In this document: one piece after another, positions 1 to 64,000 of the stretch
Layout of the letters: the number at the start of each line of letters is the position of its first letter
How positions within the stretch are numbered: the stretch's first letter is position 1
Assembly: GCF_002954775.1 (NCBI RefSeq)
Contig: NZ_PJME01000004.1
Span: 124,001-188,000 of the forward strand
Reading direction: 5' to 3'
DNA: 64,000 bases
From: Streptomyces geranii
GTDB lineage: Bacteria; Actinomycetota; Actinomycetes; Streptomycetales; Streptomycetaceae
The notes under the pieces: model-generated
The model's database searches: none
The model's input: only the letters and a program-made list of their open reading frames with translations
Told to the model about the DNA's origin: nothing
Program-made: the position numbers and the translations under genes

Positions 1-62
1 CGGGGTCCGCGTGTCAGAATGGGACGACCCGTTCTCCGTACGCCCTTCATCGAGGTCCTGCC

Positions 63-725
63 GTGTCCCAGCCCGCCGGTCGCGTGCCGCAGCGAAGCAA
101 CGCACGGTCCAACCGGGCGCGCATCCTGGCCACCGCCCGCCAGGAACTGGGGCGGAACCCCGACATCACCCTGGAGGAGCTGGCCCGCGCCTCCGGTGTC
201 GTCAGGCGCACCCTCTTCGGTCACTTCCCCGGCCGGGCGGCCCTCCTGGAGGCACTGGCAGAGGAGGCCGCCGACGCTCTCCGGGACGCCGTGGCGGTCG
301 GGACGAAGGCGGCCGAACCCGCCGAACCCGCCGAACGGGCGCTCGCGCACTTCTCGTTGTCGATGTGGCCGGTCGGCGACCGCTACCGGATGCTCCTCGC
401 GCTCGCCCAGCGGGACCTGGGCAGGGCACGCGTCGCCGAACTCCTGCAGCCCGCCCGCGTCAAGATCACGGCCATCGTCGAACGCGGCCAGCGGGAAGGC
501 GTCTTCGAGGCCCATCTGGCGCCCGGGGTGCTCAGCGCCGCGCTGGAGGCGATGACGATCGCGCTGCTGGAGGAGGTCAACACCGGGGCCCTGGAGGACG
601 ACGGGACCCGGGTGGCCGTCGCGCTGCTCATCGCGGCCGGGGTGCCGGCGAAGCGGGCGCGTGAAGTGGTCGCGGACGTGGCGGCCGAGGTGGTCGACGT
701 GGTCGAGGTCGCCGACGACGACTGA
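63..725 (+). CDS. TetR family transcriptional regulator
   Basis: A 220-residue protein with an N-terminal TetR-type helix-turn-helix at about residues 15-62: NRARILATA, then ITLEELARASGVVRRTLFGHF, the usual TetR DNA-recognition pattern. The rest is the helical ligand-binding and dimerisation part, which has no family signature that would name the ligand. The start is GTG at 63, with GAGG seven bases upstream. It converges on the MFS exporter at 949-2661. TetR proteins often control neighbouring exporters, so it may control that one; this is inference, because the exporter promoter lies 2 kb away and is not shared with this gene. Confidence 0.88.
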   Translation: MSQPAGRVPQRSNARSNRARILATARQELGRNPDITLEELARASGVVRRTLFGHFPGRAALLEALAEEAADALRDAVAVGTKAAEPAEPAERALAHFSLSMWPVGDRYRMLLALAQRDLGRARVAELLQPARVKITAIVERGQREGVFEAHLAPGVLSAALEAMTIALLEEVNTGALEDDGTRVAVALLIAAGVPAKRAREVVADVAAEVVDVVEVADDD

Positions 726-776
726 GATCGTCGCTGCCTGCCTGGCTGGCGGCAGATGGCGGCCAAGGTACGAACA

Positions 777-802
777 GACCCCGGCGCGCGGGCGCCGGGG
801 TC
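777..802 (+). terminator. Rho-independent-type hairpin after the TetR gene
   Basis: An 11-bp perfect GC stem (GACCCCGGCGC paired with GCGCCGGGGTC) with a 4-base loop, 51 bases after the TetR stop codon. There is no long T tract, as is usual for Streptomyces terminators. Confidence 0.8.
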
Positions 803-837
803 TTCGCGTCTGTGTGTGGGGGTGACGTGAGAAGGGG

Positions 838-937
838 ACGGTGCCGGGCGTCCCCTCCCGGCACCGTTCACCTGGGCCGTGCGCCGCTCAGGCACGGCCC
901 GTATCGGGGTGTGAGGCCGGGAAGGATTCCCGGCCTC
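838..937 (-). terminator. Three tandem hairpins after the MFS exporter
   Basis: Reading away from the exporter stop there are three stems. The first is 913-937 (11 bp, GAGGCCGGGAA with its complement, 3-base loop). The second is 874-900 (9 bp). The third is 838-867 (11 bp, ACGGTGCCGGG with its complement, 8-base loop). With the hairpin at 777-802 they form a four-hairpin barrier between convergent genes. Confidence 0.75.
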
Positions 938-948
938 GGGGGTGTGGC

Positions 949-2661
949 TCAGGCGGAGTGCACGGTCGTGGTGTCCGTCGCCGACTCAGCTGTCTCAGTC
1001 GTCTCAGCAGACTCGATCGTGTCAGCCGACTCAGCCGTCTCGGTCGACTGAGCCGTCTCTGTGGTCTCGGCCGACTTGGTCGTCTCAGCCGTCTTCTGCG
1101 GAGCGCCCTTCGTGCTGCGTCCCCGGCCCGGCAGGACCGCGATGACGATCAGGGTTCCGGCGGCCATGATGATCGCGCCGATCAGGCTGGTGTGGGCGAT
1201 GGCATGGGCGAAGGACTCGTGGACCGCGCCGAGGAGGCTCTGGGCCTGCTGGGCGCCGCCCTGGGGGTTCTTCGCGACCTGCTCGGCGACCGCGACGCCG
1301 CCGCCCACCGAGTCCTTGGCGGTGTCCAGCGCGTCGGCCGGGAGCTGCCCGCCGACCAGGCCGACAAGCTTGTCCTTGTACGAGGTGGCCAGGAGCGAGC
1401 CGAGGATCGCGATGCCCAGCGAGGCACCGAGTTCGAGCGCGGTGTCGTTGGCGCCGCCGCCCACGCCCAGCTCCGACTCGGGGAACGACCCCATGATGGT
1501 GTCCGTCGCCGGGGCCAGGCTCAGGCCGATCGCGAAGCCGAGCATCAGCAGCGGCGCCAGGAAGTCGCCGTACGTCGAGCCGGACTCGATCAGCGTGAGC
1601 AGGAACACGCCCGCCGTACCGATCACCATGCCCGTGCCGACCACCGCCTTCACGCCCAGCTTCGGGGCGAGCCGCCCGGTCACCGCGGCGCCGACGAAGA
1701 CGGCACCGGCCAGCGGCAGCAGCCGTACACCGGTCTCCAGGGCGTTGTAGTCGAGGACGAACTGCAGGAACTGCGTGGAGTAGTAGATCGAGCCGAAGGT
1801 GCCGAAGAAGAAGAACAGCACCGCGAGCATCGAGCCGCTGAAGGGGCGCTCCGCGAACTTGCGCACGTTCAGCATGGGGTGCGGGTGCCGCAGCTCCCAG
1901 GCGACGAAGGCCAGCAGACCGACACCGGCGACCACGGCCGCGCCGATCGGGCCGGCTCCCCAGCCGAAGTGCGGGCCCTCGATGGTCGCGTACACCAGGG
2001 AACCGACGGAGACGATCGACAGCAGACCGCCGACGTAGTCGATGCGGCCCATCGCCGCGGCCTTCGACGGCGGCACCAGGAGCAGCGCGCCGACGACACC
2101 GAGGACGGCGATCGGCACGTTCATCAGGAAGGTGGAGCCCCAGGCGTGGCTCTCCAGCAGCCAGCCCGCGGCCAGCGGCCCGACGGCGATGGCGAGGCCG
2201 GAGGTGGCTGACCAGGCCGTGATCGCCTTGGCGCGCTCGGCGCGCGGGAAGATCGCCACCAGCAGGGACAGCGTGGCCGGCATGACGACGGCGGCGCCGA
2301 CGCCCATGACCGCGCGTGCCGTGACGACCAGCGAGGTCTCGTCGACCAGCCCGCCCATCACCGCCCCGCCCGCGAAGATCAGCAGCCCGAGGACCAGCGC
2401 GCCCCGGCGGCTGTACTTGTCGCCGATCGAGCCCAGGACGAGCATCAGCGCGGCGTACGGGACGGTGTAGCCGTCGATGACCCACTGCAGGTCGCTGCTG
2501 GACAGGCCCAGGTCCCGGGTCATGTCCGGCGCCGCCACGATCAGCGACGTGTTCGCCATCACGACGATCAGCAGGCTCAGACAGAGCACCAGCAGGGCCC
2601 ACCAGCGCCGGGGATAGGGCTCCGTCATCTTCTCGGCGGGTGTGTTCACAACGAGCGGCAT
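949..2661 (-). CDS. MFS drug-exporter-type transporter (DHA2-like)
   Basis: A 570-residue major facilitator protein of the 14-TM DHA2 (EmrB/QacA-like) type, expected to be a proton-coupled exporter in the membrane. It begins RRWWALLVLCLSLLIVV and carries the loop motif GSIGDKYSRRG after TM2 and the motif-C-like GVGAAVVMPATLSL. The start at 2661 is chosen because GGAG lies six bases upstream; ATG at 2673 has no ribosome site. The last ~45 residues are an unusual low-complexity tail of Thr, Glu, Ser and Ala (repeats of TETAES/SAETTE), encoded by short tandem DNA repeats. The substrate cannot be told from sequence. Confidence 0.9.
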   Translation of the reverse strand: MPLVVNTPAEKMTEPYPRRWWALLVLCLSLLIVVMANTSLIVAAPDMTRDLGLSSSDLQWVIDGYTVPYAALMLVLGSIGDKYSRRGALVLGLLIFAGGAVMGGLVDETSLVVTARAVMGVGAAVVMPATLSLLVAIFPRAERAKAITAWSATSGLAIAVGPLAAGWLLESHAWGSTFLMNVPIAVLGVVGALLLVPPSKAAAMGRIDYVGGLLSIVSVGSLVYATIEGPHFGWGAGPIGAAVVAGVGLLAFVAWELRHPHPMLNVRKFAERPFSGSMLAVLFFFFGTFGSIYYSTQFLQFVLDYNALETGVRLLPLAGAVFVGAAVTGRLAPKLGVKAVVGTGMVIGTAGVFLLTLIESGSTYGDFLAPLLMLGFAIGLSLAPATDTIMGSFPESELGVGGGANDTALELGASLGIAILGSLLATSYKDKLVGLVGGQLPADALDTAKDSVGGGVAVAEQVAKNPQGGAQQAQSLLGAVHESFAHAIAHTSLIGAIIMAAGTLIVIAVLPGRGRSTKGAPQKTAETTKSAETTETAQSTETAESADTIESAETTETAESATDTTTVHSA

Positions 2662-2719
2662 CGAAAACTCCATGGTGGGGGCGCGAAGCGGCGGCTTCGG
2701 CGGCGCCGCGAGCACTTAA

Positions 2720-2761
2720 TTGCTCAATGATGTGTAGATTAGTTTGTTGCTCGCTGATGTG
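2720..2761. repeat. 15-bp direct repeat overlapping the MFS promoter
   Basis: TTGCTCAATGATGTG at 2720-2734 and TTGCTCGCTGATGTG at 2747-2761 match at 13 of 15 positions and are 27 bp apart. They sit in an AT-rich stretch that is unusual for this DNA and flank the putative -10 box of the exporter. A repressor could bind here; which one is unknown. Confidence 0.5.
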
Positions 2762-2764
2762 CAA
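2737..2764 (-). promoter_or_regulatory. Putative sigma-70-type promoter of the MFS exporter
   Basis: On the minus strand a -35 box TTGCAC (2759-2764) is followed after exactly 17 bases by TAATCT (2737-2742), giving a leader of about 70 bases to the ATG at 2661. The housekeeping-like boxes and optimal spacing support it. Confidence 0.5.
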
Positions 2765-2855
2765 ATAGCGCCCGGAGAGGATCCGCCCATGTACCAGCAC
2801 CTGTCCCGCCATGAGCCGACGGCGAGGGGGAGGCGCCGCATCGCCCTCTGTATGG

Positions 2856-3098
2856 TCATCCCCCCCGCCGGGACTGGCGAAGATCGCCGCGGTGCCGTTC
2901 ATGCGCCGGGCGACGGCACACCTCGGCATGTCCCCGGGCTCCTGTCGGATCATCGGCGTGCTGGAGGCGGTCGGCGGCGCCGGACTGCTGCTCGGACCGG
3001 CCTTCGCCCCGGTCGGGGTGGCCGCCGCGACCGGGACGGCCCTGCTGATGTACGGCGCGGCTGCGGCCCTCGCCGTGTTCACGGCAGCCGCCGCCTGA
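2856..3098 (+). pseudogene. DoxX-like membrane protein remnant
   Basis: The translated stretch GLAKIAAVPFMRRATAHLG followed by RIIGVLEAVGGAGLLLG matches the core of small DoxX-type four-helix membrane proteins. The reading frame has no credible start: the first helix before GLAKI is missing, and the frame upstream is Arg/Gly/Pro junk. After the GVAAATGTALLMYGAAAA helix the usual AHLR loop is absent and the frame runs directly into a short AVFTAAAA end. It therefore looks like a gene that lost its first helix and an internal segment. DoxX genes are common neighbours of redox operons. An unusually short functional homologue cannot be excluded. Confidence 0.55.
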
Positions 3099-3142
3099 CG
3101 GCCCGAGGCGTACGGGTCCCGCGTCGGCCCGGTGGCCGTGCG

Positions 3143-3169
3143 TGTCACATCCGCGCCCCACGTCCGGTC
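3143..3169 (+). promoter_or_regulatory. ECF41-type promoter (site 1) for the P-type ATPase
   Basis: TGTCACA at 3143-3149, 16 bases, GGTC at 3166-3169, followed by ATAC. It lies 46 bases before the ATPase ATG. One of 14 such sites in the window. Confidence 0.8.
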
Positions 3170-3215
3170 ATACGGCTGGAAGCAGTGCACGACCCGGCCG
3201 ACCCGAGGAACGCAC

Positions 3216-6014
3216 ATGACGACGCTGGACGGGCGACCCGCGAGCGGGACCGTACGCGCGGACACCGACGCCGCCCCACAGGTCCCCGCCGGAGCGCCGG
3301 ACGCCCACCGGGAGACCGCCGCCCAGGTGGCCGATCGGCTCGGCGTCGTGCCAGGGGTAGGCCTGAGTACGGGTCAGGTCGGCGAGCGCACGGCGGCGGT
3401 CGGTACCAACCAGCTGTCCGAACCGGTCCGCCGCCCCGAGTGGCTGAAGTTCCTCGACCAGTTCCGCAACTGGCTCATCGTCGTCCTGCTGATCGCCGCC
3501 GTGGTCGCCGGAGCGGTCGGCGACCTCAGGGACGCGGTCGTGATCACCGTCGTCCTGCAGATCAACGCCGTGCTCGGCTACTGGCAGGAGCGCCGCGCCG
3601 AACGCAGCCTGGAGGCGCTGCGCCGGATGCTCGTGCCCACGGCCAGGGTCCGCCGCGACGGCACCGAACAGGTCGTGGAGGCCCGGCTCCTCGTACCCGG
3701 CGACGTGGTCCTGCTGGAGGCCGGCGACCGTGTCCCGGCCGACGGCCGGCTGACCGTCGCGGAATCGGTCGAGGCCGACGAGGCCGCCCTGACCGGCGAG
3801 TCCCAGCCGGTCGCCAAGAGCGTCAAGGCAGTCGAACCTACCTCGACCGCCCCGGTACCCCTCGCCGAGCGCACCAGCATGCTGTTCATGAACACCGCCC
3901 TGACCCGGGGCCGCGCCGAGCTGATCGTCACCGCCACCGGTATGCGCACCGAAGTCGGCGCCATAGCCGAGGCGTTGCGCACCGGGACGGAACCCCCGAG
4001 CCCGCTCCAGGTCCAACTCGACAGCCTGGGCAGCCGGTTGGCGCTGCTGAGCGGCGTCGCGGTCGTCGCCTACGCCCTGAGCGCCTGGATACGCGGCGAG
4101 CCCCTCTCCGACATCGCGTTGCAGGCGGTCGCCCTGGCCGTCGCCGCGATCCCCGAGGGCCTGCCCGCCGTACTGGCCCTCACCCTCGCCCTCGGTGTGC
4201 ACCGCATGGCCCAGCGCGGCGCCATCGTCAAACGGCTCGCGTCGGTGGAGTCGCTGGGCGCCGCCACCGTCGTATGCAGCGACAAGACCGGCACCCTCAC
4301 CCTCAACGAGATGACCGCCCGCACCCTGTGGACCGCCGGGAGGCTCTACGACGTCACGGGCGAGGGCTACGGGACGACAGGCGCCGTCCGCCGCCACGGA
4401 GCCCCCGACACCCCGCCCGCCGCCGACACGACTCCCGCCGACGACCTGCGTGCCGCCGTGCTGCCCTTCGCCCTCTGCAACGACGCACACCTGAACGGCG
4501 GTTACTACATCGGTGACCCGACCGAGGCCGCCCTGGTCGTCCTCGCGGCCAAGGCCGGCGTGGACGCCGACTGGACACGCGGCGAGCTGCCGCGCGTGGG
4601 CGAGCTGCCCTTCGACGGCGCCACCAAGTACATGGCCACCTTCCACACCGGGCCGGACGGACGTACGCGGGTCCAGGTGAAGGGCGCGGTCGACGTCCTT
4701 CTGGGCCTGTGCACCGACGTCCTCACCCAGGGCGGAACGCACGCCCTCGACGCGGCACACCGGGCCGAGATACTCGCCGTGACGGCCCGCTTCGGCGGCG
4801 CCGGGCTGCGGGTGCTGGGCGCGGCCACCGCCGAACTGAACGGCATGCCGGGCGAGTTCACCCCGGCCGCGCTGCCCGGGCTGACCCTGGTGTCGGTCGC
4901 CGGGATCGCCGACCCGCCCCGGCCACAGGCCCGGGACGCCATCGCGCTGTGCCGTACGGCGGGCGTGGCCGTGAAGATGATCACCGGGGACCACGCCGAC
5001 ACCGCCGCCGCCATCGCCCGCGAGCTGGACATCACCGGTGACGTCATGACCGGCGCCGAGCTGGAGCGGCTGACGGAGGCACAGCTCGCCGAACGCGTCG
5101 ACGGCACAGGGGTGTTCGCCCGGGTCGCCCCGGAGCACAAGGTCCTGATCGTCCGCGCGCTGACGGACCGGGGGCACATCGTCGCCATGACCGGGGACGG
5201 GGTCAACGACGCCGCCGCGCTCAAGGCCGCCCACATCGGCGTGGCCATGGGCGTCACCGGCACGGATGTCGCCAAGGAGGCCGCCGACATGGTCCTCACC
5301 GACGACGACTTCGCCACGATCGTGCGCGCCGTCCGCGAGGGACGGGCCATCTACGCCAACATCGTCAAGTTCGTCCGCTTCCAGCTCGCCACCAACATCG
5401 GCGCCATCCTGACCCTCCTCAGCGCCTCCCTCGCCGGACTGCCCACCCCGCTCACAGCGGCCCAACTCCTGTGGATCAACATCATCATGGACGGCCCGCC
5501 CGCCATGGCCCTCGCCGTCGACCCGGCCCGCGACGACGTGATGCGCCGTCCACCCCGCGACCCGCGCGAGCGCATCCTGGACGCCCGCAGACTCCTCGCC
5601 ATCGGCTGGGCCGGCGCCGTCATGGCCGCCGGGACGGTGACACTCTTCGCCGTCGCCCGCTCGTACGTCGCCGCCGACACCGCCCTGACCATGGCGTTCA
5701 CCACCTTCGTCCTGTTCCAGCTGTGCAACGCCCTCGGCGCCCGCACGGACGACGGCCCGGTCCTGGGCCGCTTCCAGCTCCACAACCGCGCGCTGTGGCT
5801 GTGTCTGGCCGGAGTTCTCGTCGTGCAGGTCGCCGTCGTCCAACTACCTTGGGCCGCAACGGTGTTCGGCACCGTGCCGCTGACCGTGGGCCAGTGGGCC
5901 CTGTGCCTGGGCACCGCCTCCACCGTGCTGCTCGCCGAGTACGCCCTGCGCGCCGTACGGCCGGCGCCCGCAACCACCGTTGTCACACCGTGGCGCGCTG
6001 ACCTGTCAAGGTGA
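3216..6014 (+). CDS. P-type cation-transporting ATPase (Ca2+-type, P2-like)
   Basis: A 932-residue P-type ATPase that would pump a cation across the cell membrane using ATP. All core motifs are present: an N-terminal cation-ATPase domain (about 31-85), TGES in the actuator domain (193-196), PEGLP in the transport helix (313-317), the phosphorylated aspartate in DKTGT (356-360), KGA in the nucleotide domain, MITGDHADTA, and GDGVND (660-665). The C terminus has the extra helix block typical of Ca2+/Mn2+ or Na+ pumps (INIIMDGPPAMALAVDP). PEGLP rather than CPC argues against a heavy-metal pump. The start at 3216 is chosen for GAGGA upstream and for its place downstream of promoter site 1. It is probably co-transcribed with the NADH dehydrogenase behind it. 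Confidence 0.93.
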   Translation: MTTLDGRPASGTVRADTDAAPQVPAGAPDAHRETAAQVADRLGVVPGVGLSTGQVGERTAAVGTNQLSEPVRRPEWLKFLDQFRNWLIVVLLIAAVVAGAVGDLRDAVVITVVLQINAVLGYWQERRAERSLEALRRMLVPTARVRRDGTEQVVEARLLVPGDVVLLEAGDRVPADGRLTVAESVEADEAALTGESQPVAKSVKAVEPTSTAPVPLAERTSMLFMNTALTRGRAELIVTATGMRTEVGAIAEALRTGTEPPSPLQVQLDSLGSRLALLSGVAVVAYALSAWIRGEPLSDIALQAVALAVAAIPEGLPAVLALTLALGVHRMAQRGAIVKRLASVESLGAATVVCSDKTGTLTLNEMTARTLWTAGRLYDVTGEGYGTTGAVRRHGAPDTPPAADTTPADDLRAAVLPFALCNDAHLNGGYYIGDPTEAALVVLAAKAGVDADWTRGELPRVGELPFDGATKYMATFHTGPDGRTRVQVKGAVDVLLGLCTDVLTQGGTHALDAAHRAEILAVTARFGGAGLRVLGAATAELNGMPGEFTPAALPGLTLVSVAGIADPPRPQARDAIALCRTAGVAVKMITGDHADTAAAIARELDITGDVMTGAELERLTEAQLAERVDGTGVFARVAPEHKVLIVRALTDRGHIVAMTGDGVNDAAALKAAHIGVAMGVTGTDVAKEAADMVLTDDDFATIVRAVREGRAIYANIVKFVRFQLATNIGAILTLLSASLAGLPTPLTAAQLLWINIIMDGPPAMALAVDPARDDVMRRPPRDPRERILDARRLLAIGWAGAVMAAGTVTLFAVARSYVAADTALTMAFTTFVLFQLCNALGARTDDGPVLGRFQLHNRALWLCLAGVLVVQVAVVQLPWAATVFGTVPLTVGQWALCLGTASTVLLAEYALRAVRPAPATTVVTPWRADLSR
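5981..6007 (+). promoter_or_regulatory. ECF41-type promoter (site 2) inside the ATPase 3' end
   Basis: TGTCACA at 5981-5987, 16 bases, TGTC at 6004-6007. The site lies within the last codons of the ATPase gene and 34 bases before the NADH dehydrogenase ATG, so it would give that gene its own start site. Confidence 0.7.
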
Positions 6015-6041
6015 CCGACGGACGAGAGAGCAGAGGGAACC

Positions 6042-7394
6042 ATGCGTGAGATCCTGATCGTCGGCGGTGGCTACGCGGGCTTCTACACCGCGTGGGGCCT
6101 GGAGAAGTCGCTGCGGGCGGGCGAGGCGAGGGTCACGGTCGTCGACCCGCGCCCCTACATGACGTACCAGCCCTTCCTGCCGGAGGTGACCGCCGGTTCG
6201 GTCGAGGCCCGCCACGCCGCCGTCGCCCTGCGGCGTCATCTGCGCCGGACCCGGCTGATCGCGGGCAGCGTGACGAACGTCCGGCACAGCGACCGCACGG
6301 TCACCGTCCGCCCGGCGGACGGCGCCGACTACGAACTGGCCTACGACATCCTGGTCGTCACCGCGGGCGCGGTGACGCGGACCTTCCCCATCCCCGGACT
6401 GGCGCGGACGGCCATCGGCCTCAAGCACGTCGAGGAGGCCGTCGCCATCCGGGACCGGCTGCTGACCGCGTTCGACCAGGCGGCGAACCTGCCGCCGGGC
6501 CCCGAGCGCCGCAAGCTGCTCACCGTCACCTTCGTCGGCGGCGGGTTCTCCGGCGTCGAAGGCTTCGGCGAACTGCTGTCCCTGGCGACCGCGCTGCTCA
6601 AGTACTACCCCGAACTCGGCCCGGACGACCTGTCCTTCCACCTGGTCGAGGCCCGCGACCGCATCCTGCCCGAGGTGAGCGACCGGCCGGGGGAGTGGGT
6701 GGTCCGCGACCTCGAACGCCGGGGCGCCCACGTGCACCTGAACACCCAGCTCACCTCCGCCGAGGACGGACACATCGTGCTCTCCACCGGAGAGGAGTTC
6801 GACTCGGAACTCGTCGTCTGGACCGCGGGCAACGCCTCGAACCCGGTCGTACGCCGCCACACGGACCTGCCCGTCGACGAGCGGGGCCTGCTCGTGGTCC
6901 GCGCCGACCTGCGCGTGGGCACCGACGACGAGCCGCTGCCGGACGTGTGGGCGGCCGGCGACGACGCGGCCGTGCCCGACCTGGCCCTGCCGATCCCGGG
7001 TGCGCGCACGGTGCCCAACGCCCAGCACGCCGTACGGCAGGGCAGGCTGCTCGCGAAGAACATCGCGGCCCAGCTGCACGGCCGCCGGGTCCGGGACTAC
7101 CGGCACGGCAGCCTCGGCGTGGTCGCGACGCTGGGACTGGGGCGCGGCATCTTCCAGTACCGGAGCATCGTCATCAAGGGGCTGCCCGCCTGGCTGATGC
7201 ACCGGGGTTATCACGTCCTGGCCGTGCCGACCTGGGAGCGCAAGATCCGGGTGCTCACGGTCTGGCTCACCGCGGCCCTGTTCGGCCGGGATCTCGTCTC
7301 CCTGGCCTCCGTTCAGCACCCACGGGACGCGTTCGTCGCCAGTGGCGAGACGCGGCCCGCCGCCCTCTCTGGAGCAGACCATGGACGCACGTGA
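6042..7394 (+). CDS. Type II NADH dehydrogenase-like FAD oxidoreductase
   Basis: A 450-residue flavoprotein of the NDH-2 / pyridine nucleotide-disulfide oxidoreductase superfamily. The FAD dinucleotide-binding motif is GGGYAGF (8-14), the NAD(P)H-binding motif is GGGFSGVEG (166-174), and the second FAD contact is the AAGDDAAVPD segment near 305. The C-terminal part, with hydrophobic and basic segments (GLPAWLMHRGYH), fits the membrane-anchoring region of NDH-2 enzymes, which pass electrons from NADH to quinone without pumping protons. The ATG has AGAGGG five bases upstream. It follows the ATPase by 27 bases and overlaps the next gene. A different quinone or dye reductase of the same fold is possible. 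Confidence 0.85.
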   Translation: MREILIVGGGYAGFYTAWGLEKSLRAGEARVTVVDPRPYMTYQPFLPEVTAGSVEARHAAVALRRHLRRTRLIAGSVTNVRHSDRTVTVRPADGADYELAYDILVVTAGAVTRTFPIPGLARTAIGLKHVEEAVAIRDRLLTAFDQAANLPPGPERRKLLTVTFVGGGFSGVEGFGELLSLATALLKYYPELGPDDLSFHLVEARDRILPEVSDRPGEWVVRDLERRGAHVHLNTQLTSAEDGHIVLSTGEEFDSELVVWTAGNASNPVVRRHTDLPVDERGLLVVRADLRVGTDDEPLPDVWAAGDDAAVPDLALPIPGARTVPNAQHAVRQGRLLAKNIAAQLHGRRVRDYRHGSLGVVATLGLGRGIFQYRSIVIKGLPAWLMHRGYHVLAVPTWERKIRVLTVWLTAALFGRDLVSLASVQHPRDAFVASGETRPAALSGADHGRT

Positions 7395-7722
7395 GGAGGC
7401 CGCACGCGGCCTGACCGACATCGAGACGTTCCTCTACCGGGAAGCCCATCTGCACGCCGCCCACCAGCGGGTGGCGGACTTCGTCGGGCGCGAGCCCGGG
7501 CTGACCCCGGAGCAGCGGACCCACATCGAGCGCTGGTACCTCGACGAACAGACCTATGTGGCCCGCATGGTGACGGACCACATCGCCGACAGCATCGGCG
7601 CGGTGCACGCCCAGCACCGCGTCCGCCTCGGCCGCTGGCTGCGCGGCACGATGATCGCGATGGCCCTGATCACCACCGTACTGGTCGGGCTGTGCGTGGT
7701 CATCGTGCGATCGGTGAGCTGA
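7381..7722 (+). CDS. Small tail-anchored membrane protein
   Basis: A 113-residue protein that begins inside the end of the NADH dehydrogenase gene (14-base overlap) with GGAG six bases before ATG 7381. Residues 1-85 are soluble and helical, rich in charged residues and His. A single membrane helix (about 91-108, MIAMALITTVLVGLCVVIV) lies at the extreme C terminus. No family is recognised. The overlap implies translational coupling to the dehydrogenase, so it may anchor or regulate it; this is inference. Confidence 0.75.
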   Translation: MDAREEAARGLTDIETFLYREAHLHAAHQRVADFVGREPGLTPEQRTHIERWYLDEQTYVARMVTDHIADSIGAVHAQHRVRLGRWLRGTMIAMALITTVLVGLCVVIVRSVS

Positions 7723-7762
7723 CCGGACGGGGACAGGGGCAGGGAACGGTGACGGGGGGCGG

Positions 7763-8197
7763 CTATGACCGTCCCGCGCGGTACAGGCCCCGGCCCGCCC
7801 GCCGCACCCGGGAGGCGCCGACCAGCCGGTCGAGGGTGCTGCGCACGGCGTTGATGGTGCCGCTGTCGGTGTCCCGGCCGAGGGCCGCCGCCACATCGCG
7901 GGCCCGCACCTCGACGTCGCCGATACCGGCGAAGTACTCCATGATCTGTTCCGTCAGCCTGCCGTACGACTTCTGCCCGTCCGTCTCCGTGTCCGTCTCC
8001 GTGGGCTCGCCGGCCGGTGTCGGCTGCTCGTGGATCAGGGGCTGGAGGGCGGTGAGGGTCCGCTGCACCGAGCCGAGATGGGCCACGACCGCGGCCAACT
8101 CCCTTTCCAGCGCCTGTTTCTGGATGCGCAGCCGGGCCAGGTCCTCCTGGAGGCTCTCAGCGGTGACCTCGATGCTGTTCGCTCTTGGGGAGGCCAT
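7763..8197 (-). CDS. Coiled-coil protein with C-terminal winged-helix-like domain
   Basis: A 144-residue protein. Residues 8-50 form a strong heptad pattern (LQEDLARLRIQKQALERELAAVVAHL), followed by an acidic, Thr-rich linker (about 57-73). The C-terminal domain at about 75-144 (YGRLTEQIMEYFAGIG, then ARDVAAALGRDTDSGTINAVRSTLDRLV, then GRGLYRAG) has the shape of a winged-helix DNA-binding domain. A plausible ribosome site (GAGG) precedes the ATG. It lies tail to tail with the small membrane protein and divergent from the first sigma gene. No ECF41-type box precedes it. The role is unknown; a DNA-binding dimer is the simplest reading. Confidence 0.75.
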   Translation of the reverse strand: MASPRANSIEVTAESLQEDLARLRIQKQALERELAAVVAHLGSVQRTLTALQPLIHEQPTPAGEPTETDTETDGQKSYGRLTEQIMEYFAGIGDVEVRARDVAAALGRDTDSGTINAVRSTLDRLVGASRVRRAGRGLYRAGRS

Positions 8198-8320
8198 GGA
8201 TGGCTACCTCGTCTTCCTCTCGGTGACTCGCTCTGACGCGTAAGGCCCCAGACGGATCCCGCAGTTTACCAACGGACGCACCCACACGGTGTGTCCGGAG
8301 AACACATGTTGTCCCGGCAG

Positions 8321-8347
8321 TGTCACAGAAACGGCCTCCGCCCGGTC
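8321..8347 (+). promoter_or_regulatory. ECF41-type promoter (site 3) for the first sigma gene
   Basis: TGTCACA at 8321-8327, 16 bases, GGTC at 8344-8347, 40 bases before the ATG at 8388. Its position in front of an ECF41-like sigma gene suggests positive autoregulation. Confidence 0.82.
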
Positions 8348-8387
8348 TAGAGGAGCAGACCACCGGAGGAACGGAGACCGCTGGACC

Positions 8388-9335
8388 ATGGATGCCGAAC
8401 CGTCCCCCATGACGAGTGACAGGGAAGAGGGTGACCTTGAGGACGCAGTCGCCGTCTTCGTGCGGCACCGCAGCCGGCTCTTCGGAATCGCCTACCGGGT
8501 GCTCGGCAGCGCGGTGGAGGCCGAGGACGTCGTCCAGGAGGTGTGGCTGCGCTGGCAGCGGACCGACCGGTCCGTGGTGCTCAGCCCGGTCGCCTTCCTC
8601 TCCAGCGCCACGACCCGGCTGGCCATCAACGTCGCCCAGTCGGCGCGGGTGCGCAGGGAGACGTACATCGGGCCGTGGCTGCCCGAACCCGTCGACACCA
8701 GCGCGGACCCGGAGCTGGGCGCACAGCGCGCCGAGGCCCTCGAACTGGCCCTGCTGCTGGTGCTGGAGAGACTGAGCCCCGCCGAACGCGCCGCGTACGT
8801 CCTGCGCGAGGCCTTCGACTACGCCTATCCGGAGATAGCCCAGATCCTCCAGCTCAGCCTCGTCAACGTACGGAAGATCGTGAGCCGGGCCCGCAAGCAC
8901 CTTTCGGAGGAGCAGCGGGGGAGCGTGGACACGGCGGAGCACCGGCGGCTGCTCAGTGTCTTCGTCGCGGCGGCCAGGACCGGGGACGTGGCGTCCCTGG
9001 AGGCCCTGCTCACCCCCGACACCGTCAGCCTGTCCGACGGCAACGGCATGCGGGGCTGTGCGCGCATCCCGGTGCTGGGCCGGGCGCGGGTGGCCAAGAT
9101 GGTGACGTATCCGAGGCTGTGGCGGGACGCGGAGCCCGCGCTGGTCCAGGCGAACGGCTCCACGGGCGTGCTGGTGCGGCGGGAGGGCCGGGCCATCGCG
9201 TTCATGACCATGGCGGCCTCGGAGGCGGGCATCCACCAGCTGATGTGGGTGTTCAGCCCGGACAAGATCGCCGCGTTCCTCGGTTCGCGCGCCCGCTTCG
9301 CGGCGCCCGGAATCGCCGGGGCGGGCGGTGTGTGA
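8388..9335 (+). CDS. ECF sigma factor, ECF41/SigJ type (sigma A of this cluster)
   Basis: A 315-residue extracytoplasmic-function sigma factor. Region 2 is at about 20-85 (HRSRLFGIAYRVLGSAVEAEDVVQEVWLRW) and region 4 at about 125-180 (LSPAERAAYVLREAFDYAYPEIAQIL). Between them is the linker motif WLPEP (97-101), which marks the ECF41 group. The last ~125 residues are a SnoaL-like extension that replaces an anti-sigma factor in this group. Its two signature motifs are altered: DGGG reads DGNG, and NPDKL reads SPDKI. The start at 8388 is supported by an upstream GGAG and by promoter site 3. It is tail to tail with the second sigma gene. Confidence 0.9.
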   Translation: MDAEPSPMTSDREEGDLEDAVAVFVRHRSRLFGIAYRVLGSAVEAEDVVQEVWLRWQRTDRSVVLSPVAFLSSATTRLAINVAQSARVRRETYIGPWLPEPVDTSADPELGAQRAEALELALLLVLERLSPAERAAYVLREAFDYAYPEIAQILQLSLVNVRKIVSRARKHLSEEQRGSVDTAEHRRLLSVFVAAARTGDVASLEALLTPDTVSLSDGNGMRGCARIPVLGRARVAKMVTYPRLWRDAEPALVQANGSTGVLVRREGRAIAFMTMAASEAGIHQLMWVFSPDKIAAFLGSRARFAAPGIAGAGGV

Positions 9336-9344
9336 CCGGCGCTG

Positions 9345-10184
9345 TCAGGTGCCGGTCGGCCGGTTCCAGGAGCGGAGCTTGTCGGGGTTGAGGACGACCC
9401 AGACCTGGGCGACGTGCCGGCCGGCGATGTCGAGGCTGATGACGGCGGCGACCTGCCCGCCGTAGCGGACGACAAGGCCCGTACCGCCGTTGACGGCGTG
9501 CGTGGTCACCGTGGTGCGCGGGCGGTCGGCCAGGAGCGTCAGCAGACTCCGCGCGATCCGCCGGTTGCCGTGCACGGGCCTGGTCAGGGCCCGCACCTTG
9601 CCGCCGCCGTCGAAGAACGCGGTGGCGTCCGCGCACAGCAGTGACGCCAGCGACTCGGCGTCCCCGCCCGCGCAGGCCCGGCGTACGGCGCGGACGACGG
9701 CGTCCTGTTCGGCCGGTGTCGTGGGCCGGGAGCGCCGCAGCCGCAGACTGAGGCGGGCCCGGTCGGCCAGTTCGGCGCACTCCGGTTCCGTCCGCCCCAC
9801 GACGTCGGCGACCGCCTCCGGTGCCAGCCCGAAGACGTCGTTGAGCACGAACGCGGCCCGCTCGGCCGGGGACAGCAGGTTCAGCGCGTGCAGCAGCACC
9901 CGGCCGACCTCCTCCTCCAGCCGCGCCCCGGCGACCTCCGGCGTGCCCGCGCGCGGGAGGGCGAGCCGGCCCAGGCAGATCCCGCCCGCGGTCTTCGCGA
10001 GCCAGGACCGGGGCGCGGTGATGCGATGGCGCTCGGCGTCGGTCAGCGCGTACCACCGGCGGTAGGTCTCCTCGACGACCCGCTCCGCGCCGCCCGGACT
10101 GCCCAGCATCCAGTAGGCGACGTCCAGGAGATACCGCCGCTCGTCGAGCAGTTCCGCGATCGGCACCGCGTCGGCATGGTCCAT
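9345..10184 (-). CDS. SigJ-like sigma factor lacking the WLPEP linker (sigma B)
   Basis: A 279-residue protein with the same layout as the preceding sigma factor but with different losses. Region 2 is degenerate (LLDVAYWMLGSPGGAERVVEETYRRW, where AEDVVQE is expected). The WLPEP motif is absent, replaced by an Ala/Gly/Glu-rich linker. Region 4 (LSPAERAAFVLNDVFGLAPEAVADVV) is recognisable. The SnoaL-like extension is well kept, with FFDGGGK and the C-terminal NPDKL. ATG 10184 has AAGGG seven bases upstream. The degenerate region 2 raises the question of whether it still binds core polymerase and -10 DNA, or acts as a sensor or competitor; that is inference. Confidence 0.85.
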   Translation of the reverse strand: MDHADAVPIAELLDERRYLLDVAYWMLGSPGGAERVVEETYRRWYALTDAERHRITAPRSWLAKTAGGICLGRLALPRAGTPEVAGARLEEEVGRVLLHALNLLSPAERAAFVLNDVFGLAPEAVADVVGRTEPECAELADRARLSLRLRRSRPTTPAEQDAVVRAVRRACAGGDAESLASLLCADATAFFDGGGKVRALTRPVHGNRRIARSLLTLLADRPRTTVTTHAVNGGTGLVVRYGGQVAAVISLDIAGRHVAQVWVVLNPDKLRSWNRPTGT

Positions 10185-10228
10185 GCAGTGGCCCTTCTCT
10201 CCGAACCGTTTCCCGGCTCCGTCCGATT

Positions 10229-10255
10229 GACCGGACACCCGGGGACCTTGTGACA
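10229..10255 (-). promoter_or_regulatory. ECF41-type promoter (site 4) for sigma B
   Basis: On the minus strand TGTCACA (10249-10255), 16 bases, GGTC (10229-10232), 44 bases before the sigma B ATG. It is back to back with site 5, only 10 bp away. Confidence 0.8.
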
Positions 10256-10265
10256 CGGGCGGGAG

Positions 10266-10292
10266 TGTCACACCCGCGGCGCTTGCCCGGTC
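10266..10292 (+). promoter_or_regulatory. ECF41-type promoter (site 5) for whiB-like gene and qcrB
   Basis: TGTCACA at 10266-10272, 16 bases, GGTC at 10289-10292. The leader to the whiB-like ATG is 100 bases, the longest of the set. Confidence 0.8.
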
Positions 10293-10392
10293 TCATCTGA
10301 CAGCCCCCGCGAATTCCCGTGGAGCGGAGAAAATCCATGATCGCGTCTCGGGGCCTCCTGCCGAACGACGAACTCCGGAGGACTGATTCCCC

Positions 10393-10686
10393 ATGGCTGC
10401 TGACCGAGGCGACTATGCCGTGCGATGGCGCGAACGTGCGGCCTGTCTGCGCGTCGACGACCCCGATCTGTTCTTCCCCATCGGAACAAGCGGCCTGACG
10501 CTCACCCAGGTCGACGAGGCGAAAGCGGTCTGCCATCGCTGCCCCGTCGAGGAGCAGTGCCTCAACTGGGCCCTGTACGTGGGGCACGTGGAAGGAATCT
10601 GGGGCGGTACGACGGAGAGCGAACGCCGTGCGATGCGGCGCCGCGGACTGTGCCGGACCGGCGAAACGGTCACCTCGGCGGCGTGA
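10393..10686 (+). CDS. WhiB-like iron-sulfur transcriptional regulator
   Basis: A 97-residue Wbl protein, an actinobacterial family that binds a [4Fe-4S] cluster and the principal sigma factor. The four cysteines are present as C18, C47, C50 and C56 (the latter three as CHRCPVEEQC). The turn GIWGG follows, then a basic C-terminal stretch (ERRAMRRRG) for DNA contact. GGAGG lies upstream of the ATG. It sits downstream of promoter site 5 and 75 bases before qcrB, probably in one transcript. Wbl clusters sense O2, NO or redox state, which suits the neighbouring respiratory and NO-defence genes. Confidence 0.93.
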   Translation: MAADRGDYAVRWRERAACLRVDDPDLFFPIGTSGLTLTQVDEAKAVCHRCPVEEQCLNWALYVGHVEGIWGGTTESERRAMRRRGLCRTGETVTSAA

Positions 10687-10761
10687 CGGGCCGGCCGTGT
10701 TCCTTCTTCTCCTCGTGCCCTTCACGGGCTCTTTCGGCGATTCATGAATGGTGGCAGAGGC

Positions 10762-12411
10762 ATGGCTGACGGGATTCCGGAAAACGACGTACGGCCGGCG
10801 GCCAAGGGCGAAAAGGTCGCCGAATGGTTCGGCGGACGCCTCGGTGTTCCCGGCTCGGTCCGGGCGAAAGCGCGGAAGGCGTTCCCGGACCACTGGTCGT
10901 TCCTGCTGGGCGAGATATGCCTCTACAGTTTCGTCGTCATCGTCGTGACCGGCGTCTATCTGACGCTGTACTTCCACCCCTCCATGGCACAGGTCGAGTA
11001 CCAGGGCAGTTACGAGCCGCTCCGGGGACAGTTGGTGTCGGAGGCGTTCGACTCGACGATGCACATCTCCTTCGACGTCCGGGGCGGACTGCTGATCCGG
11101 CAGGCCCACCACTGGGCGGCGCTCGTGTTCGTCGCCGCGATGCTCGCGCACATGATGCGGGTGTTCTTCACCGGCGCCTTCCGCAAGCCCCGCGAACTCA
11201 ACTGGACGTTCGGTTTCCTGCTGCTGGTCCTCGGCATGTTCGGCGGCCTGACGGGCTACGACCTCCCGGACGACCTGCTGTCCGGCACGGGACTCGCCGT
11301 CGTGAACGGCACCATCCTGTCGATCCCGATCGTCGGCACCTACCTGTCGATGTTCCTCTTCGGCGGCGAGTTCCCCGGCGAGGACCTGGTGGCCCGCTTC
11401 AACACGATCCACGTACTGATCATCCCGGCGCTGATGGTGGGGCTCCTGATCGCCCATCTGATCCTGGTCCTGCTGCACCGGCACACGCGCTACCCGGGTC
11501 CGGGACGGAACAACAGGAACGCCGTGGGCCTGCCGCCGAAGGTAAAGGCCCTGAAATCCGCGGGGTTCTTCTTCCTGGTCTCCGGTGTCGTCTTCGTGAT
11601 GGCGGCCCTCGCACAGATCAACCCCGTCTGGCTGTACGGCCCTTACCGCCCCGACCAGGTCTCGGCCGGGTCGCAGCCCGACTGGTACATGGGCGTGGCG
11701 GACGGGCTGCTGCGGGTCATGCCGGGCTGGGAGGTCACCCTCGGGGGCCACACCCTGGCCCTGGACAACCTGATCCCGCTGCTGGCGGGCGTCGGTTTCT
11801 TCCTCGCCCTGGGCGCCTACCCGTTCATCGAGGCCTGGGTGACCGGCGACGACCGCGACCAGCACCTTCTCGACCGGCCGCGCAACCGGCCGGTGCGGAC
11901 GGCACTCGGGGTCGCGTGGCTCAGCTTCTACCTGGTGGCGCTGATCGGCGCCGCGAACGACATCATCGCCCTCCGCCTCCATGTCTCCGTCAACGCGGTG
12001 ACCTGGGCGGTCCGTATCGGCCTGTTCGTCGTGCCGGTCGCGGCCTTCGTGGTGGCGAAGAGGTTCGCCCTCGGCCTGCAGCGCCGGGACCGGGACAAGG
12101 TGCTGCACGGCCGCGAGACCGGCATCGTCAAACGGCTGCCGCACGGCGAGTTCGTCGAGGTGCACGAGCCGCTCGGCCGGGAACAGCTCCACGCCCTCAC
12201 CCGGCACGAGCAGTACGAGCCGATCGGCCCGGGTCCCTCCGCGAACGGTCCCTCCGCGAACGGCGACGGCCCGAAGGCCGGAGCGCGGTTCGCCCGGCGG
12301 CTGCGCGTCAGGCTCAGCCGCGGCCTCTACGGCGAGGGCACGCAGATCGCCAAGCCGACCGCCCAGGAGTACCGGGAGTACCAGGAGATCACCGGCGAAC
12401 ACCGGGGCTGA
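10762..12411 (+). CDS. qcrB: Cytochrome b subunit of the bc complex (orphan QcrB)
   Basis: A 549-residue cytochrome b of actinobacterial type, a membrane protein that oxidises quinol at the bc1 complex. It has eight or more hydrophobic helices. The haem-ligand histidines fit RQAHHWAALVFVAAMLAH (first pair) and IHVLIIPALMVGLLIAH (second pair). The Qo-site PEWY motif appears as PDWY (QPDWYMG). The C-terminal cytoplasmic extension ends in a basic, Tyr-rich tail and contains a 15-bp tandem repeat encoding GPSAN twice. In most streptomycetes qcrB lies in qcrCAB; here there is no qcrA or qcrC, so this is probably a second copy. ATG 10744 is an alternative start; 10762 has a better-spaced GGTGG. Confidence 0.9.
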   Translation: MADGIPENDVRPAAKGEKVAEWFGGRLGVPGSVRAKARKAFPDHWSFLLGEICLYSFVVIVVTGVYLTLYFHPSMAQVEYQGSYEPLRGQLVSEAFDSTMHISFDVRGGLLIRQAHHWAALVFVAAMLAHMMRVFFTGAFRKPRELNWTFGFLLLVLGMFGGLTGYDLPDDLLSGTGLAVVNGTILSIPIVGTYLSMFLFGGEFPGEDLVARFNTIHVLIIPALMVGLLIAHLILVLLHRHTRYPGPGRNNRNAVGLPPKVKALKSAGFFFLVSGVVFVMAALAQINPVWLYGPYRPDQVSAGSQPDWYMGVADGLLRVMPGWEVTLGGHTLALDNLIPLLAGVGFFLALGAYPFIEAWVTGDDRDQHLLDRPRNRPVRTALGVAWLSFYLVALIGAANDIIALRLHVSVNAVTWAVRIGLFVVPVAAFVVAKRFALGLQRRDRDKVLHGRETGIVKRLPHGEFVEVHEPLGREQLHALTRHEQYEPIGPGPSANGPSANGDGPKAGARFARRLRVRLSRGLYGEGTQIAKPTAQEYREYQEITGEHRG

Positions 12412-12432
12412 CACCCCTGGGCGGGGGAACCG

Positions 12433-13122
12433 TCAGTACCCGCCGGCCGTGTCCGACGCGGCCTCGGCGAGGACCCGCTCCAGGTCGGTGAGGTCACCGG
12501 TCCCGGCCGCCGCGAGGAAGGTCTCGACGAGCCGCCGGTGCGCGACCGAGTCCACGGGCTGTCGGCGGTGGCCGGAGACGAGCCGCTGCTGGGCGCGGAC
12601 GACCTGCTGCCGCGCGTTGGCGGCGCTCAGCCCCAGCACCTCGGAGATCCGCCCGTACGGACAGCCGAACCCCTCGCGCAGGACATAGGCCGCGCGCTGC
12701 CTGGGCGTCAGTGTCTCCATCAGCAGGAGCACAGCCCGCTCGACGGCGTCCCGCCGCTCGGCCACCGCCTCCGGGGTCACCCGGTCGTCCAGCAGGTCCG
12801 GGAGCCACGGGCTGGCGCAGGACTCCCGGCGCCGCCAGGCGGACTGGACGACGTTCAGGGCCAGCCGGACGGTCGTCGTCCTGAGCAGCGCCGACGGGTT
12901 CAGGACGAGCGCGCGGTCCGTGCGCTGCCAGCGCAGCCACGCCTCCTGGAGGACGTCCTCGGCGTCGTTCGCGTCGCCGAGGATCCGGTTGGCGATCCGG
13001 AACAGCCCGGGTCTGGCGCGCACGAACACCGACGTCGCGGTTTCCAGGTCACCGAGGACCGGGCCGGCCGTCGTAGCGGCTGCCTCGCGGCCCTGCCCGA
13101 CTGAGGGCGCATACGTGTCCAC
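12433..13122 (-). CDS. ECF41-like sigma factor with truncated C-terminal extension (sigma C)
   Basis: A 229-residue sigma factor. Region 2 is intact (RPGLFRIANRILGDANDAEDVLQEAWLRW). The linker reads WLPDL instead of WLPEP. Region 4 is intact (LTPRQRAAYVLREGFGCPYGRISEVLGLS). The protein stops about 25 residues into the SnoaL-like domain (HRRLVETFLAAAGTGDLTDLERVL, then a short end), so DGGG and NPDKL are missing. In ECF41 proteins this extension regulates activity, so a short form might be constitutively active; that is inference from the family. GTG 13122 has GAGGAG six bases upstream. No TGTCACA box precedes it, unlike the other two sigma genes. It is tail to tail with qcrB. Confidence 0.88.
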   Translation of the reverse strand: MDTYAPSVGQGREAAATTAGPVLGDLETATSVFVRARPGLFRIANRILGDANDAEDVLQEAWLRWQRTDRALVLNPSALLRTTTVRLALNVVQSAWRRRESCASPWLPDLLDDRVTPEAVAERRDAVERAVLLLMETLTPRQRAAYVLREGFGCPYGRISEVLGLSAANARQQVVRAQQRLVSGHRRQPVDSVAHRRLVETFLAAAGTGDLTDLERVLAEAASDTAGGY

Positions 13123-13271
13123 GACCGGCTCCTCTGCTCCGGGGACAACGGCTCAGGGACTGCGCTCCCAGCGTCACGCCCGGGTGTCCCCGAGCGCGCC
13201 CCGTGGAACCCGTAGGACGACCCGTGGTCGTGCCCCGGCACACCCCTGGCCGGGCCGCCGGCACGGGTGCC

Positions 13272-13298
13272 TGTCACACCTTCGGTACGTGCCCTGTC
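13272..13298 (+). promoter_or_regulatory. ECF41-type promoter (site 6) for the HSL-type hydrolase
   Basis: TGTCACA at 13272-13278, 16 bases, TGTC at 13295-13298, then ATAC. It is 45 bases before the ATG at 13344. Confidence 0.78.
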
Positions 13299-13343
13299 AT
13301 ACGGGTGACGTGGGTGATGCCCGCCGACCCGAGGAGTGCCGTG

Positions 13344-14294
13344 ATGACGAAGCACGTTCTTGAGACCGCGGCTCAGGAACTCGCGGACACGACGTCCGTC
13401 CCGCCCTTCCCGCACGAGCTGGGCCCCGAGGGCGCCCGCAAGTTCCTGGACGCCCTGCAGTCGGCGCCCGTGGCCGGGCCCGAGGTGGAGGAGCGGTGGC
13501 TCACGGTGCCCGCCGGGACAGGCGACGTACCCGTCCGGATCGTGCGGCCCGTCGGCTGCCCGGGGCCCCTGCCGGTCGTCCTGTACCTGCACGGCGGGGG
13601 CTGGGTCATGGGCAACGCCGGCACCCATGACTGGCTGGTGCGCGAGCTGGCCGTCGGGGCGCGTGCGGCCGTCGTCTTCGTGGAGTACGACCGGGCGCCC
13701 GAGGCCAGGTACCCGGTCGCCCTGGAGCAGGCCTACGCGACGGCCCGCTGGATCACCGGGCAGGGCGCGGCGTCCGGCCTGGACGCCGCCCGGCTGGCCG
13801 TCGCCGGGGACTGCGCGGGCGGCAACCTGGCCGCGGCCCTCACCCTGCTGGCCAAGCGGCGCGGGGACGTGACCTTCGTGCACCAGTCGCTGTACTACCC
13901 GGTCACCGACGCGGCCCAGGACACCGCGAGCTACCGGGAGTTCGCGGACGGCCCCTACCTCACGGCGCGGGCCATGGCCTGGTTCTGGGACTGCTACACC
14001 ACCGACCCGGCCCAGCGCGCGGAGATCACCGCCTCACCGCTGCGGGCCGGCCTGGCCGAGCTGGCGGGGCTGCCGCCCGCGCTCGTCATCGTCGACGGCG
14101 GCGACGTACTGCGGGACGAGGGCGAGGCGTACGCCCGCAGGCTCACCCAGGCCGACGTACCCACCGTGAGCATCCGCGTCAACGGCGCCCCGCACGACTT
14201 CATGATGCTCGACGCCCTCCGGGGCACCCGGGCGGCCACGGCCGCGCTGGACCAGGCGATCCACACCCTGCGCACCGCCCTCCACACCGTGTGA
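13344..14294 (+). CDS. Alpha/beta hydrolase, HSL family, with cysteine nucleophile
   Basis: A 316-residue alpha/beta hydrolase of the hormone-sensitive-lipase type. The oxyanion motif HGGGW begins at residue 83 (LYLHGGGWVMGN). The nucleophile elbow, normally GDSAGG, reads GDCAGG, with TGC at 13812-13814 giving Cys157. The acid (DVLRDEG) and histidine (NGAPHDFMML) positions are in place, so a Cys-Asp-His triad is likely, as in dienelactone hydrolases. The start is ATG 13344 with GAGGAG seven bases upstream; earlier in-frame starts would lie at or before the promoter. The substrate is unknown. The rest of the fold looks intact, which argues against simple decay. Confidence 0.9.
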   Translation: MTKHVLETAAQELADTTSVPPFPHELGPEGARKFLDALQSAPVAGPEVEERWLTVPAGTGDVPVRIVRPVGCPGPLPVVLYLHGGGWVMGNAGTHDWLVRELAVGARAAVVFVEYDRAPEARYPVALEQAYATARWITGQGAASGLDAARLAVAGDCAGGNLAAALTLLAKRRGDVTFVHQSLYYPVTDAAQDTASYREFADGPYLTARAMAWFWDCYTTDPAQRAEITASPLRAGLAELAGLPPALVIVDGGDVLRDEGEAYARRLTQADVPTVSIRVNGAPHDFMMLDALRGTRAATAALDQAIHTLRTALHTV

Positions 14295-14305
14295 GCCGGA
14301 AGGTG

Positions 14306-14332
14306 TGTCACAGGTCGGACGGGAGTCCGGTC
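14306..14332 (+). promoter_or_regulatory. ECF41-type promoter (site 7) for the patatin operon
   Basis: TGTCACA at 14306-14312, 16 bases, GGTC at 14329-14332, then CTAC. It starts 12 bases after the hydrolase stop and 71 bases before the patatin start. Confidence 0.8.
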
Positions 14333-14403
14333 CTACTTGCGTAACCACCCGCGATTCAGCTGCCGCGACCGCTTCAACGCCCTGGTGAGAAAGGTTGATC
14401 ATC

Positions 14404-15384
14404 GTGAGGGTCACTCGTCGAGGACAGGCCCCATGGAAACGCTTCGGCTTCGGCGGCCACCCGGCGCCTACCGAGCCGGAGCCGACCGGTCTGCACTCCC
14501 TGCCCCGCCCCGTGGCGGTCGTGGTGGGCGCCGGTGGTGTGCTCGGGGCGGCACACGTCGGTGTCGGGTACGCGCTGGAGAAACGCGGCTTCGTCCCCGA
14601 CATGATCATCGGAACCTCGGTGGGCGCCCTCAACGGAGCCATCGCGGCGGCCCACCCCGACCGGGCCGCACCCTGGCTCGACCACGTGTGGACCCAGCTG
14701 CGCCGCCGCGAGGTGTATCCGCTCGGCTACCTCTCCTCACGGACCAGCATCTTCACCGACCGCGGCCTGCGCCGCCTGATCGCCCGGGCCGGGCTGCCCG
14801 AACGGATCGAGCAACTCGCCGTCCCCTTCACCGCCGTGGCCATGGACCTCGTCACCGGCGCCCCCGTGCTGCTCGACAGCGGAGACCTGGAGTCCGCGCT
14901 GCTGGCCAGCGCGGCCATCCCCGGGGTGCTGCCGCCGGTCGAGCGCGGAGGCCGCACCCTCGTCGACGGCGGGGTCGTCGCCTACGTCCCTGTACTCGCC
15001 GCCCAGCAGGCGGGCGCCGCCAGTGTCGTCGTCGTGGCGACCGGGCCGGAGACCTCGCCGCTGCGCCCGGTCGACCCGCGCCGACGCGCCGGGGCGGTCG
15101 CCTCCCGGGCCGGGCTGCTGCTGTTGCGCCACCAGATCGAGCGCGATCTGCACGAAGTGTCCCGGCACTTGCCGACCGTGGTGCTCCCCACCGGCATCGA
15201 GACCTGGCCCGCCCCCTGGGACTTCCGCCACTCCCAGCGGCTGATCGGCACCGCCTCCGACACGGCCGGGCGCTTCCTCGACGGTCTGCGCGTCAGCGGT
15301 CCTGGCCTCTACCGGGTCGACCCGGCGGCATCCGTCCCGCTCGGCGGGGCGACCACTTCGTCCACCTTGGAGGCCGGCCTGTGA
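14404..15384 (+). CDS. Patatin-like phospholipase
   Basis: A 326-residue patatin-family lipid acyl hydrolase. The glycine-rich oxyanion region is VVGAGGVLGAAH, the nucleophile serine is in GTSVG (IIGTSVGALNG), and the catalytic aspartate is in LVDGGVV, so the Ser-Asp dyad is complete. There is no signal peptide, so it acts in the cytoplasm or on the inner leaflet. GTG 14404 is chosen because GAGAAAGG lies nine bases upstream; TTG 14395 would be too close to that site. It is the first gene of a four-gene operon in which each gene overlaps the next by four bases, with a glycosyltransferase next, so a role in lipid turnover or glycolipid remodelling is likely. Confidence 0.88.
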   Translation: MRVTRRGQAPWKRFGFGGHPAPTEPEPTGLHSLPRPVAVVVGAGGVLGAAHVGVGYALEKRGFVPDMIIGTSVGALNGAIAAAHPDRAAPWLDHVWTQLRRREVYPLGYLSSRTSIFTDRGLRRLIARAGLPERIEQLAVPFTAVAMDLVTGAPVLLDSGDLESALLASAAIPGVLPPVERGGRTLVDGGVVAYVPVLAAQQAGAASVVVVATGPETSPLRPVDPRRRAGAVASRAGLLLLRHQIERDLHEVSRHLPTVVLPTGIETWPAPWDFRHSQRLIGTASDTAGRFLDGLRVSGPGLYRVDPAASVPLGGATTSSTLEAGL

Positions 15385-16610
15385 GCACCATCGCGTTCCT
15401 CAACATCGGTATGCACGGCCATGTCAACCCGACGCTGCCGGTCGTCGCCGAACTCGTCCGGCGCGGCCACACCGTCACCTACCACTCCTCGCCGGAGTTC
15501 CGGGACGAGATCGAGGCCGTCGGCGGCACCGTGCACCTCTACCGGGGCGGCGACCAGGCCTTCCCCGACCCGCCGACCCCGCTCACCTGGATGGAGGCGC
15601 TCGCGAACACCACCGTCCGCCGGCTGCCCGCCGTGCTCGACGACCTCCGGGCCGGACGGCCCGACGTGATCGTCCACGACAGCGCCTGTCTGTGGGGCGC
15701 CGTCGCCGCCCGTGAACTCGGGATCCCGGCCGTCTCGTCGTTCACCACCTTCGCCTTCAACCGGCATGTGCGGAGCCCCACCCGCGCCTCCCGGGACCTG
15801 CTGGCCGCCGCGGCCGGCCGGCCCCGCAGCCTCCAGGGCTATCTGCGGGCCCGGTGGCAGCTGCGCCGGCGCTTCGCCACCGGCGGGCTGCCCCTGTTCG
15901 ACGTGGCGGACATCCGCCAGCCCCTCAACCTCGTCTACACCGCACGGGAGTTCCAGCCCGCAGCCGAGGACTTCGACGACTCCTACCGCTTCGTCGGCCC
16001 GAGCATCGGCGCCCGCCCCGCCGATCCGTCCTTCCCCTTCGACCGGCTCCAGGACCCGGTCCTGTACGCCTCCCTGGGCACGGTGTTCAACGCCGACCCG
16101 CAGCTCCTGCGCACCTTCGCGACCGCGCTCGCCCCGCTGGGCGGCACCGTGATCGTGTCCACCGGCCAGAGCGACCCCGACGCGCTCGGCCCGCTGCCCG
16201 CCAACGTCCTCGCCCGCCGCTTCGTACCGCAGCCCGAGGTGCTGGCCCGCGCGGCCCTCTTCGTCACCCACGGCGGCATGAACAGCGTCAACGAGGCCCT
16301 GTATGCGGGGGTCCCGCTGCTGGTCGTCCCGCAGGGCGCCGACCAGCCCATGGTCGCCCGGCGCGTCGCCGAACTCGGCGCCGGTCTGTCGCTGCGCACC
16401 GAGGACGTCGGGCGGAGCACCGTCCGCGCGCTGGCCCGGCGGCTGCTCCACGAGCCCGGGTTCCGGGCCGCCGCGAGCGACCTCAAGGCCGCCCAGCACC
16501 AGGCGGGCGGCTACCGGCGGGCCGCCGACGAACTGGAGCGGTACGCGAAGGCGGGCGGCCCGGACCGGCGGCCGGTGCCCGTCGACCGGCGGGGCGGGGC
16601 CGGCCGATGA
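15381..16610 (+). CDS. MGT-type (GT1) glycosyltransferase
   Basis: A 409-residue GT-B glycosyltransferase of the macrolide/UGT-like GT1 family. It opens with IAFLNIGMHGHVNPTLPVVAELVRRGHTV, where the histidine of MHGH is the usual catalytic base. The C-terminal donor site is FVPQPEVLARAALFVTHGGMNSVNEALYAGVPLLVVPQGADQ, containing the HGG and DQ positions of the sugar-nucleotide motif. GTG 15381 overlaps the patatin stop as GTGA. The acceptor is not evident: there is no antibiotic pathway nearby, and the lipase partners suggest a lipid or isoprenoid acceptor. That is inference. Confidence 0.9.
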   Translation: MSTIAFLNIGMHGHVNPTLPVVAELVRRGHTVTYHSSPEFRDEIEAVGGTVHLYRGGDQAFPDPPTPLTWMEALANTTVRRLPAVLDDLRAGRPDVIVHDSACLWGAVAARELGIPAVSSFTTFAFNRHVRSPTRASRDLLAAAAGRPRSLQGYLRARWQLRRRFATGGLPLFDVADIRQPLNLVYTAREFQPAAEDFDDSYRFVGPSIGARPADPSFPFDRLQDPVLYASLGTVFNADPQLLRTFATALAPLGGTVIVSTGQSDPDALGPLPANVLARRFVPQPEVLARAALFVTHGGMNSVNEALYAGVPLLVVPQGADQPMVARRVAELGAGLSLRTEDVGRSTVRALARRLLHEPGFRAAASDLKAAQHQAGGYRRAADELERYAKAGGPDRRPVPVDRRGGAGR

Positions 16611-17095
16611 CGTCCCCCGTCCTCCTCCTGCTGCTGATCGCCGGACTGTCGGAGGCCGCCGGGCGCATCGTCCCGCTGGTCTCCCGCAGGCCCGGCATGT
16701 CCCGGACCTTCGTGGCCGGGCTCCTGGTGGCCGCCGGGCTCGTCGAGGCCACGGTGTTCGCCCTGTGGCCGCTCACCGCCTGGACCCTGGCCGAACTGGT
16801 CCTGTCCTCCGCACCACCCGGCAGCGGCCTGGAGTGGACGCCAGGACTGGTCGCCCCCCTCGTCCTCTCCGCCGTACTGGCGTTCCCGCTGCTCGGGCCC
16901 TTCCTCCACCTGGTCGTCTTCGTGGGCGTCGGCGCCGGTCTCGCCGACCCGCTGGCGACCGCGACCGGCCTCGGCTGGTGGAGCGCCGCCGGCTGCGTGG
17001 CCCTCGCGGGAGCCGGGCTCGGCGTCACCGTGGAGGGCGTTCGGCGGCTGGTCGTACGGCTCAGCGCGACCCGGCCCACGGAGACGATCGTATGA
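16607..17095 (+). CDS. Small integral membrane protein
   Basis: A 162-residue hydrophobic protein that starts with ATGA overlap to the glycosyltransferase stop and ends with ATGA overlap to the next gene. Four or five hydrophobic segments are visible (about 4-20, 36-60, 84-108, 111-125 and 132-148). No domain is recognised. The tight coupling on both sides implies that it works with the patatin, glycosyltransferase and hydrolase, perhaps as a membrane platform. Confidence 0.82.
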   Translation: MTSPVLLLLLIAGLSEAAGRIVPLVSRRPGMSRTFVAGLLVAAGLVEATVFALWPLTAWTLAELVLSSAPPGSGLEWTPGLVAPLVLSAVLAFPLLGPFLHLVVFVGVGAGLADPLATATGLGWWSAAGCVALAGAGLGVTVEGVRRLVVRLSATRPTETIV

Positions 17096-18030
17096 ACGAC
17101 TTCCTGCTCTGGGCCTGCCTCCTCGGACCGGCACTCATCGCCGAAGCCCTGCTGGCCCGCTACGAGGTGCTCGCCTACAGCGCGGGCTGGCGGGCCCCCG
17201 TGACCGAACTCCCCGAGGGCACCCCCTACGCCCGGGGCGCGGCGCCCGACCGGCCCCCGGCCGCCTACCTCGTCTACCTCGACGGCATCGGCAAACGCCG
17301 GGTCCGCGACACCCGGGACGGCGGCCAGCTCGTCAAGGCCGTGCTCGCCGGGGCGCCGGAGCTGCGGGTGCTGGGCCAGGTGCAGCCGTACTCGCCGCTG
17401 GCCGATCCGCTCGCCGACCGGCCCGTGTGGGCGTTGCTGCGCCGCCGGATCGGGCTGCTGCTGTTCCTGCACAACGTCATGCAGGTCTTCGTCGCCGCCG
17501 ACCACCGCTACCGGCCCCTGTACAACCGGGCGGTCGGCTCCCAGATCGCCACCCAGCTTCGGCTCGCCGGTTACGAGCCCGGCAGCGGCATCCCCGTGGT
17601 GCTGCTCGGCTACAGCGGAGGTGCCCAGGTCGCCACCGGCGCCGTCGACGAACTGCACGCCCGGCTGCGCTGCCCGGTCGTGGTGATCACTCTCGGCGGG
17701 TTCCACAACGGCGCCAACGACCTCACCCACGCGGCACACGTGCACCGGCTCACCAGTGCGAGCGACCGGATCGAACGGGTCGGCACCTGGATCTTCCCGC
17801 AGCGCTGGCCCCTCTTCCGCCGCAGCGGTTGGAACCGGGCCGACCGCGCCGGGAAGATCACCGTGCACCGGCTCGACCCCGCCACCCACCTCGGTCCGCA
17901 CAGCTACATCAGTCCCGAGGGCCTGCTGCCCGACGGCCGCAGCCACCTCGACCACACCACCGAGACGGTGATCGCCCTCATCCGCGCCCACCAGGGCACG
18001 ACGGCGGAGACGGACCTCCCGCGACCGTAG
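17092..18030 (+). CDS. Membrane-associated alpha/beta hydrolase-like protein
   Basis: A 312-residue protein starting in an ATGA overlap. An N-terminal hydrophobic stretch (FLLWACLLGPALIAEALLA) may anchor it. The body has a nucleophile elbow VVLLGYSGGAQVA (G-Y-S-G-G), a downstream VVVITLGGFHNG strand and a C-terminal histidine-rich segment (PATHLGPHSYI), consistent with an alpha/beta hydrolase of lipase type. The short segment YLVYLDGIGKR near 60-70 would hold the first strand. It is last in the patatin operon. The function is inferred from fold motifs only. Confidence 0.8.
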   Translation: MNDFLLWACLLGPALIAEALLARYEVLAYSAGWRAPVTELPEGTPYARGAAPDRPPAAYLVYLDGIGKRRVRDTRDGGQLVKAVLAGAPELRVLGQVQPYSPLADPLADRPVWALLRRRIGLLLFLHNVMQVFVAADHRYRPLYNRAVGSQIATQLRLAGYEPGSGIPVVLLGYSGGAQVATGAVDELHARLRCPVVVITLGGFHNGANDLTHAAHVHRLTSASDRIERVGTWIFPQRWPLFRRSGWNRADRAGKITVHRLDPATHLGPHSYISPEGLLPDGRSHLDHTTETVIALIRAHQGTTAETDLPRP

Positions 18031-18211
18031 CGAGCCGTATCGGGGCGGTACGGGGAGAGGCGTCTGTAAGGCATCCGCAAGGCGCGGAAATCCCGCGGGG
18101 ACGGGCCTCGCCGGTCACACCCGCCCGTCCTTGCATTCTCAAGCACACCGGCGCGGCCATCCGGAGGCGTATTACGATACCGAGCGAAGGGCGTCGGACA
18201 GGAGAGCTGCC

Positions 18212-20983
18212 ATGGCGAGGAGCGGTGCGGGAGCCGGACTCCTCGGAAGGCAGCACGAATGCCGGGCCCTCGACGACCTGCTGGCCGGCGCCCGCGCCCG
18301 CCGCAGCGGGGTCCTCGTCCTGCGCGGCGAGGCGGGCATCGGCAAGACCGCCCTGCTGAGGTACTTCCTCGGCCGCGCCACCGGCTGCCGCACAGTCAGG
18401 ATCGGCGGCGTCCAGTCCGAGATGGAACTCTCCTACGCCGGACTGCACCAGCTCTGCGCCCCGCTGCTCGCCGGTCTCGACCAGCTGCCCGAGCCCCAAC
18501 GGGACGCCCTGGGCACGGCGTTCGGGCTCCGTGGGGGCGCCGCGCCCGACCGCTTCCTCGTGGGACTGGCCGCCCTGAGCCTCATCGCGGACGCCGGTGG
18601 CGGCGAGCCGCTGGTCTGCCTCGTCGACGACGCCCAGTGGCTCGACCGGGCGTCGGCGCTGACCCTCGCGTTCGTCGCCCGGCGCCTGCTCGCGGAACCG
18701 GTGGCACTGGTCTTCGCCGTCCGTGAACTCGGCACCGGGGAGGCGCTCGTCGGGCTGCCCGAGCTGGCCGTGACGGGGCTGTCCGAGAGCGACTCCCGCG
18801 CACTTCTCGACTCCGTCGTCACCGGGCCCCTCGACCAGCGGGTGCGCGACCGGATCGTCGCCGAGTCGCGCGGCAACCCCCTGGCCCTGCTCGAACTGCC
18901 CCGCCGCCTGACCACGGCCGAGATGGCGGGCGGCTTCGGACGGCCCGAGGCCCAGTCCCTGCCGAGCCAGATCGAGCAGGACTTCCTGCACCGCGTCCAG
19001 GCCCTCCCGGCCGAGACGCAGCGCCTGCTGTTCACCGCCGCCGCCGAGCCGATCGGCGACGTGACCCTGCTCAGACGGGCCGCCCGGCTGCTGGACATCG
19101 ACGTCGACACCGCCGTGTCGCACGCCGACGCGGCCGAGCTGATCACCCTCGGCACCTGGGTGCGCTTCCGGCACCCCCTGGTGCGCTCGGCCGCCTATCG
19201 CGCGGCGAGCCCGAAGGACCGGCGCGAGGCGCACAAGGCGCTCGCCGACGCGACCGACGCCCGCCTCGACCCCGACCGCCGCGCCTGGCACCTGGCCGCC
19301 GCCGCAGCCGGCCCCGACGAGACGGTGGCCGCCGAACTGGAACGCTCCGCGGGCCGCGCACAGGCCCGAGGCGGCATCTCCGCCGCAGCCGCCTTCCTCC
19401 AGCGCGCGGCCACCCTGACCCAGGAACCCGCCCTGCGGGCACAGCGCGCGATCGACGCCGCCCAGGCGAAACTCCAGGCCGGCGCCTTCGAACCGGCGGC
19501 GGCCCTGCTCACCACGGCGGAGGCCGGACCCCTCGACGAACTGGGCCGCGCCCGGGTCGACGTACTCAACGCCGGGATCGCCTTCGCCCAGAACCGGGGC
19601 AGCGAGGCCCCCTCACTGCTCCTCGCCGCCGCCCGCCGGTTCGGGCGGCTCGATCCCGCACTCGCCCGCGACACCTACCTGGACGCCGTCGCGGCGGCGA
19701 TCTTCGCCGGACGCCTGGCCGACGGGCCCGGACTGCGCGAGGTGGGCGAGGAGGCCCGGAGCGCACCACCGCCCCCGCGGCCGGTACGACTGCCCGACCT
19801 GCTCCTGGACGCGGTCGCCGTGCGCCTCACCGACGGCTACCCGGCCTCGGTGCCGATGATGGAACGCGTCCTCGAAGCCTCCTGCGACGACGACATCCCC
19901 GTCCAGGAGGCGCTGCGCTGGCTCTGGCTCGCCGGGGTGATCGCCGCCGACCTGTGGGACGACGAACGCGGACATCTGCTGGCGGCCCGCCATCTGACGA
20001 TCACCCGCCGGGCGGGGGCGCTCAGCGCGCTGCCCGACGTGCTCGAAGCCCGCGCGCACGTGCACCTCCTCGCCGGGGAGCTGACGGCGGTCGCGGCCCT
20101 GGTCGACGAGGTCGCGACGGTGTGCGCGGCGATCGGCAGCAACCCGACCCGCGTACTCCCGCTCGGCCTCGCCGCCTGGCAGGGCCGCGAGCAGGCGGCC
20201 CGTACGCTGATCGACGCGATCATGAGCGAGGCCGTACCGCGCGGCCAGGGCGCCGCCGTCACCGTCAGCCACTGGTACCGCGCCGTGCTCTGCAACGGCC
20301 TCGGCCAGTACGCGGAAGCCCTGGAGGCGGCCCGGGAGGCAGCCGCGTACCCGTGCGAGTTCGCGTCGCCGCGCTGGGGCCTGGTCGAGCTGATCGAGGC
20401 CGCCGTACGCAGCGGCGCACCCGAACCGGCGACCGCCGCGCTCGACCAACTCGCCGTCGCGACCAGGGCCAGCGGCACGGACTGGGCCCTCGGCGTGGAG
20501 GCGCGCTCCCGGGCGCTCCTGAGCGAGGGCGACACCGCGGAGCGCCTCTACCGCGAGGCGGTCGAACGGCTCGCGCGGACCCGGGTCCGGTTCGAGCTGG
20601 CCCGCGCGCACCTCCTGTACGGGGAGTGGCTGCGCCGGGAGAACCGCCGCGTCGACGCCCGCGCCCAACTGGGCGCCGCCCACGACCTGTTCGGCGAGAT
20701 CGGCGCCGAGGCGTTCGCCGAGCGCGCCCGCGGCGAACTGCAGGCCACCGGGGCGAAGGTGCGCAACCACGTCGTCGCCACGCCCGCCGCCCTCACCGCG
20801 CAGGAGGCGCAGATCGCCCGGCTCGCCGGCGAGGGGCTCACCAACTCGGAGATCGGCGTCCAGCTCTTCATCAGCAGGCACACCGTCGAATGGCATCTGC
20901 GCAAGGTGTTCTCGAAGCTCGGCATCTCCTCCCGCAAGGAGATCCGCGCCCTGAGCCTCGAAGGCGAGGCGACACCGGCCTAA
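18212..20983 (+). CDS. Large LuxR-type ATP-binding regulator (LAL family)
   Basis: A 923-residue LAL/MalT-like regulator. An N-terminal AAA-like ATPase carries Walker A GEAGIGKT (39-46) and Walker B LVCLVDDAQWLD (about 134-145). The middle is a helical TPR-like region. The C-terminal LuxR helix-turn-helix (LTAQEAQIARLAGEGLTNSEI followed by SRHTVEWHLRKVFSKLGISSRKEI) occupies roughly the last 60 residues. ATG 18212 has AGGAGA upstream. LAL proteins switch on catabolic or antibiotic genes in response to a ligand. No TGTCACA-N16 box precedes it, so it is probably outside the ECF41 regulon although it sits in the middle of it. Confidence 0.92.
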   Translation: MARSGAGAGLLGRQHECRALDDLLAGARARRSGVLVLRGEAGIGKTALLRYFLGRATGCRTVRIGGVQSEMELSYAGLHQLCAPLLAGLDQLPEPQRDALGTAFGLRGGAAPDRFLVGLAALSLIADAGGGEPLVCLVDDAQWLDRASALTLAFVARRLLAEPVALVFAVRELGTGEALVGLPELAVTGLSESDSRALLDSVVTGPLDQRVRDRIVAESRGNPLALLELPRRLTTAEMAGGFGRPEAQSLPSQIEQDFLHRVQALPAETQRLLFTAAAEPIGDVTLLRRAARLLDIDVDTAVSHADAAELITLGTWVRFRHPLVRSAAYRAASPKDRREAHKALADATDARLDPDRRAWHLAAAAAGPDETVAAELERSAGRAQARGGISAAAAFLQRAATLTQEPALRAQRAIDAAQAKLQAGAFEPAAALLTTAEAGPLDELGRARVDVLNAGIAFAQNRGSEAPSLLLAAARRFGRLDPALARDTYLDAVAAAIFAGRLADGPGLREVGEEARSAPPPPRPVRLPDLLLDAVAVRLTDGYPASVPMMERVLEASCDDDIPVQEALRWLWLAGVIAADLWDDERGHLLAARHLTITRRAGALSALPDVLEARAHVHLLAGELTAVAALVDEVATVCAAIGSNPTRVLPLGLAAWQGREQAARTLIDAIMSEAVPRGQGAAVTVSHWYRAVLCNGLGQYAEALEAAREAAAYPCEFASPRWGLVELIEAAVRSGAPEPATAALDQLAVATRASGTDWALGVEARSRALLSEGDTAERLYREAVERLARTRVRFELARAHLLYGEWLRRENRRVDARAQLGAAHDLFGEIGAEAFAERARGELQATGAKVRNHVVATPAALTAQEAQIARLAGEGLTNSEIGVQLFISRHTVEWHLRKVFSKLGISSRKEIRALSLEGEATPA

Positions 20984-21195
20984 CCGAGCCGGTGCAGGGC
21001 GTCCGTAATTTCCCGCATTCGTTCGTCGACGTCCACGAGTTCGCGGCGCAGTTCGTCGGCGCGGTTCTCCAGTTCGGTGGCTTCGGCGGCCAGTGAAACG
21101 ACTGTGGCCGGAATTTCTCCCCGGTTCTCCGACTTCTCCGACTTCTCTGAGTTCTCCGAGTTCTCCGAAATCGTCGATTCCCTCCGGTCGGGCAT
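20980..21195 (-). CDS. Small acidic coiled-coil protein with Ser-Glu-Asn repeats
   Basis: A possible 71-residue protein. The N-terminal part contains tandem SEN/SEK triplets encoded by a short tandem DNA repeat at about 21127-21170. The C-terminal 39 residues (VVSLAAEATELENRADELRRELVDVDERMREI) have a clear heptad pattern. GAGGA is 11 bases before ATG 21195. It ends in a four-base tail-to-tail overlap with the LuxR stop. A strong terminator (21244-21273) separates it from the SDR gene upstream, so it would need its own promoter. No homologue is recognised. Confidence 0.5.
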   Translation of the reverse strand: MPDRRESTISENSENSEKSEKSENRGEIPATVVSLAAEATELENRADELRRELVDVDERMREITDALHRLG

Positions 21196-21243
21196 GGCGA
21201 GCCATTTCCTCGTGTTCTTCGTGGACGGTGTTCCTGGCGGAAT

Positions 21244-21273
21244 GTGGTCCCCCGCCCGTCGGCGGGGGACCAC
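21244..21273 (-). terminator. Strong hairpin after the first SDR gene
   Basis: A 13-bp perfect stem (GTGGTCCCCCGCC with its complement) and a 4-base loop, beginning 13 bases beyond the SDR stop on the minus strand. Confidence 0.85.
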
Positions 21274-21285
21274 CGGCGGGACCGG

Positions 21286-22032
21286 CTACTTCTGCTGCGC
21301 GAGCCAGTCCGCGAACCGGGTCTCGGCGATCTGCGCGCCCGGCCCCGGGACGAGCGTGGACTCCTGCACCTCGGCGCCGGAGTAGGGGGCGTGCGGGTCC
21401 GTGACGACCTTTCGGGGGTCGCCCTTGGCGGCGAGGCCCTTGCGGATCAGCTCGTCGAGCTGGAAGACGTCCGGCCCGGCGATCTCCACCACGCCGCCCA
21501 CGGGGGCGCCGACCGCGGTGCGGCCGACGGCCGCGGCCACGTCGTCGGAGTAGATGGGCTGGATCTTGACCGGGGCCAGCCGCACGGTGTCGCCCTCGGT
21601 CGACATGTCCGCGATCCCCTTCATGAACTCGAAGAACTGGGTCGCGTGCACGATGGAGTACGGAATCCCGGACTCCTTGATCAGCTCCTCCTGGACCTGC
21701 TTGGCGCGGAAGTAGCCGCTGTCCTGGAGCCGCTCGGTGCCGACCACCGACAGCGCCACGTGGTGGGTCACCCCGGCCTCGGTCTCCGCCTTGAGGAGGT
21801 TGGTCGTGGAGGTGCGGAAGAACTCCATGACGGCGTCGTCCGCGAAGGAGGGGGAGTTGGACACGTCGACCACGACCGACGCGCCCTCCAGTACCTCGGC
21901 CAGGCCCTCGCCCGTCAGCGTGTTGACGCCGGTGTTGGGCGCCGCCGCGACCGCCTCGTGGCCGTGCGCGTTGAGCTTCTCGACCACCTTCGAGCCGATG
22001 AGCCCGGTTCCACCGATGACTACGACCTTCAT
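21286..22032 (-). CDS. NmrA-like SDR oxidoreductase (first copy)
   Basis: A 248-residue atypical short-chain dehydrogenase of the NmrA / NAD(P)H-binding type. The nucleotide-binding motif GGTGLIG is at residues 8-14. The classical Tyr-x3-Lys is replaced by YFRAKQVQEELI, as in quinone-reductase-like NmrA proteins, then come PYSIVHATQFFEF and IYSDDVAAAV. AAAGGA precedes the ATG. It is transcribed alone from promoter site 8. A paralogue lies at 29480-30241. ECF41 sigma factors are known to neighbour oxidoreductase/epimerase genes of this class. Confidence 0.88.
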   Translation of the reverse strand: MKVVVIGGTGLIGSKVVEKLNAHGHEAVAAAPNTGVNTLTGEGLAEVLEGASVVVDVSNSPSFADDAVMEFFRTSTTNLLKAETEAGVTHHVALSVVGTERLQDSGYFRAKQVQEELIKESGIPYSIVHATQFFEFMKGIADMSTEGDTVRLAPVKIQPIYSDDVAAAVGRTAVGAPVGGVVEIAGPDVFQLDELIRKGLAAKGDPRKVVTDPHAPYSGAEVQESTLVPGPGAQIAETRFADWLAQQK

Positions 22033-22088
22033 GACGGAATCCTTTCGGAGGTTTTCTGTGTACCAGAGGTTCTCTGTGTACTAGGAGA

Positions 22089-22115
22089 GACAGGACAGTG
22101 GCCGCGCTTGTGACA
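22089..22115 (-). promoter_or_regulatory. ECF41-type promoter (site 8) for the first SDR
   Basis: Minus strand: TGTCACA (22109-22115), 16 bases, TGTC (22089-22092), 56 bases before the ATG at 22032. Confidence 0.78.
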
Positions 22116-22144
22116 CCGGTTTCGCGGCGATCGGGGAAATTCCG

Positions 22145-23875
22145 TCATTCGACGAGTTTTCCCTCGGTGGAGACATCCCCCATCAGTGAGGAGATCTCCT
22201 CTGGGATGGCCGGAATGCTCTCCCGGGTGATACCGGTCGTCGGCGACCAGACGAGATTGACCTGCAGTGCGGGGTCCGCCCCGGGGTAGTCGCTGCGGTT
22301 GTGGCAGCCCCGCGTCTCACGACGCTCCAGGGCCGCTTCCAGGGTGGCCCGGGCCGCCAGCGCGGCCGACCTGAGGTCGAAGGCGTGGGCGAGGTCCTGG
22401 TAGCCGGCGATGTCCGGGTGCACCCCGACGTCCTCCATCCGCTTCTCGATCACGGACAGCTCGGCCAGCCCGGCGCTCAGCCCCTCCTCGTCGCGTACGA
22501 CACCCGCGTGCTCGGTCATCGTGTCGCGGATGGCGCGCTGCAGCGCCCGGACGTTCTCAGGACCGTCGGCCGCGAGCAGGTCGGCGATGTCCGCCCGGGC
22601 CCGCGCGACGGCCGCCGCCGACCGGGGCTGCGCCGTCAGCGACCGCGAGTACGCGGCAGCCGCCTGCCCCGTGATCCGGCCGAACACCAGCAGCTCGATG
22701 AGACTGTTCCCGCCGAGCCGGTTCGCGCCGTGCAGCCCGCTCGACGCCTCCCCGATGGCGTACAGACCGCGCACGTCCGTGCTGTGGTCCTCCGGCCGCA
22801 CCCACACCCCGCCCATCGAGTAGTGGGCGGTCGGGGCGATCTCGATCGGCTCGCGGGTGATGTCGAGCATCTGCAGGTCGAGGAGGGTCTGGTAGACGCG
22901 GGGGAGCCGCGTCATGATCGTCTGCCGGGGCAGATGGGACACGTCGAGCCACACCCCGCCCTTCGGCGTCCCGCGCCCCTCCTTGATCTCCGTGTACGAG
23001 GCCAGCGCCACCCGGTCCCGTGTGGACAGCTCCATGCGGTCGGGGTCGTAGCGGGCCATGAACCGCTCCCCGAGCGCGTTGCGCAGGATGCCGCCCTCGC
23101 CCCGGGCCGCCTCGCTGACCAGGGTCCCGGCCGCGCTCTCCGGCTCGATGATCCCGGACGGATGGAACTGCACCAGCTCCGCGTCCCGCAGCCGCGCCCC
23201 CGCCTCCACGGCCAGCCGGAAGGAGTCCCCCGTGTTCTCGTCGCGCCGCGAGGAGGTACGCCGCCAGATCCGGGTGTGACCGCCCGCCGCCAGGACGACC
23301 GCGTCCGCGTGGATCAGGTACCGCTTGCCGTCGTGGAGGCCGAAGCCGTACGCGCCGAACACCGCGCCGTCGTGCACCAGCAGCCGGGTGATGTACACCC
23401 CGTCGAGCACGGGAATGCGCAGCTGCTCCGCGCGCCTGATCAGCGTGCGCTGGATCTCCAGTCCGGTGTAGTCGCCCGCGAAGGCGGTGCGCCGGAAGGT
23501 GTGCGCGCCGAAGAAGCGCTGGGAGATCCGGCCGTCCTCCTCCCGGGCGAAGGCCATGCCGTAGCGCTCCAGGTCGTCGATGCCCCGGGCGGCGCCCTGG
23601 GTGACGATCTCGGCGGTGCGCGGGTCGGCCAGCAGATAGCTCTCCTTGAGCGTGTCGGCCGCGTGCTGCTGCCAGCTGTCCTCGGGGTCCATGGTGGCCA
23701 GGGCCGCGTTGATCCCACCGGCGGCGAGCGCCGTGTGGGCGTCGTCCTTGGGACGCTTGCCGACCGCGAGGACGTCGATGCCGGACTCGGCCAGTTCGAT
23801 CGCCGCCCGCAGCCCGGCGCCTCCCGTGCCGATGACCAGCACCGTGGTGGAGAGTTGTTGTTCGTCGATAGCCAC
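22145..23875 (-). CDS. SdhA/NadB-like FAD-dependent fumarate reductase-type flavoprotein
   Basis: A 576-residue flavoprotein of the succinate dehydrogenase / fumarate reductase / L-aspartate oxidase family. FAD binding is at VIGTGGAGLRAAIELAESG (about 14-32). Active-site segments are QFHPSG, EAARGEGGILRN, APTAHYSMGG and HGANRLGGNSL, all in family order. The Thr of the usual HPTG is Ser. The C-terminal helical domain includes the NRSDYP segment. No iron-sulfur or membrane-anchor subunit genes are near, so it is not a complete complex II. It could be a stand-alone soluble reductase or L-aspartate oxidase, or use another complex's partners. GTG 23875 has CGGAG upstream. It is transcribed alone from site 9. 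Confidence 0.88.
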   Translation of the reverse strand: MAIDEQQLSTTVLVIGTGGAGLRAAIELAESGIDVLAVGKRPKDDAHTALAAGGINAALATMDPEDSWQQHAADTLKESYLLADPRTAEIVTQGAARGIDDLERYGMAFAREEDGRISQRFFGAHTFRRTAFAGDYTGLEIQRTLIRRAEQLRIPVLDGVYITRLLVHDGAVFGAYGFGLHDGKRYLIHADAVVLAAGGHTRIWRRTSSRRDENTGDSFRLAVEAGARLRDAELVQFHPSGIIEPESAAGTLVSEAARGEGGILRNALGERFMARYDPDRMELSTRDRVALASYTEIKEGRGTPKGGVWLDVSHLPRQTIMTRLPRVYQTLLDLQMLDITREPIEIAPTAHYSMGGVWVRPEDHSTDVRGLYAIGEASSGLHGANRLGGNSLIELLVFGRITGQAAAAYSRSLTAQPRSAAAVARARADIADLLAADGPENVRALQRAIRDTMTEHAGVVRDEEGLSAGLAELSVIEKRMEDVGVHPDIAGYQDLAHAFDLRSAALAARATLEAALERRETRGCHNRSDYPGADPALQVNLVWSPTTGITRESIPAIPEEISSLMGDVSTEGKLVE

Positions 23876-23910
23876 CGTTCACTCCGATCGCCGGGGTTGT
23901 CACTGAGTAC

Positions 23911-23937
23911 GACCAGTCCGTCCGGGGATCTGTGACA
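23911..23937 (-). promoter_or_regulatory. ECF41-type promoter (site 9) for the SdhA-like gene
   Basis: Minus strand: TGTCACA (23931-23937), 16 bases, GGTC (23911-23914), then GTAC, 35 bases before GTG 23875. Confidence 0.8.
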
Positions 23938-23971
23938 CGCTGTGCCGCCGATGACACCGTTGTGCGCGACA

Positions 23972-25195
23972 TCACGACAGGACGCGGTCCAGCGGTACGT
24001 CCGGGTCGGCGAGACGCGTGTCGTCGAGGTCGGCTCCGGAGGCGACCAGATCCCGGATCGGGTCGATGACGTCCCACACGTTGACGCTCATCCCGGCCAG
24101 GGCCCGTCTGCCCGCCATCCAGAAGCACACGAACCGCCGTTCGGACCGCTCCCCACGGAAGACGACCCGGTCGTACGCGCCCGGCTCCGTGTACCCCGTG
24201 TACTCCATCCCGAGGTCGTACTGGTCCGTGTAGAAGTACGGCAGCCTGTCGTACACGGCGTCCTTGCCGAGCATCCCGAGCGCCGCCACCTCCGGCTGCC
24301 GCAGCGCGTTGGCCCAGTGCTCGACGCGGAGCCGGCGGCCGAGCAGCGGGTGGAAGGCGTTGGCGACGTCCCCGGCCGCGTAGATGTCGGCCTCCGAGGT
24401 CCGCAGCCGCTCGTCGGTGACGATGCCGTTCCGCACCTCCAGACCCGCCTCCTCGGCGAGCCGCACGTTCGGGGTGATGCCGACGCCCACGACCACGGCG
24501 TCGGCGGCCAGGAGCCTGCCGTCGGCGAGCCGTACGCCGTCCACGCGCCCGTCCGTCCCGGTGAGGGACTCCACCTCCACGCGGGGCAGTACGTCGACAC
24601 CGTGCTCGGCGTGCAGCGCCGCGAACACCTCGGCGGCCTCCCGCCCGAGCACCTTCTCCAGGGGCAGCGCCGAGTGGTTGAGCACCGTCACCTCGGCACC
24701 GGCGAGCCGGGCGGCGGCTGCGGTCTCCAGCCCGATCCACCCGGCGCCGACCACGACGATCCGCGCCCCCGGCGTGAACGCCGCCTTGAGGCGCTCGCTG
24801 TCGCCCACCCGGCGCAGATACAGCACGTTGTCGAGATCCGCCCCCGGCACGGTCAGCCGACGCGGGGACGAGCCGGTGGCCAGCAGCAGCTTGTCGTACC
24901 GCACCCGGCGGCCGTCCGCCAGCTCCACCACCCGTGCCCGGGGATCGACCGCACGCGCACGCGTGTCCAGCAGCAGGTCGACGTCGTGCTCGCGGTACCA
25001 GCCGTCGGGGTGCACGAAGATCGAGTCGCGCTCCTCCTTGCCCAGCAGATAGCCCTTGGACAGCGGCGGCCGGATGTACGGCCGGTCCGCCTCGTCGCCG
25101 ATGACGACGAGCGGGCCGGTGTGGCCGTGCTCCCGCAGCGCCTCCGCGGCCTTGCCCGCGGCCAGACCGCCACCGACGATCACGAAAGTGTTCAC
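23972..25195 (-). CDS. Ferredoxin-reductase-like FAD/NAD(P) oxidoreductase
   Basis: A 407-residue flavoprotein of the rubredoxin/putidaredoxin-reductase type. The first FAD motif is VIVGGGLAAGKAAEALREHG near the N terminus. The segment RPPLSKGYL is typical of these reductases. The NAD motif is VVVGAGWIGLETAAAARLAG, and the second FAD contact is IYAAGDVANAF. The C-terminal reductase domain begins at the EYTGYTEPGAYDRVV segment. Partner ferredoxin or P450 genes are not adjacent. GTG 25195 (GAGGA upstream) is chosen because longer frames would cross the promoter and the MITE. Confidence 0.9.
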   Translation of the reverse strand: MNTFVIVGGGLAAGKAAEALREHGHTGPLVVIGDEADRPYIRPPLSKGYLLGKEERDSIFVHPDGWYREHDVDLLLDTRARAVDPRARVVELADGRRVRYDKLLLATGSSPRRLTVPGADLDNVLYLRRVGDSERLKAAFTPGARIVVVGAGWIGLETAAAARLAGAEVTVLNHSALPLEKVLGREAAEVFAALHAEHGVDVLPRVEVESLTGTDGRVDGVRLADGRLLAADAVVVGVGITPNVRLAEEAGLEVRNGIVTDERLRTSEADIYAAGDVANAFHPLLGRRLRVEHWANALRQPEVAALGMLGKDAVYDRLPYFYTDQYDLGMEYTGYTEPGAYDRVVFRGERSERRFVCFWMAGRRALAGMSVNVWDVIDPIRDLVASGADLDDTRLADPDVPLDRVLS

Positions 25196-25234
25196 GGGGT
25201 TCCTCGTCTCGGATGCGGCGTGGGACACCCAAGA

Positions 25235-25261
25235 GACCGCGCAGCGCCCCGCCGTGTGACA
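25235..25261 (-). promoter_or_regulatory. ECF41-type promoter (site 10) for the FAD/NAD oxidoreductase
   Basis: Minus strand: TGTCACA (25255-25261), 16 bases, GGTC (25235-25238), 39 bases before GTG 25195. It lies only 10 bp from the edge of the MITE. Confidence 0.8.
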
Positions 25262-25271
25262 GCGGACGGAG

Positions 25272-25469
25272 CTAGGTCCTGTCGTCAAATTCCCGCCTGC
25301 TCCGCGGCGTCCGGCACGCTCCCCCAGAGGGGGGACCCCCACTCGCCGCACCGGGCACAAGCCCACGTACCACCAGTACGAGGGCTTGCACCCGGCACGC
25401 CGAGAGCACGCACCGGACGCCGCGGAGCCGCCCTACGGGCGACGACGGGAATTTGACGACAGGACCTAG
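25272..25469. mobile_element. Palindromic MITE-like element with CTAG ends
   Basis: A ~198-bp non-coding element. Its ends are perfect 22-bp inverted repeats (25274-25295 and 25446-25467, starting AGGTCCTGTCGTC), each abutting CTAG. Inside are further matching arms, e.g. 25299-25314 with 25413-25428 (16 bp perfect), and a small central GTAC...GTAC loop, so the whole element can fold into one long hairpin. It has no transposase frame, so it would depend on an IS elsewhere in the genome. The right end overlaps the Ohr stop codon. Confidence 0.75.
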
Positions 25470-25963
25470 GGAGCCAACGTGATCGTCGTCGGCGTACCCT
25501 GCCAGGCCATTTTCGCGTACGGGCACAGCGAGTCCGCCCTCTCCAGGAGCGGGGCGGCGACCTCGGGATCGACGCCGGGCCACTGGACCACCAGGTCGAT
25601 GCGCAGCAGATAGCCGCCGTCCGCCGGGTCCCGCCCGAAGGCGACCGTCGCCCGCACGGAGATCTCGGTGGGGTCGAGCGGCACCTGCCGGGCCACCAGG
25701 CTCAGCGCCCCGTGGTAGCAGGCGGCGAAACCGGCGGCGAACAGTTGCTCGGGGTTGGTGCCCTGGCCGTCGCCGCCCAGTTCGGCGGGCATCCGCAGAT
25801 GGAGATCCAGGGCTCCGTCGGCCGAGCGGGCCCGGCCCGACGCCCGCCCGTGGCTCGCCGTGCCGCCGCTCACCGTCACCGTCGTGGTGTAGATGGGGGC
25901 GAAGGACTCGCCGCCGAAGTCCATCTCGGTGGACAGCTCGGGCAGCGGACTCTGCTCGGTCAC
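25466..25963 (-). CDS. Ohr/OsmC-family organic hydroperoxide resistance protein
   Basis: A 165-residue thiol peroxidase-like protein of the OsmC/Ohr family, which reduces organic peroxides in the cytoplasm. The two redox cysteines are Cys82 (GFAACYHGAL) and Cys147 (DSLCPYAKM). The N-terminal strand motif is TTTVTVSGGTASHGRASG. GTG 25963 is used because a longer frame would start inside promoter site 11. The stop codon TAG is formed by the CTAG at the end of the MITE, so the last residues (TITLAP) may differ from the original end. It is transcribed alone. Confidence 0.88.
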   Translation of the reverse strand: MTEQSPLPELSTEMDFGGESFAPIYTTTVTVSGGTASHGRASGRARSADGALDLHLRMPAELGGDGQGTNPEQLFAAGFAACYHGALSLVARQVPLDPTEISVRATVAFGRDPADGGYLLRIDLVVQWPGVDPEVAAPLLERADSLCPYAKMAWQGTPTTITLAP

Positions 25964-26006
25964 CTTGCACGCACCTTCGGGTAGGAGGAGCCCCGGACAG
26001 CCAGTT

Positions 26007-26033
26007 GACCGGCGAGTCCCCTCCCGTGTGACA
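26007..26033 (-). promoter_or_regulatory. ECF41-type promoter (site 11) for the Ohr gene
   Basis: Minus strand: TGTCACA (26027-26033), 16 bases, GGTC (26007-26010), 43 bases before GTG 25963. Confidence 0.8.
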
Positions 26034-26041
26034 CCCACCGC

Positions 26042-26824
26042 TCACCCCCGTACGAGCCGCACCGCCAGCACGGCCGGATCGGTCCGCCCCGGCAGCGGCG
26101 CGAAGCCGGCCGACGCCAGTTCCCCGATCACCCTCCCGCGAGCGGCGGGCCACATCCAGAACGTCTCGTGGTGCTCCCGCAGCACCCCGCCCTCGCCCCG
26201 CACCCAGTAGTCGAAGCGGGTCCGGATCCGGTCCCCGTCGGCCGACGCCACGACCCGCCCGCCGTACTCGTGCCGTCCGATCCACTGGGCGGGCAGGTCG
26301 TGCGTGGTCTCGCGGTACGGGAGCCGCGCGGGCGGCAGTTGGACGAGCAGCACGCCTCCGGGTACGAGGGCTCCGGCGACGGCCGGCCACAGGGCACGCC
26401 GTGACTCCGGGTGGAGGCAGGCGACCGTGTTGTGGCACACGGCGACATCGGCGACCCCGCCCAGTCCGGCCCCGTGCGGCCCGGCCTCGTCGAGCCGGTG
26501 CGGGTGCACGGTGACCCGCGCCCGCAGACCGGCGGGCAGCGCCGCGAGCCGGGTCATCAGCGGGGAGCGCATGGCCCGGCTGGGCTCCACGGCGTGCACG
26601 GGGACCCGCGACTCCACCAGGCTCATCAGCGTGACCCGCCCGGTGCCCGCGCCGACGTCCAGCACACCGAGCCGGGCCCTCCGCACCGCGGCGCCGTACC
26701 ACCGGCGCACGCGCGCGGCGTCGGAGTCCGCTTGCAGGACGTCGTAGAACTCGGCACTGACCGCGTAGGCGTCCAACTCCTCCGCGTGCGCCGGGGAAGG
26801 GCGCATGTCCAGCACGGCGTTCAC
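26042..26824 (-). CDS. Class I SAM-dependent methyltransferase
   Basis: A 260-residue methyltransferase with motif [14 protein letters not shown] (about 54-66), the acidic residue of motif II in VHAVEPS, and motif IV region [13 protein letters not shown]-terminal [10 protein letters not shown] fits small-molecule methyltransferases that begin with a SAEFYD-type segment. GTG 26824 overlaps the aceE stop as GTGA, so the two are translationally coupled. The substrate is unknown. Its link to AceE is unusual. Confidence 0.87.
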
Positions 26825-29472
26825 CCCCGCCGGTCCTGGCCGTCGCGCGCCCGCACCACCGACTCCGGGTCGACCGCGCCGGCCCGCGCCAGCCGGTCCA
26901 GGGCGGCTGTGACGATCGAATCGGCGTCCACGTGGAAGTAACGGCGTACGGCGTCACGGGTGTCCGACAGGCCGAAGCCGTCCGTGCCCAGCGACGAGTA
27001 GTCCTGCTCGACCCACTGGCTGATCTGGTCGGGCACCTGCCGCATCCAGTCGCTGACCGCCAGCACGGGCCCCGGGGCACCGGAGAGCGCGGCCGTCACA
27101 TACGGGACGCGCTCCTCGCCCCGCAGCCGCGCCCGGTCGGCGCACAGGGCGTCGCGGCGCAGCTCCGTCCAGGACGTCACCGACCAGACGTCGGCGTGCA
27201 CTCCCCACCGGGCCAGGAGGAGTTCCTGCGCCTTGAGGGCCCAGTGGATGGCCGTACCGGAGGCCAGCAGCTGGACGCGTGGTCCGACGTCGTACGGTTC
27301 GGCCGGCCGGAAGCGGTAGATGCCCCGGAGGATGCCCTCCTCGACCGACGGTCCGGCCGGCATCGGCGGCTGCCGCTCGGGCTCGTTGTAGACGGTCAGG
27401 TAGTAGAAGACGTCCTCGGGCCGGTCGCCGTACATCCGGCGCAGCCCCTCGCGGACGATCACGGCGATCTCGTACGCGAAGGCCGGGTCGTAGCTCACGG
27501 CCGCCGGATTGGTGGAGGCCAGCAGATGGGAGTGGCCGTCGGCGTGCTGGAGGCCCTCGCCGGTCATCGTCGTACGGCCCGCCGTCGCGCCGATGACGAA
27601 GCCGCGCCCCAGCTGGTCGGCGAGGGCCCAGAACTGGTCGCCCGTGCGCTGGAAGCCGAACATGGCGTAGAAGATGTAGAAGGGGATCATGGGTTCGCCG
27701 TGGGTGGCGTACGAGGTCGCGGCGGCCGTGAACTCGGCCATGGAACCGGCCTCGGTGATGCCCTCGTCGATGAGCTGGCCGTCCGTGGCCTCGCGGTAGT
27801 GCAGCAGTTGGTCGACGTCGACCGGTTCGTAGGTCTGGCCCTTCGGCGAGTAGATCCCGGCCGTCGGGAAGAGGGACTCCATGCCGAAGGTCCGTGCCTC
27901 GTCGGGGATGATCGGCACCCAGCGCGGGCCCGTCCCCTCGACCCGCATCAGGTCCTTGACCAGCCGGACCAGCGCCATGGTGGTGGCCACCTCCTGATTG
28001 CCGAAGCCCTTGACGAGGGCTTCGAAGGGGGCGGCGGGCGGCTGGGGGAGTGGCTTGGCCGTCACGCGCCGGACCGGTACGGGACCGGCCAGCGCCGTGC
28101 GCCGCTCGTGGAGGTAGCGCACCTCGTCCGAGTCCTCGCCCGGGTGCCAGTACGGGACCAGGTCGCCGGTCAACGCGCTGTCGGGGATAGGGAGTTCGAG
28201 GGTGTCGCGCAGCTCGCGGAACTGGGCCGCCGTCAGCTTCTTCATCTGGTGGTTGGCGTTGCGGGACTCGAACGCCGAGCCCAGCGTGTGGCCCTTCACC
28301 GTCTGGGCGAGGACGACGGTCGGCTGCCCCTCGTGCTCGACGGCGGCCCGGTACGCGGCGTGCACCTTGAGGGGTTCGTGGCCGCCCCGGGAGCCGGCGA
28401 ACAGGTCGGTGAGCTGGATGTCGCTCAGGCCCGCGGCCAGGTGGGACAGTTCGTCGCCGACGAAGAAGTGCTTGCGGATGTAGGCGGCGTCCCGTGCGGC
28501 GTACGTCTGGAGCTGGGCGTCGGGGGTCTCGCCGAGCCGCCGGACGAGGGAGCCGTCCGTGTCCTGCCGCAGCACCGGGTCCCAGGCCGCGCCCCAGAGG
28601 GCCTTCACGACCTGCCAGCCCGCACCCCGGAACCGGGCCTCCAGCTCCTGCACGATCTTGGAGTTGGACCGCACCGGACCGTCCAGCCGCTGGAGGTTGC
28701 AGTTGACGACGAAGGTGAGGTTGTCGAGGCCCTCGCGGGCGGCCAGTTCCAGCGCGGCCGTCGACTCGGGCTCGTCCACCTCGCCGTCGCCCAGGAAGGC
28801 CCACACCCGGGAGCCGGACGTGTCCTTGATGCCCCGGTTGAGCAGATAGCGGTTGAACCTGGCCTGGTAGACGGCGGCGAGCGGGCCGAGCCCCATCGAC
28901 ACGGTCGGGAACTCCCACAGCCACGGCAGCCGCCGGGGATGCGGATACGAGGGCAGCCCGTGACCGTCCGCCTCCCGCCGGAAACCGTCCAGTTGCGCCG
29001 CGCTCAGCCGCCCCTCCAGGAACACCCGGGCGTAGATGCCGGGCGAGGCGTGTCCCTGGAGATACAGCTGGTCCCCGGAACCGTCGCCGTCCTTGCCCTT
29101 GAAGAAGTGGTTGAACCCGACCTCGTAGAGCCAGGCCGCCGAGGCGTACGTCGCGATGTGGCCGCCCAGGCCGAGGCGCGAACCGCGGGTCACCATCGCG
29201 GCGGCGTTCCACCGGTTCAGCGCGGTGATCCGGGACTCCATGGCGAGATCGCCGGGGTAGTCCGGCTGGGACGCCGCCGGGATCGTGTTGATGTAGTCCG
29301 AGGAGAGCAGGCCCGGCAGGGCGAGCCCGGACCTGGCCGCGTACTCGTGGACGCGCCGCAGCAGGTACACCGCGCGTTCGGGGCCCGTGTGCCGGATGAC
29401 CGCGTCGAGCGACGCCTGCCATTCGGCGGTCTCCTCCGCGTCACGGTCGGGGAGTTGGTCGAGTTCGCTCAT
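26821..29472 (-). CDS. aceE: Pyruvate dehydrogenase E1 component (homodimeric)
   Basis: An 883-residue AceE that decarboxylates pyruvate using thiamine diphosphate and passes the acetyl group to the E2 lipoyl domain. The ThDP motif runs from [10 protein letters not shown] to [17 protein letters not shown]. Other family signatures are YINTIP near the N terminus, the [16 protein letters not shown] segment and [11 protein letters not shown]. Length and motif order match the full-length homodimeric enzyme of actinobacteria. The GGGG-rich site precedes ATG 29472, seven bases after the SDR stop. No E2 or E3 gene is near. It is likely a second aceE driven by site 12. Confidence 0.95.
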
Positions 29473-29479
29473 GACCCGC

Positions 29480-30241
29480 TCACCCCTGGGCGTGGACGAC
29501 GGGCCGCGCGAGCCACTCGGCGAACGTCACGTGCCCGACGCGGGCGTCGCAGCCGGGCACCAGGGTCCGCTCCCGCAACTCGGCCCCGCAATAACGGGCT
29601 TGAGCGTCCGGGACGACAACTCGGCTGTCGCCGCGGGCGGTCAGCACCTCGCCCGCCAGCTCGTCGAGCTGCCGCACCTCGGGACCGGCGACCTCGACCA
29701 CACCGAACTGCGGGAGATCCACGGCGACATGGGCGACGGCGACAGCGACGTCCTCCGTCGACACGGGAGCGGCGAGCACCGGAGCGACGTGCACACGGTC
29801 GTACACGGTGTTCTTCTCGACCATCGCCGCGACGGACTCGAAGAACGGCGTCGCCCGCACGATCGAGTGCGGGACGGGCGAACTGCGCACCATGTCCTCC
29901 TGGAGCAGCTTCGCCCGGAAGTAGTCCGACCACAGCCGGTCGGCTCCCACGGCGGAGAGGACCACATGGTGCTCCACCCCGGCCGCGACCGCCGCCGCCA
30001 ACAGGTTGGTCGTGGCGGCACGGAAGAACTGCAGCCCTCTGGCCCCCTGGATCCGGTCGGGCGCGTCCGTGACGTCCACCAGCACCCCGGCCCCGCGCAG
30101 CGCCTCGTCGAGCCCGTCCCCGGTGAGGACGTCGACACCGTGCCGACGGGACACGGGCACGACCTCCACACCGTGGTCCCGGAGCCGCGCGACCGTCCTG
30201 GAGCCGATCCGCCCGGTGGCTCCCGCGACAACTACCTTCAT
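29480..30241 (-). CDS. NmrA-like SDR oxidoreductase (second copy)
   Basis: A 253-residue paralogue of the SDR at 21286-22032, with GATGRIG at 8-14 and parallel segments ([42 protein letters not shown]). ATG 30241 has AAAGGGG about six bases upstream; an earlier in-frame start would lie inside promoter site 12. It is first in the SDR-aceE-methyltransferase operon. The two SDRs keep the same end-to-end layout, which points to duplication within the cluster. Confidence 0.88.
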
Positions 30242-30281
30242 CTGGATCCCCTTTCCCTGCTCGATCTCTCCTGTTCCATAC

Positions 30282-30308
30282 GACAGACCACGCACCACTG
30301 TTGTGACA
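30282..30308 (-). promoter_or_regulatory. ECF41-type promoter (site 12) for SDR-aceE-methyltransferase
   Basis: Minus strand: TGTCACA (30302-30308), 16 bases, TGTC (30282-30285), then GTAT, 40 bases before the ATG at 30241. It is back to back with site 13, 17 bp away. Confidence 0.78.
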
Positions 30309-30325
30309 CCGACGGGCGCCGGGAC

Positions 30326-30352
30326 TGTCACAGGAGCGGGGAGTGTCCGGTC
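30326..30352 (+). promoter_or_regulatory. ECF41-type promoter (site 13) for the cupin gene
   Basis: TGTCACA at 30326-30332, 16 bases, GGTC at 30349-30352, 57 bases before GTG 30410. Confidence 0.8.
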
Positions 30353-30409
30353 TCCTCATCGAGAAAGCGTGCGGGAGATCCGGACGCAAGAGCCCACGGA
30401 GGTGCGACA

Positions 30410-30817
30410 GTGTCGACCGACGAGACCTGGATGACCGCGGCGAGAGTGCTGCAGGACGTGACGCCGCCCCATATCCCCGAAGGCGCCTCGGGGATGACCC
30501 TGCTGGTCGAGTGGCCGCCCGGCGCCACGGGCAGCCCGCCGCACCGCCACTCGGGACCGGCCTTCGGATACGTCGTCGAGGGCGCCGTCCGCTTCGAGCT
30601 GGAGGGCGAACCGGAGCGGGTGGTCAAGGCCGGGGAGACCTTCTGGGAACCGGGCGGCGACGTCATCCACTACCAGGACGGCAACGCGCTGACGGACGCA
30701 CCCACCCGCTTCGTGGTGACCATGCTGTGCGCACCGGGCCACCCGATGCTCACGTTCGTCGACGACACGGAACTCGCCGCGCGGGCCCAGCTCCGGGCAC
30801 CACGTCCTGCCGGGTGA
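30410..30817 (+). CDS. Cupin-domain protein
   Basis: A 135-residue single-domain cupin. Motif 1 reads PPHRHSGPAFGYVVEGAVRFELEGE and motif 2 WEPGGDVIHYQDGN, giving His, His, Glu and His as likely metal ligands. GTG 30410 has GGAGG seven bases upstream. The frame is open further upstream but would run through the promoter. Such proteins may be dioxygenases, isomerases or small-molecule sensors; nothing here decides which. Transcribed alone from site 13. Confidence 0.87.
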   Translation: MSTDETWMTAARVLQDVTPPHIPEGASGMTLLVEWPPGATGSPPHRHSGPAFGYVVEGAVRFELEGEPERVVKAGETFWEPGGDVIHYQDGNALTDAPTRFVVTMLCAPGHPMLTFVDDTELAARAQLRAPRPAG

Positions 30818-30822
30818 CGCGG

Positions 30823-30870
30823 ACGGTCCGCCTCCCCGCCGTGGGTCGGGGCGGCGGGGAGACGGACCGT
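30823..30870. terminator. Bidirectional hairpin between cupin and AhpD-like genes
   Basis: An 18-bp stem with one mismatch (30823-30840 with 30853-30870) and a 12-base loop, between convergent stop codons. It can serve both transcripts. Confidence 0.85.
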
Positions 30871-30896
30871 GCGGGCCTGACCGGGGAAGGGCCGGC

Positions 30897-31370
30897 TCAG
30901 CCGAACTGGCCTGGCTGGTAGTCCCCGGCAGGCTGCTGGTTGATGACGTTGACGCGGTTGTACGCGTTGATGACGGCGACGAGGGAGATCAGCGCGACGA
31001 GCTGCTCCTCGTCGAAGTGCTTGGCGGCGTTCGCCCAGACCTCGTCGCTGACGCCCCCGGCCGCGTCGGCGACACGGGTGCCCTGCTCCGCCAGTTCCAG
31101 CGCGGCGCGCTCGGCCTCGGTGAAGACCTTGGCCTCGCGCCAGGCGGCGACCAGGTGGAGGCGCTGCTGGGTCTCGCCCGCCTGGGCGGCGTCCTTGGTG
31201 TGCATGTCGGTGCAGAAGCCGCAGCCGTTGATCTGGCTCGCGCGGATCTTCACCAGCTCCTGCACCGTGGAGGGCAGCGCCGAGTCCGCGACCAGCTTGG
31301 CGGCCGAGTTGATGTGCTTCAGCACCTTTCCCGCGAGCGGGTGGCCGAAGTAGTTGAGACGCGATTCCAC
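30897..31370 (-). CDS. AhpD-like carboxymuconolactone decarboxylase-family protein
   Basis: A 157-residue alkylhydroperoxidase of the AhpD/CMD family. The redox motif is Cys50-Gly-Phe-Cys53 with His57 (NGCGFCTDMHTKDAAQ), the exact CxxC-x3-H pattern. GTG 31370 has GAGGAG upstream; a longer frame starts just before the promoter -10 region. Reduction of peroxides with a thiol partner is the likely role. CMD proteins are the best-known genomic partners and targets of ECF41 sigma factors, and this copy has its own ECF41-type promoter. Confidence 0.92.
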   Translation of the reverse strand: MESRLNYFGHPLAGKVLKHINSAAKLVADSALPSTVQELVKIRASQINGCGFCTDMHTKDAAQAGETQQRLHLVAAWREAKVFTEAERAALELAEQGTRVADAAGGVSDEVWANAAKHFDEEQLVALISLVAVINAYNRVNVINQQPAGDYQPGQFG

Positions 31371-31428
31371 GTTGATCTCCTCGCCGTGTTGTTCACCGTT
31401 GTCCACCGTGTTGCGGATACACACTGTT

Positions 31429-31455
31429 GACCGGGTGGCCGGGCCGGTTGTGACA
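31429..31455 (-). promoter_or_regulatory. ECF41-type promoter (site 14) for the AhpD-like gene
   Basis: Minus strand: TGTCACA (31449-31455), 16 bases, GGTC (31429-31432), 58 bases before GTG 31370. Confidence 0.82.
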
Positions 31456-31489
31456 GACGCACGGAAGACGCACAGGAGATTCGTCCGCC

Positions 31490-32698
31490 TCAGTCCTCGC
31501 CGAGCCAGAGATCGGGGCCGAACACCTCGTAGTGGACGGCCGCCGGGTGCAGCCCCTTGGCCAGCAGCTCGCCCCGCACCGCGCGCATGAAGGGCAGCGG
31601 GCCGCAGAGGAAGGCGGTGGTGTCGGGCGCGGGGGTGAGGTGGCCGAGGGTGGCGCGGCCGGTGAAGACCTGGGGGCCGGGGGAGCGGTGGGCATCGTCC
31701 TCGTACCAGAGGTGGAGGTCGGCGCCGGGCAGGCGGCTCACCAGGTCGGCCTGCTCGTCACGGTGGACGTGGTCCTGCGGGGTGCGGTCGGCGTGCACGA
31801 CGGTGATGGGACGCGTGGCGGAGGTGACGGCGAGATGGTCGAGCATCGACAGCATCGGGGTGATACCGATCCCGGCGGAGGCGAGGAGGAGCGGGGTGCC
31901 CGCGTCCGGCAGTACGAGGTCACCGGCGGGGAGTGACACGTCCAGCGTGTCGCCCGCGCGGGCGTGGGTGTGCAGCCAGGACGAGACCTCGCCGTCGGGG
32001 ACGGTGCCGTCGGCCGCCCGCTCGCGCTTCACGGTGATCCGCCAGGTCTTGTGGTCGGGCGCGGTGGACAGGCTGTACTGGCGGATCTGGTGGGCGCCGT
32101 CCGGCAGTTCGACGCGGACACTCACGTACTGCCCGGGCCGGAACGCGGCGGTGGGGCGGCCGTCGGTCCGGCGCAGCACCAGGGAGACCGCGTCGGGGGA
32201 CTCCTCACGGTGCTCGGCTATCTCCAGGCGCCGCCACACGTCGCCGTCCGCCACCCCGGCCTCGGCGTACAGCCGGTACTCGACGGCGATCAGGGCGTTG
32301 GCCATCAGCCAGTAGACCTCCTCCCAGGCGGCGCCGACCTCGGGCGTGACGGCGTCACCGAGCACCTCGGCGACCGCGCCCAGCAGATGACGTCCGACCA
32401 GGGGGTACTGGTCGGCGGTGATGCCCAGCGAGACGTGCTTGTGGGCGATACGGGCGAGGACGGCGTCCGGGCGCTCACCGGGCCGCTCGACCAGCAGGGT
32501 CGCGAAGGCCGCCACCGCCCCGGCCAGTGCCTGGCGCTGGGCGCCGGTGGCCTGGTTGGTCCGGTTGAACAGGTGCCGCAGCAGCTCGGGACGCTCCTCG
32601 AACAGCCGCCGGTAGAACAGGTCCGTGATCGTCGTCAGCGAGGCTCCCACCACGGGAAGCGTCGCCCGGACGACGGGAACCGACTGCGCGGAAAGCAT
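31490..32698 (-). CDS. hmp: Flavohaemoprotein, nitric oxide dioxygenase
   Basis: A 402-residue Hmp. The N-terminal globin (1-140) holds the proximal haem histidine in ARIAHKHVSLGI. Then comes the FAD-binding beta barrel with RQYSLS (about 205), and the NAD domain with ASAGIGITPMLSML and FLCGPLPFM. It converts NO to nitrate with NAD(P)H and O2. AGGAG precedes ATG 32698. An NsrR operator lies 18-41 bases before the start, and nsrR is the next gene upstream on the same strand. Confidence 0.95.
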   Translation of the reverse strand: MLSAQSVPVVRATLPVVGASLTTITDLFYRRLFEERPELLRHLFNRTNQATGAQRQALAGAVAAFATLLVERPGERPDAVLARIAHKHVSLGITADQYPLVGRHLLGAVAEVLGDAVTPEVGAAWEEVYWLMANALIAVEYRLYAEAGVADGDVWRRLEIAEHREESPDAVSLVLRRTDGRPTAAFRPGQYVSVRVELPDGAHQIRQYSLSTAPDHKTWRITVKRERAADGTVPDGEVSSWLHTHARAGDTLDVSLPAGDLVLPDAGTPLLLASAGIGITPMLSMLDHLAVTSATRPITVVHADRTPQDHVHRDEQADLVSRLPGADLHLWYEDDAHRSPGPQVFTGRATLGHLTPAPDTTAFLCGPLPFMRAVRGELLAKGLHPAAVHYEVFGPDLWLGED

Positions 32699-32716
32699 CA
32701 GACACACTCCTGAATG

Positions 32717-32739
32717 AATTGGTATTTGAAATGCATATT
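32717..32739 (-). promoter_or_regulatory. NsrR operator of hmp
   Basis: On the minus strand the 23-base site starts AATATGCATTT and ends TACCAATT, close to the Streptomyces NsrR sites known before hmpA genes (ending in CTACCAATT). It is AT-rich against the GC background. Confidence 0.8.
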
Positions 32740-32784
32740 TTTGGTCGTGGTGCTCGCCGGGTGATGACCGATAGGGACCGGATG

Positions 32785-33225
32785 TCAGCCCGAAGGAACG
32801 CCCAGCGCCAGCAGTACCGGTCCGGTCGGTGACGTCACCAGCTCGGCCACGGTCACGCCGTTCAGCGAGGAGTAGAACGCCTCCTGTGCGTCCCGCAGGG
32901 CCCGCCGCAACCGGCAGGCCCCCGCGAGCGGGCAGGGGGAGTCGCCCTCGCAGACCACGGCCTCCCGGTCCCCCTCCAGCGTCCTGACCAGGTCCCCGAC
33001 CCGAGTGCTCCGGCCGGTCCCGGTGAGCGTCAGCCCGCCGCCCCGCCCGCGCCGCGCCTCGATGACTCCCAGGTGCTGCAACTGGGCGATCGCCTTCGCC
33101 ATGTGCGTATAGGGGACGTTCATGGAGTCGGCGATCTGTCTCGTGGTCAGCAGCTCCTCGCCGTCCACGACGGCCAGGCGCATCACTGCCCGCAGGGCGA
33201 GATCCGTGTATCTGGTCAGCCTCAC
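32785..33225 (-). CDS. nsrR: Rrf2-family NO-sensing repressor NsrR
   Basis: A 146-residue Rrf2 protein. The winged helix (1-60) includes TTRQIADSMNVPYTHMAKAIAQLQHLGVI. The three cluster ligands are Cys92, Cys98 and Cys104 (VCEGDSPCPLAGAC), matching the spacing of the [4Fe-4S] NsrR of streptomycetes. GTG 33225 is preceded by TAGGCT and no Shine-Dalgarno sequence, so the message may be leaderless. Operators stand before both its own start and hmp, as expected of a dedicated repressor. Confidence 0.93.
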   Translation of the reverse strand: MRLTRYTDLALRAVMRLAVVDGEELLTTRQIADSMNVPYTHMAKAIAQLQHLGVIEARRGRGGGLTLTGTGRSTRVGDLVRTLEGDREAVVCEGDSPCPLAGACRLRRALRDAQEAFYSSLNGVTVAELVTSPTGPVLLALGVPSG

Positions 33226-33239
33226 GGGAGCAGCCTAGC

Positions 33240-33263
33240 AATGTTGCATCAGAGATGCATATT
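33240..33263 (-). promoter_or_regulatory. NsrR operator of nsrR (autoregulation)
   Basis: A palindrome with perfect arms TGCATC and GATGCA around TCT, flanked by AAT and ATT-type ends. It lies 15 bases before the nsrR start and resembles the hmp operator in its AATATGCAT half. Confidence 0.75.
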
Positions 33264-33301
33264 TAGCTGAGAGTGGCCCGCGGCACACGACGAGCCGCCG
33301 A

Positions 33302-34573
33302 TCAGCCCGCGAGGGAGTCCAGTTGCTCCGCCGCCGGACGCAGCGCCCACAGGTCACCGCCCGGCGGCGCCTCCAGCGACCGGACCGCCCGTCGCGCCCG
33401 CGCGTCACCGGCGTCGGCGGCGGCGTGGACGACATCGGTCGCCGCGTACCGCAGGAACCCCAGCTCCGGATGCGGCCAGGCGGCGGCGCCCGTCGCGGCG
33501 GGCAGCAGATAGTCCACCGCCCGGAACAGGCTCTGCCCGGCCGGGCCCTGGTACGCCCACAGGTCCACGCCGACATGCCGGCCGATCGCCGCGAGCCGCG
33601 TGTGGGCGACCAGTGCGAACGTCGAGTAGTGCCAGCTCCTGGTCCGCGTCAGCTCCTGCGGCTGGCTCCCGTCGGCCGCGATCTGCGCCGCGATCCGCGT
33701 GCTCCGCACGCCCAGGACCGTACGCCGGGCCAGCTCCCTGTCGCCGGTCGCGTAGGCGAGGGCGGCGAGCTGCATGTCGTAGAAGGTGCCGTGGTTGTTG
33801 GTCGCGGCGGCCTCCTCCTTGCCGAAGTCGCTCGTCCTGAGCCAGCCCAGGAAGTCGCGGTTCCACTTCGCCATGCCGGCGCGGTCCGAACGGGTCCAGC
33901 CCGGGGCGCCGGTGTCGAGGAGGGCGAGCGCGTCGAGGACGCTGGTGAAGGACTGCGAGAAGTCGACGATGCCGATGGCCCGGCCGTCGAACCTGCACGG
34001 GATGAACTGCGCGTGGTCCAGATTCGGGTTCATCCGTGTGGCCGGGGCCAGGAACCAGGTACGCAGCACCTGCCCCGCCTTCCGCGCGTACCTCCGCTCG
34101 CCGGTGTAGTACCAGGCGAGGGAGAGGTCGTACACGGAGTCGAAGGTCTTCTCCACGTCCTGGCGGTCGGTGCCCGAGTCGACCTCGGGATTGCGCTCGC
34201 CGTCACGCTGTACGTAGGGGCAGCCCCAGGGGTTGTCGGCGGTCGGCGGCGTGGTCGGCCACCAGTACGGGGCCTGGCTCAGATAGTCGTGAACGTCCCC
34301 GCCGGGCGCGGGCCTCGGCTTGTCGACGACCGTCCAGGGGCCCTGGTCGAGCCAGTTGTCGGCCCGGGCCCGCAACGCCCGTACGGCAGCCCTCAGTTCA
34401 CGGTCGCCGCGATCGAGACGCAGCTTGGTCTGCTGGAGCCGGGTGCCGTCCAGTACGGCGGTGTGCGGGGTCTCGGGCGTGGCCTGTGCGGCCGTGCCGG
34501 TGGTGAAGGCGACGAGGGCGGCGAGGGCCGTCAGGACGACGCCCAGCCGGGACACCGCTGACAGTGCGCTCAT
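33302..34573 (-). CDS. Secreted alginate lyase-family protein (PL5-like)
   Basis: A 423-residue exported protein with a Sec signal peptide (about 1-30, LGVVLTALAALVAFTTGTAAQA). The mature part has the alginate lyase alpha/alpha-toroid signatures: SQAPYWWP near 100, and TNNHGTFYDMQLAALA around 265, where Asn and His are catalytic in the family. GGAG lies seven bases before ATG 34573. It lies 49 bases after the second lyase gene, probably in one operon. The true substrate may be a polymer other than alginate. Confidence 0.87.
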   Translation of the reverse strand: MSALSAVSRLGVVLTALAALVAFTTGTAAQATPETPHTAVLDGTRLQQTKLRLDRGDRELRAAVRALRARADNWLDQGPWTVVDKPRPAPGGDVHDYLSQAPYWWPTTPPTADNPWGCPYVQRDGERNPEVDSGTDRQDVEKTFDSVYDLSLAWYYTGERRYARKAGQVLRTWFLAPATRMNPNLDHAQFIPCRFDGRAIGIVDFSQSFTSVLDALALLDTGAPGWTRSDRAGMAKWNRDFLGWLRTSDFGKEEAAATNNHGTFYDMQLAALAYATGDRELARRTVLGVRSTRIAAQIAADGSQPQELTRTRSWHYSTFALVAHTRLAAIGRHVGVDLWAYQGPAGQSLFRAVDYLLPAATGAAAWPHPELGFLRYAATDVVHAAADAGDARARRAVRSLEAPPGGDLWALRPAAEQLDSLAG

Positions 34574-34622
34574 GGATCCACTCCGTTCAGGTCGGTGAAC
34601 GTGCGGTGAGGTGCTCCGGGCG

Positions 34623-36308
34623 TCAGAGGGCGCGCTGCGCCGCGTGCAGATTCCGCGGCCGGACCGCGTGCGGGCTGCCGTACAGCTCCAGCCGGGTGTG
34701 GAGGTCACCGGGGAAGTCCGGCACGTCGATCTGGTCGAACTCCCGGACCTCGTCGATGCCGACGGTCGCCGAGTACGGCGCCAGCCCGTCGATCCTGACC
34801 AGCCCCGCCCGGCCGTTGGTGACACGGATGTTCCAGTGCGTGAAGCGGGCACCGAACAGGGGACCGGCGCTCGCGTCACCGCCGTGGCGGCCGTTGTTGT
34901 TCAGGGTGATGTCGGTGCGGACGTTGGCGAAGGGCAGCCCGCGATGGCTGTCGAAGGTGCCCGCCCGCATGTCGCCACGGGACCAGACGTTGTACGAGGA
35001 CAGCCCCTCGACGTTGATGCCGTGCAGCTGGGTGCCCGTGGGCGCCGGGCCGGTGCGCTCCTCGATCGTGAAGTCCTCGACGAGGTTGTCGTGCGAGCCC
35101 TCGCGGCAGAAGTACGGGTGGTGGGCGCCCCGCCCGCCGACACGTGTCCGCCGCAGGGTGCACGCCGAGGCGGACACGAGACCGAAGCCGTTGTCGACGT
35201 GGCGGACCGTCACGTCGTCCACCCAGCAGTCGTAGGCGCACTGCAGGACGACACCGTTGTACCCCTTGTCCAGCAGATGCTGCTGTTGCGGGGTCTCCGC
35301 CGCCTCCAGGGTCAGCCCCTCGACCCCCGAACCAGTCAACTCCTGCACATGGGTGGTCAGTTGCGGATGCCACTCCGGGCGCAGATCAAGTGGCAGCGGG
35401 CGCTCCAGGGTGACGTGCCGGCCCCGGACCCGGGCGATACGCACCGGCCATTCGTAGGGGACGTACGACGTCAGCTTGGTCTTGTCGTCCCAGAGGTAGG
35501 CCTCCGGTCCCGGACCGTCGCCGCACATGTGCTCCAGGAGGGTGTGGTCCGGGTCGTCGGCGAGGCGCAGCAGCACCAGCCGGCCGGGGCGCAGCGCGTA
35601 CGGGTCCGCGACCGTCACCGTCCAGGAGCCCCGCCGCGCCGGGGCGAGCGCGGTGAGCGTCCGCCACTCGTCGCGCCGGTTGCCCGTCCAGCCCTCGAAG
35701 GGCCACGCCCGCGCCCTGATCGCGGCGACGAGGGAGTGCCAACGGGCCTCCGGGGCAAGCCAGATGAGCCCGCCCGCCCAGGACCAGCCCGACTTGTCGC
35801 CGCCGTAGCGGGAGCCGTACGCGCCGACGAGTTCGGTGAGGTTCCTCGTCGCGAACAGTGTCGTACGGCCGCTGCCCGCGCCCCTGAGGACCACGTGCGA
35901 GCGGTTCACGCGGATGACGTCGTCGATCCGGAACGTGCCAGGCGGGACGGTCACCGTGCCCCCGCCCGCCCTGCCGACGGCGGCGATGGCCCGGTTGATC
36001 GCGGGAGCGCAGTCGGTCCCGCCGCCCGCGACGGCGCCGAAGTCCCGTACGTCGGCCACGGCGGGGCGGCGGGGGAAGCGCACCGCCCCGCCGTGGCAGC
36101 CTGCCCGGCCGATGTACGGGATCTGCGGGTGGGTGAAGGGAGTGCGGCCGAACTCCCGCCACAGGAGCGGGACTTCGGCCGGGCCCGGGTCGGCCGCCGC
36201 CGGGGTTCCGGTGGCCGCCGCGACGGCGACCGCGCTGCCCAGCAGAGCCCGTCTAGACATGCTCATGACATTCGAGGTGTCGGGTGTGTGCGTGTGCGCG
36301 TTTCTCAT
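34623..36308 (-). CDS. Tat-exported right-handed beta-helix protein (pectate-lyase superfamily)
   Basis: A 561-residue protein. A twin-arginine signal (MSMSRRALLGSAVAVAAATGTPAAA) lies about 15 residues in. The mature protein begins with an RDFGAVAGGGTDCAPAINRAIAAV segment, the classic start of pectate-lyase-3/Glyco_hydro beta-helix proteins, followed by many short V/I-rich coils. ATG 36308 is used; the internal ATG at 36266 directly before the twin arginines is also possible. Upstream, the 11-bp palindrome GAACGAAGTTC (36348-36358) could be an operator. With the alginate-lyase-like neighbour it suggests uronic-acid polymer breakdown. Confidence 0.82.
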   Translation of the reverse strand: MRNAHTHTPDTSNVMSMSRRALLGSAVAVAAATGTPAAADPGPAEVPLLWREFGRTPFTHPQIPYIGRAGCHGGAVRFPRRPAVADVRDFGAVAGGGTDCAPAINRAIAAVGRAGGGTVTVPPGTFRIDDVIRVNRSHVVLRGAGSGRTTLFATRNLTELVGAYGSRYGGDKSGWSWAGGLIWLAPEARWHSLVAAIRARAWPFEGWTGNRRDEWRTLTALAPARRGSWTVTVADPYALRPGRLVLLRLADDPDHTLLEHMCGDGPGPEAYLWDDKTKLTSYVPYEWPVRIARVRGRHVTLERPLPLDLRPEWHPQLTTHVQELTGSGVEGLTLEAAETPQQQHLLDKGYNGVVLQCAYDCWVDDVTVRHVDNGFGLVSASACTLRRTRVGGRGAHHPYFCREGSHDNLVEDFTIEERTGPAPTGTQLHGINVEGLSSYNVWSRGDMRAGTFDSHRGLPFANVRTDITLNNNGRHGGDASAGPLFGARFTHWNIRVTNGRAGLVRIDGLAPYSATVGIDEVREFDQIDVPDFPGDLHTRLELYGSPHAVRPRNLHAAQRAL

Positions 36309-36437
36309 GTCCGTTCGCCCTTCCCATGCATGCGTGGTCATGGATATGAACGAAGTTCAGGATTGCGTCGACCGGTGAGCATGTCATGGCATCAATGAGT
36401 GCGAAAGAGATGGCACAGGGTTATTTGGCCTGGACCA

Positions 36438-39353
36438 TCACGGGCAGGGCAAGGCTGCTGGTTCAGCCTGCTGAACATTCAAGGAATCGGGGCCGAGTCG
36501 GTCCAGCAGTCCGGCGCGCAGCGGATCGGTGTCCGGGAGAGCGAGTTCGGCGGTGATCGCCAGGGCCCGGGTCCAGTTGCTCTCGGCGGCGTGGGACTGG
36601 GCCGTGGCGTGCTGGATGTCGCCGAGGAGGACGAGTCCGGCCGCCTCGCTGTGGCGGTCGCCGGTCCGGTGGAACAGGTCGGCCGCCTGCCGGTAGCAGT
36701 CGACGGCGTCCTCGTGGCCGCCGAGCCGGCGGTGGATGTAGCCGAGGCTGTCCCAGATGTGGGCCTGCCCGTTGAGGTCCGTGGTCTCCCGGGCCAGGGC
36801 GAGGGCCTCGCGGCAGTGCGCGAGGGCCTGGGGGTGGTCGCCGAGCTGGGCGAGGATCCAGCCGATGTGGTTGAGGGCGGCGGACTGCCCGGCCCGGTCA
36901 CCGGCGGCGCGATGGTGCGCGAGGCTGTCGTGGGCGTGCGCGAGAGCCTGTCGGCGGCGGCCCTGCGCCTCCGACATCCGCGACAGATGCTGGTGGATCC
37001 GGGCCTGCCCGGTGTGACTGCCGACCTCGCCGAACAGAGCCAGCGCCCGCAGATAGTGGGCGCGGGCCTCGTCGGGCCGGTCTAGCCGGTCCTGCGCGAG
37101 CCCGAGCCCCCGGTGCGCGTCGGCCTGCCCGGCCTTGTCGCCACGGCGCTCCGCCGCGTCGAGGGCCGTGGTGTGGACGGCGGTCAGCGCCCGCCAGTAC
37201 CCGTGCCGGTCGAGATACGTGGTGAGCGCCGAGGCCAGCCGCCAGGTGTGCGCGTCGAACCCCCGGGCCGGGGCCCGCTCCACCGCCGCCAGCAGCACCG
37301 CGTGCTCGGCGCTGAACCAGGCCTGCGCCTGCGGATGGTCAGCCAACTCGACCGGCCCGGAACCCGGTTGGGGCGGCGGCAGCGGTGCCGGGTGGGGCAG
37401 CGGAGTCAGCAGGGCGTCGGCGGTGTGGGCGGTGTGCAGATAGTGGTCGAGCATCCGGTGCACCGCCTGGCGCCTGACCTCGTCGCTGTCGTGGGCGGCG
37501 ACGAGTTCGGCGGCGTAGGCGCGCAGCAGGTCGTGGAAGGCGTACCGGCCGGGGAGGTGCTCGGTGAGCAGATGCCCGCGCACCAGCTCGGCCAGCAGCA
37601 CCCGGGCGCGGGGCGCCGGTACGTCGGCCAGGGCGGCGACCGCCGGGAGCGCGGCGTCCGGTCCGGCGTGCAGGCCCAGCAGCCGGAACAGCCGCGCGGC
37701 CCCCGCACTGAGCGAACGGTAGGACCAGGAGAACACCGCCCGCACCTGACTGATCGCCTCGCCGCCGTCCAGAGCGTCCAGCCGTCCGTCGGCCCCGCGC
37801 AGCTCCCCGGCGAGCGCGGCGAGGGGGAGGCCGGGCTGGGCGGCGGCCCGGGCGGCGACGATCGCCAGCGCCAGCGGCAGTCCCGCGCACTGGCCGACGA
37901 TCTCCCGCACGGCGGCGGGCTCGGCCGTCACCCGGTCCGCGCCGAGCCGCCCGATCAGCAGCTCCCGGGCCTCGACGGGACCGAGCAGCCCGAGCGTCAG
38001 CAGATGGGCCCCCTCGGTCGCGGCCAGCCCGGTCAGCGACTTGCGGCTGGTGACCAGCGCCAGACACCCGGGCGACCCCGGCAGCAGCGGCCTGACCTGC
38101 TCGGCGTCCCGGGCGTTGTCCAGGACGACCAGCACACGGCGCCCGGCCAGGAGGCTGCGGTACAGCCCGCTCTGCGCCTCCAGGCCCGCCGGGACCCGGT
38201 CCGGCGACACACCGAACGCGTCCAGGAACCCGCGTACCGCCTCCGCCGGGCTCACCGCCGGGCCGTCGGGTGCGAACCCGTGCAGGTTGACGTACAACTG
38301 CCCGTCGGGGAAGGCCTGTTGGGCCCGCCGTGCCCAGTGCACGGCCAACGCTGTTTTGCCCACCCCGGCGGTTCCCGACACCGCCGAGATCACCACCGCC
38401 GACGGCTGGTCCACCGCCGAGGCCAGGATCTCCTCCAGTCGGGCGAGTTCCCTGTCCCGTCCGGTGAATCCTCGTACGCCCATGGGGAGTTGGCCCGGGA
38501 TCTCGCCCGGCCGGGGTGCCGGTCCCGTCGGTGGGCGGGCCGGGGGAGGTGTGCGCGGGACGGTTCGGACCGGGGGGCGGGTGGTTGGCCAGGAGGCGGG
38601 TTCGGACAGGCCGCCGCGCAGGATCTCCTCGTGCACCTTGCGCAGCTCCGCGCCGGGGTCGGCGCCCAGTTCGTCGGCCAGTCGGCGGCGGACCCCGGCA
38701 TAGCGGTCCAGGGCTTCCGAGCCGCGTCCGGCGGCGTGCAGCGCCCGCATCAGGGCGCCGGTCAGCGGCTCCACCAGCGGGTACTCGCCGAGGAGTTCGG
38801 TGAGCGGGCCGATCACGGCTACGGGATCGCCGACGCGCGTCTCCAGCCGGGCCCACCCGACGACGGCGTCCACCCGCTGCTGCCGCCACGCCTCCCGCAC
38901 CCGCCCCGCCCACGGCCCGCCGAGCCCGGCCAGCGGCTCCCCGCGCCACAGACCGAGCGCCTCCCGCAGCAGCGACGCCCGCGCCTCCTCGGTCCGCCCC
39001 GACTCCCGGGCCAGGCCGACCAGTTGACGGAACCGATGCACGTCCACCTGCTCCGGGCGAGCCTCCAGGACGTAGCCGCCCGACCGGCGGGCCAGCCGCA
39101 GCCGGGCGTCCGCCGGGGCCCCGGTCTCCTCGCACAGCCGCCGCAGCCGGGCGACATGGGCGTGCAGCGCGCGCCGCGCCCCGTCCGGCGGATCAGTGCC
39201 CCAGACCCGCTGGATCAGCACGTCGGCCGTGACGGGCCGGCCGGTGTCCACCGCGAGCGCCGCCAGCACGGACCGGCGCTGGGGTGGCCCGACCTCCGCC
39301 GTCCGGCCCCCTGCCGAGAGCTCCACCGGACCGAGAAGTCGCAAGTCCACCAC
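36438..39353 (-). CDS. AfsR/SARP-type regulator with NB-ARC and TPR domains
   Basis: About 970 residues. The N-terminal SARP region has a winged-helix DNA-binding domain (LRLLGPVELSAGGRTAEVGPPQRRSVLAALAV) and a bacterial transcription-activation domain to about 250. A Pro-rich linker leads to an NB-ARC ATPase with GTAGVGKTALAVHWA and LVVLDNA. The C-terminal ~300 residues are TPR repeats. The start is probably GTG 39353 or 39350, with GGGG upstream. It is divergent from the IclR gene and lies beside the tail-particle locus, so it is a candidate activator of that locus. Confidence 0.9.
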   Translation of the reverse strand: MVDLRLLGPVELSAGGRTAEVGPPQRRSVLAALAVDTGRPVTADVLIQRVWGTDPPDGARRALHAHVARLRRLCEETGAPADARLRLARRSGGYVLEARPEQVDVHRFRQLVGLARESGRTEEARASLLREALGLWRGEPLAGLGGPWAGRVREAWRQQRVDAVVGWARLETRVGDPVAVIGPLTELLGEYPLVEPLTGALMRALHAAGRGSEALDRYAGVRRRLADELGADPGAELRKVHEEILRGGLSEPASWPTTRPPVRTVPRTPPPARPPTGPAPRPGEIPGQLPMGVRGFTGRDRELARLEEILASAVDQPSAVVISAVSGTAGVGKTALAVHWARRAQQAFPDGQLYVNLHGFAPDGPAVSPAEAVRGFLDAFGVSPDRVPAGLEAQSGLYRSLLAGRRVLVVLDNARDAEQVRPLLPGSPGCLALVTSRKSLTGLAATEGAHLLTLGLLGPVEARELLIGRLGADRVTAEPAAVREIVGQCAGLPLALAIVAARAAAQPGLPLAALAGELRGADGRLDALDGGEAISQVRAVFSWSYRSLSAGAARLFRLLGLHAGPDAALPAVAALADVPAPRARVLLAELVRGHLLTEHLPGRYAFHDLLRAYAAELVAAHDSDEVRRQAVHRMLDHYLHTAHTADALLTPLPHPAPLPPPQPGSGPVELADHPQAQAWFSAEHAVLLAAVERAPARGFDAHTWRLASALTTYLDRHGYWRALTAVHTTALDAAERRGDKAGQADAHRGLGLAQDRLDRPDEARAHYLRALALFGEVGSHTGQARIHQHLSRMSEAQGRRRQALAHAHDSLAHHRAAGDRAGQSAALNHIGWILAQLGDHPQALAHCREALALARETTDLNGQAHIWDSLGYIHRRLGGHEDAVDCYRQAADLFHRTGDRHSEAAGLVLLGDIQHATAQSHAAESNWTRALAITAELALPDTDPLRAGLLDRLGPDSLNVQQAEPAALPCP

Positions 39354-39600
39354 GATCCCCACACCCCCTGTGCAGATCGTCTCCACGTGTCGCGCACACT
39401 CTCACGCCGGGCGACAACCTATCGACAACGTTCTGAGCCACATTCGGACGCCAGTCTGAGGGCCGGAGAGGTGTCCACGCACGGCGGCGCCCCGCACAAG
39501 GGGAATGGCGGCGCGAAGAGTCGGGGGACTCGGCGAGCCGTGCGGGACGGGCGCCGGCTGGGGGGCGGACGTGAAGCAAGCGGCACGGGGAGCCACGACA

Positions 39601-40386
39601 GTGACGGCGCCGGAGACGGCGGCCGTGCCGGTCCGGCGGCTGGACCCGCTGCCCGGACCGGGGCGGCTCGGGACGGCCGCGCCCGCCGTGCAAGACGGCG
39701 GCGGGCGGAGCGTGCTGGAGGGCGCCTTCGGGCTGCTCGAAGCGGTGGAGCGGGGCGGGCAGTCCGGGCTGACCAGGCTCGCGGCGGAGTGCGGACTGCC
39801 CAAGACGACCGCGTACCGGCTGCTTGAACAACTGGTCGAACTGGGCGCCGTGGAGCGCGGTCACGGCGGCTACCGCATGGGCTCGCGGATGTTCCGGCTC
39901 GGCCGGGACTGGCAGCCGTACCCCGGGCTGCGGTCCGCCGCGCGCGGGCCGGCCCGGCGGCTCGCGCGGATCACGGGCGCTGTCGTGGCGCTCGGTGTCC
40001 TGCGCGAGGCGCGGACGCTGGTCCTGGACTGGACGGCCTGCGAGACCGACGACAGGCTCGACCCCCTGCTCGACCGCGCGGTCTGGCCCTGGTGCACGGC
40101 GGCGGGCAAGGTGCTGGCCGCTGCCGCGCCCTCGTGGCTCCCGCCGGGACCGGTGCCCGTGTCCTGGTGGCGCGAGGCCGCGGCGATCCGGGAACGGGGG
40201 GTCGCCTTCGACCGGGAGGAAGTGGTCGCGGGCGCGTGCTGGCTGGCGGTGCCGCTGTACGGCCCGGCCGGTCCGCCGGTCGCGGCCCTGGGCGTCGTGA
40301 CCGATCCCGCGCACAGCCTGGAGCGGCTCGTCGACGTCGTCCAGCAGACGGGCCGGACGATCAGCGCGCGGCTGGGCGGCAGATAG
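39601..40386 (+). CDS. IclR-family transcriptional regulator
   Basis: A 261-residue protein with an N-terminal winged helix typical of IclR at about residues 40-85 (VLEGAFGLLEAVERGGQSGLTRLAAECGLPKTTAYRLLEQL, then GYRMGSRMFRLG) and a C-terminal effector-binding GAF-like region (VPLYGPAGPPVAALGVV). GTG 39601 has GGGAG eight bases upstream; ATG 39505 is a less likely start. It is 98 bases before the first particle gene and on the same strand, so it may be a local regulator. Confidence 0.85.
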   Translation: MTAPETAAVPVRRLDPLPGPGRLGTAAPAVQDGGGRSVLEGAFGLLEAVERGGQSGLTRLAAECGLPKTTAYRLLEQLVELGAVERGHGGYRMGSRMFRLGRDWQPYPGLRSAARGPARRLARITGAVVALGVLREARTLVLDWTACETDDRLDPLLDRAVWPWCTAAGKVLAAAAPSWLPPGPVPVSWWREAAAIRERGVAFDREEVVAGACWLAVPLYGPAGPPVAALGVVTDPAHSLERLVDVVQQTGRTISARLGGR

Positions 40387-40398
40387 CCCGCTCCCGTC

Positions 40399-40434
40399 GG
40401 CCGTCGACGAACTGTCGACGGATTGTCGACGGCC
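40399..40434 (+). terminator. Inverted repeat after the IclR gene
   Basis: GGCCGTCGAC and GTCGACGGCC form a 10-bp stem around a 16-base loop that holds a third GTCGAC. It could end IclR transcription or, with three GTCGAC copies before the particle locus, be an operator. Confidence 0.5.
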
Positions 40435-40484
40435 TCTGCGACGGTTTGCGTGGAGCGAGCGGCCATTACCAGAAGGGGGATTCC

Positions 40485-42077
40485 GTGACCGTCGAAGAAT
40501 CGGCTGAGTCGATTGAGTCGGTTGACGTGACGACGCCCAGGATCACGCCGAAGCCGGACAACATCCAGCCCAGCGCGAGCATTTCCTGGCCGTCCGGAAC
40601 AGTACGGGCGGGGCGGCCGGTGAGAATCACGGTGAACGCCAATCCCGGCACCGGTTGGACCTGGGACATCAACCACTGGGAACCCGTGGATCTGGTCACC
40701 TTCGTCGAGACGGATCTCGTCATTCCGACGGTGGTGAATCTCAGGGACCACCGGGGCGGCGGCACCAGCTATTCCGCGGTCTTCGCGAACGCGGGAAATT
40801 ACACGATCACGGCGACCGCCATACAGTCCAACGGCACCCAGACACAGGCCCCTTCACGGGTGATCTCGGTGGCCCCGGCGGTCGCTCCGGCCTTCACCTG
40901 GGTGACGCCGGCCGACGGCGGCACGGTCGATCTGGGGCCGGGCGGCGGCCAGGCCGAGGTGAAACTGACGGCGGGTACCGACGAGTTCTATCCGCTGACG
41001 GTACGGATCGTGCGTGACGGGCTGCCCGCCACGTCGGACCAGTTCGCGGCCGGTACGCAGTTCGTGAAGCCGGTGTCGTTCGGTGCGGCGACGGCGGGGC
41101 CCCGGTCGATCTCGGTGACCTGCGCCGACCCGAACGGCCTTTCCTCGACGCAGACCAGGTCACTGGTCGGACGGGACAGCGTGCCGCCGACGGTGACGCT
41201 CGCCGCCTTCAGCGACCGCCAGACCGTCAGGTCGCTGCCGTACACGGTCACCCTCACCGGGACGACCAACGGCGCCCAGTCCGGGATCACCGGGGTCGCG
41301 TACGCCTTCACCAACGGGCCCTCCGGGCAGGCGCAGGACACCTCGCCCGGCGGGGACCGGTCGGCCTGGCGGGTGCAGGCCGCGCTGTCCGCCACCGGGA
41401 CCTATCCGTTCCGGATCACCGTCACCAACTCCCGTGGCAGCACCGTCACCACGTCCGGCACCATCACTCTCGTCGCCCAGGGGCCCCCGGTGTTCACCTG
41501 GGTGGCTCCGGCCGACGGCGGGGCGGTCGATCTGGGGCCGGCCGGCGGGCAGGTACCCGTGCGGCTGACGTCGGGCAGCGACCAGTTCTACCCGTTCACG
41601 GTGAGCATCGCCCACGACGGACTGCCCGCCACGTCCGACCAGTACACGGGCACGCAGTTCGACAAGACGGTCACCTTCGGCCCGACACCCCTGGGCGCCC
41701 GGTCGATCTCCGTGACCTGCGCCGACCCGAACGGCCTCTCCTCGACGCAGACCAGGTCACTGGTCGGACGGGACAGCGTGCCGCCCACGGTGACGCTCGC
41801 GCCCTTCGAGGCCGGCCAGCCGGTCGACTCGCTGCCCCACACCGTCACCCTCACCGGGACGACCAACGGCGCCCAGTCCGGGATCACGGGAGTCGCGTTC
41901 GCGTTCACCAACGGCCCCTCCGGACCGGCCCAGGACACCTCGCCCGGCGGCGACTGGTCGGCCTGGCGGGTGCAGGCACCGCTGGCCACCACCGGGACCT
42001 ACCCGTTCACGGTCACCGTCACCAACTCCCGGGGCAGCACCGTCTCCACGTCCGGCACCGTCACCCTGCACCTGTAG
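40485..42077 (+). CDS. Ig-like repeat protein at the head of the particle locus
   Basis: A 530-residue beta-rich protein without a signal peptide. After an N-terminal unit (about 30-135, SASISWPSGTVRAGRPVRIT) come two ~195-residue repeat units (136-335 and 336-530), each starting FTWVxPADGGxVDLGP and holding two Ig-like sandwiches (SVPPTVTLA starts the second). GTG 40485 has a GGGGGA site. A paralogue with only one unit lies at 53296-54255. Ig-like domains decorate phage and injection-particle surfaces, where they bind sugars or add spacing; this is inference. Confidence 0.8.
   Translation: MTVEESAESIESVDVTTPRITPKPDNIQPSASISWPSGTVRAGRPVRITVNANPGTGWTWDINHWEPVDLVTFVETDLVIPTVVNLRDHRGGGTSYSAVFANAGNYTITATAIQSNGTQTQAPSRVISVAPAVAPAFTWVTPADGGTVDLGPGGGQAEVKLTAGTDEFYPLTVRIVRDGLPATSDQFAAGTQFVKPVSFGAATAGPRSISVTCADPNGLSSTQTRSLVGRDSVPPTVTLAAFSDRQTVRSLPYTVTLTGTTNGAQSGITGVAYAFTNGPSGQAQDTSPGGDRSAWRVQAALSATGTYPFRITVTNSRGSTVTTSGTITLVAQGPPVFTWVAPADGGAVDLGPAGGQVPVRLTSGSDQFYPFTVSIAHDGLPATSDQYTGTQFDKTVTFGPTPLGARSISVTCADPNGLSSTQTRSLVGRDSVPPTVTLAPFEAGQPVDSLPHTVTLTGTTNGAQSGITGVAFAFTNGPSGPAQDTSPGGDWSAWRVQAPLATTGTYPFTVTVTNSRGSTVSTSGTVTLHL
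40891..42077 (+). repeat. Tandem ~595-bp coding duplication in the Ig-like gene
   Basis: Units 40891-41488 and 41489-42077 share long near-identical stretches, e.g. 41103-41203 with 41702-41802, with only scattered third-base changes, while other parts have diverged. This points to recent duplication or gene conversion. Confidence 0.85.
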
Positions 42078-42094
42078 CCGAGGGGATCACGCAC

Positions 42095-42922
42095 GTGACG
42101 TCATTCAGGGACCGGGTGATGCTGGAGCTGGGCGATCCGGCCGCCTTCGGCGCACTGCTGCTGCCCGCCGCCGACACCGAACGCCGACTGGTCCGCACCC
42201 TGCTGGCCGCGACGTACGACCTGTCGGCGGTCCGCATCGACCGGGTCCGGGACGTGACGGTCGACGGACTCGACCTGCAGCACCCGCTCTTCGCGACCGG
42301 CCGCAAGACCGGCACCTGGACCCGGACGGTCCCCGGCTACGCCCGCACGGAACTCGCCCTGGAGGAGGCGACGGCACGCAATCCGGTCTGGATCGACCTC
42401 CTGGCCCGGCTGCGGGTCACGCTGGTCGCGGAGGTCGACCCGGCCGGTGCCGAATCGGTCGTCTCCGAGGCGGCCGACAACTTCACCACCCTGGACGAGT
42501 TCCGCCGGCAGTTCCCCTTCATCGACCTGGACGCGTTCATGGCCGAGCACGGCATCGGCACCGTGGAGGAACTGCGCGACGCCTTCCAGTACTTGCTGAC
42601 GACCGTACGGCTGCGGGCCGCCGCCCCGTTCGATCCGGACGACCCGGAGAACACGTACACCCTGAATGTCACGCTCGCCGCGACGGCGGTCGACCCCTTC
42701 GACATCGCCGAGGGACTTCGCGCCGCCCGAATCATCCGGGAGACGAGCGGAGAGGTGATCGGTGGTCCGCCGCGCGCGATTCCGGCGGAATGCACGGCGG
42801 CCTATGCGGGCGCCGTCGTATTCGCCGAGGAGGGAATCGGCGGGAGCGGGACAACCGCCGCCGAGGTCCAGCTGCTGTTCGCCCGGGCGGGCGTCGCGGC
42901 GCTGTTCCTGAACACGAACTGA
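42095..42922 (+). CDS. Particle-locus protein of unknown function
   Basis: A 275-residue soluble protein, unrecognised. It begins 17 bases after the Ig-like gene (GAGGGG before GTG 42095) and lies just before the sheath gene. Acidic N-terminal half; the middle carries a helical segment FRRQFPFIDLDAFMAEHGIGTVEELRDAF; the C-terminal part is Ala/Gly-rich. Small proteins at this position in tail loci may cap or connect the tail; nothing in the sequence proves it. Confidence 0.7.
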   Translation: MTSFRDRVMLELGDPAAFGALLLPAADTERRLVRTLLAATYDLSAVRIDRVRDVTVDGLDLQHPLFATGRKTGTWTRTVPGYARTELALEEATARNPVWIDLLARLRVTLVAEVDPAGAESVVSEAADNFTTLDEFRRQFPFIDLDAFMAEHGIGTVEELRDAFQYLLTTVRLRAAAPFDPDDPENTYTLNVTLAATAVDPFDIAEGLRAARIIRETSGEVIGGPPRAIPAECTAAYAGAVVFAEEGIGGSGTTAAEVQLLFARAGVAALFLNTN

Positions 42923-42965
42923 GCAACCGAACAACCGAACAACCGAGGAATTGGAGGAGGGACCT

Positions 42966-44102
42966 ATGACCGTCCGCTATGTCCGGGTGAAACCGGTGGT
43001 CGATCTGTTCGCGCCGGCCGTTCGCGCGTACGGCAACATCGCCGTCGTCGGCACACTCACCCTGCCCGAGAAGTCGCCGCCGACCGATCCGGCCGAGGTG
43101 AACGTCCCGCTCGACTTCACCGACCCGGCCGAGGCCCGCCGACGCGCGCCCGGTGACCTCGGGGAGGCCGTGGCGCTCGCCTTCGCGCAGTCGCCCGGCC
43201 CGTCCCTGGTGACGGCCGTGCGGGTGGACGAGGACGACCCGGACTGGACGGCCGCGCTCGACGTCGTCGCCGGACTCGACGTCCAGCTGGTCGTGCTGGC
43301 CAACACCCCGCTCGACGAGACCACCGGCCGTGCCGAGGCCCCCGAGGGCGCGTTGGTGAGCCTGGCCAGGCATGTTGCCTCGGTGTCGGAGACCGGCGGC
43401 GAGGGCAGGCAGCGGATGGGCGTGGCCATGCTGCCCAAGGACTCCGCGGATCCGAAGCCGGTGAAGGGCATCCTGGCCCACGAGCGCATGGTCTACATCG
43501 CCCACCGCAGCGACCAGGACGCGGCGGCGGCCGTGGCCGGCACGATCGCGGGCCACCAGCCGCACATCTCGCTGCTGCTGAAGCCGGTCAACATCACCAG
43601 CCCGTCCTTCACCCAGGCCCAGATCGAGGACCTGAACGGCGCGGAGACCTTCGAGTCAGGACCGGCCGGGCACGGCGTCAACTGGCTGACCAGCCCGTCG
43701 ATCATCCCCGGCGGGGGCGTCTACATGGGGGAGGGCTACACCGGGAACGCGGGCGGCACGAAGTACATCGACGCCGTGCGCACGGTCGACGACCTCAACT
43801 TCCGGCTCAACGCCCAGCTCATCAGGACGATCGGCAACGTGCGGATCAGCCGCTCGGGGCTGCGCGCGCTGATCGCCCGGCTGGAGGCGATCCTCGTCCC
43901 CGAGGTCCAGAACGACGTACTGAACGGCTTCGAGGTCTTCGTCCCCCTGCTCACCCTCCTGGACAAGGACCCGGCGACGCTCACCCCCGCCGAGGCCGAG
44001 CGGATCCACCAGGCCGAGGTGCGGCGGATGGTCCAGATCATGGTCGCCATCCACTACGCCGGTGCCCTGCACCGGCTGTCCATCACGCTGAAGTTCGACT
44101 AG
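42966..44102 (+). CDS. Contractile tail sheath protein
   Basis: A 378-residue sheath-like protein, the outer contractile tube. The N terminus (YVRVKPVVDLFAPAVRAYGNIAVVG) and the C-terminal segments (NFRLNAQLIRTIGNVRISRSGLRALIARLEAILVPEVQNDVL, then VRRMVQIMVAIHYAGALHRLSITLKF) fit the compact sheaths of simple contractile tails, in which the extreme C-terminal strand links neighbouring subunits. It is shorter than T4 gp18. ATG 42966 follows an excellent GGAGGAGGG site, suiting high expression. The tube gene is 10 bases downstream. The call rests on these features and gene order. Confidence 0.78.
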   Translation: MTVRYVRVKPVVDLFAPAVRAYGNIAVVGTLTLPEKSPPTDPAEVNVPLDFTDPAEARRRAPGDLGEAVALAFAQSPGPSLVTAVRVDEDDPDWTAALDVVAGLDVQLVVLANTPLDETTGRAEAPEGALVSLARHVASVSETGGEGRQRMGVAMLPKDSADPKPVKGILAHERMVYIAHRSDQDAAAAVAGTIAGHQPHISLLLKPVNITSPSFTQAQIEDLNGAETFESGPAGHGVNWLTSPSIIPGGGVYMGEGYTGNAGGTKYIDAVRTVDDLNFRLNAQLIRTIGNVRISRSGLRALIARLEAILVPEVQNDVLNGFEVFVPLLTLLDKDPATLTPAEAERIHQAEVRRMVQIMVAIHYAGALHRLSITLKFD

Positions 44103-44112
44103 GAGAGCACCG

Positions 44113-44505
44113 ATGCCGGACTGGAACACCAGGCTGGAAGTGAAGCTCGGGGACAGCACCATCACCCCGATATCCAGCTTCACCCCGACGTTCAACGTGC
44201 CGCACACCGTGCTGCACAGCATCGAGGCGGACAACGTCGGTTTCGTCCGACAGCCGTTCACCTTCACGTTCGTGATGGCGGTGCCGGCCGTCGCCTCGGC
44301 GGTCGCCGATCTGACCGAACTGGCTTCGAAGGGCGAGGAGTTCGCGATCGTGGTCGCCGAGAAGAAGGGCACGGACTGGGCGTTCGACTCGATGAAGTTC
44401 GCCCGCTGCGTCGTCACCTCGGCCAACCCCAGCAACGTCGTGATCGACGGCGTACCGCAGGCCAGCTTCAGCTGTCTGGCGCTGGACGTCGGGCTGGAGG
44501 CGTAG
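44113..44505 (+). CDS. Tail tube protein
   Basis: A 130-residue beta-rich protein of the size of a contractile-tail tube subunit (T4 gp19/Hcp-like), directly after the sheath with AGGAGA before its ATG. It has alternating strands (LEVKLGDSTITPISSFTPTF, PFTFTFVMAVPAVASAV, FARCVVTSANPSNVVIDGVPQASFSCLALDVG). Identification rests on length, fold pattern and position next to the sheath. Confidence 0.72.
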   Translation: MPDWNTRLEVKLGDSTITPISSFTPTFNVPHTVLHSIEADNVGFVRQPFTFTFVMAVPAVASAVADLTELASKGEEFAIVVAEKKGTDWAFDSMKFARCVVTSANPSNVVIDGVPQASFSCLALDVGLEA

Positions 44506-44510
44506 CCGCC

Positions 44511-44810
44511 GTGGACGCCGAGGACGAGACGGGCGGCTCGTTCGAACTGCCCGGGTTCGCCGCCGGTGGACGGGTGGACCGCACGGGGATCGCGCTGGTC
44601 CATGAGGGCGAGTACATCGTGCCCGCGCCGGGCAGCGAGGCGGCCGTCTCACCGGCCGCCACCGGGGCAGGGGCCGACGCCGGGCCGGTGGTCAACTACC
44701 ACTTCCCGGTCGAGATCCAGGCGGTGGGCTCACTGCCCGAGAGCGAGAGCGCACAGCTGGTCGGCCAGGTGTTCGACCAACTCGGGCGGGAGCTGGCCGG
44801 CCGGCTCTGA
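44511..44810 (+). CDS. Small protein with tape-measure-like end motif
   Basis: A 99-residue protein from GTG 44511, five bases after the tube stop. Residues 15-38 (PGFAAGGRVDRTGIALVHEGEYIVP) match the GG-x-V-x-GIALVxEGEYIVP motif found near the C terminus of many phage tape-measure proteins. The remaining part is an Ala/Gly linker and a short helix (ESAQLVGQVFDQLGRELAG). No long helical tape-measure gene exists in the locus, so this may be a reduced tape measure or a remnant of one. Confidence 0.65.
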   Translation: MDAEDETGGSFELPGFAAGGRVDRTGIALVHEGEYIVPAPGSEAAVSPAATGAGADAGPVVNYHFPVEIQAVGSLPESESAQLVGQVFDQLGRELAGRL

Positions 44811-44849
44811 GGCCCGGCACCGGCCGCAACGACAAGCGCGGGGGGAGAC

Positions 44850-45356
44850 ATGGCGACGGCGACGAACGTGCCGGTGCTGGTGGGGCCGGTACCACTGCTC
44901 TACGTACAGAGGATGACGGTCGTCGAGGGCTACGAGATCGAACGGATCATGGGCAGCCGGTTCCTCCAGGCGACCCGGCCCACCAAGAAGCAGATCAGTA
45001 TCGAGGCGCTGCTGATCGGCTCGGACCGGTGGGCGCTGAAGAAGGCGCTGGAGGCCCTGGCGCTGACGTCCAGGGCGCTGGTGGCGACCTCGGCGGCCCT
45101 GCTGCCGAACGGCATCCCCGTGGTGTCCGGGCTGACGATCAGCCTGGACATGCAGATCACCGAACTGCACTTCACCCAGAGCGTGGCCAGACGGGACGCC
45201 CTGGATGTGTCGGTCGCGCTGATCGAGGTGCCCCGGTCGAGCCTGCTCGCGGTCGTCGGCGAAGTGGCGGACCTCGCCGTGGGCGCCGGGACCGCGCTGC
45301 TGCCGGGCTCGGTGGCACCCAACCCGATCGCACGGGCCGTACAGGGCGTGTTCTAG
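44850..45356 (+). CDS. Tail/baseplate protein, probable tube-baseplate connector
   Basis: A 168-residue protein between tube and baseplate genes. It has a beta-rich core (YVQRMTVVEGYEIERI, ISIEALLIG) with a helix (RWALKKALEALALTSRALV), then strands and a hydrophobic Ala/Gly/Val C terminus. Position fits the small LysM/connector proteins that join tube and hub in contractile tails, but no LysM motif is visible. It was assigned on context only. Confidence 0.65.
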   Translation: MATATNVPVLVGPVPLLYVQRMTVVEGYEIERIMGSRFLQATRPTKKQISIEALLIGSDRWALKKALEALALTSRALVATSAALLPNGIPVVSGLTISLDMQITELHFTQSVARRDALDVSVALIEVPRSSLLAVVGEVADLAVGAGTALLPGSVAPNPIARAVQGVF

Positions 45357-45427
45357 CCGCTCACCGGATCGACACGAGCGGCGGCACCCGCTTCAACACC
45401 AACACCAGGACCAGGAAGGAGGCATCC

Positions 45428-45796
45428 GTGGCGACGCGCGGTTTTCTCAGGTTGCCCATCGACGCCGACGAGGGTTTCCCGCAGGCGTTCCGGCTGGCCG
45501 TGTCCGGCCGCAACTACCAGTTCCGGCTGTACGCCAATGTGGCCGAGGACGTCGTCGACAGCGCGCCGTCCGCTCCGCTCGACCTGCCGACCGCGCGGGC
45601 GTTCCTGGTGCTGTCGGTGGACCGCGAGGAACCCGGCGGGCCCGTCACGATCCTGCGCCGCAAGCTGGTGCCCGGCGTGGAGTACCTCGCGGCCGAACTC
45701 GCCCTGACCTTCCGGACGATGCGGCTGGACCTCCGCAACCTCAACGCGGCGGGCTCCTTCGGCTCCGAGGTGGTCGGCGGGGTGGCACTCGTATGA
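45428..45796 (+). CDS. Baseplate plug-like protein
   Basis: A 122-residue protein from GTG 45428 with GGAGG upstream. It has the pattern of small baseplate plug proteins of simple myophages: QAFRLAVSGRNYQFRLYANVAED, a middle strand AFLVLSVDRE, and VTILRRKLVPGVEYL near the C-terminal part. It ends in a four-base overlap with the hub gene, as expected for a partner assembled with the hub. Confidence 0.65.
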   Translation: MATRGFLRLPIDADEGFPQAFRLAVSGRNYQFRLYANVAEDVVDSAPSAPLDLPTARAFLVLSVDREEPGGPVTILRRKLVPGVEYLAAELALTFRTMRLDLRNLNAAGSFGSEVVGGVALV

Positions 45797-47517
45797 GCTT
45801 CGTCCTGTGGTACCGGATCGAGATCGCCGAGGCCGGCGTGTCCGGCTCGGTGGCCTCCCTGGCCGGGCAGTCCGGTACGGGGCTGCCGCTGAAGGTGTCC
45901 AACGACGTCCTGAGCGGTTCCCTGGTCATCGACGCCGACATCACCGTGACGATGACCGACGGCGCGGCGGCGGACACCTTCGAGGTCTGTCTCATCAACC
46001 TGCCCGGCCGCGTCACCGAGCTGATCAAGAACACGCACGCCGCCGGGCCCGTCAACGTCACCATCCACCTCGGGTACTTCGACGAGCCGACGACCAGGAC
46101 GACGACCGCCGGGCAGGTGCTCGTCGGCCGGATCGTCTCCGTGACCGGCAGCGTCGGCGCCGACGGCCTCTCCCGCACCGTGTTGTGCGGCCAGGAGGAG
46201 GGCGGCTATCTGCTGCGCAACACGCCGGTCGAACGCGATCGGCGGGTGGGCACCGAGAGCGTCGACCTGGCGAAGTCGCTGGCCGGAGCCGCCGGGGTGC
46301 CGCTGGCGGACGGCTCGACCGTCGGCGGTCCGCTGGACTTCACCGTCCGGGCCGGTTCCGCACTGGACGCGCTCGGCGCGCTCGCCGCGCGGGCCGACGT
46401 GCCGCTGGTGGTGCGGGACCGCGCGGTCCATCTCGGGGCGGCGGTCGGCGCGTTCACCGATCCGGCGCCCGTCGTGTTCGACCCGGACACCAACCTGGTC
46501 GCCCTCAGCAGTTCCACCGCCGAGGACACCGGGGCGCGTCCGGCCTTTCCGCCGAGGGCGGCGGAGAACGACGTACCGGGGGCCGAGCCGGCCGTGCTGC
46601 CGCCGGTGCGCACCACGCTCGACCTGACCGTGCTCGGCCATCCCGGGCTGCGGGTCGGCCAGGTGGCCACCACCACCGGCCTGTCCGGCGTGCCGACGGG
46701 GCCGCTGCGGCTGTCCCACGTCGTGCACTCCTTCCGCGTCGGCTCCGGCTACACCGCGCAGCTCCGGCTGATCGCGGCCCTGCCCGGCGAACGCGCCGAG
46801 GTCCACACCGGCGTACAGGGCGTGGTGGACCGCTGGCGGGACGCCCTGGAGCGCGGTCGCGCCGACCACCCGGCGGTCGATCTGGGCGAGGTGACCGGGT
46901 ACGCGCCCGGCGCCGAGGGCGGGCATGTCGCCTCGCTGCACTACGGGCAGCGGCCCGGGCCCGGGGTGGCGGCGCCCAGTGTGGCCAGCCCGGTCGACAC
47001 CGCCGTCGAGCTGAACGACAAGCCGATCGCGTCGGCGTTCGCCTTCCACCGGACGGGGCTGATCACGCCCGTCTACCCGAGGATGCGCGCCGTACTGGCG
47101 CACAACCGGGGCGAGGTCGACGACGCGGTCATCACCGGCTTCGTCTGGCCGGACAACCCCGCCCAGGAGCGGCCCGCCAACCGGACGGGCGACCACTGGC
47201 TGGCGCTGCCCACCGAACTGGGCGAGGACGGCCTGCCCCGGGGCAAGGGCGCCAACGACCTCACCGACGCGGCCGGGCAGCGGGTCATCCAGGTCGCCGC
47301 CCTGCGCGTGCTCGTCGGCACCGACAGCCTGCCCGAGGTCGGCACCCGGCCCGATCCACCCACCGACAACTCGATCACCATCGAACACCAGAGCGGAACG
47401 ATGATCACAGTGGACTCCGACGGCGCGGTCACGATCAGCACATCGGACCGGCCCATCACCCTGACCAACGGCTCGGTCAGCATGAAGCTCGACGGCACGT
47501 CCGTGGCGGTGACCTGA
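45793..47517 (+). CDS. Fused baseplate hub and spike protein
   Basis: A 574-residue protein. Residues 1-330 resemble the gp27/gpD hub (VLSGSLVIDADITVTM, the TERDRRVGTESVDLAKSLA-like helix, then LRLSHVVHSFRVGSGYTAQL). Residues 390-475 form an OB-fold-like spike base (GLITPVYPRMRAVLAHNRGEVDDAVITGFVWPDN). The last ~60 residues are short hydrophilic strands (ITIEHQSGTMITVDSDGAVTIS, then SVSMKLDGTSVAVT) typical of a trimeric beta-helix needle. The hub and gpV-type spike are therefore one polypeptide, as in VgrG. Confidence 0.78.
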   Translation: MSFVLWYRIEIAEAGVSGSVASLAGQSGTGLPLKVSNDVLSGSLVIDADITVTMTDGAAADTFEVCLINLPGRVTELIKNTHAAGPVNVTIHLGYFDEPTTRTTTAGQVLVGRIVSVTGSVGADGLSRTVLCGQEEGGYLLRNTPVERDRRVGTESVDLAKSLAGAAGVPLADGSTVGGPLDFTVRAGSALDALGALAARADVPLVVRDRAVHLGAAVGAFTDPAPVVFDPDTNLVALSSSTAEDTGARPAFPPRAAENDVPGAEPAVLPPVRTTLDLTVLGHPGLRVGQVATTTGLSGVPTGPLRLSHVVHSFRVGSGYTAQLRLIAALPGERAEVHTGVQGVVDRWRDALERGRADHPAVDLGEVTGYAPGAEGGHVASLHYGQRPGPGVAAPSVASPVDTAVELNDKPIASAFAFHRTGLITPVYPRMRAVLAHNRGEVDDAVITGFVWPDNPAQERPANRTGDHWLALPTELGEDGLPRGKGANDLTDAAGQRVIQVAALRVLVGTDSLPEVGTRPDPPTDNSITIEHQSGTMITVDSDGAVTISTSDRPITLTNGSVSMKLDGTSVAVT

Positions 47518-47828
47518 TGCCCGCCGTCCTGACCGAGGCCGCCACCCTCCGCTGCCAGCACCAGGGGACCGTGCTCGCACGGGCCGGCCTGCGCGCGCTC
47601 ACCGTGGACGGATCGCCGGTGCTGCTGGCGGACGACCTGCGGCTCGCCCAGATCGTCGGCTGCCCCCTCTCCACGCCGTGCGTGCGGATCGTGGCGGTCG
47701 CCGCCGGGGTCGGCACGACGCTGACCGTGGCGGGCCGGCCCGTGCTGCTGGTCAGCGCCCAGGGGACGACCAACGCGGGCTCGTGGCGGGTGTCCGACCC
47801 GGGCCAGACGAAACTGGAGGCGGCATGA
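47517..47828 (+). CDS. PAAR-like spike tip protein
   Basis: A 103-residue protein whose ATG shares one base with the hub-spike stop. The pattern CQHQGTVL, VDGSPVLLADD, VGCPLSTPCVRIVAV, VAGRPVLLVSAQG is that of PAAR-like tips, which fold into a small cone that sharpens the spike. A Cys triplet (C13, C49, C54) could bind a metal, but the His positions of classical PAAR proteins are not obvious. Its place directly behind the spike gene supports the call. Confidence 0.75.
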   Translation: MPAVLTEAATLRCQHQGTVLARAGLRALTVDGSPVLLADDLRLAQIVGCPLSTPCVRIVAVAAGVGTTLTVAGRPVLLVSAQGTTNAGSWRVSDPGQTKLEAA

Positions 47829-48214
47829 CCACCTCGTTCGGTCGCGGTCTGCTGCTGGACGACGGCGACCTGGTGGTGACCGGGGGAGCGCTGCGGGAGG
47901 TCGAGTCCGTGGCCAACCTCAGCCAGGCGCTGACCCTGCGGCTGCTCACCCCGTTCGGGTCCGACCCGTTCAACACCGGCTACGGCCTGGACATCGGCCG
48001 GATCTTCACCCGGCCCGACCCGGTGTCGGTGGCCAGGCAGCTGGTCCAGCTGAACCTGGTCCGCACGCTGGGCACCGATCCGCGGGTCCGGGACGTCCGG
48101 GAGGTCGTCTTCGAGGACGGCCCGGACCGGGACCGGCGCGTGTGGACCGTACGGGTCGAACTGGACACGGTGGCGGGCGATCCGCTGACGCTGCTCGTGG
48201 ACGTGGGGGTGTGA
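47825..48214 (+). CDS. Baseplate wedge protein, gp25/gpW family
   Basis: A 129-residue protein starting in an ATGA overlap. The core NLSQALTLRLLTPFGSDPFNTGYGLDIGRIF holds the conserved LLT-PFGS/GYG segment of gp25 proteins, which nucleate sheath assembly at the baseplate, and VRDVREVVF with a C-terminal strand completes the fold. Order before baseplate J is the normal one. Confidence 0.85.
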   Translation: MTTSFGRGLLLDDGDLVVTGGALREVESVANLSQALTLRLLTPFGSDPFNTGYGLDIGRIFTRPDPVSVARQLVQLNLVRTLGTDPRVRDVREVVFEDGPDRDRRVWTVRVELDTVAGDPLTLLVDVGV

Positions 48215-48221
48215 GCGGGGG

Positions 48222-49529
48222 ATGACCGATTTCGGAGTGACCGAGGACGGCTTCGTGCTGAAGCCGGTCGATCGGATCCTGAGCGAGGCGTTCGAGCGGG
48301 CCCGGGCCGTCTTCGACGACATCGACCTGACCGCCACCAGCCCGCTGCGCAAGATCCTTGAGGTGACCGCCGCCGAGGACGGCGAACTGTGGAAGCGGAT
48401 GGAGGACCTGTACTACGGCAACTTCATCTCCACCGCCTTCGGCGACAACCTGGACCTGCTCGGCGAGGACATGGGCCTGGCCAGGCCCGGCCTCCCCGCC
48501 ACCGGCACGGTACGGATCACCCTGGACGGCGGGGCACCCGGCCGCCGCTACACCGTGCCCGAGGGCACCATCCTGGTCACCGGGGCACCCGTACGGGCCT
48601 TCGGTACGACCGCCCCGGTCACCCTGGACGCGGCGGGGCGGACCGCCGCGGTGGACGTAGTCGCCTTCGAACCGGGTCCCGGCGGAAACGTCGCGGCCGG
48701 CGCGATCGACGCCGTCGACCCCACCTACCGGTCGGTCTTCCTGGCCGACCTCGGCACCGCCACCCTCACCGTGACCAACCCGCGGGCGACCGTCGGCGGC
48801 GACCGCAAGGTCCCCGACGACACCTACCGGGCCCGGCTGGCCGGACTGGCCCGCAACCTGTGGACGGTGGAGTCGGTCGCGCAGGCCGCGCTCGGGGTGA
48901 GCGGCGTACTGGACGTGGTGCTGTCCGATCCGCTCGGCGGGGTGGACGTCTCGCAGAGCTACTTCGGCACGTTCGCCTTCGACCAGCGGGCCTTCAGCTC
49001 GGAGGCCAGGCGGATCGGCGAACCGTACTTCTTCAACGTCCTGGTGGCCCACGACGCCCGGGCGCCCTGGCGGACCGTCGGGCCCGTCCGGGGCATCTTC
49101 GAGCGGGTCACGGCGGCCGTCGACACGGTACGGCCGGTCGGTGTCCACCCGAACATCGTCGAGGCCATCCATGTCGAGGTCGGCGTCCGGGCGAGGGTCG
49201 TCGTACAGCCCGGTTCGGACGGGGCGGCCCTGCTGGCCTCGATCCGGCAGCGGCTCGCGACCGACATCGGCAGCCTGCGGCTCGGCGGGGACGTCCTGTA
49301 CTCGCAGGTGGTGCGGGCCTTCGTGGAACAGCCCGGGGTGGCCGACGTGCAGCAACTGCACCTGCGGCGCGGCCCGGTGGCGTCCGGGCCGACCGCCCTG
49401 GGCGCGGTGGCCCGGCAGAGCGTGACCGTGGAGGCACAGGTGGGGGAGAACCTGGTGATGGGACCGACCGAGCTGGCGGTGTTCTCGCCGAGCGGGGACG
49501 CCCTGGACATCGCGCTGGTGACGTCATGA
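48222..49529 (+). CDS. Baseplate J-like protein
   Basis: A 435-residue protein of the baseplate J (P2 gpJ / T4 gp6) family. The N-terminal segment SPLRKILEVTAAEDGELWKRMEDLYYGNFISTAFGDNLDLLGEDMGLARP is the classical J opening, followed by GTVRITL strands and the ADVTYRARL-like DDTYRARLAGLARNLWTVESVAQAALGVSGVLDV region. The C-terminal half contains VGVRARVVVQPGSDGAALLASIRQRLATDI. It forms the wedge ring around the hub. Starts 7 bases after the gp25 stop. Confidence 0.87.
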   Translation: MTDFGVTEDGFVLKPVDRILSEAFERARAVFDDIDLTATSPLRKILEVTAAEDGELWKRMEDLYYGNFISTAFGDNLDLLGEDMGLARPGLPATGTVRITLDGGAPGRRYTVPEGTILVTGAPVRAFGTTAPVTLDAAGRTAAVDVVAFEPGPGGNVAAGAIDAVDPTYRSVFLADLGTATLTVTNPRATVGGDRKVPDDTYRARLAGLARNLWTVESVAQAALGVSGVLDVVLSDPLGGVDVSQSYFGTFAFDQRAFSSEARRIGEPYFFNVLVAHDARAPWRTVGPVRGIFERVTAAVDTVRPVGVHPNIVEAIHVEVGVRARVVVQPGSDGAALLASIRQRLATDIGSLRLGGDVLYSQVVRAFVEQPGVADVQQLHLRRGPVASGPTALGAVARQSVTVEAQVGENLVMGPTELAVFSPSGDALDIALVTS

Positions 49530-52500
49530 CGGCGCCGGGGCTCGCCGCCGTCCGGATGAGCGGGCGACTCACGACACCGTTCGCGCGCGGCGCCGACACC
49601 CTCGGCCTGCGGCTGTTGCCGGGCGCCGATCCGTCGGCCGCCGAGGTGGCACCGTACGACTTCACCGAGCACCACAGCCGCTTCGGCCGGTCGCCGGAGC
49701 CCAGTCATGTGCTGGTCGCGGCACGGGACTTGGCGGTCGACACGACCGTGACGGTGACCTACACCACCCGGCCGGGCGGCCCGCCGGAGACGGTCCGGGC
49801 GACCTTCCCGGCCGGGACCGTGACCGGTGCCTCCGTCGCGCTCGCGATACCCGTCTCCGCCGAGATCAGGGTCACCGGGCTGCGGACGGCACCGGCACCG
49901 GAGGATCGACGCCCGGACCTGGCCTGGCGGTTGACCGCGCTGCTGGGCACCACGGCGAAGGTGCTGTGGGTCCTCGGCGGTGAACGCGACCAGTTGCGCG
50001 GCCAGTTGGCCCGTACGGTCGCCCAGCGCAGGCTGCCAACGGCGACCGGCCGCAGCCTCGACCTGATCGGCGCCGACCTCGGCGTGCCCCGATTCCCGCC
50101 GCTGCCCTACGGGTTCGACGCCGGCACCGTCGCGCTCTACCACCTCGACGACGCCCCCGGGAGCGCGGCCGTCCAGGACGTCACCGGCCAGTACCCCGGC
50201 CGCGCCGGACATCCGGGCACCCCGACGGCCACGGTGCAGCGCGGGGCGCCCGGCCGGTACGGCGCCGCCTTCGGCTTCCGCGCGGCGGACGCCGTGGTCG
50301 ACGTGCCGACCGGGACCGCGTTCGACATCGCCGCGAACGGCAGCGCCACCGTGGAGTGCTTCGTCCGGCCCGACGCGGGCGGCGGCGACGGCCAGGTGCT
50401 GTTCCGGCACCCCGCGCCGGACGCCACCGGGGCCGGCTGGCTGCTCTCCGTCGGCGAGTTCGGCCGCGGCGTGGCCCGCAACCCACGGCTGCTCGTCAGC
50501 GACGGGACCACACCTCCCCTCACCCTGTTCGCCGACCTCAGCCTCCCCACCGACGCCTTCACCCACCTCGCAGGCGTCCTCGACCGCACCGCGGGCGAAC
50601 TCCGCCTCCACGTCGACGGCGTACTGCGGGCCACCGGCCGACTCGGCGCTCTCGGTGCCGTGGTGAACACCGCGCCGCTGCGGATCGGCCCGGGCGGCAG
50701 TGCCTTCCGGGGTGTCATCGACGAGGTACGGATCTCCGCGGTGGCCCGCACCGACTTCGCGCCCGTGCTCGGCGAGGCCGACGAGCACTACCGCAGGCGC
50801 CTGAGGCTGTTCCGGCGCTGGGCGCTGCCCACCCCGGCCAACCTCGCGGCGATGCTCAACGAACTCGTCGGCACCATAGGCGGGTTGAGCGACCCGCTGG
50901 TCGTCGAGGACACCAACGCCACCCTCGTCCGAGGCACCCGCCCGGTACGCGTCAGGCCGGTCGCACTGCGACCCGGCGAGCACATCGACGCGGCGGGCCG
51001 ACGCGAGCCGAGCGAGGCGGACGCCGTCGGCACCGCCGAGCAGGAGGAACGGTTCGACCCGGTGTTCCTGCTGCGCTACGACCACCCGGACGTCGACTTC
51101 ACCGACCCACCCCCCGGCGCCGACCCGCACCTCGTACAGGTCGGCGTCGCCGACACCCTCGACCGCCTGCGCACCCTGCTCTCCGCCGAACCCGGCGCCC
51201 CGGGCCGGCTGCGCGTCGGCGCCGCCTACGATCCAGGGGCGAGCGACCTGCGGGCCACCGGACGCGCGGTCCTGCTCGGACACGGCATCATCGCGCCGGG
51301 CCGGCTGGCCGCACTCGCCCACCGCGCCGGATTCGCCTTCGTCCACCTGCGCACCGAGGACCGGCCCGACGGCGCCCGGGTGTACGCGGCCCACGCACCC
51401 GGTGACTACTTCGCCGTCGACCTCACCCCGCCCCCGGCCGGCCCGACCGACCTCGACGTCGGCCGGACGGCGGCCCTGACCCTGCGCCCGCCACCGCCCG
51501 CCGACTCGGTACTGCGCTGGCTGACCGTACCGGCGGGCCCCGGCCGAGCCACGCTCACCACGACCGGCCCGCTCGGCCGCCCGACCTCGGCCACGGCCGT
51601 ACGGGCCACCGCGCCCGGCGGGCTGATCGTGAAGGCCGAGGTGACCCGGGGCAGGCACACCGTGTCCGCGAGCCGCGCGCTGCGCATCGGCGTGCCCGAC
51701 CTCCCGGACGGGGACACGATCGCCGCCGACGGCACCCTCGGAGCACCCGCCGACGTGGTGAGCGACCCCGACGAGTTCTTCGACCGGCGGTTCCTGGTAC
51801 GCCACGACGACCCACGGGTCGACTACGGCGCCGACGCCGACCACCGCCTCATGCAGCCGGCCGTGGCCCGGACCCTGGACGCGCTGCTCGCCGAACTGGA
51901 CCGGCGGTCCGCCGACGGCCGGCTCACCGTGCGGTCCGCGTTCCGGCCGGACGGCGACGAGTTCGCCGCCCACGGCCGGACCCTGGACCTGGCGCACCCG
52001 GCCGTCCCGCCCGGCACCCTCGCCGCACTGGCCCACGCCGTCGGCTTCGGCCAGGTCGAACACGACGGCGCCGCCGTGGTCGTACGACAGGCCCCGGGCG
52101 AACTCGTCGTCGTGCACGGCCCGGACGACAGCGCGGCCGACGGCACGGTCGTCGAGGTCGACGAGGGCGAGACGGTGAGCCTGTCGGTGCGGCCCGCGCT
52201 GGTCGGCGACGCCGGGACGCCCGGCCCGACCGGCGCCGACCGGGTCCGGCTCGGCTGGGCCACGGGCACCTTCGGCACCGCCCGCGCCACCCTCGGCAAC
52301 GCCAGGCAGCCGGCCACGGTCCTGCGCGGGGAGTCGGCCGGGGCGGCGTGGGCGCAGGCCAGCTATCTGCTCGGCGACCAGCTCGCCCCGTACACCTTCC
52401 GGGTCGGGCTGCGGCCCGAGCTGGACAACCCGGACACGGTGATCTCCAAGGACCAGTACGACCTGATCCTCAACATCCTCAACGCCCTGCACCCGGTGGG

Positions 52501-52660
52501 CATCGAGGTCGACACCCGGCTCGTCCGGGACCACACCGTCGAGGTGCGCGGCAATCTCGCCGAGGTCAACCCCGACTTCACCTTTCCCAAGTTCCGCATC
52601 CGCAGCGTGCTGCCACCGCTACGAGGGGCCGGCACACGAAGGGACAGCACTCGTGGCTGA
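49526..52660 (+). CDS. gpI-like baseplate protein with LamG and two peptidase-like domains
   Basis: A 1044-residue multidomain protein in the gpI position, overlapping baseplate J by four bases. The N-terminal ~195 residues resemble tail protein I (LPTATGRSLDLIGADLGVPRFP). Residues ~195-407 are a LamG/concanavalin-like lectin domain (ALYHLDDAPGS ... LHVDGVLRATG ... IDEVRIS). Then a helical tail-I segment (YRRRLRLFRRWALPTPANLAAMLNELV) and two related ~115-residue domains (~512-628 and ~750-862). Each of these has a segment like GRAVLLGHG or GRTLDLAHP and AALAHAVGF, resembling the M15 peptidase core with most metal ligands lost. The C terminus (DQYDLILNILNALHPVGIEV) returns to tail-I-like sequence. 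Confidence 0.75.
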   Translation: MTAPGLAAVRMSGRLTTPFARGADTLGLRLLPGADPSAAEVAPYDFTEHHSRFGRSPEPSHVLVAARDLAVDTTVTVTYTTRPGGPPETVRATFPAGTVTGASVALAIPVSAEIRVTGLRTAPAPEDRRPDLAWRLTALLGTTAKVLWVLGGERDQLRGQLARTVAQRRLPTATGRSLDLIGADLGVPRFPPLPYGFDAGTVALYHLDDAPGSAAVQDVTGQYPGRAGHPGTPTATVQRGAPGRYGAAFGFRAADAVVDVPTGTAFDIAANGSATVECFVRPDAGGGDGQVLFRHPAPDATGAGWLLSVGEFGRGVARNPRLLVSDGTTPPLTLFADLSLPTDAFTHLAGVLDRTAGELRLHVDGVLRATGRLGALGAVVNTAPLRIGPGGSAFRGVIDEVRISAVARTDFAPVLGEADEHYRRRLRLFRRWALPTPANLAAMLNELVGTIGGLSDPLVVEDTNATLVRGTRPVRVRPVALRPGEHIDAAGRREPSEADAVGTAEQEERFDPVFLLRYDHPDVDFTDPPPGADPHLVQVGVADTLDRLRTLLSAEPGAPGRLRVGAAYDPGASDLRATGRAVLLGHGIIAPGRLAALAHRAGFAFVHLRTEDRPDGARVYAAHAPGDYFAVDLTPPPAGPTDLDVGRTAALTLRPPPPADSVLRWLTVPAGPGRATLTTTGPLGRPTSATAVRATAPGGLIVKAEVTRGRHTVSASRALRIGVPDLPDGDTIAADGTLGAPADVVSDPDEFFDRRFLVRHDDPRVDYGADADHRLMQPAVARTLDALLAELDRRSADGRLTVRSAFRPDGDEFAAHGRTLDLAHPAVPPGTLAALAHAVGFGQVEHDGAAVVVRQAPGELVVVHGPDDSAADGTVVEVDEGETVSLSVRPALVGDAGTPGPTGADRVRLGWATGTFGTARATLGNARQPATVLRGESAGAAWAQASYLLGDQLAPYTFRVGLRPELDNPDTVISKDQYDLILNILNALHPVGIEVDTRLVRDHTVEVRGNLAEVNPDFTFPKFRIRSVLPPLRGAGTRRDSTRG

Positions 52661-53285
52661 CTTCAGTTACACACCGAAATTCCACCACTTCGCCTGGGTC
52701 GACAACGTCGACCGGTGCGAGGCCGGCGGCACCAACGGCTTCAACATCCGGTTCGAGACCATCGAGGGCGACCTGGGCGGCGTGTCCACGGTGGTCGCGC
52801 AGATCGGCACCGAACTCGACCGGCTGGCCGCCCGCGTGCCCACCGTGCCGCGCACGGTCACCGTCTCCTTCGCGCCCGCCCTCCAGCCCGTCCCCGGCTC
52901 CGGCGCCGTCGGCGCGTGGGCCCTGCAGAACTCGGGCAACGCCGTCGCACCCGCGTCCGCCGCACCCGGCGGGATGCTGCCGCTGGCGCTGCCCGACCGG
53001 GTCACGGTGACCTCGCTGCGGGTCTGCGGCCGGGGCGCACCGCCCAGCGGCCAGAACACGACCTTCTTCTTCAACCGGGTCTCGGTCACCGACGGCGGCG
53101 TCCAGCGGATCGTCAGCTTCGACACCGGCACCGTGCCGCTCAACACCGAGGTGCCGCTGCCCCCGTCCCAGCTCACCGTCGTCGACCTGGCGAACTACCG
53201 CTACGTGATCTCGGCGAACAGCGGAGTGGCCACCGCCGACCCGGTCACCTTGGTCTCCTTCCAGTTCACCTACACCAACCCCTGA
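52653..53285 (+). CDS. Probable tail fibre or surface beta protein
   Basis: A 210-residue beta-rich protein from GTG 52653, overlapping the previous stop by eight bases. The N-terminal section (HFAWVDNVDRCEAGGTNGFNIRFETIEGDLGGVS) may bind the baseplate. A helix with TELDRLAARVPTVPRTVTVSF follows, then a Ser/Thr-rich beta region (NTTFFFNRVSV, YRYVISANSGV) of jelly-roll character. Fibre genes usually lie here, but no receptor-binding family is recognised. Confidence 0.65.
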   Translation: MADFSYTPKFHHFAWVDNVDRCEAGGTNGFNIRFETIEGDLGGVSTVVAQIGTELDRLAARVPTVPRTVTVSFAPALQPVPGSGAVGAWALQNSGNAVAPASAAPGGMLPLALPDRVTVTSLRVCGRGAPPSGQNTTFFFNRVSVTDGGVQRIVSFDTGTVPLNTEVPLPPSQLTVVDLANYRYVISANSGVATADPVTLVSFQFTYTNP

Positions 53286-53295
53286 GGGAACCCCC

Positions 53296-54255
53296 ATGCC
53301 GACCAAGACCCCGAAGGCCGCCGCCCCGCCGAAGGGCAGGCCGCCCTCGGTGAGCATCGAGCCGCCGCCCGGGCCCGTCACCGCCCGGACCCCCGTGCCG
53401 ATCACGGTGAAGGCCGACGCGGGCCTCCGCTGGAAGTGGCTCCCCCAGGACCAGAGCTGGGACGAGGATGACGCCGTCACGTACACGGAGACCCTGGTGG
53501 ACATCCCGGACGTCGAGTCGATCAGGGACAGCACGGGAGGCGGCGGCACGTACTCCGTCGTGTTCCCGCGCCCCGGCGGTTACACGGTCTCGGCGACCGG
53601 CCTGACCGCCGACGGGACGCGGGTCGAGGCGGACCCGGTGACCGTCCACGTGTCCGCCGCGGGCCCGCCCGTCTTCACCTGGGTGGCGCCCGCCGACGGC
53701 GCCCTGGTCGAACTGGCCCCCGACGGCGGCTCGTTGGAGGTGGTGCTGACCACGACGGACGACCAGTTCTATCCGCTGACGGTCGACATCACCCAGGACG
53801 GCCTGACCACGACCCAGCAGCACAGCGGGCCCGAGTACCGCAAGACGGTCACCCTCGCCCCGGCACCGCTGGGCGCCAGGCAGATCACCGTCAGGTGCAC
53901 CGACCCGGACGGCGGCACGTCGACCCAGACCCGTTCGGTCGTCGGCCACGACGGCGCACCGCCGACGGTCACCCTCGACGCCTTCGACAGCGAGGTGACC
54001 GTCACCTCGCTGCCCTGGCAGGTGACGCTGACGGGCACGACCCCGGGCGCGTCGTCGGGGGTCACCGGAGTGCGGTACACGGTCGTGGACGGACCCGAGG
54101 GCGACGCCCGGAACACCGCCGCCGACGGCGACTGGTCGACCTGGCGGGCCGAGATCCCGCTGCCCACCACCGGCACGTTCGACGTGACGATCACCGCCAC
54201 GGACTCCCGGGCCGGAACGGCGTCCGCGTCCGCCACGATCACGCTGCACCTGTGA
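53296..54255 (+). CDS. Ig-like protein, paralogue of the first gene of the locus
   Basis: A 319-residue protein with the same N-terminal unit as the 40485-42077 product (PSVSIEPPPGPVTARTPVPITV against its SASISWPSG start) and one copy of the FTWVAPADG repeat unit. It ends in the same way (ATITLHL against TVTLHL). Sequence identity is clearly lower than between the two repeats of the other gene. GAGGGA precedes the ATG. The two paralogues flank the structural genes, suggesting different sites on the particle or different partners. Confidence 0.8.
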   Translation: MPTKTPKAAAPPKGRPPSVSIEPPPGPVTARTPVPITVKADAGLRWKWLPQDQSWDEDDAVTYTETLVDIPDVESIRDSTGGGGTYSVVFPRPGGYTVSATGLTADGTRVEADPVTVHVSAAGPPVFTWVAPADGALVELAPDGGSLEVVLTTTDDQFYPLTVDITQDGLTTTQQHSGPEYRKTVTLAPAPLGARQITVRCTDPDGGTSTQTRSVVGHDGAPPTVTLDAFDSEVTVTSLPWQVTLTGTTPGASSGVTGVRYTVVDGPEGDARNTAADGDWSTWRAEIPLPTTGTFDVTITATDSRAGTASASATITLHL

Positions 54256-54292
54256 CCCGTACCGACCGACTCACTGTCCTGGAGGCGGTGAC

Positions 54293-56482
54293 ATGCCGAT
54301 CGACTGCCACGTCCCGATCGCCGTCCGGATGGTCGGCGAACCGACCCCGGCCCAACTGGAGCAACTGGGACGGGCGTTGGCCCGCACGGTCGCCGCACGG
54401 GTGGCGCAGGCCGAGCGGGTGCTGGCCGAACGGCACCACTTCGGGACCGGCACCCCGCCACCCGTACGGGAGCGGTACGAGCCTGCCAGGGACGCGGCGA
54501 ACGACCGGGCCACGCGCGTCCCGAGCTACGACGACGGCGGCCGACCCGTGACCGTCCCCGTACACCCGCCGGGCCCCGTCCGGGCGGACGCCGGGCTGCG
54601 GTTCGAGGACCGGCTCCTGCTGGAGGCGAGCGTGTTCCTCCGCATCGGCCCCCGTGAACTGGCCCGGCTGCGGCGGGTGGTGGACTGGTACGCCGACACC
54701 GTGAACTACCGGGCGTTCACCGAGGCACTGCGGCGCGACGGCCTCGAATCCTTCTTCCTGGCACTGCGGCCACGGTCGGCCTGGGACACCAGACCGAGCC
54801 CTTCGGCCGGCCTGAGCGCCGACACGATCCGGATGATCTACGGGCCCGTCCCCGAGGACCCCGACCACTGGACGTCGCTCACCTTCGAGGAACGGCGCGC
54901 TCCCATCGAGGTCGGCGACCGCACCCATCTGACGGTGCGGGACCGGACCGAGGTGATCGACGGCGTCGGCGACCAGGGCAGCAGGCGCGTCGTCGTCCAG
55001 GACCGCAGCTGGGAGATGACCCCCGACGCGCTGCGCGCTTTCCTCGTGAGCATGGCCGGCGGGCAGCTGACGGCGTTCGAGGAGAAGCTCGTGGCGAACT
55101 GGAACACCCTGCGCCCGGTCCCGCAGTTCGACGGCCCCCGCATCGTCGGCTACTACCTGGTCTCCGGCGGCAGCGGTATGCGCGAGCACCGCGTCCATGA
55201 CCCGGACGGCAACGTCGCCGCCTACTGGACGAGCGAGGCGGCCCTGGTCAACGAGGGGCTCGGCCCGATCGAGTACGTCCTGCTGGGCCGGGCCGCCCTC
55301 CAGATCGGCAGCCTGGCGCTGCGGGCCGGGGCCAGGCTCGTGGTGTCCGGCATGAGCAGCGCGTACGCCCGCAACACCCTGCTCGCGCTGCGCCTCGCCA
55401 CGCGCCGCCTGGGCCGCCCGCTCGGCGCGACGATGGAGGGCACCGAGATCGGGCTCGGCGTACCGGGAATCGGCGCCGGACGACCCGTACCGGCCCTCGT
55501 GTCCCGGGAGACGGCCGCGATCGACCCGGTACCGCCCCGGGGAACACCGTCCGGCACGGTCGGCCGGGTCACGCCGTCGGCGCCGGTCCGGGGCGGTGCG
55601 TCCGGTGCGGGTGAGGCGACGCCGGGGGTGGTCCGGCGGGGTGGCACGGCACCGGCCGCCACACCCCGGGCGGCGACGGCCACGGGCGCTCCCCGGGCCG
55701 CCGCACCTCGTGCCGCCACGCGTGGAGCAACCGGTGCCCAGGCCGCCCGTGCCACCGCCCGGGTCGTCGCGGTGACCACGGTCGACGGGTCGGGCGTACG
55801 GCGGGTCACCGGCGGCCCCGGAGCGGTCGCGCCCGGGTTCAGGGGCCGCGAGGAGGCGGCGCGGGTGGTGACGAGCCGGGGCACTTCCACGGAGGCGCAG
55901 GTGATGGGGGAGCGCGGCATGCACGTCGAGGACACACCGAACCGCACCGACGCCCGCCGCCGCCCGGCAGCCACCCCCACTCCCACCTCTGCGTCCGCTG
56001 CGTCGAGGTCGGCAGCCGTGCCGTTCGCGGACCGGGTCCACGTGGGCGATCTGGAGAACGGGCTGCCGACCGGCACCATGGGCGAACTCACCCCGGCCGA
56101 CCTGAACACCGGCACCTCCTCGGCGCACGACGTCAACCCCGTCGGACAGCAGCCGGAAGGCGTGGCCAGGTACGGCGCCCGCAAGGGGCACCTCCTCGCC
56201 AACGTGATGGGCGGTTCGGGCCGCGACCTCGGCAACCTCGCCTGGATGCACGTACTGGTCAACAACTCCTCCTTCAAGACCGCCTTCGAGAACCCGGTCA
56301 TCCGGGCACTGAGGGCCGGGCACAACGTCCGCTTCGGGGTGCGCCCCAAGTTCCGTGGCCGCGAAGTGGCGCCGTACGAGGTCGAGGTCTGGGCGACGAC
56401 CTCGGCGGGGCAGGTCGTCGTCCCGGTGCGGAACATCCGCACGCCCGGCCTGAGCGACCTGTCCCACAACCCCGCCGACTGA
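54293..56482 (+). CDS. Putative particle-associated toxin with C-terminal DNA/RNA endonuclease domain
   Basis: A 729-residue modular protein. The N-terminal ~90 residues contain a helix (QLEQLGRALARTVAARVAQAER) and VPSYDDGG (76-83), shared with the next gene. Residues ~95-400 are helical and Arg-rich. Residues ~415-560 are an Ala/Thr/Pro/Arg linker. The last ~100 residues hold GHLLANVMGGSGRDLGNL, a helix with NNSSFKTAFENPVIRAL, and NVRFGVRPKFRGREVAPYEVEVWA, the pattern of non-specific DNA/RNA endonucleases (Endonuclea_NS_2-like), where the His of GHLL and the Asn of VNNSS would be catalytic and metal-binding. GGAGG precedes the ATG. No immunity gene follows. Confidence 0.75.
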   Translation: MPIDCHVPIAVRMVGEPTPAQLEQLGRALARTVAARVAQAERVLAERHHFGTGTPPPVRERYEPARDAANDRATRVPSYDDGGRPVTVPVHPPGPVRADAGLRFEDRLLLEASVFLRIGPRELARLRRVVDWYADTVNYRAFTEALRRDGLESFFLALRPRSAWDTRPSPSAGLSADTIRMIYGPVPEDPDHWTSLTFEERRAPIEVGDRTHLTVRDRTEVIDGVGDQGSRRVVVQDRSWEMTPDALRAFLVSMAGGQLTAFEEKLVANWNTLRPVPQFDGPRIVGYYLVSGGSGMREHRVHDPDGNVAAYWTSEAALVNEGLGPIEYVLLGRAALQIGSLALRAGARLVVSGMSSAYARNTLLALRLATRRLGRPLGATMEGTEIGLGVPGIGAGRPVPALVSRETAAIDPVPPRGTPSGTVGRVTPSAPVRGGASGAGEATPGVVRRGGTAPAATPRAATATGAPRAAAPRAATRGATGAQAARATARVVAVTTVDGSGVRRVTGGPGAVAPGFRGREEAARVVTSRGTSTEAQVMGERGMHVEDTPNRTDARRRPAATPTPTSASAASRSAAVPFADRVHVGDLENGLPTGTMGELTPADLNTGTSSAHDVNPVGQQPEGVARYGARKGHLLANVMGGSGRDLGNLAWMHVLVNNSSFKTAFENPVIRALRAGHNVRFGVRPKFRGREVAPYEVEVWATTSAGQVVVPVRNIRTPGLSDLSHNPAD

Positions 56483-56536
56483 CCGCACCGACGTACAGAA
56501 CGCGGAACGCAGAACGGCACGGAGAAGGAGACCGCA

Positions 56537-59500
56537 ATGCAGCGCCAGTACCACCTCCCCGACACCGCCGCCGGGGCCCACGCCCTGTCCGACAGCATGT
56601 CCCGGCAGACCGGACGGCAGCTCGTCGCGACGGTACTGGCCAGTGTCGTACGAGGGGTTCGCACCGCTGCTCCCGACCAGGCGGGCATGCCCACGGACCC
56701 CGCTCGGCGGCCCACCGGGGAACCGTTCGCCGGTCCGGGCGCGGGCGGCCGGTACGCCGTGCCCAGCTACGACGACGACGGCAACCCGGTGCACGTCGAA
56801 CTGCGCCCGCAGGTGCCCGGCGACCCGGGCCAGGGGGCAGGAGCCTTCCCGGTCGACGACGGGCTGCTCGGCAACCCGGACGTCGAGGAGATCCGCAACT
56901 CACCCCAGATGCACCGCTACTTCGCCCTGCGCGCCACCTACCGACGCCTCCACCCGAACCGCCGACTGCCGGACTTCGCCCCACTGCGCCTGCACCAACT
57001 CCCCGCGCTGACCCGGGCGTACGGCCAGCTTCAGCAGCTCTCCGAGCTGGACTGGACCCTGTTGGAGCAGCAGAGCGACCCCGACGCCCCGCCGCCCGGC
57101 GACTGGGAGCGGGCGGGGGAGCGGCTCGACAGCTTCCTGAACAGTCCCGAGCGAGCCAGGGCCGTACGGGACGCGGCGGCGCGGGACGCGGCCATCGACG
57201 CGGCGCACGCGCGGGTCGACCCCGGGCGGGAGGCCCGGGCCATCGGGCGGCTCACCGGACTGGAGAAGGTCTACGAGAGCGTCAAGTTCTACGAGGGCCT
57301 CCCGAACGACCGCCCCTCCAGGGAGGGTTTCGACACGACGCGGAAGCAGGACGCGAAGGACGCCATGCTGCGCGCTCTGAACAGGGCGGACTTCGCCACC
57401 CTCGACGCCTTCGACACCGCCGTCCGCGCGCTGCGCGAGGTCGTGCGGGAGCGGGCGGTCAACATCGCGCTCGCCACCATGAAGCAGAGCGAGCGGGTGC
57501 TCCGGGCGGAACTCCACCGCTACCGGGAGCCCGGAGCGCTCGTGACGCTGGCCGGCGAACTCGCGGCGCTGCGCCGCCCGCCCGCACCGACCGAGGACGC
57601 CGTACTGAAACTCCTCGGCGACTATCCGATCCTGCGCGACCCGGTGGCGCTGCGGGGCGCGTTGGCGGTCGAGGTGCCCGAACTCCTCGGCGACCTGCTG
57701 CGGCAGAACGCCCAGGCCCAGCTCGGCAACATCGACGGTGTGCGGGCCACCCTGGGCGAGGACCGTACGGAGGTCTTCGGCCTCGACCACGTCATCGACG
57801 AGACGCTAGAGCAGCTGGGGCTGCCCGCGAACTCCGTACAGGCGCGGCTCATCCGGGACCGGCGGGGCGCCCCGGGACACCCCGTGCGGGCGGCGGTCGA
57901 CCTGCTGCTGCTCTTCCTCAGCTTCGCCGGGGGACCGCTGGCGGCCGTGGGCCACGCGGCACGCGCGGTCATCCTCGCGCTGCAGATCCATGACGTGGTG
58001 AAACTGGAGGGGCAGGAGCGGCGGCAACGGGCACAGTCTCACGCCGGTACGCCGCTGGCCACCACCCCGCTTCCCAGGGGGCACGGATGGGAGTTGTTCG
58101 CGCTGTTCGCCTCGCTGGGCGGTGCGGTGCCCGGCGCTCCCCGGACCCTGCTCCCGGGCGGAGCGCGGCTCCCGCAGGCGATGCGGCTCTCGCACGAACT
58201 CCGGCTCTCGGCGCGGGCCGACGAGCTGCTGGCGACGGGCGCCGTACGTCAGGGGCGACCCTGGGGATTCCTGCCCGGGACCCGGTTCGCCGAGGCCGGT
58301 CCCGGTCAAGTGGCCATCTGGCACCCGGACTTCCCCGACGAGGTGTTCCGCCTCGACACCACCGGACTCACCCGCTTCAGCAAGGCCAACGGCATCGTCG
58401 AACAGACTGGGCACTGGCCGCTGGGGAGCGTGGACGCCGCCGCCGCTGCCGCGCCCGCGACCAGGGGAGCCGTCGTACGACCTGGGACCCGTGCGCTCCC
58501 CGCGCCGCCCGTTCCAGTGACGCCTCCCTCCTCAGCCGTACGGCCTGGACTCGGTTCGCTCGGCGCCATGTCCCGGCTGGCACCGGCGACGCACGCGGCC
58601 GAAGTACGGCTGCGGGCGGTCGTGCAGCGGCTGGCGGAGCGCACGGAGAAGGCCGCCGACGGCTTCCGGGGGTTCGCCGACGGCGAGCGCAAGCGGGTGC
58701 TCCTCGGGCGGGCCGAGGCCCTGGCCGGGCGCCTGCGCTCGTACGACCAGCGGCTCACCGTCGGTCTGTCCGGCTACCGCAAGGGCTGGACGGAGCCCGC
58801 GATGGACGAGGAGGTCCGTCAGGCGATCGGCTGGGTCGAACGGAGGCTGCACAGCGCCACGAACCAGGTCCGGAGGCTGGAGTTGCAGGTGCCGCCGGTG
58901 CCGTTCCCGACCGCCGCCCGCCAGGCCGTGATCGACCAGTACGTACGCGAACTCGCCGCCCTGCGCGACCTGCAGACCCGCGTCGTGCGGGGCGAGACGT
59001 CCGCCCTCGCCCTGCGCGACGAGGTCCGTGACCGGCTGATCGGGCTGGAGCGGCGGGCCGCGCGCCACGCGCCGGGCGAGGAGACCCTGCTGTTCGACCT
59101 GGAGTCGCTCGCCCGCGAACGGCGCCGGCTGCTCACCAAGGACGGCCTGCACGCCACCGTCGCGGGCCGCCGCACCGGCCTGCCGACCGCCGCCACCGTT
59201 CTGCCGGGCGCGCTCGCGAATCGGTCGTACGCCGAGATCGCCGCCGGGATCGGTAGGCCGCCGAAGATCGAGCTGCGGCAAGGGGCCAGGCAGCCGCACG
59301 CCCCTCGGACGGACGTGGGCGGTGCCGTGACGCTCACCTGGGCGTTCAAGGACGGCAGCGTCATCCGCATCGACGTCCCGGGGCCCGGCAGAAGGCCGTT
59401 CGCCAGCGGCAGCGAGCCCCACGTCGCCCGGATCGGCCCCGACCACGTCCACTACGACGACCAGGGCATCGCCGTACCGACCGGCTCGACGCCCGCCCAC

Positions 59501-59584
59501 ATCCCCCTGCGGGTCGCCGGACGGTCGGACCCCCTGTACGGCGCGATCGAGGCCGCCCGCAACGCGGCGACCGGCAGCAGATGA
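56537..59584 (+). CDS. Large putative effector with shared N-terminal motif
   Basis: A 1015-residue protein, 54 bases after the endonuclease-type gene (AGGAGA before ATG 56537). Its N terminus parallels that protein: a helix with SRQTGRQLVATVLASVV, and VPSYDDDG at 75-82. Long helical stretches fill 100-420. A hydrophobic segment (AAVDLLLLFLSFAGGPLAAVGHAARAVIL, about 450-478) could insert into membrane. Coiled helices occupy 690-870. The final ~75 residues (GGAVTLTWAFKDGSVIRIDVPG, then EPHVARIGPDHVHYDDQGIAV) look like the compact toxin ends of polymorphic toxins, with His clusters. No family is certain. No immunity gene follows before the terminator. Confidence 0.7.
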   Translation: MQRQYHLPDTAAGAHALSDSMSRQTGRQLVATVLASVVRGVRTAAPDQAGMPTDPARRPTGEPFAGPGAGGRYAVPSYDDDGNPVHVELRPQVPGDPGQGAGAFPVDDGLLGNPDVEEIRNSPQMHRYFALRATYRRLHPNRRLPDFAPLRLHQLPALTRAYGQLQQLSELDWTLLEQQSDPDAPPPGDWERAGERLDSFLNSPERARAVRDAAARDAAIDAAHARVDPGREARAIGRLTGLEKVYESVKFYEGLPNDRPSREGFDTTRKQDAKDAMLRALNRADFATLDAFDTAVRALREVVRERAVNIALATMKQSERVLRAELHRYREPGALVTLAGELAALRRPPAPTEDAVLKLLGDYPILRDPVALRGALAVEVPELLGDLLRQNAQAQLGNIDGVRATLGEDRTEVFGLDHVIDETLEQLGLPANSVQARLIRDRRGAPGHPVRAAVDLLLLFLSFAGGPLAAVGHAARAVILALQIHDVVKLEGQERRQRAQSHAGTPLATTPLPRGHGWELFALFASLGGAVPGAPRTLLPGGARLPQAMRLSHELRLSARADELLATGAVRQGRPWGFLPGTRFAEAGPGQVAIWHPDFPDEVFRLDTTGLTRFSKANGIVEQTGHWPLGSVDAAAAAAPATRGAVVRPGTRALPAPPVPVTPPSSAVRPGLGSLGAMSRLAPATHAAEVRLRAVVQRLAERTEKAADGFRGFADGERKRVLLGRAEALAGRLRSYDQRLTVGLSGYRKGWTEPAMDEEVRQAIGWVERRLHSATNQVRRLELQVPPVPFPTAARQAVIDQYVRELAALRDLQTRVVRGETSALALRDEVRDRLIGLERRAARHAPGEETLLFDLESLARERRRLLTKDGLHATVAGRRTGLPTAATVLPGALANRSYAEIAAGIGRPPKIELRQGARQPHAPRTDVGGAVTLTWAFKDGSVIRIDVPGPGRRPFASGSEPHVARIGPDHVHYDDQGIAVPTGSTPAHIPLRVAGRSDPLYGAIEAARNAATGSR

Positions 59585-59595
59585 GAACCGGCCGA

Positions 59596-59623
59596 CGGTT
59601 CCCGGCGACGAGGCCGGGAACCG
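59596..59623 (+). terminator. Hairpin ending the particle locus
   Basis: An 11-bp perfect stem (CGGTTCCCGGC with its complement) and a six-base loop, 11 bases after the last effector stop. Confidence 0.8.
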
Positions 59624-59694
59624 CCGACCGGGGTTCCGCCAGAAGGTCCTGACGTAACGTCAGATGTGGGTTGTGAGGCGTCAGTTGTCCGGTG

Positions 59695-60561
59695 TCAGAC
59701 AGCGGCGCCGGACGACAGGACGGGCGACGGCAGGACCGCCGACGGCTGAACGGGCCCTGGCTGAACGGACGACGGGCGTCCGGCTCGGCTCAGCGCGGCG
59801 TCGTGCTGAAGTACCTGCCGATGGATCTCGACAAGTCCCGGAGACGGCTCGACCCCGTGGTCCTCGATCAGCACGGCCCGCGCGAGCTGGAATGCGGACA
59901 ACGCCTCGGCCTGCCTGCCCGAGCGGTACAGCGCGGTCATCAACTGCCCCCACAGCACCTCGCGCGTGGGATGGACCCGGACCAGCCCCTCCAACTCGAC
60001 GGCCACCTGGGCGTCGAGCCCCATGACCAGCGCGGCCTCGATCCGGGCCTCGATCGCCGACATCCGGGCCCGCTCCAGCCGGGTCGCCTCCGCCGTGATC
60101 GCCTGATGGTGGTCGAACTCGGCGAACGCGTCACCGCGCCACAGCCCGAGCGCGCTCGTCAGCCGCTGCGCGGCGAGCTGCGGCTGCCGCGCGGCCAGCG
60201 CCTGCCGTCCCGCCGCCGCCAGCCGTTCGAACCGTACGGCGTCGACCACGTGCGGATCGACGCGCAGCTGGTAGCCCGGCGGCCGGGTGACCAGCAGCCC
60301 CTCCGCACCGGCGGCGCCGCGCAGAGCGGTACGCAGCCTCGACACATAGGTGCGGACCGTCCGGTACGCGTCCGCGGGCGGACACGCTCCCCACAGCTCC
60401 GCCGCCAGCGCCCCCACGCTCACGGTCCGGCCCGGTACGACCGCCAACCGGGCGAGCACGCACCGCAGTTGGGGACCGCCGAGGTCCACTGACCGGCCGT
60501 CGACGATGGTCTCGAACGGTCCCAGCACACGTAATTCCAGTACAGCCGTCTCCGATGTCAC
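59695..60561 (-). CDS. SARP-family transcriptional regulator
   Basis: A 288-residue SARP: winged-helix DNA-binding domain (LRVLGPFETIVDGRSVDLGGPQLRCVLARLAVVPGRTVSVGALAAELWG) then the bacterial transcriptional activation domain (VDAVRFERLAAAGRQALAA ... LWRGDAFAEF ... REVLWGQLMTALYRSGRQAEALSAFQLARAVL). A Pro/Ser/Val-rich tail follows. GTG 60561 has a GGGGGC site. It points toward the end of the particle locus and is 111 bases from its last gene. SARPs normally activate neighbouring clusters, so it may control the particle genes. Confidence 0.88.
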   Translation of the reverse strand: MTSETAVLELRVLGPFETIVDGRSVDLGGPQLRCVLARLAVVPGRTVSVGALAAELWGACPPADAYRTVRTYVSRLRTALRGAAGAEGLLVTRPPGYQLRVDPHVVDAVRFERLAAAGRQALAARQPQLAAQRLTSALGLWRGDAFAEFDHHQAITAEATRLERARMSAIEARIEAALVMGLDAQVAVELEGLVRVHPTREVLWGQLMTALYRSGRQAEALSAFQLARAVLIEDHGVEPSPGLVEIHRQVLQHDAALSRAGRPSSVQPGPVQPSAVLPSPVLSSGAAV

Positions 60562-60736
60562 GTTCGCCCCCGCGATGGACAAGATGTTGAATTCGGGTCG
60601 ACAGCGTGGCACGCGGCAGGTCCCCTGTCGCGTCCTGTTCCGCTCAGCGGACCGGGGCACGACAGGGGCACGACCAGGGCCTTCGCAAGGACGCGAACGC
60701 GGCCACGGACATGGACACGGAACGGGAGCGTGGCGA

Positions 60737-61246
60737 GTGACCACCGACGAACGCACAGGACCACCCAGCTTCGGCAGCGAACGCGAGACGCTGCGGGCGT
60801 TCCTCGACTACCACCGCGCGACCCTCGCCATGAAGTGCGCGGGGCTCACCGACGAGCAGCTGAGACAGCGCTCGATGCCACCGTCCACGCTGTCCCTGCT
60901 CGGCCTCGTACGACACCTGGCGGAGGTCGAACGCGCCTGGTTCCGCCGGGTGTTCGAGGAGAACGACGCGCCCATGGTCTGGTCGGACGAAATCGACTTC
61001 CAGGCCGCGTACGACGCGAGCGCCTCTACCCGCGAGGAAGCCTTCACGGCCTGGGAGGCCGAGGTCGAGAACTCCCGCCGGATCGAACGGGAGGCCGACT
61101 CCCTGGACCTGGTCGGCCATCAACCGCGCTGGGAGGAGGACGTGTCCCTGCGGATGGTGATGGTCCACGTCCTCCTGGAGTACGGCCGCCACAACGGCCA
61201 CGCGGACTTCCTGCGCGAGGGCGTCGACGGGACGGTGGGCGCCTGA
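60737..61246 (+). CDS. DinB/DUF664-family protein
   Basis: A 169-residue four-helix-bundle protein of the DinB/DUF664 type. Candidate metal-site histidines lie in LVRHLAEVERAWF (second helix) and at the C terminus in HVLLEYGRHNGHADFLRE. Several members of the family are mycothiol- or bacillithiol-dependent transferases. The start GTG 60737 has a GGAG site. It diverges from the SARP gene and converges with the AlkD-like gene, only four bases apart. The exact reaction is unknown. Confidence 0.87.
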   Translation: MTTDERTGPPSFGSERETLRAFLDYHRATLAMKCAGLTDEQLRQRSMPPSTLSLLGLVRHLAEVERAWFRRVFEENDAPMVWSDEIDFQAAYDASASTREEAFTAWEAEVENSRRIEREADSLDLVGHQPRWEEDVSLRMVMVHVLLEYGRHNGHADFLREGVDGTVGA

Positions 61247-61250
61247 CCTC

Positions 61251-61922
61251 CTACGTGACCTGCTGCCGGCGCACCATCTCGGCGATCCACGCCGGTGCGA
61301 ACGGCGAAGTGCAGCCCGGCGAGGTCGGGTAGTTCTTGAGCACCTCCAGGCGTTCGCCGATGGCGACGGCCCGGGCGCGGAGTTCGGCGTGCTCGATGCC
61401 GATCTGGGCCAGACAGTGGTTCATCGCCCACTGCAGCCGCTCCGGGGCGTCCCGCATCTCCGCCTCGATCGTGTCGAGCAGCCCCGGGAGATCGAGCCCC
61501 TCGGGCCGCTTCGCGACGCGGTCGGTGGTCAGGGCCCAGCCCGCGCTCGCGACCACGGGGTCCGGGTCGGCGAACCAGGCGACGCGCAGTTCCTCGGTGT
61601 GCGGGTTCTTCTTCACCACGTAGTTCACGAGCCAGTCGTGCACCTTGGGCGCACGCGCCTGCCGCAGCATGGCGTCCAGTTCGTCCCGCTCGAAGGCCTT
61701 CGGCCGGCAGATCAGCAGCGCCAGCAGCCGGGCCGCCGTGTCGTCCGTCGCCCACAGCTCCCGCGCGAGTTCCTGTTGCGTCTTGAGCCGCTTCGCGACC
61801 GCGCGCAGCCTGGTGAGTTTCACCCCGTGGTCGTCACCGTGCTTCTCGTTCACCGCGCGCGCCTTGGGGTCCTCCAGCGCGGCCAGTTCGGCCATCACCT
61901 CGGCCAACGCCGTATCGGTCAC
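61251..61922 (-). CDS. DNA alkylation repair-like (AlkD/HEAT-repeat) protein
   Basis: A 223-residue all-helical protein resembling AlkD-type HEAT-like repeat proteins. Recognisable segments are GVKLTRLRAVAKRLKTQQELARELWATD, VHDWLVNYVVKKNPHTEELRVAWF, VVASAGWALTTDRVAK and the C-terminal helix. AlkD enzymes excise positively charged alkylated bases; the key Trp/Asp pair cannot be assigned with certainty here. GTG 61922 has an AGGAGG site five bases upstream. It is divergent from the kinase gene. Confidence 0.83.
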   Translation of the reverse strand: MTDTALAEVMAELAALEDPKARAVNEKHGDDHGVKLTRLRAVAKRLKTQQELARELWATDDTAARLLALLICRPKAFERDELDAMLRQARAPKVHDWLVNYVVKKNPHTEELRVAWFADPDPVVASAGWALTTDRVAKRPEGLDLPGLLDTIEAEMRDAPERLQWAMNHCLAQIGIEHAELRARAVAIGERLEVLKNYPTSPGCTSPFAPAWIAEMVRRQQVT

Positions 61923-62028
61923 CGCAGCCTCCTGTACGTCCCGTGCGGGACCGCAGCCTACGACGGGAACGGGAGGCCGGTGAGGGGTGCGGTGAGCGTT
62001 GTCGGTGCCGGCGTCTAGGCTCCCGTCC

Positions 62029-63720
62029 ATGAGTGAGGCACAAAGGGACGCCGGTCGTCGGATCGTCGACGGGCGTTTCGAGCTGGAGGCCCGTCTCGGC
62101 GGCGGCGGGATGGGCACCGTATGGCGCGCGAGGGACGTGGTGCTGCACAGGCTGGTGGCGGTCAAGGAGGTCCGCCCGCCGGACCGCGACCTCGCCGAGT
62201 ACGACCCCGAGGGCGCCCGCATGCTGCGCGAGCGGGTGCTGCGCGAGGCCAGGGCCCTGGCCCGGATCGACCATCCGAACGTCGTCACCATCCACCACAT
62301 CGTCGACGGCGGCGAGGGCACCTACCCGTGGATCGTGATGGAACTGGTCAGCGGCGGCTCGCTCGCCGACCGGCTGGCCCAGGGCCCCATGCGGCCCGAC
62401 GAGGCGGCCCGCACCGGGCGCGGAGTCCTGGCCGCGCTGATCGCCGCCCACGACGCCGGGATCCAGCACCGGGACATCAAACCCGCCAACGTGCTGCTAC
62501 GGCCGGACGGGCGCCCGGTGCTCACCGACTTCGGCATCGCCGCGATCCGCGAGGCGACCGGCCTCACCGCCACGGGCTCCATCATCGGCACCCCCGACTT
62601 CATGGCGCCGGAGCGCATATCCGGCCACGAGGGCGGCGCCGCCTCCGACCTGTGGTCGCTCGCGATGATGCTGTACACCGCCGTGGAGGGTCACCATCCG
62701 CTGCGCCGGGCCACCACCCTGGCCACCCTCGCCGCCGTACTCCACGACGACGTTCCGCCGCCCACCAGGGCCGGTGCCCTGGCCCACGTCCTGATGGGTG
62801 TGCTCGTACGGGACCCGGCGGCGCGGCCGTCCGCCGCCGTGCTGGACCGGCAGCTGGCCGCGGTCGAATCGGCGGCCCCCGCCCAGCCGACGGCCGCCTG
62901 GCACGAGCCCACCTCCTACCCGCTGACCCCGCCGTACGCCGCCGCGCCGCCCTCGGACCCGCGGACCGTCGGTGGGTTCGGGCCGCCGCCGGTCCTACCC
63001 GGGCCGGGAGCGCACACGCCTCAGCCGGTGACCGCGCCCGCGGCGGTACGGCCACGCGGGCGGGCGTCCGTCCCGAGGGTCCTGTGGGGTGTTTCGGGAG
63101 CCTCGCTCACCGCCGTCCTGCTGTGGTGGCTGCTGCCGCTCGGCGGCGACTCGGGTGACGCGGCATCGGGCTCCCCGACGTCCACCTCGTCATCGCCGTC
63201 GTCATCGTCCGGGCGGTCGACGGTGTCCGACACCACCGCGTCCCCGGACAGCCGGGAGGCCGAGACCGGCACGCTGCTCACCCCGGACGGCATCCGCTCC
63301 GCCATCAAGGCGCTGAAGAAGGAGAGCGGACGGGACAGGTTCGGCTCCTTCACCGTGTACCCGGACTTCGTGACCACCCAGATGATGGTCAACGGCAGCG
63401 ACACCAAGTACGACTCCTACACCTACCGCCTGGGCAGGGGCGTGGAGAAGGGCATCATCGGCGGCACCCTGTTCTCCGGTGACCAGCCGGTCGACCTCGA
63501 CATCTTCGACTGGGACAGGATCCCGGCGCTTCTCGCGGAGGCCGACAAGAAGCTGAACGTCGCCGAACCGGAGAACCGCTACGTGATGGTGCGCCAGCCC
63601 AACGACCAGCGCGACACCCCGGCCGGGCTGGCCGTCTACCTCACGGACAAGTACGGCGGCGGCTTCCTGGAGGCGGACGCCAAGGGCCGGGTGACCGAGG
63701 TGACGCCCGCCGCCGACTGA
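62029..63720 (+). CDS. Membrane Ser/Thr protein kinase (PknB-like)
   Basis: A 563-residue Hanks-type kinase. The glycine loop is GGGGMGTVW (24-32), the catalytic lysine is in VAVKEV (Lys46), HRDIKPANVLL lies near 147, DFGIA and GTPDFMAPE follow. A Pro-rich juxtamembrane segment leads to one membrane helix (about 352-372, VLWGVSGASLTAVLLWWLLPL), and a Ser/Thr-rich stalk then an external ~140-residue domain with no PASTA repeats. ATG 62029 lies seven bases after a TAGGCT box and has no Shine-Dalgarno sequence, so the mRNA may be leaderless. The outer domain would sense an unknown signal. Confidence 0.93.
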   Translation: MSEAQRDAGRRIVDGRFELEARLGGGGMGTVWRARDVVLHRLVAVKEVRPPDRDLAEYDPEGARMLRERVLREARALARIDHPNVVTIHHIVDGGEGTYPWIVMELVSGGSLADRLAQGPMRPDEAARTGRGVLAALIAAHDAGIQHRDIKPANVLLRPDGRPVLTDFGIAAIREATGLTATGSIIGTPDFMAPERISGHEGGAASDLWSLAMMLYTAVEGHHPLRRATTLATLAAVLHDDVPPPTRAGALAHVLMGVLVRDPAARPSAAVLDRQLAAVESAAPAQPTAAWHEPTSYPLTPPYAAAPPSDPRTVGGFGPPPVLPGPGAHTPQPVTAPAAVRPRGRASVPRVLWGVSGASLTAVLLWWLLPLGGDSGDAASGSPTSTSSSPSSSSGRSTVSDTTASPDSREAETGTLLTPDGIRSAIKALKKESGRDRFGSFTVYPDFVTTQMMVNGSDTKYDSYTYRLGRGVEKGIIGGTLFSGDQPVDLDIFDWDRIPALLAEADKKLNVAEPENRYVMVRQPNDQRDTPAGLAVYLTDKYGGGFLEADAKGRVTEVTPAAD

Positions 63721-63756
63721 CCCCTCGGGGCGGGCCCGGTCACCCGGTGTGCGGGC

Positions 63757-64000
63757 TCAGCCGAGGCACACCAGGCCGAGCAGACAGACCTCGGTCGGCG
63801 AGGTCGAGGCCGAGGACGACTCGGACGGCGTGGGAGACGCCGTCGACGTGTCGTCCGTCCCCGACGTGCCGGTGTTGGTGCCGGTGCTGGTGCCGTCGGT
63901 GGCCGTGGGCGTCGGCGAGGACGTCGCCTCCGTGGTGGAGTCCGTCGTATCGGTCACGGTGGGCGCAGACTGCGCCTCGACCGAGGACGTCCCCCCTGGG
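63757..64000 (-). CDS. End of a small Thr/Ser-rich probable exported protein (cut by window edge)
   Basis: The minus-strand frame is open to the window edge, so the start and any signal peptide are outside. The visible ~80 residues are nearly all Thr, Ser, Asp, Pro and Gly repeats, then end in TEVCLLGLVCLG, a short hydrophobic tail with two cysteines. A GTG at 63957 is in frame but has no good ribosome site. The pattern suggests a surface or secreted linker-type protein with a paired-Cys tail. No family is recognised. Confidence 0.55.
   Translation of the reverse strand, partial: PGGTSSVEAQSAPTVTDTTDSTTEATSSPTPTATDGTSTGTNTGTSGTDDTSTASPTPSESSSASTSPTEVCLLGLVCLG

What the first reader, a model, noticed from the sequence alone, without database searches (positions are those of the whole stretch)
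3143..31455. Fourteen ECF41-type promoters form one contiguous regulon across 28 kb
Reading both strands gives 14 sites TGTCACA-N16-[G/T]GTC at 3143, 5981, 8321, 10229(-), 10266, 13272, 14306, 22089(-), 23911(-), 25235(-), 26007(-), 30282(-), 30326 and 31429(-). All 14 keep exactly 16 bases between the boxes, and all point at a gene start 34-100 bases away. ECF41 sigma factors are known to use TGTCACA-N16-CGTC, but usually for themselves and one adjacent gene. Here the -10 is GGTC (11 sites) or TGTC (3 sites), and the targets include at least 18 genes. None was found in the remaining 32 kb. An island-scale ECF41 regulon of this size would be new to me.
Basis: partly seen in the sequence, partly recalled or inferred. 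Interest (0 to 1): 0.95.

Follow-up and report, generated by a model that had tools for sequence, protein, structure and literature searches.

The report
Self-contained sigma-factor island with split sigmas
A 28-kb block of a Streptomyces genome carries 14 copies of one exact promoter-like signal in front of likely about 20 genes, together with three related sigma-factor-like genes (one whole, one without its sensor part, one with an altered polymerase-binding part), so the block is likely switched on as a unit by its own sigma factors, whereas this sigma family has mostly been described as serving a single target.

Summary
In detail: all 14 sites TGTCACA-N16-KGTC are there (0.06 expected by shuffling), every TGTCACA in the window is one of them, and 14 of the genome's 19 matches lie in this 28 kb. 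One count is off: GGTC 10 and TGTC 4, not 11 and 3. The regulon reading is strongly supported by sequence, not by experiment. Similar clusters recur in Streptomyces: 45 of 392 genomes hold 10 or more sites; 30 of 35 genomes with the island's intact sigma do, 15 of 357 without. Around related sigmas, spacing 16 gives 237 matches against 1-4 at nearly all other spacings. An unselected base of the -10 is a pyrimidine in 340 of 341 sites. Beyond the finding, all six islands compared carry three ECF41-like types: A intact; B without the region-2 glutamine and WLPE linker but with sensor motifs; C a sigma core ending before those motifs, never with its own site (0 of 10). C resembles an engineered truncation reported as hyperactive; B may be a trans-acting brake. 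The ECF41 papers of which I read parts report single targets.

The parts
3143..3169 (+). ECF41-type site 1; P-type cation ATPase gene 3216-6014
5981..6007 (+). site 2 (TGTC); FAD pyridine-nucleotide oxidoreductase 6042-7394, then small ORF 7381-7722
8321..8347 (+). site 3; sigma A
8388..9335 (+). sigma A: ECF41-like sigma factor with sigma2, WLPEP linker, sigma4 and C-terminal extension
9345..10184 (-). paralogue B: region-2 glutamine and WLPEP linker absent, sensor motifs DGGGK and NPDKL present; likely not a working sigma factor
10229..10255 (-). site 4; paralogue B; back to back with site 5
10266..10292 (+). site 5; WhiB 10393-10686 then qcrB
10393..10686 (+). WhiB-family transcription factor
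   Evidence: PF02467, 3.7e-24
10744..12411 (+). second copy of cytochrome bc1 cytochrome b (QcrB); the other copy is 64% identical
12433..13122 (-). paralogue C: sigma2-linker-sigma4 core, ends before the DGGG/NPDKL sensor motifs; no site of its own
13272..13298 (+). site 6 (TGTC); alpha/beta hydrolase 13344-14294
14306..14332 (+). site 7; patatin-like phospholipase 14404-15384, then a glycosyltransferase frame (domains from about 15390 to 16490)
18212..20983 (+). large LuxR-type ATPase regulator, no site; relatives in 5 of 6 islands compared
22089..22115 (-). site 8 (TGTC); NmrA-like oxidoreductase 21286-22032
23911..23937 (-). site 9; succinate-dehydrogenase-like flavoprotein 22145-23875
25235..25261 (-). 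site 10; ferredoxin-reductase-like protein 23972-25195
26007..26033 (-). site 11; OsmC-like protein 25466-25963
26042..26824 (-). methyltransferase, apparent operon with aceE
   Evidence: operon by gene order only
26821..29472 (-). third genomic copy of pyruvate dehydrogenase E1 (aceE); other copies 73% and 61% identical
29480..30241 (-). NmrA-like oxidoreductase, first gene behind site 12
30282..30308 (-). site 12 (TGTC); NmrA-like gene, aceE, methyltransferase; back to back with site 13
30326..30352 (+). site 13; cupin 30410-30817
31429..31455 (-). site 14; carboxymuconolactone decarboxylase-like protein 30897-31406

Best explanation
This is a 28-kb Streptomyces gene island in which 14 sites of one exact pattern (TGTCACA-N16-KGTC) stand directly before gene starts and are predicted to be promoters read by the ECF41-type sigma factors that the island itself encodes. 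Shown by sequence: the sites, their concentration and placement, the recurrence of such clusters with the same sigma lineage, and three paralogues of complementary build. Inferred: sigma A would be the gated switch, becoming active when its C-terminal extension senses a small molecule and then amplifying itself through its own site. Paralogue C, which lacks the sensor motifs and has no site, would be an ungated driver made from another promoter, and so a second input. Paralogue B, which keeps the sensor motifs but lacks the region-2 glutamine and the linker that NPDKL is thought to contact, would be a brake made under the same kind of promoter, holding A or C in trans. The output is a set of spare parts for aerobic redox metabolism (a second qcrB, a third aceE, a succinate-dehydrogenase-like flavoprotein, reductases, OsmC- and carboxymuconolactone-decarboxylase-type proteins) with hydrolases, likely used when a redox-active or respiratory poison is met.
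For: Sites. Placement. Recurrence: 45 of 392 genus genomes with 10 or more sites, reversed control at most 5 (my tally of the table); main clusters of 20 sites in 52 kb (of 28 in G020), 28 in 72 kb (of 42, G165), 22 in 63 kb (of 28, G196), 22 in 74 kb (of 26, G142). Sigma link: 30 of 35 genomes with A at 68% identity or more have 10 or more sites, 15 of 357 without. Spacing: 237 matches at N16 against 1-4 at N10, N12-15 and N17-21, in 44 loci around sigmas of 67% identity or more. Unselected -10 base: pyrimidine in 340 of 341 distinct sites. Paralogues: A, 76 rows, Q 76, WLPE/D 74; B, 49 rows, Q 0, WLPE/D 0, NPxK 47, DGGG 41; C, 10 rows, Q 10, NPxK 0, DGGG 0, own site 0. A, B and C types occur in all 6 islands compared; pairwise Ka/Ks 0.14-0.41 in 8 pairs. 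PMC3426412 (passages): cutting Ecf41 at residue 204 or 206 raised activity about 20- and 120-fold. PMC7730460 (passages): NPDKL is linked to the YVGPWLPEP linker motif in ECF41.
Against: No transcript start, binding or expression data. Five of 35 genomes with A have only 3-8 sites (G022, G069, G087, G321, G384) and 15 genomes without A have 10 or more; 11 of the 44 loci with sigmas of 67% identity or more hold two or fewer sites within the stretch fetched. Clusters are not always the whole story: in G394 the two main ones hold 13 and 12 of 51 sites, and the ten places listed for G325 are spread. The genomes are not independent. The own genome has 13 ECF41-like genes. A scores just under NCBIfam's cut-offs (317.7 of 323.25 for TIGR02957; 253.4 of 271 for SigJ) and Pfam reports no SnoaL domain in it. 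The tree has SH-aLRT values only; the C set has 90, and B is not shown to be one clade. Only 5 of 10 C proteins keep PWLP[E/D], so a lock through that linker cannot apply to the other five. PMC3426412 reports that removing the whole extension abolished activity, so C must end at the right place; the match to residue 204 is made through SigJ and profiles, not the Ecf41 sequence. PMC7730460 (passages) also mentions the view that the compact state may be the promoter-recognising one, which would speak against NPDKL as a lock.
Confidence: 0.72

Rival explanations
1. The sites are ECF41-type promoters, but they are read mainly by other ECF41 paralogues of the genome; the island sigmas are only members of a shared, cross-talking regulon.
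Against: Of ten ECF41-like loci of the own genome outside the island (L150, L151, L153-L160, about 1.5 kb of flank each) one carries TGTCACA with spacing 15-17, and it has CGTC; a further match near the C27 gene lies just beyond the stretch fetched. Site number follows the A-type sigma strongly.
Confidence: 0.2
2. B and C are decaying duplicates of A without function; the island is a plain single-sigma regulon.
For: Both lack parts of a canonical ECF41 sigma; some relatives hold short or broken-looking copies (L056, L057, L066).
Against: Ten C proteins end at about the same place and group together; B keeps 30 invariant columns over the 40 sequences aligned, of 54 listed, and its sensor motifs; Ka/Ks 0.24-0.41 for the B and C pairs; B has its own site in 29 of 49 rows.
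Confidence: 0.2
3. The sites are operators of a DNA-binding regulator (for example the LuxR-type protein of the island), not promoters.
For: A LuxR-type regulator gene lies in 5 of 6 islands compared.
Against: The motif is directional, has one exact spacing and a -10-like second box, and lies 22-100 bases before starts; TGTCACA is the published ECF41 -35.
Confidence: 0.04
4. Chance or composition.
For: None beyond the high G+C content.
Against: 0.06 expected against 14; no N16 excess outside the island; N16 excess around related sigmas.
Confidence: 0.01

Closest known systems
ECF41 sigma factors of B. licheniformis and R. sphaeroides (Wecke et al. 2012, PMC3426412; passages and section 25 read)
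   Same: TGTCACA -35, spacing 16 +/- 1, WLPEP linker, C-terminal extension; a carboxymuconolactone decarboxylase among the targets
   [quoted passage not shown] here 14 sites before likely about 20 genes, -10 KGTC rather than the consensus CGTC, and paralogues B and C
S. meliloti RpoE9 (ECF41; PMC6180224, passages read)
   Same: ECF41 group, -35/-10 matching the group's motif
   Different: A single target identified, SMb20029 (putative carboxymuconolactone decarboxylase)
M. tuberculosis SigJ (structure 5xe7)
   Same: Best solved relative of A, B and C by sequence and of the B model by fold (overall TM only 0.33)
   Different: A single protein with core and extension together; I read nothing on its regulon
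Azospirillum brasilense RpoE10 (ECF41; seen as a mention and a cited title in PMC8999054; its own paper not held)
   Same: ECF41 group
   Different: The cited title says that it controls motility and lateral flagella, so wider ECF41 effects are on record; I could not see its promoters
S. tsukubaensis SigG1-RsfG (ECF56; PMC7730460, passages read)
   Different: Has a separate antagonist RsfG, lacks the NPDKL motif, at least four targets reported, no autoregulation seen

Membership tests
ECF41 sigma factors (protein A) | sigma2 and sigma4 with WLPEP linker | tested here: met
   Pfam regions 2 and 4; W 75 of 76 and WLPE/D 74 of 76 in A rows
ECF41 sigma factors (protein A) | C-terminal SnoaL/NTF2-like extension with DGGG- and NPDKL-type motifs | tested here: inconclusive
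   Near full-length profile match (2-279 of 281, TIGR02957) but 317.7 bits against a cut-off of 323.25; variant motifs DGNG and SPDKI; no Pfam SnoaL match
ECF41 sigma factors (protein A) | Promoter TGTCACA, spacing 16 +/- 1, then a GTC-type -10 | tested here: met
   the letter before GTC is G or T, not the consensus C
Single-target ECF41 system as described in 2012 | One target gene or operon | tested here: not met
   14 sites before separate units; a prediction, not expression data
ECF41 sigma factors (protein B) | Working sigma2 and WLPEP linker | tested here: not met
   Region-2 Q 0 of 49, WLPE/D 0 of 49; no Pfam region 2 match in the window's B. Loss of function is inferred from sequence
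ECF41 sigma factors (protein B) | Sensor motifs of the extension | tested here: met
   DGGG 41 of 49, NPxK 47 of 49; C-terminal NTF2-like part of the model mostly confident
ECF41 sigma factors (protein C) | C-terminal extension with DGGG and NPDKL | tested here: not met
   0 of 10 for both; the proteins end before them
Anti-sigma factor (protein B) | Binds and inhibits a sigma factor | not testable with these tools
   Inferred from build only

The most novel reading that the evidence does not exclude
The island runs on a sigma factor that has been split into its halves: a tailless, always-active sigma (C) and a headless sensor (B) of the same ECF41 stock that works as a trans-acting lock, an anti-sigma factor made out of a sigma factor, beside an intact gated copy (A); together they command a set of spare aerobic enzymes that recurs, patchily, across Streptomyces.
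Probability: 0.3. Interest if true: 0.88.

Novelty: new variant of a known kind. Interest (0 to 1): 0.74.

Why it matters
The experimental ECF41 reports of which I read parts give one target each, and the function and signal of the group are largely open. A region with 14 sites (28 in one relative's main cluster) would make an ECF41 sigma a regional master switch and would let its unknown signal be sought through a strong, many-gene readout. Naturally split paralogues would be a ready-made test of how the fused extension controls an ECF sigma: nature appears to have repeated a truncation that made Ecf41 hyperactive in the laboratory, and to have kept a sensor form apart.

Tried and rejected
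Considered and dropped: chance or composition; a -10 peculiar to this island (distant relatives also have K); a second spacing of 11 (41 matches), which I read as the upstream half of an extended -10 of the form TGTCCGGTC; reading the long ORFs 29469-30389(-) and 30343-30921(+) as genes (no Pfam match; the frames 29480-30241(-) and 30410-30817(+) have matches); a general plasmid origin (4 of 72,556 plasmid records hold a relative at E 1e-60 or better; one, at 75% identity on a 2.35-Mb linear plasmid, has 6 N16 sites in the 41 kb fetched); the promoter of C (a conserved block lies upstream of C1 genes but no recognisable promoter).

Rows dropped or limited: one search kept the best 80 of 571 related stretches. 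In one search, 35 of 222 sigma ORFs (under 190 aa) were left out, 164 rows were chosen (18 of the low-identity ones) and 155 used. The C-like row L074_14371m (28% identity) is left out of the motif counts. Motif counts leave out the loci under 67% identity. In one search, 16 of 444 sites had no downstream ORF by my rule; the 444 include duplicates (parts of L058 and G394 agree). One search scored five candidates a genome at E 1e-105 or better. The alignment folded held 40 of the 54 B sequences listed.
Full report
1. The observation. All 14 sites are present at the stated positions with exactly 16 bases between the boxes; 0.06 are expected by dinucleotide shuffling. The window has 14 copies of TGTCACA and each is a site. 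In the assembly (10.2 Mb) there are 19 matches, 14 of them here, and none for the reversed pattern. With the letter before GTC left free and spacings 13 to 19 allowed, the matches outside the island number 12, 13, 5, 8, 3, 5 and 7, so spacing 16 is not favoured elsewhere. The -10 split is 10 GGTC and 4 TGTC, not 11 and 3. Each site has a start codon of a gene-like frame 22-100 bases beyond the -10.

2. The genes. Behind the 14 sites lie: a P-type cation ATPase, an FAD oxidoreductase, sigma A, paralogue B, WhiB with qcrB, an alpha/beta hydrolase, a patatin-like enzyme followed by a glycosyltransferase frame, an NmrA-like protein, a succinate-dehydrogenase-like flavoprotein, a ferredoxin-reductase-like protein, OsmC, an NmrA-like protein with aceE and a methyltransferase, a cupin, and a carboxymuconolactone decarboxylase-like protein. 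PMC3426412 calls the usual ECF41 targets COEs (section 25); that the letters stand for carboxymuconolactone decarboxylases, oxidoreductases and epimerases is recalled. If so, all three classes are gathered here. qcrB is a second copy (the other 64% identical) and aceE a third (73% and 61%).

3. Recurrence. Of 392 genomes of the genus, 45 hold 10 or more sites (up to 51), while the reversed control reaches at most 5 (my tally; it reaches 6 in one genome of another genus). Where the places were listed in full, main clusters hold 20 of 28 sites (52 kb, G020), 28 of 42 (72 kb, G165), 22 of 28 (63 kb, G196) and 22 of 26 (74 kb, G142), but in G394 only 13 and 12 of 51, and the ten places listed for G325 are spread. 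Of 35 genomes with an A-type sigma at 68% identity or more, 30 have 10 or more sites; of the other 357, 15 do (Fisher p 1e-28, not corrected for kinship). The best 80 of 571 related stretches in named genomes were fetched (S. fulvoviolaceus is nearest at 85%). The 44 of them with sigmas of 67% identity or more hold 237 sites at spacing 16 and 1-4 at spacings 10, 12-15 and 17-21; the 41 at spacing 11 I put down to the extended -10. Eleven of the 44 hold two or fewer sites; of the 36 others five hold six or more. The base just before K was not part of the search, yet it is C or T in 340 of 341 distinct sites.

4. Gene families in the six islands compared (window, G020, G165, G196, G142, G394). 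With a site: flavoprotein 8 of 8, carboxymuconolactone decarboxylase 5 of 5, a 151-residue family taken to be the cupin 5 of 6, qcrB 4 of 5 (in the window it lies behind WhiB), FAD oxidoreductase 4 of 5, NmrA-like 12 of 15, B 9 of 12. Without: the LuxR-type regulator 0 of 9, aceE 0 of 5 (in the window it lies behind another gene), hydrolase families 2 of 5, 1 of 9 and 0 of 5. The islands are thus not made of targets alone.

5. Three paralogues. In a tree of sigma2-sigma4 (155 rows, SH-aLRT only), C is one set of 10 rows (support 90; the excluded L074 row falls apart), A holds two sets supported at 99 (51 rows, and 24 rows of which 23 are A), and B rows lie in several sets in the unresolved base, so B is not shown to be one clade. 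Motif counts: A, 76 rows: region-2 Q 76, WLPE/D 74, sensor P 70 and K 70. B, 49 rows: Q 0, WLPE/D 0, DGGG 41, NPxK 47. C, 10 rows: Q 10, DGGG 0, NPxK 0, PWLP[E/D] 5. Own site: A 33 of 76, B 29 of 49, C 0 of 10. That this glutamine contacts core RNA polymerase is recalled. All six islands carry the three types; in G020 and G165 the copy nearest A is short and a full-length copy of the sister A set is present, and one of two C genes of G165 is cut on its start side by the end of the fetched stretch. Ka/Ks in eight pairs is 0.14-0.41, which argues against decay. The model of B (40 sequences) has confident sigma2 helices and a mostly confident C-terminal part, with a weak sigma4 part (mean pLDDT 75.7); its best fold matches are SigJ and SigG1, at low overall TM, then ketosteroid-isomerase-like proteins. 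In G020, G142, G165 and G196 a C gene of the second C subset lies about 190-290 bases downstream of a large LuxR-type regulator gene on the same strand, which suggests, but does not show, how C could be controlled.

6. Mechanism. PMC3426412 (passages) reports that cutting Ecf41 within the extension raised activity about 20-fold (B. licheniformis, residue 204) and 120-fold (R. sphaeroides, residue 206), while removing the whole extension abolished it. C keeps the first part of the extension and ends before the DGGG motif; aligned through SigJ, P0003 residue 217 is SigJ 199. I infer that C resembles the hyperactive form. PMC7730460 (passages) describes a link between NPDKL and the YVGPWLPEP linker motif. 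B has the first and lacks the second; C of the window's type (5 of 5) has the second and lacks the first. I infer that B may lock C or A in trans. This is untested; it cannot hold through that linker for the five C proteins without PWLP[E/D], and the same paper mentions the view that the compact form may be the one that recognises promoters.

7. What is known. Section 25 of PMC3426412 (read) concludes that ECF41 proteins generally control one target gene or operon; PMC6180224 (passages) reports a single target for RpoE9; PMC8999054 (passages) cites a paper by whose title an ECF41 sigma controls motility and lateral flagella in Azospirillum. Passages only were seen of PMC8103513, PMC9205884 and PMC11256431. 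In searches of a library of open-licence papers, the titles and abstract starts listed show no report of an ECF41 island or of split ECF41 paralogues; subscription papers, among them the 2019 ECF41/ECF42 study, are not held, so absence from print is not shown.

8. Verdict. The site cluster is real and the regulon very probable; the split-sigma control is a bold but testable reading. The physiological role (spare redox and respiratory enzymes) is inference from gene families.

Noticed in passing
window 31490-33241 (-): Globin domain joined to FAD and NAD binding domains (flavohaemoglobin-like, with a long N-terminal part), just beyond the last site and without a site.
   Followed up: no
window 33302-39386 (-): Alginate lyase, a pectate-lyase-like protein and a large BTAD/NB-ARC/TPR regulator follow the island.
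   Followed up: no
upstream of C1 genes: window 13122-13270, L049, L050, L052, L132: A conserved block (around CACGACCACG and ACGG) lies roughly 90-140 bases before C1 genes, without an ECF41 box on that strand; possibly an operator.
   Followed up: partly
L132 19447(-), L131 12843(+), L137 4689(-), L142 19142(+): In these four islands a C gene of the second subset lies directly downstream of a large LuxR-type ATPase regulator gene.
   Followed up: partly
G000:C3:214364-214939 (L158): A further ECF41-like match, about 26 kb beyond the window end, near the base of the A/C part of the tree.
   Followed up: no
L019 (G000:C27): A site-like match before an FAD-oxidoreductase-like frame near an ordinary ECF41-like gene (C27:36723-37571): looks like a classical single-target pair, with TGTC.
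   Followed up: partly
   Followed up: no
many genomes, e.g. G165:C2:6284363: One non-island match, TGTCACAAGGGAGGCGCACACGGTGTC, recurs nearly unchanged in several genomes of the genus; it has a purine at the -10 position that is otherwise a pyrimidine, so probably an unrelated conserved sequence.
   Followed up: no
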